Assembly (NCBI GenBank): GCA_009695095.1
Contig: SIBQ01000024.1
Coordinates: forward strand, 1 to 37,021
DNA: 37,021 nt
Direction of reading: 5' to 3'
From: Lacunisphaera sp.
GTDB lineage: Bacteria > Verrucomicrobiota > Verrucomicrobiia > Opitutales > Opitutaceae
The position numbers and the translations under genes are program-made. Positions 1 through 37,021 of this stretch are shown one piece after another. How positions within the stretch are numbered: position 1 is the first letter of the stretch; every line of letters begins with the position of its first letter. Below the pieces are notes generated by a model that searched no databases, was not told the origin of the DNA, and saw nothing but the letters and a program-made list of their open reading frames with translations.

Positions 1-893
1 CCTTCCGCATCGTCCTCGGCCAGGGGATCCTCGATGGCGACGATCGGGTAGCGCCGCAGCCAGTCAAGCAGCACCGCGGCGTGCTCCTCGCTGTCCAGCT
101 CGCGGGCGCCGCCGCGCGACCGCGCCATCCGGTACCGCCCGCCCTTGCCAAATTCGGAGGCGGCGATGTCGAGCGAGATCGCCACCTGCTCGCCCGGGCG
201 ATAGCCGGCACGCTCGATCGCCCGCAGCAGCATCTCCAGCGCCTGCTCGTTGTCGTCGAAAGCCGGCCAGAAGCCGCCCTCGTCCGCCACACCCTGCAAC
301 AGGCCGGCGTCCGACATCAACGCGCCGGCGGCGCGATACACCTCGGCCGTCCAGTCCAGCGCCTCGGCGAACGTTGCCGCCCCGACCGCCATGACCATGA
401 AATCCTGCACGTCGACGCGCCGGCCGGCATGGGCGCCGCCGCCGAAGATCTGGATCTCCGGCAGTGGCAACATTGAGTTGTCGCCGCCACCGAGATGGCG
501 CCACAGCGGCAGGCCGCGCGCCGCCGCGCCGGCGTGGGCCGCCGCCATGGATGCCGCGACGATGGCGTTGGCGCCGATGCGCGACTTGTTGGCTGTGCCG
601 TCGCGTGCGATCAGCGCGGCGTCGACCGCGGCCTGATCCGTGGCGTCGCGGCCGTGCAACGCCGGCGCGATCTCGGCCTCGACAGCCGCCAGCGCCTGGC
701 GCACGTCCAGTCCGCCGAACGCCGTGCCGCCGTCGCGCCGATCAAGAGCTTCGCCGGAGCCGGTCGAGGCGCCGGCTGGCGCGATGCCCCGTCCCATGGC
801 GCCACCGGCTAAGTGTATATCGACCTCGAGGGTCGGCCGGCCGCGTGAGTCCCAGATGCGGCGGCCGATGACGCGTTCAATCGCCGCACTCAT
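1..893 (-). CDS. Enolase-like protein, divergent, 3' end cut by window edge
   Basis: The visible 297 residues follow the enolase fold from its N-terminus. Enolases interconvert 2-phosphoglycerate and phosphoenolpyruvate in glycolysis. Seen: the N-terminal DSRGRPTLEVD segment, the mobile loop GASTG, NKSRIGANAI, the DEGG catalytic glutamate, the metal aspartate in LDIAASEF, and IEDPLAEDD near the cut. Two places differ from ordinary enolase. The usual NGGxHADN segment reads FGGGAHAGRR, and the QEF glutamate (the second general-acid residue, Glu168 in yeast numbering) is an aspartate in VQDFM. ATG at 891-893 overlaps the stop of the upstream kinase gene by four bases (ATGA), so the pair is translationally coupled. 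Membership of the enolase superfamily is secure; activity as the housekeeping enolase is doubtful and a specialised paralogue is likely. Confidence 0.85.
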   Translation of the reverse strand, partial: MSAAIERVIGRRIWDSRGRPTLEVDIHLAGGAMGRGIAPAGASTGSGEALDRRDGGTAFGGLDVRQALAAVEAEIAPALHGRDATDQAAVDAALIARDGTANKSRIGANAIVAASMAAAHAGAAARGLPLWRHLGGGDNSMLPLPEIQIFGGGAHAGRRVDVQDFMVMAVGAATFAEALDWTAEVYRAAGALMSDAGLLQGVADEGGFWPAFDDNEQALEMLLRAIERAGYRPGEQVAISLDIAASEFGKGGRYRMARSRGGARELDSEEHAAVLLDWLRRYPIVAIEDPLAEDDAE

Positions 894-1891
894 GTGCCGA
901 GCTCCGTTGCCCAGATCTGGCGCACCGTGCCAGGATCCTCCGGCGGGGTTAGCAGCAGTCGGCGCGCAACGCGCCGAACGCGATTCTTGTCAGCTTCCAC
1001 GGTTAGGTAGTCTACAGGCGATTTGCCATCGATGCGACCAAGAAACAGGCCCGGCAACAGGCGGCCGGCACGCCTCAGCAGTTCGGCTCGCGGCTCCCAA
1101 TCGATGCCCTCGGCGTAGGCGGCGAGCAGCGCATCGAAGCCCAGCAGCAACCGATTGCGCGCCGCCGGCACCCAAAGGCATTTCAGCAGCAGATGGTTCA
1201 GGCAGAAGGCCAGGTCGAAGGCCGGATCGCCATACCAGGCGCATTCGGCGTCCAGGAACACCGGCCCGCGCGGTCCCACCAGGATATTCTTTGGGCTCAC
1301 ATCGCCGTGCACCAGGGCCCGTTTGCTTTCGGCGGTGGTGCGCACCAGTCCGTGCAAGGCCGGTGCCAGATCCGGATGGGCGCGGGCCGCCTCCTCCAGA
1401 TAGGGCTCCAGACGGATGGCATGGAATATCGCGTCGGTGGGGAATTGCGCCGGAATCGCCGGATCGCGCGCCGTGCCGGCGTGAATGCGAACCAGGCGGC
1501 AACCAACCTCGCGGGCCACATCGAGGTCGACGCGGCCATCGCGCAGCTCGGATTTCCAGAGGCAGAATGCGGCTGAGTCGAGATACTCCATGGCAAACAT
1601 CCCGGCCGCCACATCGTGACACAGCACCTTTGGCACGGCCTCGGGCACCAGCCGGCCGGCCACCTGCATCCAGGCCACCTCAAAGGCATTGCGGCCGACC
1701 GGCACACGCCAGTCCGCCGCCACCTTCAGTTTGGGCAAAGCGCGTTTCACGCAAATCGGGCCGCCCCGCAGGGCGATCAACCAGATGTCCGAAGACACCC
1801 CGCCGGTCAGCTCCTGACCCGACGGGCTTTCGCCCGGCGCCAACAAACCGCACTGGCGCAGCGCGGCAACGATCTCACTCGGCGGTTCCAT
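890..1891 (-). CDS. Aminoglycoside phosphotransferase (APH)-family kinase
   Basis: This is a small-molecule kinase of the APH/choline kinase fold, about 333 residues. Seen: the catalytic loop VHGDVSPKNILV with its Asp and Asn, followed by the metal-binding LDAECAWYGDPAFDLAF segment, which matches the family pattern HGDxxxxN ... DxExxxxGDPxxDLA. The N-lobe lysine is probably in ICVKRALPK. The start chosen is the ATG of MEPPSEIV. A longer reading from a TTG at 1972 adds 27 low-complexity residues and is less likely. The gene ends in a four-base overlap with the enolase-like gene, so the two form one minus-strand unit. The substrate cannot be read from sequence; APH-fold proteins phosphorylate sugars, choline, methylthioribose or antibiotics. 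Because the partner is an enolase-like enzyme that would act on a phosphorylated acid, a shared pathway is plausible but inferred. Confidence 0.8.
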   Translation of the reverse strand: MEPPSEIVAALRQCGLLAPGESPSGQELTGGVSSDIWLIALRGGPICVKRALPKLKVAADWRVPVGRNAFEVAWMQVAGRLVPEAVPKVLCHDVAAGMFAMEYLDSAAFCLWKSELRDGRVDLDVAREVGCRLVRIHAGTARDPAIPAQFPTDAIFHAIRLEPYLEEAARAHPDLAPALHGLVRTTAESKRALVHGDVSPKNILVGPRGPVFLDAECAWYGDPAFDLAFCLNHLLLKCLWVPAARNRLLLGFDALLAAYAEGIDWEPRAELLRRAGRLLPGLFLGRIDGKSPVDYLTVEADKNRVRRVARRLLLTPPEDPGTVRQIWATELGT

Positions 1892-2338
1892 TTCGGCCGG
1901 ATGGTTCGCGCGGGCGCCAGCGTCGTCAAGCTGTGAACATTGCGGCGCCGGTTCCGTCTCGGGGTGGGCCAAGCTGACCAGCTGAGGGGAGTGTCAAGGG
2001 CTCGGCGCGTCGCGCCTTTAGTCCGCGTCAACCTCAGAGCGGGTAAAGGAAAGGCTGGCGGTCGGGGAGATCATGGATGGATCGAGGCCTGGCGATCGTC
2101 GCGCGGGATATATCTCACGCCACGCCCCTAGTGGCGCTCAAGGCCGTGCCCCAGACCAAGGTCGTCGTGATCGTCGGCAGGCCCCACCGCACAACTCTCT
2201 CCATTGCTCCGGTCGACTTAAATCCTCCCTTCGCGTTATGGATTGCCAACCTCAGGCATCTCCGCCATGTTAACCACCCTCCCGGACTAACCCACCGCCC
2301 CAGGCCTGAATCCCGCGTCTCCGTTCCCGTTCCCCCCC
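1892..2338. other. Non-coding stretch between divergent units
   Basis: No convincing gene lies here. It holds the upstream region of the minus-strand kinase/enolase unit and presumably that of the plus-strand operon. Overlapping short open frames on both strands have no recognisable domain. GC content falls across this stretch, from very GC-rich on the left to more moderate on the right. None of the word arrays seen later in the window occur here. Confidence 0.5.
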
Positions 2339-2614
2339 ATGAACATCAAAGCCATTGCGATACTCGCCGTCACCACGGTTTGCGCCACTGGTGTTTGTTC
2401 ATCGACAGCGGTAGCGGTCATTCATCCGATAGACCCGCTGACCGCGCGAAAATTTTCAATTACCGTGAGCACTCTGGGGGCCGGGCAATATGCGGATGAG
2501 AACAGTCGTTATTGCCTTCAGGCGCTGAACGAGCCGCAATGGCCTGCTTTTGAATTAAAACCCGTCGATTTCTTCGAGCGCGACTCCGGCCTCGCTCTTC
2601 CGATACAGCCGTGA
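2339..2614 (+). CDS. Possible small exported protein, unrecognised
   Basis: A 91-residue frame begins MNIKAIAILAVTTVCATG, which resembles a signal peptide: a lysine near the start, then a hydrophobic run, with small residues around 25-27 that could be a cleavage site. The rest is polar, with one cysteine and the end PVDFFERDSGLALPIQP. I do not recognise a family. It stops 28 bases before the nagA start and would be the first gene of that operon. No clear Shine-Dalgarno sequence precedes the ATG, which follows a run of C. It could be a real secreted peptide, the remnant of a longer gene, or chance. Confidence 0.3.
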   Translation: MNIKAIAILAVTTVCATGVCSSTAVAVIHPIDPLTARKFSITVSTLGAGQYADENSRYCLQALNEPQWPAFELKPVDFFERDSGLALPIQP

Positions 2615-2642
2615 CAATACGATTTACGAGAAAGGAGCGACG

Positions 2643-3842
2643 GTGAACCGCGACGTGACCGCAATCTCCGGGGCTACCGCCCTGATCGAGCGCCGATGGG
2701 TTCCTGATGCGGTCATCCTCGTGCGAGACGGTCGAATCACCGCAGTGGGATTGGCGAAGGAGATTCGGATTCCGCGCGGGGCGCACCGAATTGAGGCGAG
2801 GGAGCGATTCGTCGCACCGGGGTTCATTGACATCCATATCCACGGTTCAGGAGGTTTCCGGGCGGAAGATGGCGCCCTCGGCATGGCCCGGCATGTGATC
2901 CGAAGCGGCACGACTTGGTTTCTCCCCACGTTTATTTCCAACGATTTTGATAAAATGCTTGCGGCGATAGACCACGTCGCCGGCTGCGTCGGTCCGGTTG
3001 AAGGCGGGGCCACGATCGGAGGCATCCATCTGGAGGGGCCCTTCCTCAACCCCAAGTATGGGGCGCAGCGGCCAGAGACGAACATTGAACCCGAGCCAAA
3101 ATTCGTACGCCAGTTGATCAAACGCTGCGGCAAGAACCTGCGGCTGGTTACCATCGCGCCCGAACGGCGCGGGGCGATCGAAGCGATCCAGGCGTTTCGT
3201 GCGGCCGGAGCAACCGTCGCCATCGGCCATTCTGATGCGGCCGAGGCGGAATATCGCGCAGGCCGCGCGGCAGGAATCACGCATGCCACGCACCTGTTCA
3301 ACGCCATGCCGCCGCGGCTGTGGCCGACCAGGGCGACATACGGGGGCACCAAGGTGGTGGGTGTGGAGGAATTGATCCTGGCCGACGACGGGGTCAGCGC
3401 CGATATTTTATGCGATGCGACGGCGGCACACGTGCATCCGTCGCTATTGAAGGTGGCACTCAAGTGCAAGGGCATCGAAAAGCTGTCGTTGATCACCGAC
3501 GCGATGATGGCGGCCGGATTGCCCGATGGCGAATTCAAGATGGTTGACGGCCAAAGTGTCTTCAAGAATCCGCAGGAGGACGTTGCCCGCCTCGCCAATG
3601 GCGCGCTCTGCGGCAGCGTGATGTCGATGTGCGGGGCCCTGCGCAATTTCATCAAGCATACCGGGACATCACCGGAGCAGGCCTTGACGATGGTGAGCGA
3701 GGCGCCGGCCCGGGTGGCCGGAATCTTCGATCACAAAGGCAGCATCGCGGCCGGCAAAGACGCGGATTTGGTGCTGTTGGACCCGAATTTGGATGTGCAG
3801 AGTGTTATGATTGGCGGACGCGTAAGCTATGAGAACGCATAA
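2643..3842 (+). CDS. nagA: N-acetylglucosamine-6-phosphate deacetylase-type amidohydrolase
   Basis: This 399-residue protein belongs to the NagA branch of the amidohydrolase superfamily. That family removes the acetyl group from GlcNAc-6-phosphate in the cytoplasm, giving glucosamine-6-phosphate and acetate. Seen: PGFIDIHIHGSGG (metal motif HxH, His65/His67), HLEGPF with metal Glu131, GHSDA with His196, THLFNAM with His217, and catalytic Asp286 in LITDAM. Length is typical. The GTG start at 2643 is preceded by AAAGGAG at about 2631-2637 with good spacing. Its stop overlaps the aldehyde dehydrogenase start by 14 bases, so the two are cotranslated. No nagB deaminase is nearby; the operon partners are an aldehyde dehydrogenase and a class V aminotransferase. 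The true substrate may therefore be another N-acylated sugar or related compound, which is inferred. Confidence 0.85.
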   Translation: MNRDVTAISGATALIERRWVPDAVILVRDGRITAVGLAKEIRIPRGAHRIEARERFVAPGFIDIHIHGSGGFRAEDGALGMARHVIRSGTTWFLPTFISNDFDKMLAAIDHVAGCVGPVEGGATIGGIHLEGPFLNPKYGAQRPETNIEPEPKFVRQLIKRCGKNLRLVTIAPERRGAIEAIQAFRAAGATVAIGHSDAAEAEYRAGRAAGITHATHLFNAMPPRLWPTRATYGGTKVVGVEELILADDGVSADILCDATAAHVHPSLLKVALKCKGIEKLSLITDAMMAAGLPDGEFKMVDGQSVFKNPQEDVARLANGALCGSVMSMCGALRNFIKHTGTSPEQALTMVSEAPARVAGIFDHKGSIAAGKDADLVLLDPNLDVQSVMIGGRVSYENA

Positions 3843-5298
3843 ACATTTCATCCATGGCCAATATCAAGGCGGCGATCACACTTTTGAAATCGACAACCCG
3901 GCGACCGGCGAGAGGATCGGCCTGGCCGCCCGTGGAACCAAATTAGAAATAGACCAGGCGGTGGATGTAGCCCGCGAAACGTTTCTCAAGACGGCTTGGG
4001 CTGATATGGACGGGCGGTTGCGGGGAGAACTGCTGCGGAGGGTGGCGCGGGTCATTCGAAGCCATAGCGAAGAGATCGCCGCTCTCGAAGTGGCCGACGC
4101 GGGCAAGACCATCGGCGACGCCCGCGTCGAGATCGAGATTGCGGCGCAAACTTGGGATTATTATGCTGATCTCACGCAGTCGGCTGTTGGCACGGTGAAC
4201 GCCGTGCCGTCGCCGGATCAGTTCGATTATACGATTCGCCAGCCGATGGGCGTGATCGGGATCATCATCCCCTGGAATTTTCCGTTTGTGCTCACCGCGT
4301 TAAAGTTGGCCCCGGCGCTCGCGGCCGGCAACACCGCCGTGCTGAAACCGGCCGAGGAGACACCGGTCACCGCCAGCTTCCTCGGCCAACTTTTGAATGA
4401 AGCGGGTATCCCGCCGGGAGTGGTCAACATCGTTCTCGGAACCGGCCTGGAAGCCGGTGCCGCGCTGGCGGCGAACGAGGGAGTGGACAAGCTGATTTTC
4501 ACGGGATCAACCGAGATCGGTTCACTCGTGATGCAGGCAGCGGCAAAGAACGTTACAGACGTGACGTTGGAGCTGGGCGGCAAGAGCGCCAATATCATCT
4601 GTGCTGATGCTGATCGTGAGCAGGCGGTCATGAGCGCGGCTTTTGGCTGCCTGCTCCACAGCGGGCAGTGCTGTTGCGCCGGAACCCGCCTCTTGATTGA
4701 TGGAAAAATATACGATTCCTTTATGGACCAGTTGAGGGAGCGCTTTGAACGCGTTCGGGTGGGGGACCCCACGGATCCGAAGTCCCATCTCGGTCCGATC
4801 ATCAATGATAAACAGCTCCAACAGATTCAACGCTACGTTGATATCGGACAAAGGGAGGGAGCGACGCTGGTGACCGGCGGCGGCCGCCCGGCCGGTGCTG
4901 CGCTGGAGAAAGGATTCTTTTTTCAGCCGACTCTGTTGGGCGATGCCAGAAATGAGATGCGGATCGCGAGAGAAGAGATTTTTGGACCGGTGCTCACGTG
5001 TATCAGTTTTGAGGATTTCGATCAGGCAATCGCCATGGCGAACGATTCCAGTTACGGGCTTGCCGCCGGAGTCTGCACGCGCGACCTGGTCAAGGCCCAT
5101 TATGCCGCCAAAAGGCTACAGGCCGGAACGGTCTGGATCAACACCTTCAATGGTCTGGCCCTGAATTCGCCTTTTCTCGGCTGGAAAAGAAGTGGGATTG
5201 GCGTCGAGCGTGGGGTCGAAGGATTGCACGACCACATGCATTTAAAGCATGTCCGTTTCGATTTGTCGCGGAAACCGCTTCCGGTTTTCGGAGACTGA
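3829..5298 (+). CDS. NAD(P)-dependent aldehyde dehydrogenase (betaine-aldehyde type)
   Basis: At 489 residues this is a full-length ALDH-superfamily enzyme that oxidises an aldehyde to a carboxylate. Seen: Asn150 in PWNFP, the cofactor loop FTGSTEIGS (about 224-232), the general base Glu248 in ELGGKSAN, the catalytic Cys282 in GQCCCAG, EEIFGPVL, and the C-terminal NSPFLGWKRSGIG. The pattern is closest to betaine aldehyde, gamma-aminobutyraldehyde or retinal dehydrogenase types; the exact substrate is not determinable. The start at 3829 lies 14 bases inside nagA, giving translational coupling, and no independent strong Shine-Dalgarno is seen. The class V aminotransferase follows after 35 bases. 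An aminotransferase beside an ALDH suggests that an amino compound is converted to an aldehyde and then to an acid. Confidence 0.88.
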   Translation: MRTHKHFIHGQYQGGDHTFEIDNPATGERIGLAARGTKLEIDQAVDVARETFLKTAWADMDGRLRGELLRRVARVIRSHSEEIAALEVADAGKTIGDARVEIEIAAQTWDYYADLTQSAVGTVNAVPSPDQFDYTIRQPMGVIGIIIPWNFPFVLTALKLAPALAAGNTAVLKPAEETPVTASFLGQLLNEAGIPPGVVNIVLGTGLEAGAALAANEGVDKLIFTGSTEIGSLVMQAAAKNVTDVTLELGGKSANIICADADREQAVMSAAFGCLLHSGQCCCAGTRLLIDGKIYDSFMDQLRERFERVRVGDPTDPKSHLGPIINDKQLQQIQRYVDIGQREGATLVTGGGRPAGAALEKGFFFQPTLLGDARNEMRIAREEIFGPVLTCISFEDFDQAIAMANDSSYGLAAGVCTRDLVKAHYAAKRLQAGTVWINTFNGLALNSPFLGWKRSGIGVERGVEGLHDHMHLKHVRFDLSRKPLPVFGD

Positions 5299-5333
5299 GG
5301 GAGACGACGGCAAGAAACAGGAGAATTATTACG

Positions 5334-6479
5334 ATGAGCGACGAAACGCGAGTGCAGGAGCTGCGGAAACTCTTTCCCGTCGTCGGGCATTGGACCTATC
5401 TCTACAATGGCAGCATCCACCCCTGCGCCCGGCCGGTCGGAGAGGCGATGCGTGCTTTTCTAGAAAAATGGCAGAATGGCGGGGAAGCGGCTTTCTTTCC
5501 GGCCTACGAAGCTTTTGGGAAGCTCAAGGAAAAGTTCGCGAAGCTGATCCATGCCAGTGCCCGCAACATCGTGGTGACAGAGTCGACGACGGCGGCTATT
5601 AACCTCGCGGCGCAAATCCTGCGGCCGAAGCCGGGCCAAAATATCGTGGTCAACGACCTGGATTTTATGACCGACACATACCCGTGGTTGGTCTGTCACC
5701 CGTGCGCTGAGGTCCGGTTCGTCAAAAGCCGCGATGGGAAAATCCAAATCGACGATCTCGCAAAGCAGGTGGACGGGAACACCGCCGTCGTCAGTCTCTG
5801 CGCGGTGACCGTCGGTAGCGGGTATCGTTTTGATCTACGGGCGGTTCATGCGGTCACGCGCAGCTCAGGCATCCCGCTTCTTGTCGATGGGTCGCAGGCC
5901 CTGGGTTTGGTAAAAATAAGCGTAAATGACCCGCCGCTCGATTTCCTGGCTACAACGGTCAGCAAGTGGCTGATGGGGCCAGCCGGCGTAGGGTTACTAT
6001 ACCTCGCCGATCGCTACTTGGACGCGACGCCGCCGACGGCAGGCTGGCTTTCCGCAGCCAACGTCGGGGATTGGGATGTGCGCCATTGCCGATTGCACGA
6101 TGATGCCACCCGCTTCCAGGGCGGTTTGCCCAACCTGGTTGGCGTGATCGGGGCCTTGGCGGGGTTGGAACTCCTGGAGGAGATCGGGCCCGAATTTATC
6201 GAGCGACGCGTGCAGCTATTGACAACATACCTCCTGGATCAATTGGAGAAAATCGGTGTTACGATATGGACTCCGCGGGCGGCGAGCGAAAGGGCCGGCA
6301 TTGTGTTCTTCCGGCCACCAAACCCGGATGGGCTCCACGCCGAGTTGAAGGCCGCCCGCATCTATTGCGGGGCATTCCAGGGCGGCATCCGCCTCGATCC
6401 TACTTTTTACAATACCGTTGAGGAATTGGACAAGTTTCTTGCCATCGTTCGAAGGCATGTCGCTCGATGCGCGACGTAA
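5334..6479 (+). CDS. Class V aminotransferase (isopenicillin-epimerase/cysteine-desulfurase-like)
   Basis: This 381-residue PLP enzyme has the fold-type I class V pattern. Seen: ESTTAAINLAA in the phosphate-binding region (83-93), LLVDGSQALG with cofactor Asp185 and Gln188, and the Schiff-base lysine K211 in TTVSKWLMGPAGVG. The C-terminal small domain contains the substrate-binding segment IRLDPTFYNT. The usual active-site cysteine loop of true cysteine desulfurases is not evident, so an aminotransferase, lyase or epimerase is more likely than sulfur mobilisation. AGGAG at 5319-5323 lies ten bases before the ATG. It is the last gene of the nagA operon: the next 430 bases are empty and the following gene has its own leader. 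Substrate unknown. Confidence 0.82.
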   Translation: MSDETRVQELRKLFPVVGHWTYLYNGSIHPCARPVGEAMRAFLEKWQNGGEAAFFPAYEAFGKLKEKFAKLIHASARNIVVTESTTAAINLAAQILRPKPGQNIVVNDLDFMTDTYPWLVCHPCAEVRFVKSRDGKIQIDDLAKQVDGNTAVVSLCAVTVGSGYRFDLRAVHAVTRSSGIPLLVDGSQALGLVKISVNDPPLDFLATTVSKWLMGPAGVGLLYLADRYLDATPPTAGWLSAANVGDWDVRHCRLHDDATRFQGGLPNLVGVIGALAGLELLEEIGPEFIERRVQLLTTYLLDQLEKIGVTIWTPRAASERAGIVFFRPPNPDGLHAELKAARIYCGAFQGGIRLDPTFYNTVEELDKFLAIVRRHVARCAT

Positions 6480-6908
6480 TCGGTAAAACGACGGGAATCC
6501 AACGTTTCCGATCGAACCTTAAAAATCGAGTTCGAAGAGATTCGGCATGTGGTGATGCCGCTGCGATCGACGATTTGCTGCACTCATCGAGAGCGCTTTG
6601 GGCGATGCCTATCTCCGGCTCACTCCTTTGCTCGGTCCTGCAAACAAAAAGCCAAAGGGCATTGCTCAATTAATTTCACTCTTGCAGGCGTTATACAAGG
6701 TTCCCGGCGGATTGTTCAGGTATCTTTCTTTCTCAGTCCGTCTCTCTTCAATTCCATTACTTATCCCAAGAGCACTCCCACCAATAATGGCGGTGTGGCT
6801 GAGGCCCAGCGCCGGCAGGAGCATGGTCTGAGGAAGCGCTGTCCTGAGGCGCTAGACTGGCTATCAGCTTGACATCAAAAGTGCGGGGACGCCTAGTGGC
6901 ACCAAGCA
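6480..6908. other. Gene-poor stretch, nothing recognised
   Basis: About 430 bases separate the aminotransferase stop from the Rieske gene. Short frames exist on both strands but show no domain, no convincing ribosome binding site and no homology I can recognise. Base composition is lower in GC than in the flanking genes, which suits a terminator/promoter region. No clean hairpin with a T-run was found by eye. Confidence 0.4.
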
Positions 6909-8219
6909 ATGAGGGATGATGAATCACGCGATCCAGAATCCCAAACGGCCAAACGAAAGATAAGCGGTCCCGGACGATCGGCCAGGACGCTGAGGCGCAC
7001 CGTTGGCGGTTCATCGAAGGATGACGATTGGATTGCTGATCTGATCGCCGAACACCGTCCGGGGTTTAGTCTGGCGCAGGCGTTCTATACCGACCCGCGG
7101 ATATTTGAACGGGACATGGAGCGTGTGTTCCTGCGGCAGTGGGTGTTTGCGGGACACGTGAGTCGCGTGCGAAACGTCGGCGATTACTTTCTTTTCACCA
7201 TCGGCAACGAGTCGATCGCCGTCATTCGCGGCAAAGACGGGAACGTGCACGCGCTGTTCAACGTGTGCCGACATCGCGGTTCGCGGATCTGTTTGGAAGC
7301 GGAGGGAAACAAGCGAACGTTGGTGTGTCCCTATCACGCGTGGACCTACGCCACCGAGGGCAAGCTGCTCGCGGCGCCGGCGATGGCGGACGGTTTCGAC
7401 TCATCGCAGTTTGGTTTGCACAAGTGTCACGTGCGAGTGGTCGAAGGATTGATCTTCATCTGTCTGGGCGACACGCCGCCCGCTAACGAGGATGCATTCC
7501 GCGATTGGGAGATATTCCTCAAGCCGCATGGACTGACGCAGGCGAAGATCGGCAAAAGCATGATCTGGCAGGTCTCCGCCAACTGGAAACTTGTAGTCGA
7601 GAATTTCGGCGAATGTTACCATTGTGGGCCAACGCACCCCGAGTATTGCTCGGTAATGGCGCATGCCCTGCCCGACACGCACAAGGCAAATAAGCACGTC
7701 GGCGAGTTTGCGGACCTGACAGCGGCGTGGGAGGCGAAGGCGAAAAAACTTGGCAATCTCACAGGGCGAGTTCCACACGATCTGAACGCGGTGCACACGT
7801 GCGTGCGGATACCGATCAAGGAAGGTTCACTCACTGCGAGCCGAGATGGGCGGCCGGTCGCGCCGCTGATGGGGAGTTTTGCGGATTACGATGGCGGCTA
7901 CACCGCCGGGCGCCTGTATCCTGCGAACTACTTCGTCGCGTGCTGCGATCACGCGGTGATCCCGCGCTTCACGCCACTGTCGCCGCAGTGCACGGAGGTC
8001 GAGATGATCTGGCTGGTGCGAGGGGATGCGCTTGAGAGGAAGGACTATGACCTCAAGAACTTAACATGGCTTTGGAAAATCACGACCGACCAGGACAAGA
8101 AGATCGTGGACGACAATCAAGCTGGCGTGAACTCGCTCGCGTATCAGCCGGGGCCTTACTCGCAGACCGAGCAGGGGCTCGCACGGTATACGAGGTGGTA
8201 TCTGGATCAGATGCAGTGA
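6909..8219 (+). CDS. Rieske non-heme iron oxygenase, large subunit
   Basis: This 436-residue protein is the terminal oxygenase component of a Rieske-type mono- or dioxygenase. Seen: the [2Fe-2S] motif CRHRGSRIC ... CPYHAW with ligands Cys120, His122, Cys140 and His143. The mononuclear iron site has His238 and His243 in ENFGECYHCGPTHPEY, with the third ligand probably an aspartate in the C-terminal TTDQDKKIVDDNQ segment. The overall pattern resembles the quaternary-amine demethylases (glycine betaine or stachydrine type) more than aromatic-ring dioxygenases. The first 38 residues are basic, polar and unconserved-looking, so the true start may be internal. No reductase or ferredoxin is adjacent, so electron donors must be elsewhere. 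A link to the upstream ALDH (betaine aldehyde oxidation then betaine demethylation) is possible but only inferred. Confidence 0.87.
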   Translation: MRDDESRDPESQTAKRKISGPGRSARTLRRTVGGSSKDDDWIADLIAEHRPGFSLAQAFYTDPRIFERDMERVFLRQWVFAGHVSRVRNVGDYFLFTIGNESIAVIRGKDGNVHALFNVCRHRGSRICLEAEGNKRTLVCPYHAWTYATEGKLLAAPAMADGFDSSQFGLHKCHVRVVEGLIFICLGDTPPANEDAFRDWEIFLKPHGLTQAKIGKSMIWQVSANWKLVVENFGECYHCGPTHPEYCSVMAHALPDTHKANKHVGEFADLTAAWEAKAKKLGNLTGRVPHDLNAVHTCVRIPIKEGSLTASRDGRPVAPLMGSFADYDGGYTAGRLYPANYFVACCDHAVIPRFTPLSPQCTEVEMIWLVRGDALERKDYDLKNLTWLWKITTDQDKKIVDDNQAGVNSLAYQPGPYSQTEQGLARYTRWYLDQMQ

Positions 8220-8228
8220 GTTTAGGGC

Positions 8229-8259
8229 GGGACACCGTACCCGGCATCCGGGGTGTCCC
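8229..8259 (+). terminator. GC-rich hairpin after the Rieske gene
   Basis: A perfect 8-bp stem, GGGACACC at 8229-8236 and GGTGTCCC at 8252-8259, with a 15-base loop, begins ten bases after the stop codon. The position suits a transcription end or an mRNA-stabilising structure. There is no following T-run, so intrinsic termination is unproven. Confidence 0.4.
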
Positions 8260-8354
8260 TGAAGGATCGATCGGCAAGGACATCGACCCTTCCACCCGAG
8301 TGCCCGCAAGTTTTTCCTTTCGTTTTCTAACGCGATCTGGCAGCAATTCCAGCC

Positions 8355-9140
8355 ATGAATATTCTGGATTATAATCGATCATTCTTCTTCTTTGAAATGG
8401 ACTGGGTCGCAAAGCCGCCAAAGACCGTCTCCGACAAACGCCAAAACCAGCATAACCGGGCGCGGATTCGGATTGACTGCCTCTGCAAAATCACGCGGCC
8501 CAATGGGAGGTCCACCAGCTACTATCTCGGCGAGGCGTGCAAGACCGAGCGCGTGGGTTGCGGGAAGAAGGTAGGATTGTTTATTCAGCCCAATGCGGAC
8601 TTTCGGCCCGTCTACTCGGAGCACGAGGACATGATCATTTTCAAGAGTTGGGACAGAAACAACAAAGGGGTGATGCTAAAGCCTGCCTCCCTTGGCCCGC
8701 AGCCCGAACGGCAGATCATCAAGACGAAGGATGCGTTTTATAGCCACCGACTCCTGCTCCAGCACGTGCAGGCGGTGCAGCTGAAGAACGTGCGGCAGAT
8801 CATCGCCGCAGCCGACGCCGGCAAGCCGCTGGTGGCGCGAACAGAATTCCAGCGAGCGGGCTTTCGCGTTCTCCTCGAATACCCCATCGTCACCTTCAAC
8901 GTCAGCGAGAGGCATTTGTTCTATCAGACCGATACCGGGCCGGTGATATTCCCCGAGCTAACGAAGGCCACGAAGCGCGTCGGCGAATCGTTCCGGCTCG
9001 CGTTCTCGGCGTTCGACAGCCCCAACTGGATCGAATTCATCGTACAGAAACCTACGCCGATCGGGAAAGGACTCTCGGTCAACCACTACTCGGAGTTTGT
9101 GCAGGTGGATTGCAGGAATTCCATCTTCGAAGCGAAATGA
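8355..9140 (+). CDS. Unrecognised protein, about 261 residues
   Basis: I do not recognise this family. The frame is long, stop-free and rich in conserved-looking polar and aromatic residues, so it is probably a real gene. The second methionine (MDWVAKPPKT, ATG at 8397) could be the true start, since the first 14 residues are rich in Phe and Asn and neither ATG has a good Shine-Dalgarno. Two short cysteine-bearing segments, DCLCKIT and ACKTERVGCGKK, lie within the first 75 residues and could bind metal, although the spacing is not a classic zinc finger. No signal peptide or membrane segment is evident. It stands 135 bases downstream of the Rieske gene beyond a hairpin, so cotranscription is uncertain. 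Confidence 0.6.
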   Translation: MNILDYNRSFFFFEMDWVAKPPKTVSDKRQNQHNRARIRIDCLCKITRPNGRSTSYYLGEACKTERVGCGKKVGLFIQPNADFRPVYSEHEDMIIFKSWDRNNKGVMLKPASLGPQPERQIIKTKDAFYSHRLLLQHVQAVQLKNVRQIIAAADAGKPLVARTEFQRAGFRVLLEYPIVTFNVSERHLFYQTDTGPVIFPELTKATKRVGESFRLAFSAFDSPNWIEFIVQKPTPIGKGLSVNHYSEFVQVDCRNSIFEAK

Positions 9141-9872
9141 AACTTGAGTCACTGAGCGCCGCCCGGGAGCAGTTGCGCGACTTCGGCCCACGTGGCTTGC
9201 CCGCACCATCGACCAGAGTGGCCCGGCGCGCGCACACGACTGATCCATGGGCAGCTTGATCCACTGGTCACGCCGTCGCTCAGCCCGGCCGTAGGCGCCG
9301 CGGGGACGTGCAACAGGGACACGGGTTCGCCGCATATTGCCAAGGTGCTGTCATCCATCCCACCGCGTTGTGCGTGAAGCGATTAGGCGTGCGCATCAAG
9401 CTTCCGCCGGTGGCGATATTGCAGGCAATCGGTAAGCTTAAAATCAGTGACGTGGGGGAGCAACGGAAGCTAATCGCTCGAACGCTCGTCGGCGAGCGGA
9501 GTGTCGCAAGCTTGCCGACATGGCCGCGCTCTGGAGGATGAAAATGATAGACGTTTCTGCAGACTTTGCATCGGAGGGATAGCTTTGTCGATTCGCCACC
9601 CCAGCGCGGTCGGAATCAGTTCCGACCCATTGTTTATGCGCAGCAATATGCGCGGCGGATTTTCTCACGCCTCAACGCCCGATGATGCCCGGGAGATTGA
9701 TCTGGCCGTTGCAACGATGGTTCAAGTGTCTGAAATCCTGGCGCGGCTGCCGGACGCTGTGAAGTTGTCCGCTGAAGCCCACCGGGGCGGGAGGCGGGAC
9801 GAGGAGTCTGGCACAAAATTGACGAGCGAGGGCATGGCAAGGCTGTCGCTGTTGAGCCCTCGCGCCCGGTCG
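9141..9872. other. 730-base stretch without a recognisable gene
   Basis: Several overlapping short frames on both strands (for example 9308-9541 on plus) carry no recognisable domain or reliable start. The stretch separates a plus-strand gene from the convergent sialidase. It could hold eroded coding sequence, since codon-like periodicity seems to come and go, but nothing can be named. None of the word arrays are seen. Confidence 0.35.
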
Positions 9873-11000
9873 CTATGGAGCCTGATCTTGCAGCCAGGAC
9901 AGAGCGATGCGACGAATGCGCAGGCGGTCCAGATTGTGGCCAGGATAGCCTGCGCAATAGGCGAGCAAGAAGGCATCGTCCACGAAGTGAACGGCCGTGT
10001 AGCAATACCAGCCATCCGAATCATCTTCGATCAGCTTGCGCAGTGGCCAGGTCTTCCCGTTGTCCGAGGAGACCGCGGCCACGAGCGGCGTTCGCCGGAG
10101 CGCCGGAAACGGAAACCGGCCGGAATGGTCGTTGTAAATGGCCAGGAGCGCGCTCGAATTCGGCAGTCGTTTGATGCTGGCGGGCGAGTTCGGAGATTGA
10201 AGCTCGGTCGCCTGGGGTGCGCTCCATGTCTCACCGCCGTCTTCGGAGTGAAATCCGTATTGGGATCCCTGGTCGGTGCGCGCCCAGGAAAAGAGCGAGC
10301 CGTCGGCCAGTTGCACGACTCCCGGCTCCTGCAGGCCCGACTCAGTCGGATTGACAGGAAGCGCCCACCACGTGGCGGCCTCCCGCCAGGTCGCCCCTTC
10401 GTCATCCGAAAGATACCACAGCACGATTCCGCGGGAATCCCACGACGCTCGCTCGTCTGCCGTACCGCTCGAACGATGGAAGGCTAAGGGAACGATGAGC
10501 CGGCCACTGGCGGTCTGGATGACACGGTCATTGTTAAGAACAAACATGCCCGGTGCGGCGGTGATTAGCTTGGGCTCCGACCAAGTCTCCCCTTCGTCGC
10601 CCGACAGCTTTATGTAGGGGAGCTCGCTCAGCCAACCGCTCCGATTGATCAGATAAAACATCGCGAGCTTGCCGCTCGCCAGCCGGAGCAGGGAGACGCT
10701 CATCACATTTTGGTATCCGGTGTTGTCGACGATCACGCGCGACTGGCTCCAGGTGCGCCCCTGATCGTCGGAGTGAATTTCCGCGATCCGGGCGGGGCTA
10801 TTGTCATGGTGACCGCCGTAAAATTGTGTATAGCAGAACAGGATCCGACCGGACCTGAGCGTCGCAAAGGAACCCTCCGAGTTTCGCGGATTTGCCTGGC
10901 TGGGCTCCAAATTGAGGGTGACCTGGTTTTTCTGATGAGCGGCCAGGCTGCCGAGCAGCAGTGTGGCAATCGCGGTTCCTAACAGGATTTTTCTTATCAT
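9873..11000 (-). CDS. Exported sialidase (exo-alpha-sialidase, BNR/Asp-box family)
   Basis: This 375-residue six-bladed beta-propeller glycosidase would release terminal sialic acids from glycans outside the cytoplasm. Seen: an N-terminal signal sequence (MIRKILLG followed by a hydrophobic run, about residues 1-21), then five Asp boxes of the pattern SxDxGxTW at about 77, 133, 198, 252 and 311. Arg241 and Glu225, in the pattern QEPGVVQLADG ... R, are candidate active-site residues. The start chosen (ATG at 10998-11000) puts the signal peptide at the N-terminus. A frame extending to 11030 adds ten residues that would displace it. In the wider family some members act on other sugars or are inactive, so substrate is inferred. 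The nagA deacetylase in the same low-GC segment is consistent with amino-sugar scavenging. Confidence 0.82.
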   Translation of the reverse strand: MIRKILLGTAIATLLLGSLAAHQKNQVTLNLEPSQANPRNSEGSFATLRSGRILFCYTQFYGGHHDNSPARIAEIHSDDQGRTWSQSRVIVDNTGYQNVMSVSLLRLASGKLAMFYLINRSGWLSELPYIKLSGDEGETWSEPKLITAAPGMFVLNNDRVIQTASGRLIVPLAFHRSSGTADERASWDSRGIVLWYLSDDEGATWREAATWWALPVNPTESGLQEPGVVQLADGSLFSWARTDQGSQYGFHSEDGGETWSAPQATELQSPNSPASIKRLPNSSALLAIYNDHSGRFPFPALRRTPLVAAVSSDNGKTWPLRKLIEDDSDGWYCYTAVHFVDDAFLLAYCAGYPGHNLDRLRIRRIALSWLQDQAP

Positions 11001-11006
11001 ACTTAA

Positions 11007-11034
11007 AATATAACAAGAAGATGTCGGCATACAA
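11007..11034 (-). promoter_or_regulatory. Candidate sigma-70-like promoter for the sialidase gene
   Basis: Read on the minus strand, TTGTAT (11029-11034) and TATATT (11007-11012) are separated by 16 bases. The -10 box is only six bases from the chosen ATG, so the transcript would be nearly leaderless, or the real start is different. The -35 match is weak. Confidence 0.25.
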
Positions 11035-11073
11035 TCTATTTATGGAGGGGAAATCGTCCTAATTCAGGACACC

Positions 11074-11170
11074 TGACGTGACCGTCTAAAACGGAGCCAG
11101 GGCTAGTGTTAGTCCTCTCTGCACCTCCAGGCTAAAACCGCGTGTGGACTGGTTTTCGGGGGTCAGGTCA
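11074..11170. mobile_element. Relic or MITE-like remnant of an IS3-family element
   Basis: The left end reads TGACGTGACCGTCTAAA. The right end, read inward on the minus strand, is TGACCTGACCCCCGAAAA, giving imperfect terminal inverted repeats about 97 bases apart. The left end also resembles the outer end of the IS3-type element at 36882: both start TGACGTGACC, and both carry CTAAA, AGCCA and GTTAGTC in the same order. The interior is far too short for a transposase, so this is an internally deleted copy or MITE. No clear target duplication is visible. Confidence 0.5.
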
Positions 11171-11557
11171 CTCCTGAAAACTTGCGTTGGACAGTTGCTT
11201 GCACTGCCCTGACCATTGCGGTTGGGCTGGTAGTCCTGCTGGCGCATCCTTGCCCATGGTGCTGGCGAGCCTCCCAAAATAGTTCGGGAACCACACCCTC
11301 CCTCGGCTCGGTCGCTTCAAATACAAACGGCACCCGCTCTCCTCTGGAAAGTATGGCCTCGCTAGGGTCGTTTTTGTTTGGCGGTGTCCTCCGTCTGGGC
11401 TTAGTAGAGGGTAAGCTATGTCCCTCCGCCGCACCTCAACTTATGCCATTCTTGTTATGCCACACACCCGCAATTATGGGGTAAAGTGGGATAACAGGAG
11501 AATTGGCATTCACCCCGTTTCCCCTCTGTGGGAACGATTGGGAACACTTGGAACTAT
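11171..11557. other. Leader region of mpl with no recognised gene
   Basis: This stretch follows the IS relic and precedes mpl. Short frames on both strands (11168-11434 minus, 11182-11484 plus) show no domain and may be eroded mobile-element sequence. An AGGAG at about 11490 is not in register with the mpl frame. This is where the sequence changes from the low-GC left segment to the GC-rich right segment. Confidence 0.4.
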
Positions 11558-13033
11558 ATGAGGCTTTACTTCATGGGCATTTGCGGGACGGCGATGGGCA
11601 ACGCCTCGCTCCTCGCTCGCGCCGCCGGGCACGAGGTGCTCGGGGCCGACGCAGGCGTCTATCCGCCGATGAGCACCGTCCTCACCGGGGCGGGCATTAC
11701 CTTGCACGAGGGCTACGACCCGGTGCGGCTGGAGCAGCTCGCGCCCGACCTCGTCGTCATCGGCAACGCCCTTTCGCGCGGCAACCCCGAGATCGAGTGG
11801 CTGCTCGACACGCGCGCCATCGCCTTCACCTCGCTGCCGGCGCTGCTCGCCGACTTCGTGCTCAAGAGGCGGAAGAACATCGTCATCGCCGGCACGCACG
11901 GCAAGACGACCACCACGGCGCTGGCCGCCTTCCTGCTGCGCGAGAACGGCCGCGACCCGGGTTTTCTGATCGGCGGCGTACCGCTCGACCCGCCAGTGGG
12001 CAGCCACCTCGGCGGGGCCGACGACCCGTTTGTCATCGAGGGCGACGAATACGACAGCGCGTTTTTCGACAAGCGCAGCAAGTTCATCCACTATGCACCG
12101 TATATCGCCGTGCTGAACAACCTCGAGTTTGACCACGCCGACATCTTCCGCGACCTGGCCGATGTGCAGCGCACCTTCCTGCATCTGACACGCCTCGTGC
12201 CGCGCAACGGCTGGATCGTGCTCAATGGCGATGACGACAACCTGCGCGCCATTGGCCCGTTTGCCTGGACGCGGGTGGTGTCGGTGGGCACGGGCGACAA
12301 AAACGACCTGCAGATCACGGGCTTTCGCGAATCGGCCGCCGGGGCGGCGTTCCGGCTGCGGTGGCGCGGCAAGCCCTGGGCCGAGGTAAAGTGGGCGCAG
12401 TCGGGCCTCTTCAACGCCCGCAATGCAGCCATGGCGGCGATGGCAGCCCAACTCGCGATTTATGGCGACAAGGCGAAACCCGGCCTCCCGACGGGTTCGG
12501 AGCGCGGTGGGGACGCTGCGCTCCATCAGATGATCAACCTCGACTGCCTCGCGCGTTTTCGCGGCGTGAAACGCCGGCAGGAATTGCTGGTGGACACGCC
12601 GAAGCTGAAGGTCATCGAGGATTTCGGCCACCACCCCACGGCACTGGCCGAGACCCTACAGTCGTTCCGGGCGCGCTTCCCGGGGCATCTCATTCACGCG
12701 GCCTTCGAGCCGCGCAGTAATACGTCGCGGACCAAGGTCATGCAGGCCGCCTTCATGCGGGCGCTTGCGCTGGCGGACGAGGTTTATCTCGGCGCCGTGG
12801 CGCGCGCCAACCAGTTTAAGGAGGCCGATCGGTTCGACTCCGAGGCGGTCGTTCAGCACCTTGCGACACAGGGCATCGACGCCTACACCGCACCGACGCA
12901 CGCCGCGCTGTTCGAGATTCTCCAGGAGAACATCGCCGGGGTGACCGACCGGCCCCAGCTCGTGGTCTTCTTCACCAACGGCTCATTCGACGGGATTATC
13001 GGCAAGTTTGTCGCGGCGAACCACAAGGCTTGA
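11558..13033 (+). CDS. mpl: UDP-N-acetylmuramate:L-Ala-gamma-D-Glu-meso-DAP ligase
   Basis: Mpl joins recycled murein tripeptide to UDP-MurNAc in the cytoplasm, bypassing MurC, MurD and MurE. The 491-residue protein has the Mur-ligase architecture: an N-terminal Rossmann-like domain with GICGTAMGN (7-15), the ATP loop GTHGKTTTT (112-120), the carboxylate segment EGDEYDSAFFD, and the central-domain NNLEFDHADIF. The C-terminal domain carries EDFGHHPTA and FEPRSNTSR, the motifs that set Mpl and MurC apart from MurD/E/F. The ATG at 11558 (MRLYFMGICG) is preferred because family members start just before MGICGTAMG; an in-frame GTG at 11528 would add ten residues. It is the first gene of the GC-rich Opitutales-like section and stands alone, followed by a repeat array. 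Confidence 0.93.
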   Translation: MRLYFMGICGTAMGNASLLARAAGHEVLGADAGVYPPMSTVLTGAGITLHEGYDPVRLEQLAPDLVVIGNALSRGNPEIEWLLDTRAIAFTSLPALLADFVLKRRKNIVIAGTHGKTTTTALAAFLLRENGRDPGFLIGGVPLDPPVGSHLGGADDPFVIEGDEYDSAFFDKRSKFIHYAPYIAVLNNLEFDHADIFRDLADVQRTFLHLTRLVPRNGWIVLNGDDDNLRAIGPFAWTRVVSVGTGDKNDLQITGFRESAAGAAFRLRWRGKPWAEVKWAQSGLFNARNAAMAAMAAQLAIYGDKAKPGLPTGSERGGDAALHQMINLDCLARFRGVKRRQELLVDTPKLKVIEDFGHHPTALAETLQSFRARFPGHLIHAAFEPRSNTSRTKVMQAAFMRALALADEVYLGAVARANQFKEADRFDSEAVVQHLATQGIDAYTAPTHAALFEILQENIAGVTDRPQLVVFFTNGSFDGIIGKFVAANHKA

Positions 13034-13036
13034 ACA

Positions 13037-13199
13037 CGGATTGAACGGACTAAGGCATTTAGCCACAAAAGTCACAAAAATGTCTTTCCGCAGCGTCAAT
13101 GTCAGCACGGCGCCCATCGACGCGCGGAACATTTAACCGAAGCCGCAGATACTTTTGCGTTTTTTGTGGCCAACCTGTCTTGGCCTTTGGCTGAAAATC
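13037..13199. repeat. Word array, CACAAAA family
   Basis: The space between mpl and rimO holds AAGGCATTTAGCCACAAAAG and further CACAAAA words. These face the inverted counterpart CTTTTGCGTTTTTTGTGGCC near 13151-13170. The 9-mer AAGGCATTT recurs at the lead of two other arrays. Both convergent genes stop at the edges of the array. Confidence 0.6.
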
Positions 13200-14615
13200 C
13201 TACTGCGCCTGCTTGGCGACCTTGAATTCGGCAGGCCGCTGGCCCCTCGGCAGTGCGAGTAAATCGTAATCCTGGTAGCCGGTGATGGCGACGTGGACGA
13301 ACTCGCCGACCGGCAGCTCGCGCGGCACGTAGACGCGGCCGTCGATGTCGGGGGCGTCGGCCTCGGCGCGGGCGACGCCGGGTTCCTCGACCAAAACCTT
13401 CAGTGTTTTGCCGACATAGCTCTTGCTGACCTCAGCAGCGATTTCCTTCTGGAGCGCCATGAGCTTGTGCCAGCGGGCTTCCTTCACCTTGGCGGGAATC
13501 TGGTCGGGCAGCTTGGCGCCACGGGTGCCTTCCTCCTGCGAATAGCGAAAAACGCCGAGCCGCTCAAATTTGGCTTCGCGGATAAATTCGCAGAGTTCGG
13601 CGATGTCAGCCTCGGTCTCGCCCGGGAAGCCGACGATGAAAGTGGTGCGGATGGCGATGCCCGGGATGCCGGCGCGGATGCGCTTGAGCAGGTCGCGGAT
13701 GTAGTCGCCGCTGGTCTCGCGTTGCATGCGCCCAAGCATGCGGTCGCTGATGTGCTGCAGGGGAATGTCGATGTAACGGGCGACCTTCGGGCACTCGGCG
13801 ATGGTCCGGATGAGCTCGTCGCTCCAGTGGGCCGGATGTGTGTAGAGGAGACGGATCCAGAAGTCGCCCTCAATGGCGTTGAGCTCGCGGAGCAAGGTGG
13901 TGAGGGCGGTGCCTCGCGAGGAATCCACCGGTGTGCGCGGGTTGGGCCGCTGCTCCCAGGTGTCCATGCCGAAGAAGGTCGTGTCCTGCGAGATGAGATC
14001 GAGCTCCTTCACGCCCTCCTTGACGAGCTGGCGGGCCTCCTGCACGACGCTGTCCACAGTGCGGCTGCGGTGGCGGCCGCGAATCTGCGGGATGATGCAG
14101 AAGGTGCAGGGGTGGTTGCAGCCCTCGGCGATCTTGACGTAGGCGAAATGCCCCGGCGTAAGCCGGAAGCGTGGCGTGTCGTAGTCCGGAATGTAGGTGG
14201 ATTTGCCCTCGATGAAGTTGACGGGGGCGTCCTGCTTGCCGCGTTCCCGGGCGTAAATGGCCTCGATGATCGGCGCAACCTTGGTGATCTGGTCGAGGCC
14301 GATGAAGGCATCCACCTCGTTGTGCAGCGAGCTGGAGAGATCCTTGGAGAAACGCTGCGACATGCAGCCGGCGACGATGAGCTTCTGCTCCTTGCGGCGC
14401 TTAGTCAGGCCACGGCCCTGGTGAACCTCGAGGATGTGGCCGATGGATTCCTCCTTGGAGGAGTCGATAAACGAGCAGGTGTTGACGATGACGACATCGG
14501 CCGCTGCGGCGTCGGGGATGACCGCCATGCCGGCCTGGTGCAGATGGCCGATCATGATCTCGCTATCGACGAGATTTTTCGCACAACCGAGGGAAATGAG
14601 GCTGACCTTGATCAT
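13200..14615 (-). CDS. rimO: Ribosomal protein uS12 methylthiotransferase
   Basis: RimO is a radical-SAM enzyme that methylthiolates the conserved aspartate of ribosomal protein S12. The 471-residue protein shows the UPF0004 domain with Cys11 (LGCAKN), Cys47 (NTCSF) and Cys84 (AGCMSQR) for the auxiliary cluster. It also has the radical-SAM CxxxCxxC motif Cys166, Cys170, Cys173 (EGCNHPCTFC), and a C-terminal TRAM domain (roughly 400-460). LGCAKNLVDSE and IGLDQ distinguish it from MiaB. A segment around 240-265 (DTWEQRPNPRTPVDSSRG) seems longer than usual for the family and could be a lineage-specific loop. The ATG at 14613-14615 lies directly before the LISLGCAKN motif. It is followed by a repeat array and converges with mpl. 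Confidence 0.95.
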   Translation of the reverse strand: MIKVSLISLGCAKNLVDSEIMIGHLHQAGMAVIPDAAAADVVIVNTCSFIDSSKEESIGHILEVHQGRGLTKRRKEQKLIVAGCMSQRFSKDLSSSLHNEVDAFIGLDQITKVAPIIEAIYARERGKQDAPVNFIEGKSTYIPDYDTPRFRLTPGHFAYVKIAEGCNHPCTFCIIPQIRGRHRSRTVDSVVQEARQLVKEGVKELDLISQDTTFFGMDTWEQRPNPRTPVDSSRGTALTTLLRELNAIEGDFWIRLLYTHPAHWSDELIRTIAECPKVARYIDIPLQHISDRMLGRMQRETSGDYIRDLLKRIRAGIPGIAIRTTFIVGFPGETEADIAELCEFIREAKFERLGVFRYSQEEGTRGAKLPDQIPAKVKEARWHKLMALQKEIAAEVSKSYVGKTLKVLVEEPGVARAEADAPDIDGRVYVPRELPVGEFVHVAITGYQDYDLLALPRGQRPAEFKVAKQAQ

Positions 14616-14661
14616 GAATTAACCTGGAGCGGCAGTCTGTGCCTGCCGGGTCTGCCAAATA

Positions 14662-14685
14662 AAAACGGCGGTCATAGACCGCCGC
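14662..14685 (-). terminator. Intrinsic terminator of the 34-residue gene, also REP-like
   Basis: A perfect 8-bp stem CGGCGGTC (14667-14674) and GACCGCCG (14678-14685) with loop ATA is followed, on the minus strand, by TTTTT at 14662-14666. This is a textbook rho-independent terminator 26 bases downstream of the small basic protein stop. The palindrome GGCGGTCATAGACCGCC also looks like a dispersed REP-type element; I believe it recurs in verrucomicrobial genomes, but that is from memory. Confidence 0.75.
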
Positions 14686-14711
14686 TACAGTACAGCCGGC
14701 TGAAGGCTCGC

Positions 14712-14816
14712 TTACTTCTTGGCCTTGGCGGCGGCGGCCCGGAGGCGGGCGTTGCGGCGCTTGTGGTAGGCGACGCGGCGTTTCTTCTTGATGTGCTTGT
14801 TGAGTTGTTGACCCAT
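14712..14816 (-). CDS. Small highly basic protein, 34 residues, possibly ribosome-associated
   Basis: A 34-residue frame starts MGQQLNKHIKKKRRV and ends RLRAAAAKAKK. Almost half the residues are Lys or Arg, and there is no acidic residue. That composition is typical of tiny ribosomal or RNA-binding proteins, and the Ala/Lys/Arg tail resembles the ends of bS21 and bL-type proteins. It matches none exactly in my memory. It is followed by a strong intrinsic terminator at 14662-14685, which strongly supports a real, independently terminated gene. The start codon at 14814-14816 has no strong Shine-Dalgarno. It sits between the rhodanese gene and rimO (an enzyme modifying ribosomal protein S12), all on the minus strand, so a translation-related role is plausible but inferred. 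Confidence 0.7.
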   Translation of the reverse strand: MGQQLNKHIKKKRRVAYHKRRNARLRAAAAKAKK

Positions 14817-14872
14817 AAGTAGGAATGTTGAGGGAGAGTTGTGTCTGAAAGGCGGCGCGGGAGTCAAGCGCC

Positions 14873-15193
14873 TCAATACCGGGCCAGCGAGGGGTCAACC
14901 TGCTCCGTCCACGCGTCAATGCCCCCGGCGACATTAGTGGCCTGCGGGAAGCCGTTGGCGCGCAGGAACCGGGTCACGTGCCCGCTGCGCACGCCGTAGT
15001 GGCAAAGCACCAGGAGGGGCTGGCTGGAGGGCAGGGCGGATAGGTTATCGGGTATCTGCTCCATCGGAATGTGGCGGCTGCCGGCAATGGCGCAAATCTT
15101 GACCTCGAACTGTTCGCGCACATCAAGCAGCACCGCGCCTTGGCGCAGCATTTGCGCGGCGGTGGTGACATCGACTTCGAGCGGGGAGTCCAT
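14873..15193 (-). CDS. Rhodanese-like single-domain protein
   Basis: A single rhodanese domain of 106 residues, similar in size to GlpE-type sulfurtransferases, which transfer sulfane sulfur through a catalytic cysteine persulfide. Seen: LLDVREQFE (22-30), the catalytic loop CHYGVRS with Cys64 and Arg69, and the C-terminal NVAGGIDAW. The ATG at 15191-15193 is chosen because it begins just before the domain. A TTG at 15244 would add 17 residues and sits too close to its GGAGG to be convincing. No signal peptide, so cytoplasmic. Its downstream neighbours on the same strand are the small basic protein and rimO. A role in supplying sulfur to RimO-type chemistry is an attractive guess with no direct evidence. 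Confidence 0.88.
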   Translation of the reverse strand: MDSPLEVDVTTAAQMLRQGAVLLDVREQFEVKICAIAGSRHIPMEQIPDNLSALPSSQPLLVLCHYGVRSGHVTRFLRANGFPQATNVAGGIDAWTEQVDPSLARY

Positions 15194-15400
15194 GGGGCAA
15201 GGTCGGAGGATAAAGGCATTTTGAACAGTCTTTTGTGCTGACAATTCCTCCCAAGCAGGATCTACGCGGATTCCGCCGATGAGCCCAGACTATCCGAACC
15301 ATCCGCGAATATCGACGATATCCGCTGGAAATCTGGCCGGTTCGGGTGGGGGTCATCAGTTCGCCGTTGACGCGCGCGGTGGCCGTTTAATCGTGGGCGC

Positions 15401-16489
15401 ATGGCTGAACGCTTCGTAGTGATCATGGCCGGCGGCCGCGGTGAGCGGTTCTGGCCGCAAAGCCGCCAGGCAATGCCCAAGCACCTGCTGCCCATCGTGG
15501 GCGACAAACCGATGCTGGCCCAGACGATTGAACGAGTGGTCGGCGTCGTACCGCTCGAGAATGTCATGGTGATCACCACGCAGACTCAGCTCGACGGCTG
15601 CCGGCGCGCCTGCCCCGGCTTGCCTGCGGCCAATATCATCGCCGAGCCCATGGGCTGCGACACGGCGGCGGCGACCGGCCTCGCCATGCTGCTGGTCAAG
15701 CAGCGCAGCCCGTCCGCCGCCTTCGCGATGCTGCCGGCGGATCATGTCATTCACGCCACCGCCAAATATCAGAAGCAGCTCGCGGTGGCCTTCGAGTCCG
15801 CCGAGTCGGCCGACGTGCTCGTAACCCTCGGCATCAAACCCACCGGTCCGGAAGCTGGCTTCGGCTACATCCAGCAGGCCGGCTTGTGGAAACATGTTGG
15901 CGGTTGCCGGGTCATGGCCGTGAAGCGCTTTGTGGAGAAACCGAACCTGAAGACGGTGAAGGGCTACCTCGCCGCGGGCGGATATTTCTGGAACGCCGGC
16001 ATGTTTGTCTGGCGCGTGCCGGTCGTGGAGGCGGCGTTCAGGGAGCACGCCCCGGAGCTGCACGCCGGGCTGGCCCGGCTCGAGGCTGCGGCCAAGTCCG
16101 CTGGCGGCTGGGCGGCAGCGCTCACGCAGCTGTATGCCACTCTGCCCAAAATTTCCGTGGACTATGCCCTGATGGAGAAATCCACCAACGTGGTCGTGGT
16201 GCCGGCGACGTTTGATTGGGACGATGTCGGCGCCTGGCCCGCGATCGCCAAGCATTTCAAGCCGGATGCCGCGGGTAACATTCTGCGTGGCGCGGCCATG
16301 GTCGAAGACGGCGGGGACAACATCATCGTAAGCGGCGACGGCCACCTGACCGCCGTGATCGGCGCGAGCGACCTCATCGTGGTCCACACACCGGAGGCGA
16401 CGCTCGTGGTCCACAAGGACAACGCGCAGGAAATCAAGGCGCTGCTCAAGCGTCTCGCGGACGATCCGACCAAGAGGAAATATCTTTGA
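15401..16489 (+). CDS. manC: Mannose-1-phosphate guanylyltransferase
   Basis: This 362-residue nucleotidyltransferase makes GDP-mannose from GTP and mannose-1-phosphate. Seen: the signature MAGGRGERFWPQSR at the N-terminus followed by MPKHLLPI, then EPMGCDTAAATGLA, the metal-binding LPADHVI, VEKPNLKTVKGYL with FWNAGMFVW, and FDWDDVGAWPAI. It is the short monofunctional form without a C-terminal isomerase domain. It leads a compact cluster: ruvX starts three bases after its stop. Its product would feed the GDP-mannose 4,6-dehydratase encoded at 32990, so the two probably belong to one surface-sugar pathway although 16 kb apart. Confidence 0.93.
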   Translation: MAERFVVIMAGGRGERFWPQSRQAMPKHLLPIVGDKPMLAQTIERVVGVVPLENVMVITTQTQLDGCRRACPGLPAANIIAEPMGCDTAAATGLAMLLVKQRSPSAAFAMLPADHVIHATAKYQKQLAVAFESAESADVLVTLGIKPTGPEAGFGYIQQAGLWKHVGGCRVMAVKRFVEKPNLKTVKGYLAAGGYFWNAGMFVWRVPVVEAAFREHAPELHAGLARLEAAAKSAGGWAAALTQLYATLPKISVDYALMEKSTNVVVVPATFDWDDVGAWPAIAKHFKPDAAGNILRGAAMVEDGGDNIIVSGDGHLTAVIGASDLIVVHTPEATLVVHKDNAQEIKALLKRLADDPTKRKYL

Positions 16490-16492
16490 GCG

Positions 16493-16924
16493 ATGCGCTG
16501 CCTCGGCATCGATTACGGCACAAAACGCGTCGGCCTCGCCCAGGGCGATGACGTCGGGGTCGCCACGCCGTTGCCGGCGCTGCTCGACGCGGACGAGGCG
16601 GCCCGCTGGATAAAAATGGGCGAAGTTATCAAACAGCGCGGGATCACCGACCTCGTGCTCGGCTATCCCTACAACCTGGACGGCTCGGCCGGCTTCAAGG
16701 CGAAGGAAGTGGATGCCTTTGCCGCCCGACTGAAGAAAAGCTTCGGGCTGCCGGTGCACTTGGTGGACGAGACCCTGACCAGTTACGCCGCCGAGGAGTC
16801 GGTGCCGAAGAAAACGCGGCGCGAAGTGCGTGCCTCCGGACTGGTTGATTCGCGCGCCGCCTGCCTGATCCTGCAGGACTTCCTCGACCAGAAACTGCCG
16901 CCCGCATTGGCGGAATCGGATTAG
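16493..16924 (+). CDS. ruvX: Pre-16S rRNA nuclease / Holliday-junction resolvase-like YqgF
   Basis: At 143 residues this is a typical RuvX/YqgF protein, an RNase H-fold nuclease that matures the 5' end of 16S rRNA and is also called a putative resolvase. Seen: LGIDYGTKRVGLA with the first acidic residue, LVLGYPYNLDGS, VDETLTSYAAE with the second acidic residue, and LVDSRAACLIL with the third. It starts three bases after manC, so they are cotranslated. Downstream, an array-like stretch of CACAGAG words begins at its stop and runs into the truA start. Confidence 0.93.
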   Translation: MRCLGIDYGTKRVGLAQGDDVGVATPLPALLDADEAARWIKMGEVIKQRGITDLVLGYPYNLDGSAGFKAKEVDAFAARLKKSFGLPVHLVDETLTSYAAEESVPKKTRREVRASGLVDSRAACLILQDFLDQKLPPALAESD

Positions 16925-17025
16925 CACAGAGGGCCCAGCGATGACACAGAGAACATGGGGATTGTTTTCTCCCAGAAGATCGGATCGCTCTGTGGTCTCC
17001 TGTTATTTCCCGTGAACTCTGTGGC
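16924..17025. repeat. Word array, CACAGAG/CTCTGTG family, between ruvX and truA
   Basis: CACAGAGGG and ACACAGAGAACA on the left face GATCGCTCTGTGG and AACTCTGTGG on the right. The arms are imperfect inverted copies. The last word contains the GTG taken as the truA start codon. Confidence 0.6.
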
Positions 17026-17776
17026 GAAAAAATTCCCCCGAGTCTCACGCTGGAAGTGCGTCTGCGCCTACGACGGCGGCGCGTTCATCGGCTGGCAGTG
17101 TCAGGCGAGTGGTGCTGCCATCCAGGATGTCATCGAGCGACGGCTGCGCGATGTACTCCAGACCGGGACCCGGATTCATGGCAGCGGCCGCACCGACTCC
17201 GGTGTGCACGCGACCGGGCAGGTCTTTCACTTTGACGCCGCCTGGGCGCACGGCGGCGGCAAGCTCAGGGTGGCGCTGCAGGCGCGCCTGCCGCGAACGA
17301 TTCAGTTGAAGACCGTGTGTCGCGCCGCGCCGGGTTTTCACGCGCGGTTCGCGGCCAGAGGGAAAATCTACCGCTATGAACTTTGTCTCGGCGAGGCGGA
17401 TCCGTTTACGGCGCCGTATTGCTGGTCGCTGAACCGCAAGCTGGACTGGCCGGCCATCCAGGCCGCGGCCAAAGTGCTGCGCGGAAAGCACAACTTCTGG
17501 GCCTTTTCGGCGGCGAACGGCACGGAGCGCGAGACGACGGTGCGCGACCTGCGCAGACTTGATATCGCGAAGCGCGGGCGGCGCGTGCGGTTCACCTTCG
17601 AGGCGGACGGCTTCCTCTACAAGATGGCGCGCAGCCTGACGGGCGCGCTCGTCAACGTCGGCCTCGGCAAACTCTCGCCGCGCGACGTGGCGGCGCTGCT
17701 CAAGTCGGGTGGGCGCACGCCGCAAGTGCTAACCGCCCCGCCCCGGGGATTGTTTCTGGTGAAGGTGATTTACTGA
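17021..17776 (+). CDS. truA: tRNA pseudouridine(38-40) synthase
   Basis: TruA converts uridines 38-40 in the anticodon arm to pseudouridine. Seen in the 251-residue reading: CAYDGGAFIGWQ, the catalytic loop GSGRTDSGVHA with Asp59, HARFAARGKIYRY, and the C-terminal FLYKMARSLTGALV. The GTG at 17021 (VAKKFPRVSRW) is chosen because the family starts just before the (A)YDG motif. An upstream ATG at 16955 would add 22 residues encoded by the CACAGAG word array. The start codon itself lies inside an array word (CTCTGTGG). It follows manC-ruvX on the same strand and is followed by another array. Confidence 0.93.
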   Translation: MAKKFPRVSRWKCVCAYDGGAFIGWQCQASGAAIQDVIERRLRDVLQTGTRIHGSGRTDSGVHATGQVFHFDAAWAHGGGKLRVALQARLPRTIQLKTVCRAAPGFHARFAARGKIYRYELCLGEADPFTAPYCWSLNRKLDWPAIQAAAKVLRGKHNFWAFSAANGTERETTVRDLRRLDIAKRGRRVRFTFEADGFLYKMARSLTGALVNVGLGKLSPRDVAALLKSGGRTPQVLTAPPRGLFLVKVIY

Positions 17777-17778
17777 CC

Positions 17779-17952
17779 GAAGAGTTATTGACCACGGAGG
17801 ACAAGGATGAGCACAGATCAAGACAGATTCAATCGGACCATTTTAGAGGAGCTAACGGAGACAACGGAGGTCAAGAGTGTGAATCACTCAATTCCTCTGT
17901 TTCCTCTTGTGAAATCTGCATCCGGCCAAATCCGTGTCATCCGTGGTGAAAG
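17779..17952. repeat. Word array between truA and comF, CCGTGG/CCACGG family
   Basis: Left words ACCACGGAGGACAAGGATGA and CTAACGGAGACAACGGAGG face right words TCCTCTGTTTCCTC and AATCCGTGTCATCCGTGGTG. The outer words ACCACGGA and TCCGTGGT are exact inverted copies. The stretch has no gene. Confidence 0.65.
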
Positions 17953-17970
17953 TGCTTTTCTGAATGGGAC

Positions 17971-18705
17971 ATGAAATTCGTGGTTCGACAGCTCTGGCGC
18001 GACAAGCTCGACGTGGTTTTCCCGCGGAGCTGTGTGCATTGCGGCGGAGTGGTGGAGGCCGGCCGGTGGCGGCACCTCTGCCCGGCGTGTGCTCGGCAGC
18101 TTTTCGTTGTCAGTCCGCCGCACTGCTCGACGTGCGGGCATCCGCATTTTGTCGAGACGGAGCTCAACCGGGTCTGAGAGCATTGTGAGGCGCTCGCACC
18201 GAAATTCAGCCAGGGCAAGACCGCCATCCTGTTGCAAGGCCCGGGGCGTTCGCTGGTGCATGCGTTGAAATACCACCACGGCCTGCATGTCCTGGAGGAC
18301 ATCGCGGTCATCATGGCCGCGACGCCTGGTTATGCGGATTATCTGCGCGGCGCCGTGCTGGTGCCCGTGCCGTTGCATCCGCGAAAACTGCGCGAGCGGC
18401 GCTACAACCAGGGCCTGTTGCTGGCCCAGAGCTGCGCGCAGGCCGCGGCGGGACAGGCGGTGGTTGAGGAACTGCTGACCCGCGTGATAGATAGGGAATC
18501 GCAAACGCATTACGACCGGGAGGCTCGCCGGAAGAACCTCAAAAATGCCTTTGCTTTGGCTCCGGGTGTCACCATTAGTCCAGCCCAACGCTACGTCCTC
18601 GTCGATGATGTTTTTACCACGGACTCCACTCTCAATGCCTGCGCAGCGGTGCTCGGTCGCGCCGGGGCGCGGCACCTCGATGTCGTCACCTTTGGCCACG
18701 GCTAG
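17971..18705 (+). pseudogene. comF: ComF-family phosphoribosyltransferase interrupted by an in-frame TGA
   Basis: One open frame runs from the ATG at 17971 to the TAG at 18705, broken only by a TGA at 18175-18177. ComF proteins carry an N-terminal zinc region and a PRPP-binding phosphoribosyltransferase domain, and take part in DNA uptake or nucleotide salvage. Cysteine pairs are at 21/24, 37/40 and 52/55. The fourth pair would be codon 69/Cys72, and codon 69 is the TGA, so it stands exactly where a cysteine is expected. After it come LVHALKYHHG, VPVPLHPRKLRERRYNQG and the PRPP motif VLVDDVFTTDSTL, where the family normally has TTGxT; the Gly-to-Asp change would hurt binding. Two defects favour a decaying gene. 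A sequencing error or selenocysteine cannot be excluded. accD follows ten bases after the stop. Confidence 0.85.
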
Positions 18706-18714
18706 CCATTTTTC

Positions 18715-19632
18715 ATGACCCATTTCTCGAAACCCAAACTGCCCTCCGTCAAGAGCTCCATGAGCAAGAAGAAGGTCACGACCGAGGGGCTCTGGAGCAA
18801 GTGCCCGGTCTCGGGGGAAATCGTCTTTAAAAAGGAGCTCGAGCGCAACCTGATGGTGGTGCCGAAAAGCGGCTACCATTTCCCCATCGGCGCGCGCGAA
18901 CGCATCCAGAGCTTGGTGGACGAGGGGACGTTCGAGGAGTTCGACGCCGGCGTGAAATCGGCCGATCCGCTGAAGTTCGTGGACTCTTCCGCCTATCCCG
19001 ACCGCCTCAAGCGCTACGAAAAGGAAAGCGGTCTGCCCGAGGCGGTGATCTGCGGCCTGGGCAAGATGGACGGCATCACCGTTTCGCTGGCGGTGATGGA
19101 TTTTCGCTTCTGCGGCGGCGCCATGGGTGCGGCCGTCGGCGAAAAGATCACCCGCGCCATCGAACGGGCGCTCGAGAAAAAGATTCCCTGCATCATCGTC
19201 AGCTCGTCTGGCGGCGCGCGCATGCAGGAGGGCATTTTTAGCCTAATGCAAATGGCCAAGACCAGCGCCGCGCTCGGCCGCCTGGCCGAGGCGAACCTGC
19301 CGTTCATTTCGATCCTGACTTACCCGACCACCGGCGGCGTGACCGCCAGCTTTGCGACGCTGGGCGATGTCATCCTCGCCGAGCCCGCCGCGCTCATCGG
19401 TTTTGCCGGAGCCCGCGTCATCAAGGAGACGACCAAGCAGACCCTGCCGGCCGGATTCCAGACCTCCGAGTTCCTCCTCAAGCACGGCCTGCTCGACCAG
19501 ATCGTCAGCCGGCTCGAGATGCGCGAGCGCCTGATCAGCCTCCTGCAAGTGCTGCACCTGCGCAAGTATCACGCGAGAAAGGTGCCGACCGCCCCGCCGT
19601 TTCCCGCGCTGGTGGAGGCGACGGCGGGGTGA
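18715..19632 (+). CDS. accD: Acetyl-CoA carboxylase carboxyltransferase subunit beta, zinc ribbon degenerate
   Basis: AccD with AccA transfers carboxyl from biotin to acetyl-CoA, giving malonyl-CoA for fatty-acid synthesis. The 305-residue protein has the standard layout: N-terminal ribbon region, then crotonase-like carboxyltransferase domain with [43 protein letters not shown] and [10 protein letters not shown]. In the zinc ribbon the pattern CxxC-x15-CxxC is spaced correctly, at 30, 33, 49 and 52. Only Cys30 remains: residue 33 is Ser (CPVSG), 49 is Val and 52 is Ser (VVPKSG). Zinc binding is therefore probably lost. The rest is intact, so the enzyme is likely functional without zinc. Starts ten bases after comF; an internal ATG at codon 16 is an alternative start. 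Confidence 0.93.
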
Positions 19633-19640
19633 GAAGGCGC

Positions 19641-19680
19641 AACGTCCAACGTTCAACTTTGAACGTCCAACATCCAACGG
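19641..19680. repeat. Left flank array of four-helix-bundle gene 1, CCAAC family
   Basis: Words AACGTCCAAC, GTTCAACTTT and GAACGTCCAACATCCAAC lie just before the four-helix-bundle gene. They are inverted partners of the array at 20072-20110 on its other side. Confidence 0.7.
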
Positions 19681-19688
19681 GCTGACCA

Positions 19689-20084
19689 ATGGACAAGATA
19701 GTGCCCGGCTTTGACTTGGAAGAGCGGCTGTTGGATTGCTCCGCGGCCATCGTCAGAATTACCGAAACGATGCGGCGCACGCCCGCCGGGACTCATGTGG
19801 CGGATCAACTGCTGCGGTCGGGCACGTCACCCTTGCCCAATCATGGTGAAGCGCAGGCAGCCGAGTCTTCGGCCGATTTTGTTCACAAAATGAGTGTATG
19901 CCTCAAGGAACTGCGTGAAACTAAGCGCTGTTTGCGTCTGGTCCAGCGAGTGCCCTTGCTGCGTGTTCCTGCGAATGCTGATCCATTGTTGCGAGAAACC
20001 GAGGAATTGATTCGCATCTTCTTCCTTGGCACCTCGACCGCAAGAAAGCGCGCTTTACGCAAGGAGACTGACCTTGAACGTTGA
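19689..20084 (+). CDS. Four-helix-bundle protein, 23S rRNA intervening-sequence (S23/bIVP) type
   Basis: A 131-residue protein of the four-helix-bundle family first found inside intervening sequences of bacterial 23S rRNA genes, and related to the Avd accessory protein of diversity-generating retroelements. Its biochemical role is unresolved; Avd binds nucleic acid. Seen: an amphipathic helical N-terminus (FDLEERLLDCSAAIVRI), then VADQLLRSGTSPLPNHGEA and SADFVHKMSVCLKELRETK, where family members usually read QLRRSSxSIxxNIAEG and FxxFLxxALGSLxExE. The family asparagine is retained in NHGEA. The gene lies between CCAAC-family arrays in inverted orientation (19641-19680 and 20072-20110), and its last codons and stop are inside the right array. 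It sits between accD and folC, with which it has no known link, like a small cassette. Confidence 0.8.
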   Translation: MDKIVPGFDLEERLLDCSAAIVRITETMRRTPAGTHVADQLLRSGTSPLPNHGEAQAAESSADFVHKMSVCLKELRETKRCLRLVQRVPLLRVPANADPLLRETEELIRIFFLGTSTARKRALRKETDLER

Positions 20085-20110
20085 GCGTTTGATGTTGGCT
20101 GTTGAAGGTT
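20072..20110. repeat. Right flank array of four-helix-bundle gene 1; contains folC start
   Basis: Words CTTGAACGTTGAGCG, TTTGATGTTGGC and TGTTGAAGG are the inverted counterpart of the CCAAC words at 19641-19680. The stop codon of the four-helix-bundle gene (20082-20084) and the folC ATG (20092) both lie within it. Confidence 0.7.
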
Positions 20111-21414
20111 CTGGTTCTCCTTCTTTCCCCGACTATCCATCGGTCACCGAATATCTCTACGCGCTCAAGGCGGGCGGGGTGAAATTTGGCATCCACCGGA
20201 TGGGCCGGCTCGCGGACGCCCTAGGCCATCCCGAGCGGAGTTATCCCGTGATCCATCTCGCCGGCACGAACGGCAAGGGCTCGGTCTCGGCCATGCTGGA
20301 GTCGATTTTCCGCGCCGCCGGCTGGCATACCGGGCTCTACACCTCGCCTCATCTCGTGAAACTCGGCGAGCGCGTGCAGGTGGACCGGCGGCAGCTGACC
20401 GCGGCGGAGATTGTCGACTTCGCAAACGAACTGAGGCCCGTGGCGGCGCAGGCCGCAGCGCTTGCGCCCGACGAGCACGCGACGTTTTTCGAGTTCATGA
20501 CTGCCATGGCTTTCCTGCAATTCCAGCGGAAGCGCGTGGACCTCGCCGTGGTCGAGGTCGGCATGGGCGGCCGGCTCGATGCGACCAATGTCGTGCAACC
20601 TGCGGTGACGGTCATCACCTCCATCGGGCTCGACCACTGCGCGGAGCTGGGGGATACTTTTGAGAAAATCGCCCGCGAGAAGGCTGGCATCATCAAGCCC
20701 GGCCGGCCCGTGGTGATGGGACGGCTGCCGCCGGCCGCGGAAAAGGTGGTTCGGGAAGTCGCCGCCGGTTGTGACGCGCCCGTTCACTCCGTGCGGGAAA
20801 TTTACCGGGATGACCTGGCCGGCTATCCGGCGACCAGCCTGGCGGGTGATTACCAGCGTTGGAATGCCGCGACCGCCGCGCTGGTGGCGAGGCGGCTGCC
20901 CGCGAAATGGAAACTTACGGAGGAAGTAATCACCCGCGGGCTGCAATCGGTGGACTGGCCCGGCCGCTGGCAGCATACTACCATCGGCGGGCGCCCGCTG
21001 ATTCTCGATGCCTCGCACAATCCCGAGGGGGCGGAGGTGCTGGAGCAGAATTTGTCACAATTGGTCGCGGCGACCGGGCGGCCGCCGGTCATCGTGGCCG
21101 GGGCGCTGGGCGAGTTCCGGGCCCGGGCGCTGCTCGAGGTCATGTTGCGTCACGCCCGGGAAATCCACCTGGTCACGCCGCGACAGGCCCGGGCGAGCAC
21201 CTTTGAGGAATTGCTGGCGCTCGTGCCGGTGGCGCAGCGGCGCCTCGTGCACCGCGGCACGATCGCGGAGATTTTTCCCGACGCGCATACCTGCACCCTC
21301 GGCGGCCCGGACGACACTATCGTCGTAACGGGTTCAATCTACGTGCTGGGCGAGGTGCTGGAGCGGATCGAACCCGGCCGCGGCGCCGGCGAGGGGAAGC
21401 TGCAGGATTTTTGA
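20092..21414 (+). CDS. folC: Bifunctional folylpolyglutamate/dihydrofolate synthase
   Basis: FolC adds glutamate to dihydropteroate or folates with ATP. The 440-residue protein has the Mur-ligase fold: the P-loop AGTNGKGS (57-64), LYTSPHLVKLGERVQ, EVGMGGRLDATN, TSIGLDHCAELGDT with EKAGIIK, PGRWQ, and the C-terminal DASHNPEGAEVL and VTGSIYVLGEVL. The ATG at 20092 is the only reasonable start: family N-termini begin near YPSVTEYLYAL and no other ATG/GTG lies close. That ATG and its next codons (MLAVEG) are encoded by the right array of the upstream four-helix-bundle gene. The start follows that gene's stop by seven bases, so coupling is likely. FolC and AccD are both housekeeping enzymes and were probably adjacent before the cassette arrived. 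Confidence 0.92.
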   Translation: MLAVEGSGSPSFPDYPSVTEYLYALKAGGVKFGIHRMGRLADALGHPERSYPVIHLAGTNGKGSVSAMLESIFRAAGWHTGLYTSPHLVKLGERVQVDRRQLTAAEIVDFANELRPVAAQAAALAPDEHATFFEFMTAMAFLQFQRKRVDLAVVEVGMGGRLDATNVVQPAVTVITSIGLDHCAELGDTFEKIAREKAGIIKPGRPVVMGRLPPAAEKVVREVAAGCDAPVHSVREIYRDDLAGYPATSLAGDYQRWNAATAALVARRLPAKWKLTEEVITRGLQSVDWPGRWQHTTIGGRPLILDASHNPEGAEVLEQNLSQLVAATGRPPVIVAGALGEFRARALLEVMLRHAREIHLVTPRQARASTFEELLALVPVAQRRLVHRGTIAEIFPDAHTCTLGGPDDTIVVTGSIYVLGEVLERIEPGRGAGEGKLQDF

Positions 21415-21420
21415 CGCAGA

Positions 21421-21515
21421 CGATCATTTTCCGCGAATAACGCGAATAAACGCTGATGCAGAATGTCCGGAATAGGGCTGAATATTTATCCGCGAGCATC
21501 CGCGCTATCCGCGGA
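21421..21515. repeat. Word array downstream of folC, CGCGAATAA family
   Basis: TTCCGCGAATAACGCGAATAA on the left faces ATTTATCCGCGAGC, ATCCGCGC and TATCCGCGGA on the right. The words are again inverted copies with single-base changes. No gene lies between 21415 and 21605. Confidence 0.6.
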
Positions 21516-21605
21516 GAATTCAGGTCGGCTCAGTCCGGCACCCCCAGCTGAACGAACTGTGCGCTTGTTTCTCGCTGATTCTGCTGCAAATCTGCCGGGC
21601 AGTTG

Positions 21606-22607
21606 ATGAACCCCCCGCCGTCATTTGCCAAGGCATTCAAGGGCAGGCGCGTGCTCATTACGGGTGGGCTGGGCTTCATCGGCTCGAAACTGGCGCGGAC
21701 CCTGGTGTCGCTCGGCGCGAAGGTCACGATCCTCGACAGCCTTATACCGGAATACGGCGGCAACCGGCGCAATGTGCAGGGGATCGAGTCGAAACTGGTC
21801 ATCAATCTCTCGGACGTGCGCGACCGGCACAGCCTGCCGGAGTTTTTGCGCGGGCAGCATTACCTTTTCAACCTGGCCGGCCAGACGAGCCACATGGACT
21901 CGATGACGGATCCCGAGACCGACCTGGATATCAACTGCCGCGCCCAGCTCACGCTGCTCGAGGCGTGCCGGAAGCACAACCCGCGTCTCCGGGTGGTCTT
22001 CGCCAGCACGCGCCAGATTTACGGCCGGCCGGATTACCTGCCGGTGGATGAGAAGCACCCATTGCGCCCGGTCGACGTGAACGGCATCAACAAGCTGGCC
22101 GGCGAGGGATACCATCTGCTCTACAGCCACGTTCACGGCGTGCCCAGCACGGTCCTGCGCCTCACCAACACCATCGGGCCGCGGATGCGGGTGAAGGACG
22201 CGCGGCAGACCTTCGTCGGCGAGTGGATCCGGCAGATTCTTCAGGGCCGGCCGATCGAGGTGTGGGGCGGCGGGCAATTGCGCGACTTCACCTACGTGGA
22301 CGATGCGGTCGAGGCGTTCCTGCTGGCGGCGATCCATCCGCAGGCCGTGGGCCGGGTGTTCAATCTCGGCGGCGTGGGGCAGGTCAGCCTGCGCGAACTC
22401 GCGGAGACACTGATCGGGGTCGCAAGGCGGGGCAGTTACTGCGTGAAATCGTTCCCGGTCGCCCGCCAGAAGATCGACATTGGTGATTATTATTCCGACT
22501 GCCGGCTCATCGGGTCGGTGCTGGGCTGGCAACCGCGGACGACGATCAGGCAGGCGCTGGCGAAGACCGTGGCGTATTACCGCAAGGAACTACCACACTA
22601 CCTGTGA
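21606..22607 (+). CDS. Extended SDR (NAD-dependent epimerase/dehydratase) lacking the usual catalytic Tyr
   Basis: A 333-residue nucleotide-sugar epimerase/dehydratase-type protein. Seen: the NAD motif GGLGFIG (20-26), LFNLAGQTSH in the position of the family LAA motif, FASTRQIYGRP (132-142), GGGQLRDFTYVDDAV and FNLGGVGQ. The active-site YxxxK reads NGINK (159-163): the lysine is present but the tyrosine is asparagine. I recall a distinct SDR group with this motif, so it is probably a real subfamily with altered chemistry rather than a damaged gene. The ATG at 21606 is preferred to the TTG three bases earlier. It precedes a DegT-type aminotransferase, so nucleotide-sugar modification for a surface polysaccharide is likely. 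Confidence 0.85.
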   Translation: MNPPPSFAKAFKGRRVLITGGLGFIGSKLARTLVSLGAKVTILDSLIPEYGGNRRNVQGIESKLVINLSDVRDRHSLPEFLRGQHYLFNLAGQTSHMDSMTDPETDLDINCRAQLTLLEACRKHNPRLRVVFASTRQIYGRPDYLPVDEKHPLRPVDVNGINKLAGEGYHLLYSHVHGVPSTVLRLTNTIGPRMRVKDARQTFVGEWIRQILQGRPIEVWGGGQLRDFTYVDDAVEAFLLAAIHPQAVGRVFNLGGVGQVSLRELAETLIGVARRGSYCVKSFPVARQKIDIGDYYSDCRLIGSVLGWQPRTTIRQALAKTVAYYRKELPHYL

Positions 22608-22609
22608 AG

Positions 22610-22757
22610 AGGCGGGAGGAAACCTGAAACTTGAAATCTGAAACCTGAAAGTTCGGAAACTCCCGGACTACAGGTCCCGCCTCGACTCCTCAGGTTTCAG
22701 GTCTCAGGTTTCAGCCCTACTTCAAGCTCCATGCTCCCTGCTCCCCGCTCCAAGCTT
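22610..22757. repeat. Word array, CCTGAAA/TTTCAGG and GCTCC families, entering the DegT gene
   Basis: GAAACCTGAAAC, TTGAAATCTG and AAACCTGAAAG on the left face CTCAGGTTTCAGGTCTCAGG on the right. A short second array, AAGCTCCATGCTCCCTGC and CTCCCCGCTCC, follows. Its ATG is the start codon of the DegT aminotransferase gene. Confidence 0.7.
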
Positions 22758-23852
22758 CTTACGGCTGATCCGAAAGCCGCCTATCTCGCCGCGCAGACCG
22801 ACATCGACGCCGCCATCAAGCGGGTGATGCTCAGCGGGCACTATATCCTCGGTCCCGAGCTCGCCGCCTTCGAGAAGGAGTTCGCCGCCTGGCTGGGCAC
22901 CGCCGGGGCCGTGGGCGTGGCCAATGGCACCGACGCCATCGAGCTGGCGTTGCTCGCCGCCGGCATCGGCCCGGGCGACAAGGTCGTCACCGTCGCCAAC
23001 ACTGTCACGGCGACCGTCGCGGCCATCGGCGCCACGGGCGCCAAGCCGGTGTTTGTGGACATCGAGCCCGGCACCATGCTGATGGATCTGGCCGCGTTGG
23101 AGTCGATGCTGAGCGAACTGCGCGATCCGAAGATCAAGGCCATCGTGCCCGTGCACCTCTACGGCCAGGCGGTGGATCTGCCGCGCCTGCTGGAACTAGC
23201 CCAGCGGCACTCCCTGCTCGTCATCGAGGATTCAGCCCAGGCGCACGGTTCGACCGTCGGCGGCAAAAAGGCCGGAACCTTCGGGTCGCTGGCTGCCTTC
23301 AGTTTTTATCCGACCAAGAACCTCGGCGCCTTTGGTGACGCAGGCGCCGTGGCCGGCAGCGACCCGGCCCTGGTGGAGAAAGTGCGGCTCCTGCGCCAAT
23401 ACGGCTGGCGGAAACGCTACGTGAGCGATCTGCCCGGCCGCAACAGCCGGCTCGACGAAATCCAGGCGGCGATCCTCCGCGTGCGGCTGGCCCGGCTGGA
23501 TGCGGAGACCGCCGCGCGCGACCGGCTGGCGCGACAGTATCTGGGCGCGCTCAAGAACTCACCGCTCTCCCTGCCCGTCGTGGCGGAGGGCCGGTCGCAT
23601 TGCTGGCATCAATTTGTGGTGCGCTCACCCAAGCGCGACGAGCTCAAGGCTCACTTGGAAACAAAGGGCATTGGGTGCGGCATCCTTTACCCGGTGCCGG
23701 TGCACCGGCAGCCGGCGTATCACGACGCCTCGCTTTCGCTACCCCACACCGAGCAGGCCTGCGCCGAGGTGTTGTCCCTGCCGCTGCACCCGGGGCTGTC
23801 CGATGAGGATGTCGCGCGGGTCGTCACCGAGGTGAGGGGATTCTTCGGGTAA
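22731..23852 (+). CDS. DegT/DnrJ/EryC1/StrS-family aminotransferase
   Basis: A 373-residue PLP sugar aminotransferase of the type that aminates 3- or 4-keto nucleotide sugars for O-antigen, capsule or glycoprotein sugars. Seen: ANGTDAIELAL (phosphate-binding, 64-74), VPVHLYGQAVDL, IEDSAQAHGS (166-174, with Asp167 and Gln170), the Schiff-base lysine K196 in FYPTKNLGAFGDAG, and RNSRLDEIQAAIL. The start codon and the first six or so residues (MLPAPRS) come from the GCTCC array. The conserved domain begins at about residue 14, so the array supplies a non-essential N-terminal extension. Downstream of the NGINK-type SDR on the same strand; together they would make an amino-deoxy sugar. Confidence 0.92.
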   Translation: MLPAPRSKLLTADPKAAYLAAQTDIDAAIKRVMLSGHYILGPELAAFEKEFAAWLGTAGAVGVANGTDAIELALLAAGIGPGDKVVTVANTVTATVAAIGATGAKPVFVDIEPGTMLMDLAALESMLSELRDPKIKAIVPVHLYGQAVDLPRLLELAQRHSLLVIEDSAQAHGSTVGGKKAGTFGSLAAFSFYPTKNLGAFGDAGAVAGSDPALVEKVRLLRQYGWRKRYVSDLPGRNSRLDEIQAAILRVRLARLDAETAARDRLARQYLGALKNSPLSLPVVAEGRSHCWHQFVVRSPKRDELKAHLETKGIGCGILYPVPVHRQPAYHDASLSLPHTEQACAEVLSLPLHPGLSDEDVARVVTEVRGFFG

Positions 23853-23854
23853 CG

Positions 23855-23945
23855 CTTAATACTTTACACGAAGCACGCGAAGGCAGTGAAGGACCTGAAA
23901 ATGTATGTCCTCTTTGCTCGCTTTTCGATCTTGATGTAAATTCCT
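23855..23945. repeat. Word array between DegT gene and purA
   Basis: TTTACACGAAGCACGCGAAGG and AGTGAAGGA face TCCTCTTTGCTCGC and TTTTCGATCTTGATGTAAA, an imperfect inverted pair. It lies between two convergent genes and might also serve as their shared transcription end. Confidence 0.55.
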
Positions 23946-23954
23946 GTCACTTTC

Positions 23955-25478
23955 TTAAACCAGCTTGAGGAGATCGGCCGTCGCCGGCACATCCTTGATG
24001 ATCTGCGATGGCAGGGGGCCGACGCCGAGGTAGCGCAGATTGGGCAGCACGGTGGGCAGCTTGTCCCCGTAGGCGACCGACACGAGGCTGCGGACCATCG
24101 CGGCGGTGTAGAGCTGGGCGTTTATGGGCAGGTCGGCGAAGCGGCGGACACCGGTGAGGTTCTCGGTCCAGCCGGGGTGCTTCGAGTAAACCGCCTTTAG
24201 CGCGCGGCGGATGGCCTCATTGCGCGGGACGTGGGCGTAGCGGCGGCCGTTGTCGTCCTCGTAGGCGGTGCAGATGAGCAGCTCGGTGGCGCTGGTGAGG
24301 GCGTCGATTTTGTTGATCATCAGGTCCTGGAAACCGCCGTAGCGGAGCGCGTCGCCCTTTTCCACGGCGTCATACCAGCCGACCATGCGCTGGCGGCCGG
24401 TGACAGTGCCGAACTCGATTTGCTTCAGCTGCTGGCAGATGGGCAGCGTATCGTCCATTTGCGTGAGGAAGGTGTGCGTGCCGACCTTGGTGTCGTAGGC
24501 CTTGGCGACGGCAAAGGTGTGGATGGGCTGCACCGGGATGCCGGCGCTTTCGAAAAATTCCGGCGTGAACGTGTGCGAGGCGGTGACGTTGGGCGAGTAG
24601 CCGCGGCGCTTGTCGAGCCAGTAGGCCTGACCGAATTCGCCGATGACGGTGCGCCCGGCGGCCAGCTCGCGTAGCACCAGCTCGCGTACCTCGCCGATGT
24701 GCTGCTTCAACTGCTGGCCGGCGTCCCAGTAAACCTGCGTGAGCTTCGCGACATCAAGGGTGAACGGCGCGGCGCCCTTGAACTGGCCGAGATCGAACTC
24801 CGCCTTGGGGAATAGTCCGAGTTCGCTCGCCCCGGCGTTGGCCCGCTGCTCGGCGGCGGCGAGCTTTTCGAAGAAGTCATCCCAAGTCTTGGGGCTGACC
24901 TGACAGACGTGCTGGATGGTGCGCATCGCCCGGTCGGCGCGCTGGGCCAGCTTGCGGGCGAAGAAATTCGGGCCGCCGAGGAAGTCGGCGAAGGTGATCT
25001 GCCACTGGCCCGTCTCGTCCTGGTAGGCGGGCGTGATGCCGCGGCCGGTGGAGCCGCGCGGATCCTCCTTGAGGACGTTGGCGCGGTAGTCCTCCCAGGC
25101 GAGGTCGAGCAGCCGGTGCGAGAGGTCGGAGACCATGGCGCGCTCGTCGACCATGAGCCGCGAGAAGATGGCATAGCCCTTCTTCTCAAGCGGGCGGCCT
25201 TCCCAGAGGATTTTCCGCGGGTCGGCGATGACCCCGGCTCCGATGGCAAGATGCGGCACGGTTTTTTCCACGACGCCGGCCGGCAGGAGATTCAGCCGGA
25301 TGCCGCCGGCGGTGTGGCCGGAGTTGGCCCCGCCGTTGACCTTGAAGACTACCGAAACGGCGGCGGGCGTGTCGCGCAGCTCCTCAACAACCTCGGGGAT
25401 TAGCCGGCCCTTGCCCTCGTCACCGAAAGAGATGCCGACATCGGCGATGAGCTGGCTGCTGAAAGGGAGGAGGGACAT
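23955..25478 (-). CDS. purA: Adenylosuccinate synthetase, divergent long form
   Basis: PurA joins IMP and aspartate with GTP to make adenylosuccinate, the first step toward AMP. The 507-residue protein is longer than the usual ~430. Seen: the P-loop segment FGDEGKGR at about 18-25 (canonical WGDEGKGK), [13 protein letters not shown] with the catalytic His (canonical GGxNAGHT), [10 protein letters not shown], and the GTP-binding region near NKIDALT. In place of the common GQ-WGDEGKGK opening it reads [11 protein letters not shown]. Extra sequence lies in the middle (about 190-260). Identity is secure; the divergence suggests a lineage-specific subfamily. It lies on the same strand as guaB, 295 bases downstream, so both branches from IMP are encoded together. 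Confidence 0.9.
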
Positions 25479-25496
25479 GGGGGCGGAGGGCGGAAA

Positions 25497-25560
25497 CCTC
25501 AGGCCTGAAACCTGGGGTTAGAGACCAGTCAGACCGAAAATGGAGGACAGAGAACTGAGG
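25497..25560. repeat. Short word array between guaB and purA
   Basis: CCTCAGGCCTGAAACCTGGG followed by GGAGGACAGAGAACTGAGGACAG repeats the CCTGAAA and GAGGACAG words used in other arrays. The remaining 200 bases up to the guaB stop contain no recognised gene. Confidence 0.45.
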
Positions 25561-25773
25561 ACAGCCGGGCAACGCCAAATGTGATGACACTGTGGCATCC
25601 TCATTCCCCAGGTTTTTTTGCCCGGCGACGGCCCGGACAAACGCCCCGGCGCAGGCCGGCGGACGATTCCCGGGATGCGAGCACGCATCAACAGGGCGCA
25701 CCGGGTTGGCCGCAGCCAACAACGGCGACGTCTCAGCCTTCAGGTTTGGCCCGCCCGGAGGTCGGGCTCTGCC

Positions 25774-27342
25774 TCACCCGTGCCGGGTCGCGACCTCGAT
25801 GACATCGTGCGGGGCGGCTTCCTTCTGGCCGGCGGGTGTCACACGGACATAACGGGCCTTGGCGCGGAGCACGGCCAGATTTTTGGCGCCGAGGTAACCC
25901 AGGCCCGATTGCACGCCGCCGATGAGGTTGCCGAGCACGTCGTCCACTGAGCCGGAAACTTCCTTGAGGGCCTCGATGCCCTCGGCCGCGACCTTGCTCG
26001 TGTCGGCTTTGTCGTGGCCGTAGCGGGCCGCTGAGCCGGCCTTCATCGCGGCATGGCTGCCCATGCCTCGGTATTGTTTGTAGAGTTTGCCCGAGATTTC
26101 CATGATCTCGCCCGGCGCCTCCCGGCAGCCGGCGAGCAGCCCGCCGAGGATGACCGCGTCGGCGAGGGTGAGCGCCTTGACGATGTCGCCCGACTTTGTG
26201 ATGCCGCCGTCGGCGATGAGGCGCACCCCCCGCCGGACCTCGCTGCGGCTGGCGACGTGGAGCGCGGTGAGCTGCGGGATGCCGACTCCCGCGACATTGC
26301 GGGTCGTGCAGATGGAACCGGGTCCCTGGCCGATCTTGATGGCGTTGGCCCCGGCGTGTGCGAGGAAAGCCACCCCCTCGCCGCTGGTGACGTTGCCGGC
26401 GATGATGGTGAGATCCTTGAACGCGGCGCGAATGAGCTTCACCACGTCGCCGACCCCGGTGGTGTGGCCGTGGGCGGTGGAGACGGCGACCACGTCGACC
26501 GCCTCGTCCACAAGTTCCCCGACATGGGCGATGATCTGGTCGCGGTCGAGTTCCCCGCCCGGCTTGCGAACGGGCGAAACGGCCGCGCCGACGACGAGGC
26601 GGAAGTTCGCGTCGCGGGCCGGCTTGCGTCGGGACTTGGCCTCGCTGGTGATGCGCTCGACATCGGAGCTGGTGACCAGACCGCGCAGGCGGTTCTTGTC
26701 GTCCACGACGAGCATTTTGTGGATGCCGACGTTCACGGTGAAAAAGCGGTCGGCCTCCTTGATGGGGTCTGCGGCCATGTCCTTTTCCCGGACGGTGATG
26801 AGCTGTTGGCGGGGCGTCATCACCTCGGCGACCTTCTTGGACTTGTAGCGGTCCTTGACGAGGTTGCCCGAGAGCAGGCCGGCGAGCTTGCCGGAATCGT
26901 CGACGACGGGAAAGGTGCGGAAATCGAAGCGCTTCTGGTCGATCATCGCCAGAACCTCGCTGACGAGCGCGCCGGGGGCGACGGTGATGGGGTCCTGGAT
27001 GAGGCCGTGGATGTGGCGCTTCACGCGGGCGACCTCTTTGATCTGTTCCTTTCCCGGCAGGTTGTAATGGATGAGGCCGAGGCCGCCATTGAGGGCCATG
27101 GCTATGGCCATGCGCGACTCGGTCACGGTGTCCATGTCGGAGGAGATGATGGGGATCTGCAGCCGCAGGCTGTCGGAAAGCGTGGTGGCCAGATCGGTGT
27201 CCTTGGGCAGGATCTCCGAGTGGAGCGTGGCGAGCGAGACGTCGTCGTAAGTCAGCGCGTTCGGCAGGTTGGCGGCGAAGAAGCGCTCGGCGGGCAGGTA
27301 AAAGTCCGAGTCGCTCGGGTAAGTGGCAACAGGCTTGGTCAT
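25774..27342 (-). CDS. guaB: Inosine-5'-monophosphate dehydrogenase
   Basis: GuaB oxidises IMP to XMP with NAD, the committed step of guanine nucleotide synthesis. The 522-residue protein has the full architecture: catalytic barrel start LTYDDVSL (30-37), two CBS domains at about 115-235 ([10 protein letters not shown] ... [10 protein letters not shown]), then the barrel continues with the active-site loop GPGSICTTR carrying catalytic Cys345, [12 protein letters not shown], the RGMGSH flap region and YLGAKN near the end. The N-terminus ([22 protein letters not shown]) is slightly extended. It is upstream of purA on the same strand and divergent from menC, with 250 bases between the start codons that must hold both promoters. 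Confidence 0.95.
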
Positions 27343-27424
27343 CGTTGCCGTGAACGAAATACTCTGGCCGCGGCAAAGCTCAACGATAATTTGCCCGATG
27401 GGAGGCAGTATTTACCGAATATGA

Positions 27425-27590
27425 GGAAATTGAATTATCAGAAATAAACCAGATCATGCACCTGAGGGAACAGGGATATATCGGACTGATACTGATCTCT
27501 GGTTTGCCTCTGTTGCCTCCTGTAAAATCAAATTCTGTAAATTCTGTCCAAACCTGGGATTTATCTGTTCAGTCAGACCTGCTTCCTGAT
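27425..27590. repeat. Weak word array upstream of menC
   Basis: GGAACAGGGATATATCGG, CTGTTGCCTCCTGTAAAATC and AAATTCTGTAAATTCTGTCC share words with the TTTACAGGAG arrays at 29867 and 34639, but the inverted arms are poorer. It ends five bases before the menC ATG. Confidence 0.4.
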
Positions 27591-27594
27591 TCTC

Positions 27595-28590
27595 ATGGTT
27601 TATCGTTTCGCCTACAAAACCTACCGGCTGCCGCTGCGGGCGCCGCTCCTCACGGCGCATGGCCCGTGGCTGGAGCGCGAGGGTCTCATCGTGCGGCTGG
27701 AGGATGAGGTGGGCCGGGTGGGCTTTGGGGAAATCGCGCCCCTCCCGTGGTTTGGGACGGAAACCCTGGCCGGGGCGGAGGAAATTTGCCGGAAGATCGG
27801 GGCGAAGGTCGCGGGCGAGGCGCTCGACGCCGTCCCGGAGCATCTGGGCTGCGTGCGCTTTGCCCTGGGGCAGGCGCGGGAACTGCCGGGCAAGGTCGCG
27901 ACCACGACCCGCCTGCCCGTTGCGGCGTTGCTGCCGGCCGGCCGCGTCGCGCTTAAGGCTCTGCCCGCGAAGTTGGAGGCCGGCTTTCTGGCTTTCAAAT
28001 GGAAGGTGGGCGTCGGCGCCGTGGATGATGAACTCGTACTGCTGGACGACTTGCTGGCATTGTTGCCGGCGTCCGCCCGGCTTCGGCTCGACGCCAATGG
28101 CGGGTGGAATCGCAGCGAGGCCGGCCGCTGGCTCGGGCGCTGCGCCGACCGGCCGGTGGAATTTGTCGAGCAACCCGTGGCGCCGGCGGAAGAGGACACT
28201 TTGCTCGGGCTCGCCCGCGATTATCCGGTGACAATCGCGCTGGATGAATCCGTCGTGCGGCTGGCCGGGGCCCGCCGCTGGCAGGGGCGCGGCTGGCCGG
28301 GCGTCTTTGTCATCAAGCCGGCCCTGGCCGGGCCGCTGGATGAACTGGTCAAATGGGTCGCCGCCACCAAGCCCGATGTCGTGCTTTCGAGTGCGATCGA
28401 AACTGCGCTGGGCCGCGCGGCGATTTTGCGCGCCGCTCTGAGCCAACCGCTCACCAAGCGGGCGCTCGGATTCGGCCCGGGTGGGGTTTTTGGCGACCGG
28501 CGCTGGGACGGCCTGGTCATTGGGCCGCTCGCGGACGCTTCGTGCATCGCCACCAATCCCGGGGAGGAAATATGGAAAGAGCTGACCTAG
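27595..28590 (+). CDS. menC: o-Succinylbenzoate synthase
   Basis: MenC dehydrates SHCHC to o-succinylbenzoate in menaquinone synthesis. The 331-residue protein is an enolase-superfamily enzyme: N-terminal capping domain with GFGEIAPLPWFGTE, the catalytic KxK motif K135/K137 (FKWKVG), metal ligands Asp166 (RLDANGG), Glu192 (VEQPV) and Asp217 (LDESV), and the second catalytic lysine K241 (VIKPAL), followed by SSAIETALGRAA, typical of OSBS. The ATG at 27595 starts MVYRFAYKTYRL just before the domain. Its 3' end overlaps the menE start by 19 bases, so the two are cotranslated. Confidence 0.92.
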   Translation: MVYRFAYKTYRLPLRAPLLTAHGPWLEREGLIVRLEDEVGRVGFGEIAPLPWFGTETLAGAEEICRKIGAKVAGEALDAVPEHLGCVRFALGQARELPGKVATTTRLPVAALLPAGRVALKALPAKLEAGFLAFKWKVGVGAVDDELVLLDDLLALLPASARLRLDANGGWNRSEAGRWLGRCADRPVEFVEQPVAPAEEDTLLGLARDYPVTIALDESVVRLAGARRWQGRGWPGVFVIKPALAGPLDELVKWVAATKPDVVLSSAIETALGRAAILRAALSQPLTKRALGFGPGGVFGDRRWDGLVIGPLADASCIATNPGEEIWKELT

Positions 28591-29810
28591 CCTTGCTCCT
28601 GGGCGCACCGGCGGGACTCGTCGCCGAGGCGCGGCGCGAAGCGACCGTCATCGAGGAGGGCGATCCGCGGCGATTCATGGCTGCGCTGGCCGCGGCCACC
28701 GCGCAGGGCGGGACGGTGCTGCTGGCCGGCGACACCTGGGGCGAGCAGGAGCGCAGGCAACTGGCGGCGCTGAGGCGACGGGAACCGGTCACACCGGCAA
28801 CGGCGGCAGGCAAGGGATGGCTTTGCATCCCGACGGGCGGCACGGGGGGACAGCTTAAGTTCGCCCGGCACGACGAGGAGACGCTGTCGGCCGCGGTGCG
28901 CGGCTTTGCCCGGCATTTCGCGCTGCCGCAGGTCAATGCCGCCGGCGTGCTGCCGCTACACCATATCAGCGGGTTGATGGCGTGGCTGCGCTGCGCGCTG
29001 AGCGGAGGCGAATACCGGCCACTGGACTGGAAGGCGGTTGAAGCGGGCGACCTGCCCTCATTGCCGGCCAAGCCGCAGGGCTGGACGATTTCGCTCGTGC
29101 CGACCCAACTCGAGCGCCTGCTGCGCAACGCTGCGGCCGTGAAGTGGCTGGGAAAATTCCGCCTCATCCTGCTTGGCGGGGGACCGGCCTGGCCGGCCTT
29201 GCTCGATCAGGCGGCGGCCGCGCGGCTGCCGGTGTCGCCCGGCTACGGCCTGACCGAGTCGGCGGCGATGCTCACGGCGCTTCGGCCCGGGGATTTTCTG
29301 GCGGGCGGACGCAGCAGCGGTCCGGTGCTGCCCCATGCGACCGTGAAGATTGGCGACGAGGAGGTGATAACCATCGGGGGTGAGTCATTATTCCGCGGCT
29401 ATTACCCGGCGTGGCGCGACAAATGGGATTATGAGACCGGGGATTGCGGCCGGCTCGATGAGCACCGGCACCTGCACGTCCTCGGCCGGCGCGATGCGGT
29501 GATCATCACCGGCGGCGAGAAGGTCGACCCGGCCGAGGTGGAGAGCGTGCTGCGCGGCACTGGCGAGTTCCCCGAGGTGGTCGTGCTCGGCCTGCCGGAC
29601 ACCGAGTGGGGGCAGGTGATTGTGGCGGCCTATCCCGGATCGACCAAACCTCAGCTGGACAAAGTATCGGCAGCCCTGAACCGGCTGCTGGCCCCGGCCA
29701 AGCGGCCGAAACGCTTTGTCCCGCTGACCAGCTGGCCGGTCGGCGCCGCGGGCAAGGTCGACCGGGCGGAAGTGGCGCGACTATTGCTAAACCTTAAACC
29801 TGAGAGCTGA
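28572..29810 (+). CDS. menE: o-Succinylbenzoate-CoA ligase
   Basis: MenE activates o-succinylbenzoate with ATP and CoA. The 412-residue ANL-family protein shows the P-loop IPTGGTGGQLKFA (86-98, canonical TSGTTGxPK), PGYGLTESAAM, the AMP-binding YETGD, the hinge LGRRDAVIITGGEKVDP and the catalytic lysine in GAAGKVDR. It is shorter than typical family members at its N-terminus. The ATG at 28572 has GGGGAGGAA at 28561-28569; an upstream open frame into menC is a shadow. It overlaps menC by 19 bases. Its last codons (NLKPES, stop at 29808-29810) belong to the CCTGAAA/CTTAAACCTGAG array family, and gmd also ends in an array-encoded LKPE. Confidence 0.9.
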   Translation: MERADLALLLGAPAGLVAEARREATVIEEGDPRRFMAALAAATAQGGTVLLAGDTWGEQERRQLAALRRREPVTPATAAGKGWLCIPTGGTGGQLKFARHDEETLSAAVRGFARHFALPQVNAAGVLPLHHISGLMAWLRCALSGGEYRPLDWKAVEAGDLPSLPAKPQGWTISLVPTQLERLLRNAAAVKWLGKFRLILLGGGPAWPALLDQAAAARLPVSPGYGLTESAAMLTALRPGDFLAGGRSSGPVLPHATVKIGDEEVITIGGESLFRGYYPAWRDKWDYETGDCGRLDEHRHLHVLGRRDAVIITGGEKVDPAEVESVLRGTGEFPEVVVLGLPDTEWGQVIVAAYPGSTKPQLDKVSAALNRLLAPAKRPKRFVPLTSWPVGAAGKVDRAEVARLLLNLKPES

Positions 29811-30015
29811 CGGAGCGACCTGCGTGGAGATGGCAAGGCAAACCTGAAGGGAAAGCCCAAGGCAGTTTACAGGAGATAACTGAGCAAACGGAGTTTCCAC
29901 ACCTCTGCTCCCACTGTTTCCTCCTGTAAAAATCTTTTCCGTGTGTTCCGTGGTTTGAAATCAGGATCCTTAGGTTTCAAGTTTCAGGTTTCTGTATATC
30001 GCTGGCTTCCACCGA
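29795..30015. repeat. Composite word array downstream of menE
   Basis: ACCTTAAACCTGAGAGC overlaps the menE stop. Then CCAAGGCAGTTTACAGGAG leads an inverted pair in which AGGAGATAACTGAGCAAACG faces CACTGTTTCCTCCTGTAAAA. It is followed by CCGTGTGTTCCGTGG and by CTTAGGTTTCAAGTTTCAGG. Several word families stand next to each other. No gene is present from 29811 to 30270 apart from the polX duplicate. Confidence 0.7.
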
Positions 30016-30093
30016 ATGAATAAAACCGAAATCGCCGCGGTGCTGACCGAGACCGGCACCCCTGTGATGAGAGACCTGAGGGCTGAATCCTGA
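30016..30093 (+). pseudogene. Diverged duplicate of the polX 5' end
   Basis: ATGAATAAAACCGAAATCG and the following bases to about 30060 encode MNKTEIAAVLTETGTP. The real polX start at 30271 encodes MNKTAIASVLTEIGTL. About three quarters of the 45 bases match, then the copy runs into array sequence and stops at 30093. This is an abandoned 5' end of polX, separated from the current start by about 210 bases of arrays. Confidence 0.8.
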
Positions 30094-30268
30094 GACCTGA
30101 GGGAAAGACCAAGGCATTTACCACGGATATTTCTGATTACACTGATTGGAACCAACCAACCTCGTGTATTCATCTGTGCTTATCCGTGTAATCCGGGGCT
30201 AAAAAACTCCGCGCACTCTGCGTTAAAAATATTCCGTGTTATCCGTGTCTTCTGTGGTTAACATACTC
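30061..30268. repeat. Composite word array upstream of polX
   Basis: GAGACCTGAGGGCTGAATCC and TGAGACCTGAGGG are followed by ACCAAGGCATTTACCACGG. ATTCATCTGTGCTTATCCG, TTATCCGTGTCTTCTGTGG and similar words then form the inverted side. The AAGGCATTT leader at 30111-30119 matches the one at 13052-13060. Confidence 0.7.
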
Positions 30269-30270
30269 CT

Positions 30271-32115
30271 GTGAATAAAACTGCCATCGCTTCCGTGCTG
30301 ACGGAGATTGGGACTTTACTCGAATTGAAGGGCGAGAATCCCTTCAAGATCCGGGCCTACCAGGCAGGGGCGCGCGTTATCGAGTCGCTGGGCGAGACGG
30401 AGATCGCGGAGCGCGTCACGGCCGGCACGCTCGAGGAGGTCAAGGGCATCGGCGAGGCCCTCGCGCAAAAGATCACCGAGCTGCACACCACCGGCCGGCT
30501 GGAGTATTTCGACAAACTGTCGGCGTCCGTGCCGGCGGGCCTGGTCGAGATCCTGCGGATCCCCGGCATCGGGGCGAAGAAGGCCCGGGCGCTCCAGGAG
30601 AAACTCGGCATCGACACGGTCGTCAAGCTGCGCGCGGCCTGCGCGGCGGGCTCGGTCGCGGCGCTGGACGGCTTCGGGGAAAAGACCCAGGAGCGCATCC
30701 TCTCCGGCATCCGCAACCGCGAGGCCTACAACAAGCGCCACCTCTGGCTCGATGCATGGGAGGCGGCGGAGCCGATCCTCCAGGGCTTGCGGAAACTGCC
30801 GGGCGTCAAGCAGGTCGAGGCCTGCGGCAGCCTGCGCCGGCGGATGGAGACGGTGGGGGACATCGATTTTCTCGTGGCGATGACCGCCCCGGCGCCGATC
30901 GTCGAGTGGTTCGTCACCCGGCCCGGCATCAAGGAGGTCACCGCGCGCGGCGAGACCAAGGCCAGCGTGCGGCTGGAATCCGGCCTGCAGGCGGACCTGC
31001 GGCTCGTGCCGCCGGAGCAGTTCGTCTTCACGCTGCATCATCTGACCGGCTCGAAGGACCACAACGTCGCGATGCGGCAGAGGGCGCTCGCCCGCGGGCT
31101 GTCAATGAGCGAGTGGGGCTTGGTGGCCGCGGAAGGCGAGGGGACCGTCAAGGAAAAGGTCGGCCTCGCCGGGGAACGGCCACCGCCAGGAGCAAAGGGC
31201 AAAGAGCAAAGTGCAAAGAAAAAACCTTCTTCTTTGGCCAGCCCTTCGCCCTTGGCTCTTAGCCCTTCGCTGCAAACCGAGGCGCAGCTTTTTGCCGCGC
31301 TCGGTTTGCACTACATTCCCCCCGAGCTGCGCGAGGGGCTGGGCGAGATCGAGGCGGCGGAGACGGACGCGCTGCCCGTGCTCGTGGAGGAGGGCGACAT
31401 CTGCGGGGTGTTTCACAACCACACGACCGCCTCCGACGGACACAACACGCTCGAGGAGATGACCGCGGCGGCGCAGGCCCTCGGGCTCGACTACCTCGGC
31501 ATCGCCGATCACTCGAAGTCCAGCGTGCAGGCCCGCGGCCTGAGCGAGGAGCGGCTGGTCGCGCAGATCGCGGAGATCAACAAGCTGAACGCGTCGAAGA
31601 AATTCAAATGCCACGTCTTCACCGGCACGGAGTGCGACATTCTCCCCGACGGGAAGCTCGACTTCGACGCCAGGCTGCTCGGCCAGCTGGATTACGTCGT
31701 GGTGTCGGTGCACAGCTCCTTCCGGCAGGACCGGGCGGTCATGACCAAGCGCATCATCCGCGCGATCGAGCAGCCGCACGTCACAATGCTCGGGCACCTG
31801 TCGGGCCGGCTGCTGCTCGAGCGCGAGAGTTACGAGGTGGACACGGACAAGGTCATCGACGCCGCCATCGCCAACGGGGTCGTCATCGAGTTGAACGCCA
31901 ACCCGTGGCGGCTGGACCTGGACTGGCGACACTGGCGGAAGGCGGCGGAGAAAGGCCTGCTCACCAGCATCAATCCCGACGCCCACCTCACGAGGCAGCT
32001 CGCCTTCTACAAGGTCGGGGTGGGCATCGCCCGCAAAGGGTGGCTCACCAAGGAAAACGTGCTGAACACCCGGCCGCTGGCGGCGGTCAAAAAATTTCTC
32101 GCGGCCCGGCCTTAG
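30271..32115 (+). CDS. polX: DNA polymerase X family protein with PHP domain
   Basis: Bacterial PolX is a gap-filling repair polymerase fused to a PHP-type exonuclease. The 614-residue protein has two helix-hairpin-helix motifs (VKGIGEALAQKI at 58-69 and IPGIGAKKA at 97-105). The polymerase active site is GSLRRRMETVGDIDF with Asp197 and Asp199, and the third aspartate is Asp242. The C-terminal PHP domain starts at HNHTTASDGHN (382-392), with further ligands in ADHSKSS, TGTECDIL and NPDAHL. Between the two halves, residues about 303-335 are encoded by a word array (31187-31275). This insert keeps frame and has Lys/Ser/Pro-rich composition unlike either domain. The GTG start at 30271 also lies in array sequence (CTCCTGTGAA), and an older copy of the 5' end stands at 30016. 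Confidence 0.92.
   Translation: MNKTAIASVLTEIGTLLELKGENPFKIRAYQAGARVIESLGETEIAERVTAGTLEEVKGIGEALAQKITELHTTGRLEYFDKLSASVPAGLVEILRIPGIGAKKARALQEKLGIDTVVKLRAACAAGSVAALDGFGEKTQERILSGIRNREAYNKRHLWLDAWEAAEPILQGLRKLPGVKQVEACGSLRRRMETVGDIDFLVAMTAPAPIVEWFVTRPGIKEVTARGETKASVRLESGLQADLRLVPPEQFVFTLHHLTGSKDHNVAMRQRALARGLSMSEWGLVAAEGEGTVKEKVGLAGERPPPGAKGKEQSAKKKPSSLASPSPLALSPSLQTEAQLFAALGLHYIPPELREGLGEIEAAETDALPVLVEEGDICGVFHNHTTASDGHNTLEEMTAAAQALGLDYLGIADHSKSSVQARGLSEERLVAQIAEINKLNASKKFKCHVFTGTECDILPDGKLDFDARLLGQLDYVVVSVHSSFRQDRAVMTKRIIRAIEQPHVTMLGHLSGRLLLERESYEVDTDKVIDAAIANGVVIELNANPWRLDLDWRHWRKAAEKGLLTSINPDAHLTRQLAFYKVGVGIARKGWLTKENVLNTRPLAAVKKFLAARP
31187..31275. repeat. In-frame word array inside polX, GCAAAG family
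   Basis: Left arm AGCAAAGGGCAAAGAGC, AAAGTGCAAAG faces right arm CAGCCCTTCGCCCTTGGC, TCTTAGCCCTTCGC, its inverted copy with about one change per word. It encodes a low-complexity linker between the polymerase and PHP domains and introduces no stop. The same family occurs in the epimerase gene at 36305-36379. Confidence 0.8.
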
Positions 32116-32133
32116 GCGCCGGAACCGGGCCTT

Positions 32134-32364
32134 TCGTGTTCCCTCCGGTTTGCGCCGAAGCGGAAGCAATGGTGGCCTACTCCGAACGGGCTAGGCACAC
32201 CGGGCAAGAAACGCGGCCCTTTCGCCAATCTCTGCCGAGAGCGGGAAGGTCGCATCGGCGAGGCCGCGGTGCTGCGCACCCGCCTGAAACAATTGCAGAA
32301 CTGGAACGACAAGGCCCGGGCGCTGCTGCCGATCGCGAGGACGTTTCTGAAATTAGGCGGGTAG
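32134..32364 (+). pseudogene. Possible remnant frame downstream of polX
   Basis: A stop-free frame of about 76 codons ends RLKQLQNWNDKARALLPIART and a few more residues before TAG at 32362. It has no ATG, GTG or TTG at a sensible position. The end looks like genuine amphipathic protein sequence, so this may be the tail of a lost gene, or a small gene whose start was removed. I do not recognise a family. An AGGAAG-like array follows immediately. Confidence 0.35.
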
Positions 32365-32365
32365 G

Positions 32366-32430
32366 GGGGCGACAGAGGACAGAGGTCAGAGGTCAGAAAA
32401 GTCAGATGACGGGGAAAAAACCAACAGTCG
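32366..32430. repeat. Word array, GACAGAGG/GTCAGAGG family
   Basis: GACAGAGGACAGAGGTCAG, AGGTCAGAAAAGTCAGATG are near-tandem words with single changes. No clear opposite arm follows; the next element is a hairpin pair. Confidence 0.55.
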
Positions 32431-32433
32431 GGA

Positions 32434-32477
32434 GTCGCTTCAATAGGAAGCGACGGAGCGAAGCCATGCTTCGCTCC
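32434..32477. repeat. Paired perfect hairpins, REP-like
   Basis: Two adjacent perfect palindromes: GTCGCTTC (32434-32441), loop AATAG, GAAGCGAC (32447-32454); then GGAGCGAAGC (32455-32464), loop CAT, GCTTCGCTCC (32468-32477). The two stems are variants of one sequence. The arrangement is typical of bacterial REP elements and lies upstream of the second four-helix-bundle gene. Confidence 0.8.
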
Positions 32478-32575
32478 TGTGGCCGGTAGCCAGTTGCCAG
32501 TGACCGGTGTGGGAAAGCAACTAGTTACCGGTGGCCAGTAAACGGTATAGACAGAGAGAAGTTAGCCACGAATAA
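32478..32575. repeat. Left flank array of four-helix-bundle gene 2, CCAGTTGCC family
   Basis: GGCCGGTAGCCAGTTGCCAG, TGACCGGTGTGGG, CTAGTTACCGGTGGCCAG and TAAACGGTAT repeat an ACCGGT/CCAGT word with changes. It stands immediately before the gene, as the CCAAC array does for gene 1. Confidence 0.6.
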
Positions 32576-32582
32576 TGAATTC

Positions 32583-32954
32583 ATGAGAGGCAAAGCGGGA
32601 AAATATCACGACCTGAATGTCTATCAGGAGTCGTGCACACTCGACCTTGCTATATTTCAACTTACCAAGTCATGGCCCAAGGAAGAGATGTATTCATTGA
32701 CCGACCAGATCCGTCGTTCTTCCCGCTCGGTTGGAGCGAACATTGTGGAGGCGTGGGCGAAGCGTCGTTATCTAGCCCACTTCACCAGCAAGCTGACCGA
32801 CGCGGACGGAGAATTACAGGAAACCCAGCATTGGCTCATGCGCGCAAAAGCTTACGGATATATCGATGCCAAAGCATTTGAGTCCTTGTGGGAGCAATCA
32901 AAGCAAGTCGGGCGCAGGCTTGGCGCCATGCTGAACTCAGGCGACTGGTCCTGA
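32583..32954 (+). CDS. Four-helix-bundle protein, S23/bIVP type, second copy
   Basis: A 123-residue member of the 23S rRNA intervening-sequence four-helix-bundle family, closer to the family consensus than the first copy. Seen: DLNVYQESCTLDLAIFQLTKSWPKEE, the core motif LTDQIRRSSRSVGANIVEAW (usual form QIRRAxxSIxxNIAEG), and FTSKLTDADGELQETQHWL in place of FxxFLxxAxGSxxExxTxL. Start ATG at 32583 without a strong Shine-Dalgarno. It is flanked by word arrays on both sides (32478-32575 and 32953-33036) plus a REP-like hairpin pair, and it is unrelated in function to its neighbours polX and gmd. The repeated association of this family with arrays, in two unlinked places of one window, suggests that gene and arrays move or are maintained together (inference). 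Confidence 0.88.
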   Translation: MRGKAGKYHDLNVYQESCTLDLAIFQLTKSWPKEEMYSLTDQIRRSSRSVGANIVEAWAKRRYLAHFTSKLTDADGELQETQHWLMRAKAYGYIDAKAFESLWEQSKQVGRRLGAMLNSGDWS

Positions 32955-33036
32955 CTGTCTACAGTCCACCGCCCATCGTCTACTGAATCATGACTGCCCA
33001 CCGTCAACCGTCCACTGTCCACCGGGGAGCTCCCAG
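32953..33036. repeat. Right flank array of four-helix-bundle gene 2; contains gmd start
   Basis: GACTGTCTACAGTCCACCGC, CCATCGTCTACTG, GACTGCCCACCGTCAACC, GTCCACTGTCCACC repeat a GTCCACCGTC word. The gmd ATG (32990) lies in the array. A second GGAGCTCCCAGCTCC word and the perfect hairpin AGCGCGC-GAA-GCGCGCT (33041-33057) follow. Confidence 0.7.
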
Positions 33037-34159
33037 CTCCAGCGCGCGAAGCGCGCTGATCATCGGCATCACCGGCCAGGATGGCTCCTACCTCGCCGAG
33101 CATCTGCTGGCCGGCGGCTACACCGTCCACGGCCTGGTGCGGCGGGCGAGCATGTTCAACCGCTCGCGCATCGACCATTTGAGAGCAGCTCCCAGCTCCC
33201 AGCCCGCAGCTCACAGCTCAAAGCCCGAGGCTCAAGGCTCAAGGCTTACCTTGCACTACGGCGACCTGAACGACCGGACCTCGCTCCGCCGGCTGCTGAA
33301 GACCATTGCCCCGTCGGAGGTCTATCTCCTCGCCGGGCAAAGCCACGTCGGGCTCAGCTTCGAGATCCCCGAGGTCACCTGCGAGGAAAACGCCATGGCC
33401 ACGCTCGGGTTGCTCGAGGCCCTGCGCGATCTGGAAAACCCCGTCCGGTTCTACCACGCGTCCAGCTCGGAGATCTTCGGCCTGCCCGCGGACTCGCCGC
33501 AGAACGAGGCCACGCCCTTCAATCCCGTTAATCCCTACGGCTGCGCCAAGGCCTTCGCCACGCAACTCTGCCGCGTCTACCGCAGCGCCTACGGGATGTT
33601 CGTCTGCAGCGGCATTTCCTACAACCACGAGTCGCCCCGGCGCGGGGAGAATTTCGTGACACGCAAGATCACCCTCGGCGCGGCCCGGATCAAGGCCGGC
33701 CGGCAGGCCGTTTTCGCCCTCGGCAATCTCGACGCCCGGCGCGACTGGGGCTACGCGCCGGAATACGTCGCGGCCATGGCCCGGATGCTGCAAGCTAGGC
33801 AGCCCGGCGACTATGTCCTGGCGACGGGTAAGACCTGCTCGGTGCGGGATTTCGCGACGGCCGCCTTTGCGGAGCTCGGCCTCGAACTGAAATTCAAGGG
33901 CAAGGGGGCGGGAGAGACGGGAGTGCGCACCGACACCGGCGCGGTCGTCATCACGATTGATCCCCGCTTTCACCGTCCCGCTGACGCGGCCAATCTCACC
34001 GGCGACGCGTCACTCGCGAAGAAGGCGCTCGGCTGGGCGCCGAAGGTCACCGGCACGGACGTCGCGCGGCTGATGGCGCGCGTGGATCGCGAAGCAATCG
34101 CAGGGCTGAAACCTGAGACCTGCTTTAAACACAGAGATCGCAGAGTCCGCAGAGATTAA
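32990..34159 (+). CDS. gmd: GDP-mannose 4,6-dehydratase with array-derived ends and loop
   Basis: Gmd converts GDP-D-mannose to GDP-4-keto-6-deoxy-mannose, the precursor of GDP-fucose, rhamnose and perosamine sugars. In the 389-residue protein: NADP motif GITGQDGSYL (26-35), LVRRASMFNRSRIDHL, LHYGDLND (88-95), LAGQSHVGLSFE, ASSSEIFG (157-164), catalytic Tyr183 and Lys187 in NPYGCAK, and LGNLDARRDWGYAPEYV. Three segments are array-encoded: the N-terminus to about residue 20, a Ser/Ala/Pro-rich insert at about 65-84 where the family normally has a short loop, and the C-terminal tail after LKPE. The core is intact, so it is probably active. Substrate would come from the manC product. Confidence 0.92.
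   Translation: MTAHRQPSTVHRGAPSSSARSALIIGITGQDGSYLAEHLLAGGYTVHGLVRRASMFNRSRIDHLRAAPSSQPAAHSSKPEAQGSRLTLHYGDLNDRTSLRRLLKTIAPSEVYLLAGQSHVGLSFEIPEVTCEENAMATLGLLEALRDLENPVRFYHASSSEIFGLPADSPQNEATPFNPVNPYGCAKAFATQLCRVYRSAYGMFVCSGISYNHESPRRGENFVTRKITLGAARIKAGRQAVFALGNLDARRDWGYAPEYVAAMARMLQARQPGDYVLATGKTCSVRDFATAAFAELGLELKFKGKGAGETGVRTDTGAVVITIDPRFHRPADAANLTGDASLAKKALGWAPKVTGTDVARLMARVDREAIAGLKPETCFKHRDRRVRRD
33182..33243. repeat. In-frame word array inside gmd, AGCTCCC/AAGGCTC family
   Basis: AGCAGCTCCCAGCTCCCAGC, CCGCAGCTCACAGCTC, AAAGCCCGAGGCTCAAGG, CTCAAGGCTT. Words AGCTCCC and AAGGCTC alternate and are partly complementary. It encodes about 20 residues between RIDHL and LHYGD without breaking the frame. 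Confidence 0.75.
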
Positions 34160-34225
34160 GGCCGGTAACCCATGAATTTCCTCCGTGAGCTCCGTGTCCT
34201 CTGTGTTAAATCCTATTTCGGGGGT
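34106..34225. repeat. Word array at the gmd 3' end, CACAGAG and CCTGAAA families
   Basis: GGCTGAAACCTGAGACCTGC, then TTTAAACACAGAGATCGC, AGAGTCCGCAGAG, facing CCTCCGTGAGCTCCGTGTCC, TCTGTGTTAAA. The outer words TTTAAACACAGAG and CTCTGTGTTAAA form a near-perfect inverted pair. The gmd stop codon lies inside the left arm. Confidence 0.75.
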
Positions 34226-34271
34226 AACTTCGGGGTGAGGTAGGTTGGCTCTGGATGCGGTTGCGCCAAGC

Positions 34272-34304
34272 TTGACATTTATAAGGCCATAAGTATGGCA
34301 TAAT
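34272..34304 (+). promoter_or_regulatory. Promoter and operator candidate of the antitoxin gene
   Basis: TTGACA at 34272-34277 is a consensus -35 box. TATGGC (34294-34299, 16-base spacer) or CATAAT (34299-34304, 21-base spacer) could be the -10. The palindrome GCCATA-AG-TATGGC (34286-34299) overlaps the -10 region and could be the autoregulatory operator of the ribbon-helix-helix antitoxin. The start codon is at 34307 with no Shine-Dalgarno, so the message may be leaderless. Confidence 0.55.
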
Positions 34305-34306
34305 TC

Positions 34307-34546
34307 ATGAAAACGACACTAATCTTAGAGGATACGATACTTAAGAAGGCGAAGGAACAGGCAGCGGCCCGCGAAACTACGGTAAGCGAGCTGGTTAACC
34401 AATCCCTTCGTTCTTACCTCCACGCCCCGCAAACCAGCGGTGGGGAGCTCCGGGCCTTTTCGATGCCGGTATTTGGCCAAGCCGCGACACCCGGGGCCGG
34501 AGTCAGTCCAGCCGAGTTGGCGGAATTGCGGGACGACGGCCGCTGA
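34307..34546 (+). CDS. VapB-like ribbon-helix-helix antitoxin
   Basis: A 79-residue protein starts MKTTLILEDTILKKAKEQAA followed by RETTVSELVNQSLRSYL, the beta-strand plus two helices of a ribbon-helix-helix DNA-binding domain. The C-terminal half (SMPVFGQAATPGAGV...) is the disordered toxin-binding part. Antitoxins of this type repress their own promoter and neutralise a PIN-domain RNase; a suitable palindrome overlaps the promoter. Its presumed partner starts 241 bases downstream, where such pairs normally touch or overlap. The gap is filled by word arrays. Confidence 0.82.
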   Translation: MKTTLILEDTILKKAKEQAAARETTVSELVNQSLRSYLHAPQTSGGELRAFSMPVFGQAATPGAGVSPAELAELRDDGR

Positions 34547-34550
34547 GCCG

Positions 34551-34735
34551 AAAGACTGTTCTTAACCACGAAGGACACGAAGGGACGCGAAGCAGGGCCA
34601 AGGCATTTCAAGCAAGATGATCCCGGATGATGATTTAACAGGAGCAAACGGAGAGAGCAGAGTATCGAACCGACCCAACTCCTGTCTCTACTCGGTTATC
34701 TCCTGTAAGACCTGTCAGGGTATTATTTCGATGTT
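34551..34735. repeat. Composite word array splitting the toxin-antitoxin pair
   Basis: AACCACGAAGGACACGAAGG, GACGCGAAGC, then GCCAAGGCATTTCAAGC (leader motif AAGGCATTT), then AACAGGAGCAAACGGAG with AGAGCAGAG, facing CTCCTGTCTCTACTCGG and TTATCTCCTGTAAG. The last pair is an inverted copy of the same CAGGAG words used at 29867. Confidence 0.7.
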
Positions 34736-34787
34736 GACGGATTCCAGGCACGGTCAGTTCCGGTTTAATAATCTACGCTGATCCTCC

Positions 34788-35225
34788 ATGCGCATGCCCG
34801 ATGTCAATGTGCTGATCTACGCCCACCGGGTGGATGATCCCGCCCACGGCTTCTATCGCCGCTGGCTGGAGCAACTCGCCGCGGGACCCGAGCCCTTTGC
34901 GCTTTCGCTGGAAGTGGCCGCGGCCTTTGTGAGGATTGTCACCCATGCCCGTTATCCCGCCGGCCCCACGCCCCTGGCGCAGGCGCTGGCGGTGATTGAC
35001 GCCCTGCGCCAGACCAACGGCTGCCGGCTGTTGGCCCCGGGCGACCGGCACTGGGAGCTTTTTCGCCGGCTGTGCGAGACCGCCCGGGCGAGTGGCAAGC
35101 GGGTGGGGGATGCCCGGCATGCCGCCCTTGCCTTGGAACACGGCTGCACTTGGGTGACCCGCGATGCGGATTTCAGGGACTTTATTCCGGCGGGTTTACG
35201 CCTGGAAATGCTCACCCCGGGGTAA
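34788..35225 (+). CDS. VapC-like PIN-domain ribonuclease toxin
   Basis: A 145-residue PIN-domain protein, the toxin of a VapBC-type system; VapC enzymes cleave tRNA or rRNA and stop growth. The acidic active site is visible: Asp5 (MPDVNVLIYAH), Glu42 (SLEVAAAFVR), Asp108 (RVGDARHAALA) and Asp126 (TRDADF). All four are present, so it is probably active. The start at 34788 (MRMPDV) or at the second ATG 34794 cannot be distinguished. Unlike typical pairs it does not overlap its antitoxin, and no promoter is evident in the array between them. Transcription may run through from the antitoxin promoter. Confidence 0.85.
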   Translation: MRMPDVNVLIYAHRVDDPAHGFYRRWLEQLAAGPEPFALSLEVAAAFVRIVTHARYPAGPTPLAQALAVIDALRQTNGCRLLAPGDRHWELFRRLCETARASGKRVGDARHAALALEHGCTWVTRDADFRDFIPAGLRLEMLTPG

Positions 35226-35285
35226 ACATGTCGACTGAGCCTCAACCGCCTTCCGCTGCCGTGCGCGAGGCAATCGCGCGCAGTA

Positions 35286-35445
35286 AATAGTTGGGAGTTA
35301 TTTGTTATTGGATTCGGCCCATAACCTCTAACCCATAACCAATAACCCCACGTCAGTGCCCCATAACCAGTAACCCATAACCCATAACCAACAGCTTCAC
35401 GTCAGTGGCTAATAACCCTCAACCCATAACCAATAACCCCGCGCC
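35286..35445. repeat. Telomere-like word array, CCATAACC family, containing an epimerase start
   Basis: GGGAGTTATTTGTTATTGG at the left is followed by many words such as CCATAACC, CTAACCCATAACC, AATAACCCC, AGTAACCCATAACC. CACGTCAGTG occurs twice as a separator (near 35350 and 35398). The GTG start of the epimerase gene (35405) and its first 14 codons are within the array. Confidence 0.8.
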
Positions 35446-36559
35446 GTCACGATACCTCGTGACGGGCGCCGCCGGCTTCATCGGCGCGAGGGTCGCGGAG
35501 ATGCTCCTCGCCGATGGCCACACCGTCGTCGGGATCGATAACCTCAACGACTACTATGATGTGCGCCTGAAAGACTACCGTCTTTCAAAGTTATTGGGTA
35601 AGAGTTATGAGTTAGGTGGGTCTGATCCGAAGAAATCAATCTTCACCCATAACAAGGAACCCCTAACCCATAACCGCTTCGAATTTCGCGTGCTTGATAT
35701 AGAAAATATCAAGGAGCTCGATGAGCTCTTTCGCACGCGGAAATTCGAAGCCGTCTTCAGCCTGGCCGCCCGCGCCGGCGTGCGCTACAGCATGGAGCAT
35801 CCGGAGGTTTACCTGAGCACGAATGTCCTCGGGACGCTCAATCTCCTCGAGTGCCAGCGGAAGCACGGCGTGAAAAAGCAGGTGCTGGCGTCAACCTCGT
35901 CGCTCTACGACGGGTGTCCGATGCCCTTCACCGAGGATCAGCCCGTCAACACGCCGCTGTCGCCCTATGCCGCGACCAAGAAGGCGGCCGAGCTGATGGC
36001 CTACAGTTATCACAAGCTCTACGGACTCGATATTTCCGTGGCACGCTACTTCACCGTGTTTGGGCCGGCCGGCCGGCCGGACATGAGCATTTTCCGCTTC
36101 ATCAAGTGGATTGATGAAGGCAAGCCGCTGGAGCTGTTTGGCGACGGCACGCAGTCGCGCGACTTCACCTACATTGATGACATCGCCCGCGGGACGATCC
36201 TCGCCGTCAAGCCCTTCGGCTACCAGATCATCAACCTCGGCGGCGGGCGGCAGCCGCTTTCTCTCACGACAGTGATCGCCTTCATCGAGAAAGCGCTGGC
36301 TGCTGCGCAAAGTGCAAAGGGCAAAGCGGCAAGGGAGACTCTTGGCTCTTCGCCCTTACCCCTTAGCTCTTCGCCGGTGTGCGCGAAGATTCATCGCGCC
36401 GCGCCGCACATTGCTGATATCAAGGAAACCTGGGCGGACATCGCGAAAGCCAAGCGCCTGCTCGGCTGGAAACCCCAGGTCACCCCCGAAGACGGTTTCC
36501 GTTTAACGGTGGACTGGCACGTCGCCAACCGCTCGTGGTTGAAGGGTATTAAGCTTTGA
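35405..36559 (+). CDS. UDP-sugar 4-epimerase-type SDR (UDP-glucuronate epimerase-like) with two array inserts
   Basis: A 384-residue extended SDR resembling UDP-glucuronate 4-epimerases of capsule and O-antigen pathways. Seen: VTGAAGFIGARVAE (19-32), GIDNLNDYYDVRLK (43-56), SLAARAGVRYSMEHP, STSSLYDG, catalytic Tyr188 and Lys192 in SPYAATKKAAE, RYFTVFGPAGRPDM, GDGTQSRDFTYIDDIA and LGGGRQPLSL. The start GTG and residues 1-14 (MANNPQPITNNP) are encoded by the CCATAACC array. Two inserts are also array-encoded: residues about 64-90 (35594-35674) and about 301-325 (36305-36379). Both sit in surface-loop positions, and the catalytic core is complete. It would interconvert UDP-glucuronate and UDP-galacturonate; exact substrate unknown. 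Confidence 0.9.
   Translation: MANNPQPITNNPAPSRYLVTGAAGFIGARVAEMLLADGHTVVGIDNLNDYYDVRLKDYRLSKLLGKSYELGGSDPKKSIFTHNKEPLTHNRFEFRVLDIENIKELDELFRTRKFEAVFSLAARAGVRYSMEHPEVYLSTNVLGTLNLLECQRKHGVKKQVLASTSSLYDGCPMPFTEDQPVNTPLSPYAATKKAAELMAYSYHKLYGLDISVARYFTVFGPAGRPDMSIFRFIKWIDEGKPLELFGDGTQSRDFTYIDDIARGTILAVKPFGYQIINLGGGRQPLSLTTVIAFIEKALAAAQSAKGKAARETLGSSPLPLSSSPVCAKIHRAAPHIADIKETWADIAKAKRLLGWKPQVTPEDGFRLTVDWHVANRSWLKGIKL
35594..35674. repeat. In-frame word array inside the epimerase gene, CCATAACC family
   Basis: Left arm TTGGGTAAGAGTTATGAG, TTAGGTGGGT faces right arm ACCCATAACAAGGAACCCC, TAACCCATAACC, its inverted copy with changes. It encodes about 27 residues in a loop after LKDYRLSKL without a stop. 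It is the same family as the array directly upstream of the gene. Confidence 0.8.
36305..36379. repeat. In-frame word array inside the epimerase gene, GCAAAG family
   Basis: Left arm GCGCAAAGTGCAAAGGGC, AAAGCGGCAAGGG faces right arm CTTGGCTCTTCGCCCTTACC, CCTTAGCTCTTCGCC. It is a second copy of the family found in polX, again stop-free and in frame, encoding AQSAKGKAARETLGSSPLPL. Confidence 0.8.
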
Positions 36560-36665
36560 GCCGCGAGCTAGGGGCAAGGAGCGATAGCTGAAACCCTGCA
36601 GATTTTAACGCAGAGATCGCAGTAGACACGAAGCAATGGCCAATAACCTACAACCCATAAGCAAG
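36560..36665. repeat. Word array downstream of the epimerase, entering a truncated SDR
   Basis: GCTGAAACCCTGCAGATTTT, AACGCAGAGATCGCAGTAG, ACACGAAGC, then CCAATAACCTACAACCC, ATAAGCAAGAACC. Three word families stand side by side. The ATG at 36636 lies in the last. Confidence 0.6.
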
Positions 36666-36755
36666 AACCTCAGCGCGCAGCGCTGCCTCGTCACTGGCGG
36701 CGCAGGGTTCATTGGCTCGCACCTGGTGGAGCACCTGCTGGCCGAAGTGCGGTGA
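36636..36755 (+). pseudogene. Truncated SDR, only the NAD-binding start remains
   Basis: Thirty-nine residues: MANNLQPISKNL, then RCLVTGGAGFIGSHLVEHLL and a TGA at 36753. The motif GGAGFIG is the Rossmann start of a nucleotide-sugar epimerase, but nothing after the first helix follows in any frame. The N-terminal MANN-QPI is array-encoded and parallels that of the complete epimerase at 35405. The break is about 130 bases before the IS3-type end, so the IS or a deletion probably removed the rest. Confidence 0.8.
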
Positions 36756-36829
36756 GGCAGTGGGAGAGCGAAAGACGGTCCGCGCGTCGAGCTTGCCGAA
36801 GGCGTCCGCCCTGCTAGCTTCGCGCACGC

Positions 36830-36889
36830 ATGATCACCAACCGTCATCGCGGACTGGTCCGGATTCACGGCACCGCCCGGCTGACGTGA
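36830..36889 (+). CDS. Short frame cut by the IS end, doubtful
   Basis: A 19-residue frame MITNRHRGLVRIHGTARLT ends at a TGA in the IS terminus. GCTAGCTT lies about ten bases upstream of the ATG and could be a promoter -10 region. It may be the first codons of a gene interrupted by the insertion. I do not recognise it; it could be chance. Confidence 0.25.
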   Translation: MITNRHRGLVRIHGTARLT

Positions 36890-37021
36890 CCCCGCTAAAT
36901 CAAGCCACTTGAAGAGTTAGTCTGGAGCCCATAAAAGGAACCAGACTATGAAAGGGAAACGCTACAGTACTGAAGACAAGATCCGCATCTTGCGGAGTGC
37001 CGATGGCGGCAAAAGCATTGT
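36882..37021 (+). mobile_element. Left end of an IS3-family insertion sequence, cut by the window edge
   Basis: TGACGTGACCCCGCTAAATC is the likely terminal inverted repeat, followed after about 45 bases by the first transposase frame. The exact terminus is uncertain: a start at the inner TGACCCC (36887) is also possible. The ends of the relic at 11074-11170 resemble it. Confidence 0.75.
36948..37021 (+). CDS. IS3-family transposase OrfA (helix-turn-helix), partial
   Basis: The visible 24 residues begin MKGKRYSTEDKIRILRSADG. This is the start of the DNA-binding helix-turn-helix protein OrfA of IS3-family elements, whose usual pattern is RYTEEQKIxILREAExG. AAAAGGAAC precedes the ATG as a Shine-Dalgarno. 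The catalytic DDE part (OrfB), normally reached by a -1 frameshift, would be beyond the window. Confidence 0.88.
   Translation, partial: MKGKRYSTEDKIRILRSADGGKSI

Follow-up and report, generated by a model that had tools for sequence, protein, structure and literature searches.

Word arrays in a Lacunisphaera contig as probable arms of small mobile hairpin elements

Arrays of short, drifting words form a dispersed family in the window, a stretch of 37,021 nucleotides from Lacunisphaera sp. (contig SIBQ01000024.1). Judging from the sequence, the arrays probably serve as arms for small mobile hairpin elements. Each complete element runs from a left word array through a single small gene to an inverted right word array. 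The gene encodes either a four-helix-bundle protein, kin of Avd from diversity-generating retroelements (DGRs), or a protein of the GxxExxY family, which belongs to the PD-(D/E)XK nuclease superfamily, and the gene-less arrays in the window would be internally deleted or solo copies. Similar gene-plus-hairpin units surround the gene family in many bacterial phyla. We read the elements as word-ended relatives of the 23S rRNA intervening sequence. The initial annotation of this DNA had described the arrays but overlooked that particular genes, two of them in the window, are flanked by the arms.

Word arrays in the window and the source genome

A lag scan (at least 20 of 28 matches) gave nine period-7 regions in the window, all past 19.6 kb; 20 order-2 Markov controls averaged 0.05 regions per window. 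Across the remaining lags in the 4–21 range, lag 14 gave three regions, lags 9 and 21 one each and the rest none. A second class built of words of about 9 bp (type-B) was read by inspection and contributed about 10 hairpins or arms, and the two classes together make the earlier figure of "about twenty" stretches a fair one. The earlier word length of anything from 6 to 12 bp did not hold: the unit is 7 bp in the window and 7 or 8 bp in relatives, or about 9 bp in the second class. No period-7 region was detected by the same scan in the first 11 kb, in agreement with the absence reported for that part. The array words and the lag scan also bore out that these are neither CRISPR arrays nor satellites of constant unit: no constant repeat with unique spacers was found in the window, and a constant satellite was rejected. 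The words are not the same at different loci and change within an arm. Different word families do stand side by side, as had been described, with elements adjoining and sitting inside one another (Table 1).

Table 1. Word arrays, hairpins and element genes in the window (fold z, single-stranded DNA folding against shuffles).
Feature	Position	Strand	Remark
Type-B (~9-bp word) hairpin, CCACAAAAGTCACAAAA words	13058..13174	+	fold z -3.48
Type-B hairpin, CACAGAG words	16925..17030	+	fold z -0.16
Type-B arms, CACGGAGGACA words	17785..17953	+	z -1.69 for 17786-17935
Element 1, left array of CAACGTC words (7-bp period)	19640..19679	+	inverted partner 20086-20110
Element 1, four-helix-bundle gene	19689..20084	+	PF05635 / TIGR02436
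Element 1, right (inverted) word array	20072..20111	+	
Type-B hairpin, CGCGAATAA words	21430..21515	+	z -1.13
CCTGAAA hairpin, gene-less	22615..22718	+	fold z -4.66
GCTCCCT word array	22726..22751	+	inverted partner absent (score 10)
Type-B arms, ACAGGGA / CCTCTGTTGCCTCCTG words	27454..27530	+	z -1.20
Nested pair, CCTGAAA-type arms 29789-29812 / 29968-29991 around type-B hairpin 29866-29930	29789..29991	+	fold z -2.63 for the inner hairpin
GAGACCT word array	30071..30101	+	
Type-B arms, CACGGAT / ATCCGTGT words	30118..30265	+	z -2.99 for 30118-30250
GCAAAGG hairpin, gene-less, in frame within PolX	31187..31275	+	fold z -1.65
GACAGAG word array outside element 2	32371..32406	+	partner score 10, not above background
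Element 2, left word array, words like GCCAGTT, ACCGGTG	32480..32547	+	part detected as period 7
Element 2, four-helix-bundle gene	32583..32954	+	PF05635 E 1e-30; weak bAvd/Avd matches too
Element 2, right word array, CCACCGT / CCGTCCACTGTCC words	32953..33024	+	
AGCTCCC word array, gene-less, in frame within GDP-mannose 4,6-dehydratase (GMD)	33185..33246	+	no partner (score 8)
Type-B hairpin, CACAGAGATCGCAGAG words	34125..34210	+	z -0.97
Type-B arms, small ORF on one side, PIN-domain ORF on the other	34567..34720	+	z +0.21 for 34650-34720
CCCATAA word arrays before/at epimerase ORF start	35294..35440	+	inverted partner 35590-35614; fold z +0.55 for 35312-35445
TTATTGGG + CCCATAA arms within epimerase ORF	35590..35674	+	
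GCAAAG hairpin, gene-less, within epimerase ORF 35405-36559	36307..36374	+	fold z -0.17

Over the 432,948 bp of the source genome examined, the scan found 23 period-7 arrays (a 24th row, a run of N, was dropped), a count in which the two arms of one element are two arrays. As 14 of these arrays sit on the remaining ~396 kb, at a lower density, the arrays are not confined to one genomic context as first proposed. An inverted partner within 700 bp was present for 10/23 arrays at a score of at least 16 and for 12/23 at a score of at least 13, leaving 11/23 without one; random 45-mers gave a 99th percentile of 16.01 and a 95th percentile of 13. Mirror-image arms therefore exist, but in about half of the arrays rather than in most. 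When 15 window stretches were folded as single-stranded DNA and compared with shuffles, the mean z was -1.5, two values were positive and four were below -2.5 (-4.66, -3.48, -2.99 and -2.63). Folding no better than shuffled sequence, the outcome named beforehand as speaking against the proposal, applied to many single arrays but not to these best four.

Inverted arms around two gene families

The arm-flanked families are PF05635 (four helix bundle), the 23S rRNA intervening-sequence protein family, and PF13366/TIGR04256 (GxxExxY). Arms were scored at 103 four-helix-bundle and 30 GxxExxY loci, on the whole the better-scoring among the matches listed, and at 80 named loci over many phyla; one four-helix-bundle locus (short flank) and three named loci were left out of the test. 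Matched inverted arms, whose score was reached by at most 2 of 200 dinucleotide shuffles, were present at 84/102 four-helix-bundle loci from the source genome and relatives and at 30/30 GxxExxY loci, and 64/77 named loci had them too (68/77 on a re-run with other random seeds). Even at 10/200 shuffles, 11/102 four-helix-bundle loci had no significant arms. Control small ORFs passed in 5/50 cases; five of these 50 were themselves four-helix-bundle genes, of which four passed, so that 1/45 of the others did.

Arms also matched their own partner better than partners from other loci, with median scores of 20 vs 11 for four-helix-bundle loci (n = 102), 20 vs 10 for the named loci and 23.5 vs 11 for GxxExxY loci. 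Under stricter cuts, 37/77 named loci exceeded the cross-locus 99th percentile, and 36/102 four-helix-bundle loci exceeded the 99th percentile of random spots, a control that drew on PolX loci which themselves hold arrays. The own partner ranked first in 40/102 four-helix-bundle loci. Loci with words in common weaken this rank test, and the shuffle and small-ORF controls were therefore added.

With a loose expression, the GxxExxY motif together with a D..ExK pattern was found in 28/30 GxxExxY loci, and one member matched both the PF13366 and TIGR04256 profiles. This family is grouped with the type-B class. No GxxExxY gene was present in the window; the source genome has five matches, none on contig C26. 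PF05635 gave eight matches in the source genome, two of them in the window, and both of these genes are flanked by ORFs matching protein families rather than lying in a 23S rRNA helix. Element 1, about 471 bp in whole length, passed the arm test (at most 2/200 shuffles), and the words of its right arm recur at loci L007, L138 and L151, in three genomes with a common neighbor gene. Element 2 was scored as a control ORF and failed, its arms matching weakly (score 13, rank 9 of 36); its protein has sequence relatives with solved structures (2gsc and 2rld, five chains each). Among the PMC papers listed, judged by title and abstract and with subscription journals outside the scope, none concerned this association of genes and arrays; the name GxxExxY occurs in two papers there.

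Word sharing and movement in relatives

Words differ from locus to locus, and close proteins have words in common. In a Mantel test on pairs without a shared neighbor, 0/500 permutations reached the observed association between words and proteins (25/95 loci without usable arms were omitted). Median word similarity was 0.73 at a protein similarity of at least 0.7 (n = 8), 0.37 at 0.55–0.7 (n = 19) and 0.20 at the lowest, while the overall correlation was weak (Spearman 0.15 without a shared neighbor, 0.19 in all pairs). In three of the eight closest protein pairs, the two loci may lie at a common site, hidden by short flanks.

Genome G031 carries recent duplications. Two four-helix-bundle copies with 93% identical proteins occupy unrelated sites, their likeness stopping in the word arrays, where the number of words is unequal. 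Two GxxExxY copies, likewise at unrelated sites, share 465 bp at 95.5%, both arms included (the two G031 elements are 483 and 465 bp long), and a deleted copy has kept its left arm together with ~50 bp of gene sequence. Target-site duplication, a MITE trait, was not seen by eye at these duplications, and sites in a sister genome hold other arrays. Recent movement was evident in G031 only. Many gene-bearing copies appear to be old residents, because most close locus pairs share a neighbor gene.

Related genomes differed at the same sites, some being occupied, some vacant and some occupied by different words, which agrees with the variation expected at the outset. An array occupied one linker site of PolX in 4/20 same-genus orthologs, in three word families (the alignment omits G010, in which the gene is split over contigs). 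The GMD array was seen in the source only (1/14), the 13 other aligned orthologs being without it, in an alignment that omits 7/21 genomes taken to have just a paralog or a weak match. G008 and G002 hold different elements at one site between flanks that are 94–96% identical, and a full counterpart of G008 locus L130 was absent from G002, G006 and G014. Sister genome G038 has stacks of other arms at the compared sites and not clean empty sites. By eye, one of these stacks looks interleaved and not nested, an arrangement that whole-hairpin insertion fails to explain.

Known systems and the origin of the arrays

The closest known system is the 23S rRNA intervening sequence with its S23 ORF, found in Leptospira, Coxiella and others. 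According to PMC4990558, it is 428–444 nt long and folds into a hairpin whose stem is a terminal inverted repeat of 28 bp and whose loop contains the ORF. The elements share with it the PF05635 protein, an ORF in a stem loop and a similar size. They differ in that the window copies lie between or inside protein genes, the arms are arrays of 7–8-bp words that differ at each locus, gene-less copies exist, and a second, unrelated gene family has the same layout.

In our preferred reading, that of mobile hairpin elements, the encoded protein would recognize the step at which words repeat along the stem, and not one fixed sequence. The about 4–5 words per arm might be matched by the five chains of the solved relatives. 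The element would move in the form of hairpin DNA, with gene ends and already present hairpins as its destinations and gene-less copies mobilized in trans, and RNase III may cut the stem in RNA, by analogy with the 23S rRNA intervening sequence.

MITEs are short inverted-repeat elements, and REP elements are small dispersed palindromes that carry a short GTAG or CGTC tag and are linked to RAYT transposases. The arrays could be MITE- or REP-like passengers of a Y1 (IS200/RAYT) or other transposase with the genes as cargo, an account that overlaps ours and that we consider possible but unlikely. The inverted-repeat build and the gene-less G031 copy, derived from a gene-bearing element, are MITE-like, small dispersed palindromes tied to a gene family recall REP/RAYT, and Y1_Tnp matches occur in 10/12 genomes (seven in G031). 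However, the ends have no fixed sequence in common, as the cross-locus median of 11 against 20 for own partners indicates, and Y1_Tnp (PF01797) had no match in G000 or G038, both array-rich, for which reason a Y1 transposase as sole mover was rejected. Rickettsia palindromic elements, which occur in frame within protein genes as some arrays do here, share conserved sequence, whereas the arrays have unit length and symmetry in common.

An improbable alternative is that the gene has the stems as its RNA partner, for instance an RNA controlling or bound by the four-helix-bundle protein, and that selection keeps them beside it without their being element ends. Common words among close proteins and the frequent persistence of gene-bearing copies at shared sites would suit such a role, which does not account for gene-less arrays being frequent, some of them within protein genes, or for arms delimiting the moved copies.

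Cyanobacterial STRR are heptanucleotide repeats, and the arrays resemble these and the TAACTGA repeats in their 7-bp unit, recovered here as period 7, and in their many copies per genome. According to PMC4679880, the TAACTGA repeats iterate a single unchanging word in direct orientation; the words here drift, differ per locus, form inverted pairs and flank genes. We regard as quite improbable that the arrays are ordinary heptanucleotide slippage repeats changing in place, with the inverted arms and gene neighbors as side effects. In the majority of genomes that have been studied, heptanucleotides are the most frequent class of longer simple repeats (Mrazek 2007, cited in PMC4679880), and the unequal word numbers in G031 and the 11/23 arrays lacking a partner even at score 13 are what slippage might leave, but it does not set inverted arms on either side of two particular gene families in many phyla, carry arm-gene-arm units to new sites (G031) or insert arrays into genes whose orthologs are array-free (PolX, GMD). 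Creation and spread of the arrays by reverse transcription, which would account for the drifting words and draws on the weak Avd/bAvd matches and on the PF05635-Avd homology noted in PMC10053308, is highly improbable and was rejected, because 9/12 genomes searched, including G000 and the recently duplicated G031, had no PF00078 match, in which they also differ from a diversity-generating retroelement.

For the mobile hairpin elements, we are evenly balanced on a broader joint claim: that they would form a bacteria-wide mobile class with ends defined by architecture (inverted 7–9-bp word arrays) in a protein dialect particular to each lineage, that at least two unrelated families would take part, that the intervening sequence would be one landing site, and that the small genes would encode mobility or recognition proteins. 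In-frame arrays alter proteins, the PolX linker and the GMD loop being made longer. The association gives a common context to two families of small genes of unknown function and makes the nature and spread of 23S rRNA intervening sequences, an old puzzle, testable. Word-coded ends without fixed sequence, common to close proteins, would be a new form of self-marking for a mobile element and would explain why repeat finders built for constant repeats have missed them.

Word arrays and their inverted arms

A lag scan against controls found nine period-7 arrays in the window as a whole, compared with 0.05 expected, and all nine lay past 19.6 kb; their units were the same as those from Tandem Repeats Finder. 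The scan found no period-7 array within the first 11 kb, in agreement with the initial annotation. G+C content was 72% in the first kilobase of the window, 67% in the second and approximately 57–70% in later ones. The window is one complete contig (C26) of a source genome of 2.14 Mb in 41 contigs. Across 432,948 bp, roughly one fifth of that genome, there were 23 period-7 arrays compared with about 1.3 in controls, one N run having been removed from the genome count and from the matching control figure. Lags 6, 9, 12, 14, 15, 18 and 21 were also elevated in the same sequence, below lag 7. C26 is array-dense, with nine of the 23 arrays; the other 14 lay outside it, so the arrays are not confined to this contig, contrary to the single genomic context first proposed. 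A second class, type B, was read from the sequence as words of about 9 bp (e.g., CACGGAGGA), its arrays frequently starting with TTTAACCAC or TTTACAGG.

Most arrays had been described as having mirror-image arms. An inverted partner no more than 700 bp away was found for 10 of the 23 period-7 arrays at a score of at least 16 (16.01 being the 99th percentile of the random null), and for 12 at a score of at least 13; the description held for these and not for the other 11–13. When folded as single-stranded DNA, four of 15 window stretches were clearly distinct from their shuffles, the remaining 11 being unremarkable. The hairpin is genuine in part of the array set, and degraded or missing in the remainder.

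Genes between matched arms

Two window genes of the four-helix-bundle family, that of the 23S rRNA intervening-sequence protein, lie between word arrays (elements 1 and 2).

Features of the window, with readings made by eye marked as such
Feature	Position	Remark
Four-helix-bundle ORF (PF05635, TIGR02436), element 1	19689–20084	Between word arrays
Four-helix-bundle ORF (PF05635, TIGR02436), element 2	32583–32954	Between word arrays
Small ORF	34307–34546	Resembles VapB-type antitoxin (by eye)
Type-B arms	34567–34720	Between the small ORF and the PIN-domain ORF
PIN-domain ORF (PF01850)	34788–35225	
Arrangement of these three	34307–35225	As if elements had split a toxin–antitoxin pair
Contig end	36948–37021	Resembles start of IS3-type transposase gene (by eye)

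Genome-wide there were eight matches to this family, and the seven less damaged ones were flanked by arrays on both sides (by eye), each with its own word. Arms were called matched when no more than two of 200 per-locus dinucleotide shuffles attained their score. This was the case at 84 of 102 four-helix-bundle loci from the source genome and its relatives. As controls, 50 similar-sized ORFs were picked from the source genome irrespective of family. Five proved to be four-helix-bundle genes, four of which had matched arms, the exception being element 2 of the window. One of the 45 non-family ORFs also passed, apparently a spurious ORF across a longer open frame. Under a stricter cut, 36/102 loci lay above the 99th percentile of random spots; the locus's own partner ranked first at 40/102 and in the top three at 65/102.

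On the guess that type-B arrays have a dedicated gene, we searched for PF13366 (PDDEXK_3; NCBIfam TIGR04256, GxxExxY). All 30 GxxExxY loci taken had matched arms (≤2 of 200 shuffles), consisting of type-B words that varied from locus to locus, and 28 kept the GxxExxY motif and a D..ExK pattern (loose expression). The PF13366 search found no GxxExxY gene in the window, where type-B arms are all gene-less.

Word grammar was analyzed in the 118 of 172 arm pairs that passed score, length and self-match filters (lags 7 and 8 only). Unit 7 fitted 82 pairs and unit 8 fitted 36, with a median of 4.5 words per arm. The most conserved dinucleotide was AG in 32 pairs and GA, GG or GT in a further 45; the upstream arm was purine-rich in 104 pairs, and had more G than C in 104. 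The words are non-arbitrary, yet without a common fixed sequence. Arms were usable at 70 of 95 loci; among these, word similarity climbed with protein similarity, including in pairs without a common neighbor gene. In the latter pairs the median word similarity was 0.20 in the lowest band of protein similarity, 0.37 for 0.55–0.7 (n = 19) and 0.73 for ≥0.7 (n = 8), although three of these last eight (L020, L022, L103) may have a common site after all. Taken across the full set of pairs, the correlation was weak (Spearman 0.15 without a common neighbor, 0.19 for all pairs) and was attained by none of 500 Mantel permutations. Close pairs with a common neighbor gene mostly retained their words, and therefore many gene-bearing copies are old residents.

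Filled sites, movement and nesting

PolX (NCBIfam name) was aligned from 20 of 21 same-genus genomes, that of G004 from residue 236 onward. At one linker site the source genome carries GCAAAGG words, G013 and G004 have CCTGAAA words in common, and CAACGCC words occupy it in G015, where another array follows further along; the linker is short in the other 16. The arrays preserve the reading frame. G004 PolX (L084) has a second, unlike hairpin (GTAGGGCGGATTATCC...) further along, at about the same place as the second array of G015 (L075). An AGCTCCC array was present in one of 14 GMD orthologues, in a loop where G010 and G011 have another small hairpin in common and that of G019 is of middle length. 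Between two sugar-nucleotide genes, read as rfbB and rfbA, one site is occupied by unlike four-helix-bundle elements in G008 and G002, and its flanks are 94–96% identical. An inverted word pair, GTCAGAG/CTCTGTT, also stands in an open frame of source contig C30 (~206905–206998, L177), near the end of a gene read as a VWA-domain gene.

Two four-helix-bundle copies in the order-level relative G031, their proteins 93% identical, occupy unrelated sites. Their similarity spans the left word array and the gene, runs into the right array and then ends; the number of words is unequal. A GxxExxY pair in this genome is 95.5% identical across 465 bp including both arms, with unrelated flanks, and at a further place a deletion derivative consists of the left arm, some 50 bp from the start of the four-helix-bundle gene, other DNA and a right arm. 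A 2.8-kb piece around one G031 copy matched 139 times in G031 and 71 times in its sister genome G038, and several matches may come from one place; many of those listed span arm segments alone.

Counterparts of the two G031 GxxExxY sites in G038 hold other arms. Judged by eye, one of these stacks is nested in one part and interleaved in another, a pattern not explicable by whole-hairpin insertion; at the first site (L359, contig C266), the arms of three hairpins seem to interleave rather than nest. A script found nested hairpins in G031, including three unlike ones within 550 bp (L207, 2476–3018). At several G031 sites, GGCACAAA arms have the palindrome TCTCGCCTTGGCGAGA, whole or in halves, next to them (L207 ~6095–6110 and 6465–6485; L208 near 5960); it may be a target or the end of an older element.

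Spread across phyla and possible mechanism

A GTDB contig scan gave at least 581 confirmed candidates, of which the best 80 were used; 77 had enough flank and 64 of these had matched arms (68 with other seeds). By phylum group, assigned from record titles and counted in the run with other seeds, matched arms were found in Bacteroidota (36/42), Desulfobacterota/delta (5/5), Planctomycetota (5/5), Acidobacteriota (4/4), Firmicutes (3/4), candidate phyla radiation (3/3), SAR324/Lambda (2/3) and Verrucomicrobiota/Lentisphaerota/Kiritimatiellae (2/3). Single loci came from KSB1, Nitrospirota, Elusimicrobiota, Kapaibacteria, Campylobacterota, Omnitrophota and Thiobacillus. Under a stricter cut, 37/77 loci exceeded the cross-locus 99th percentile. 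Arm self-match was 0.51 at lag 7, 0.42 at lag 8 and 0.22–0.27 at other lags from 4 to 12 (68 loci, score ≥15). An assembly artefact is disfavored, since several records are, by their titles, cultured isolates, and such arm-flanked loci also occur in G013 and G023, whose genomes are single contigs. In three Flavobacterium loci (L239, L271, L272) the upstream coding ends are alike, perhaps from one common site. For F. columnare, Table 5 of PMC5524665 classes a four helix bundle gene under phage elements; its neighbors there are guanylate kinase on one side and a nicotinic acid mononucleotide adenylyltransferase on the other.

Solved relatives of the window four-helix-bundle protein (2gsc, 2rld) have five chains each, and a Xanthomonas family member is described in PMC4990558, citing Lin 2006, as a homopentameric ring. 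Such a ring would recognize the stem through the spacing of its words, of which each arm has four to five, and reading by spacing would let words drift provided that the protein and the two arms change in concert. The GxxExxY protein may be the nuclease of its own element class. Among 12 genomes searched, nine, including the source genome and G031, had no PF00078 reverse transcriptase match; Y1 transposases were found in 10, and in neither the source genome nor G038.

The 23S rRNA intervening sequence is alike in protein and layout, whereas the elements described here lie outside rRNA, have word-coded ends, occur in gene-less form as well, and involve a further gene family. On the boldest reading they represent a class of mobile elements that spans the bacteria and lacks any fixed end sequence; we consider the chances of this evenly balanced.
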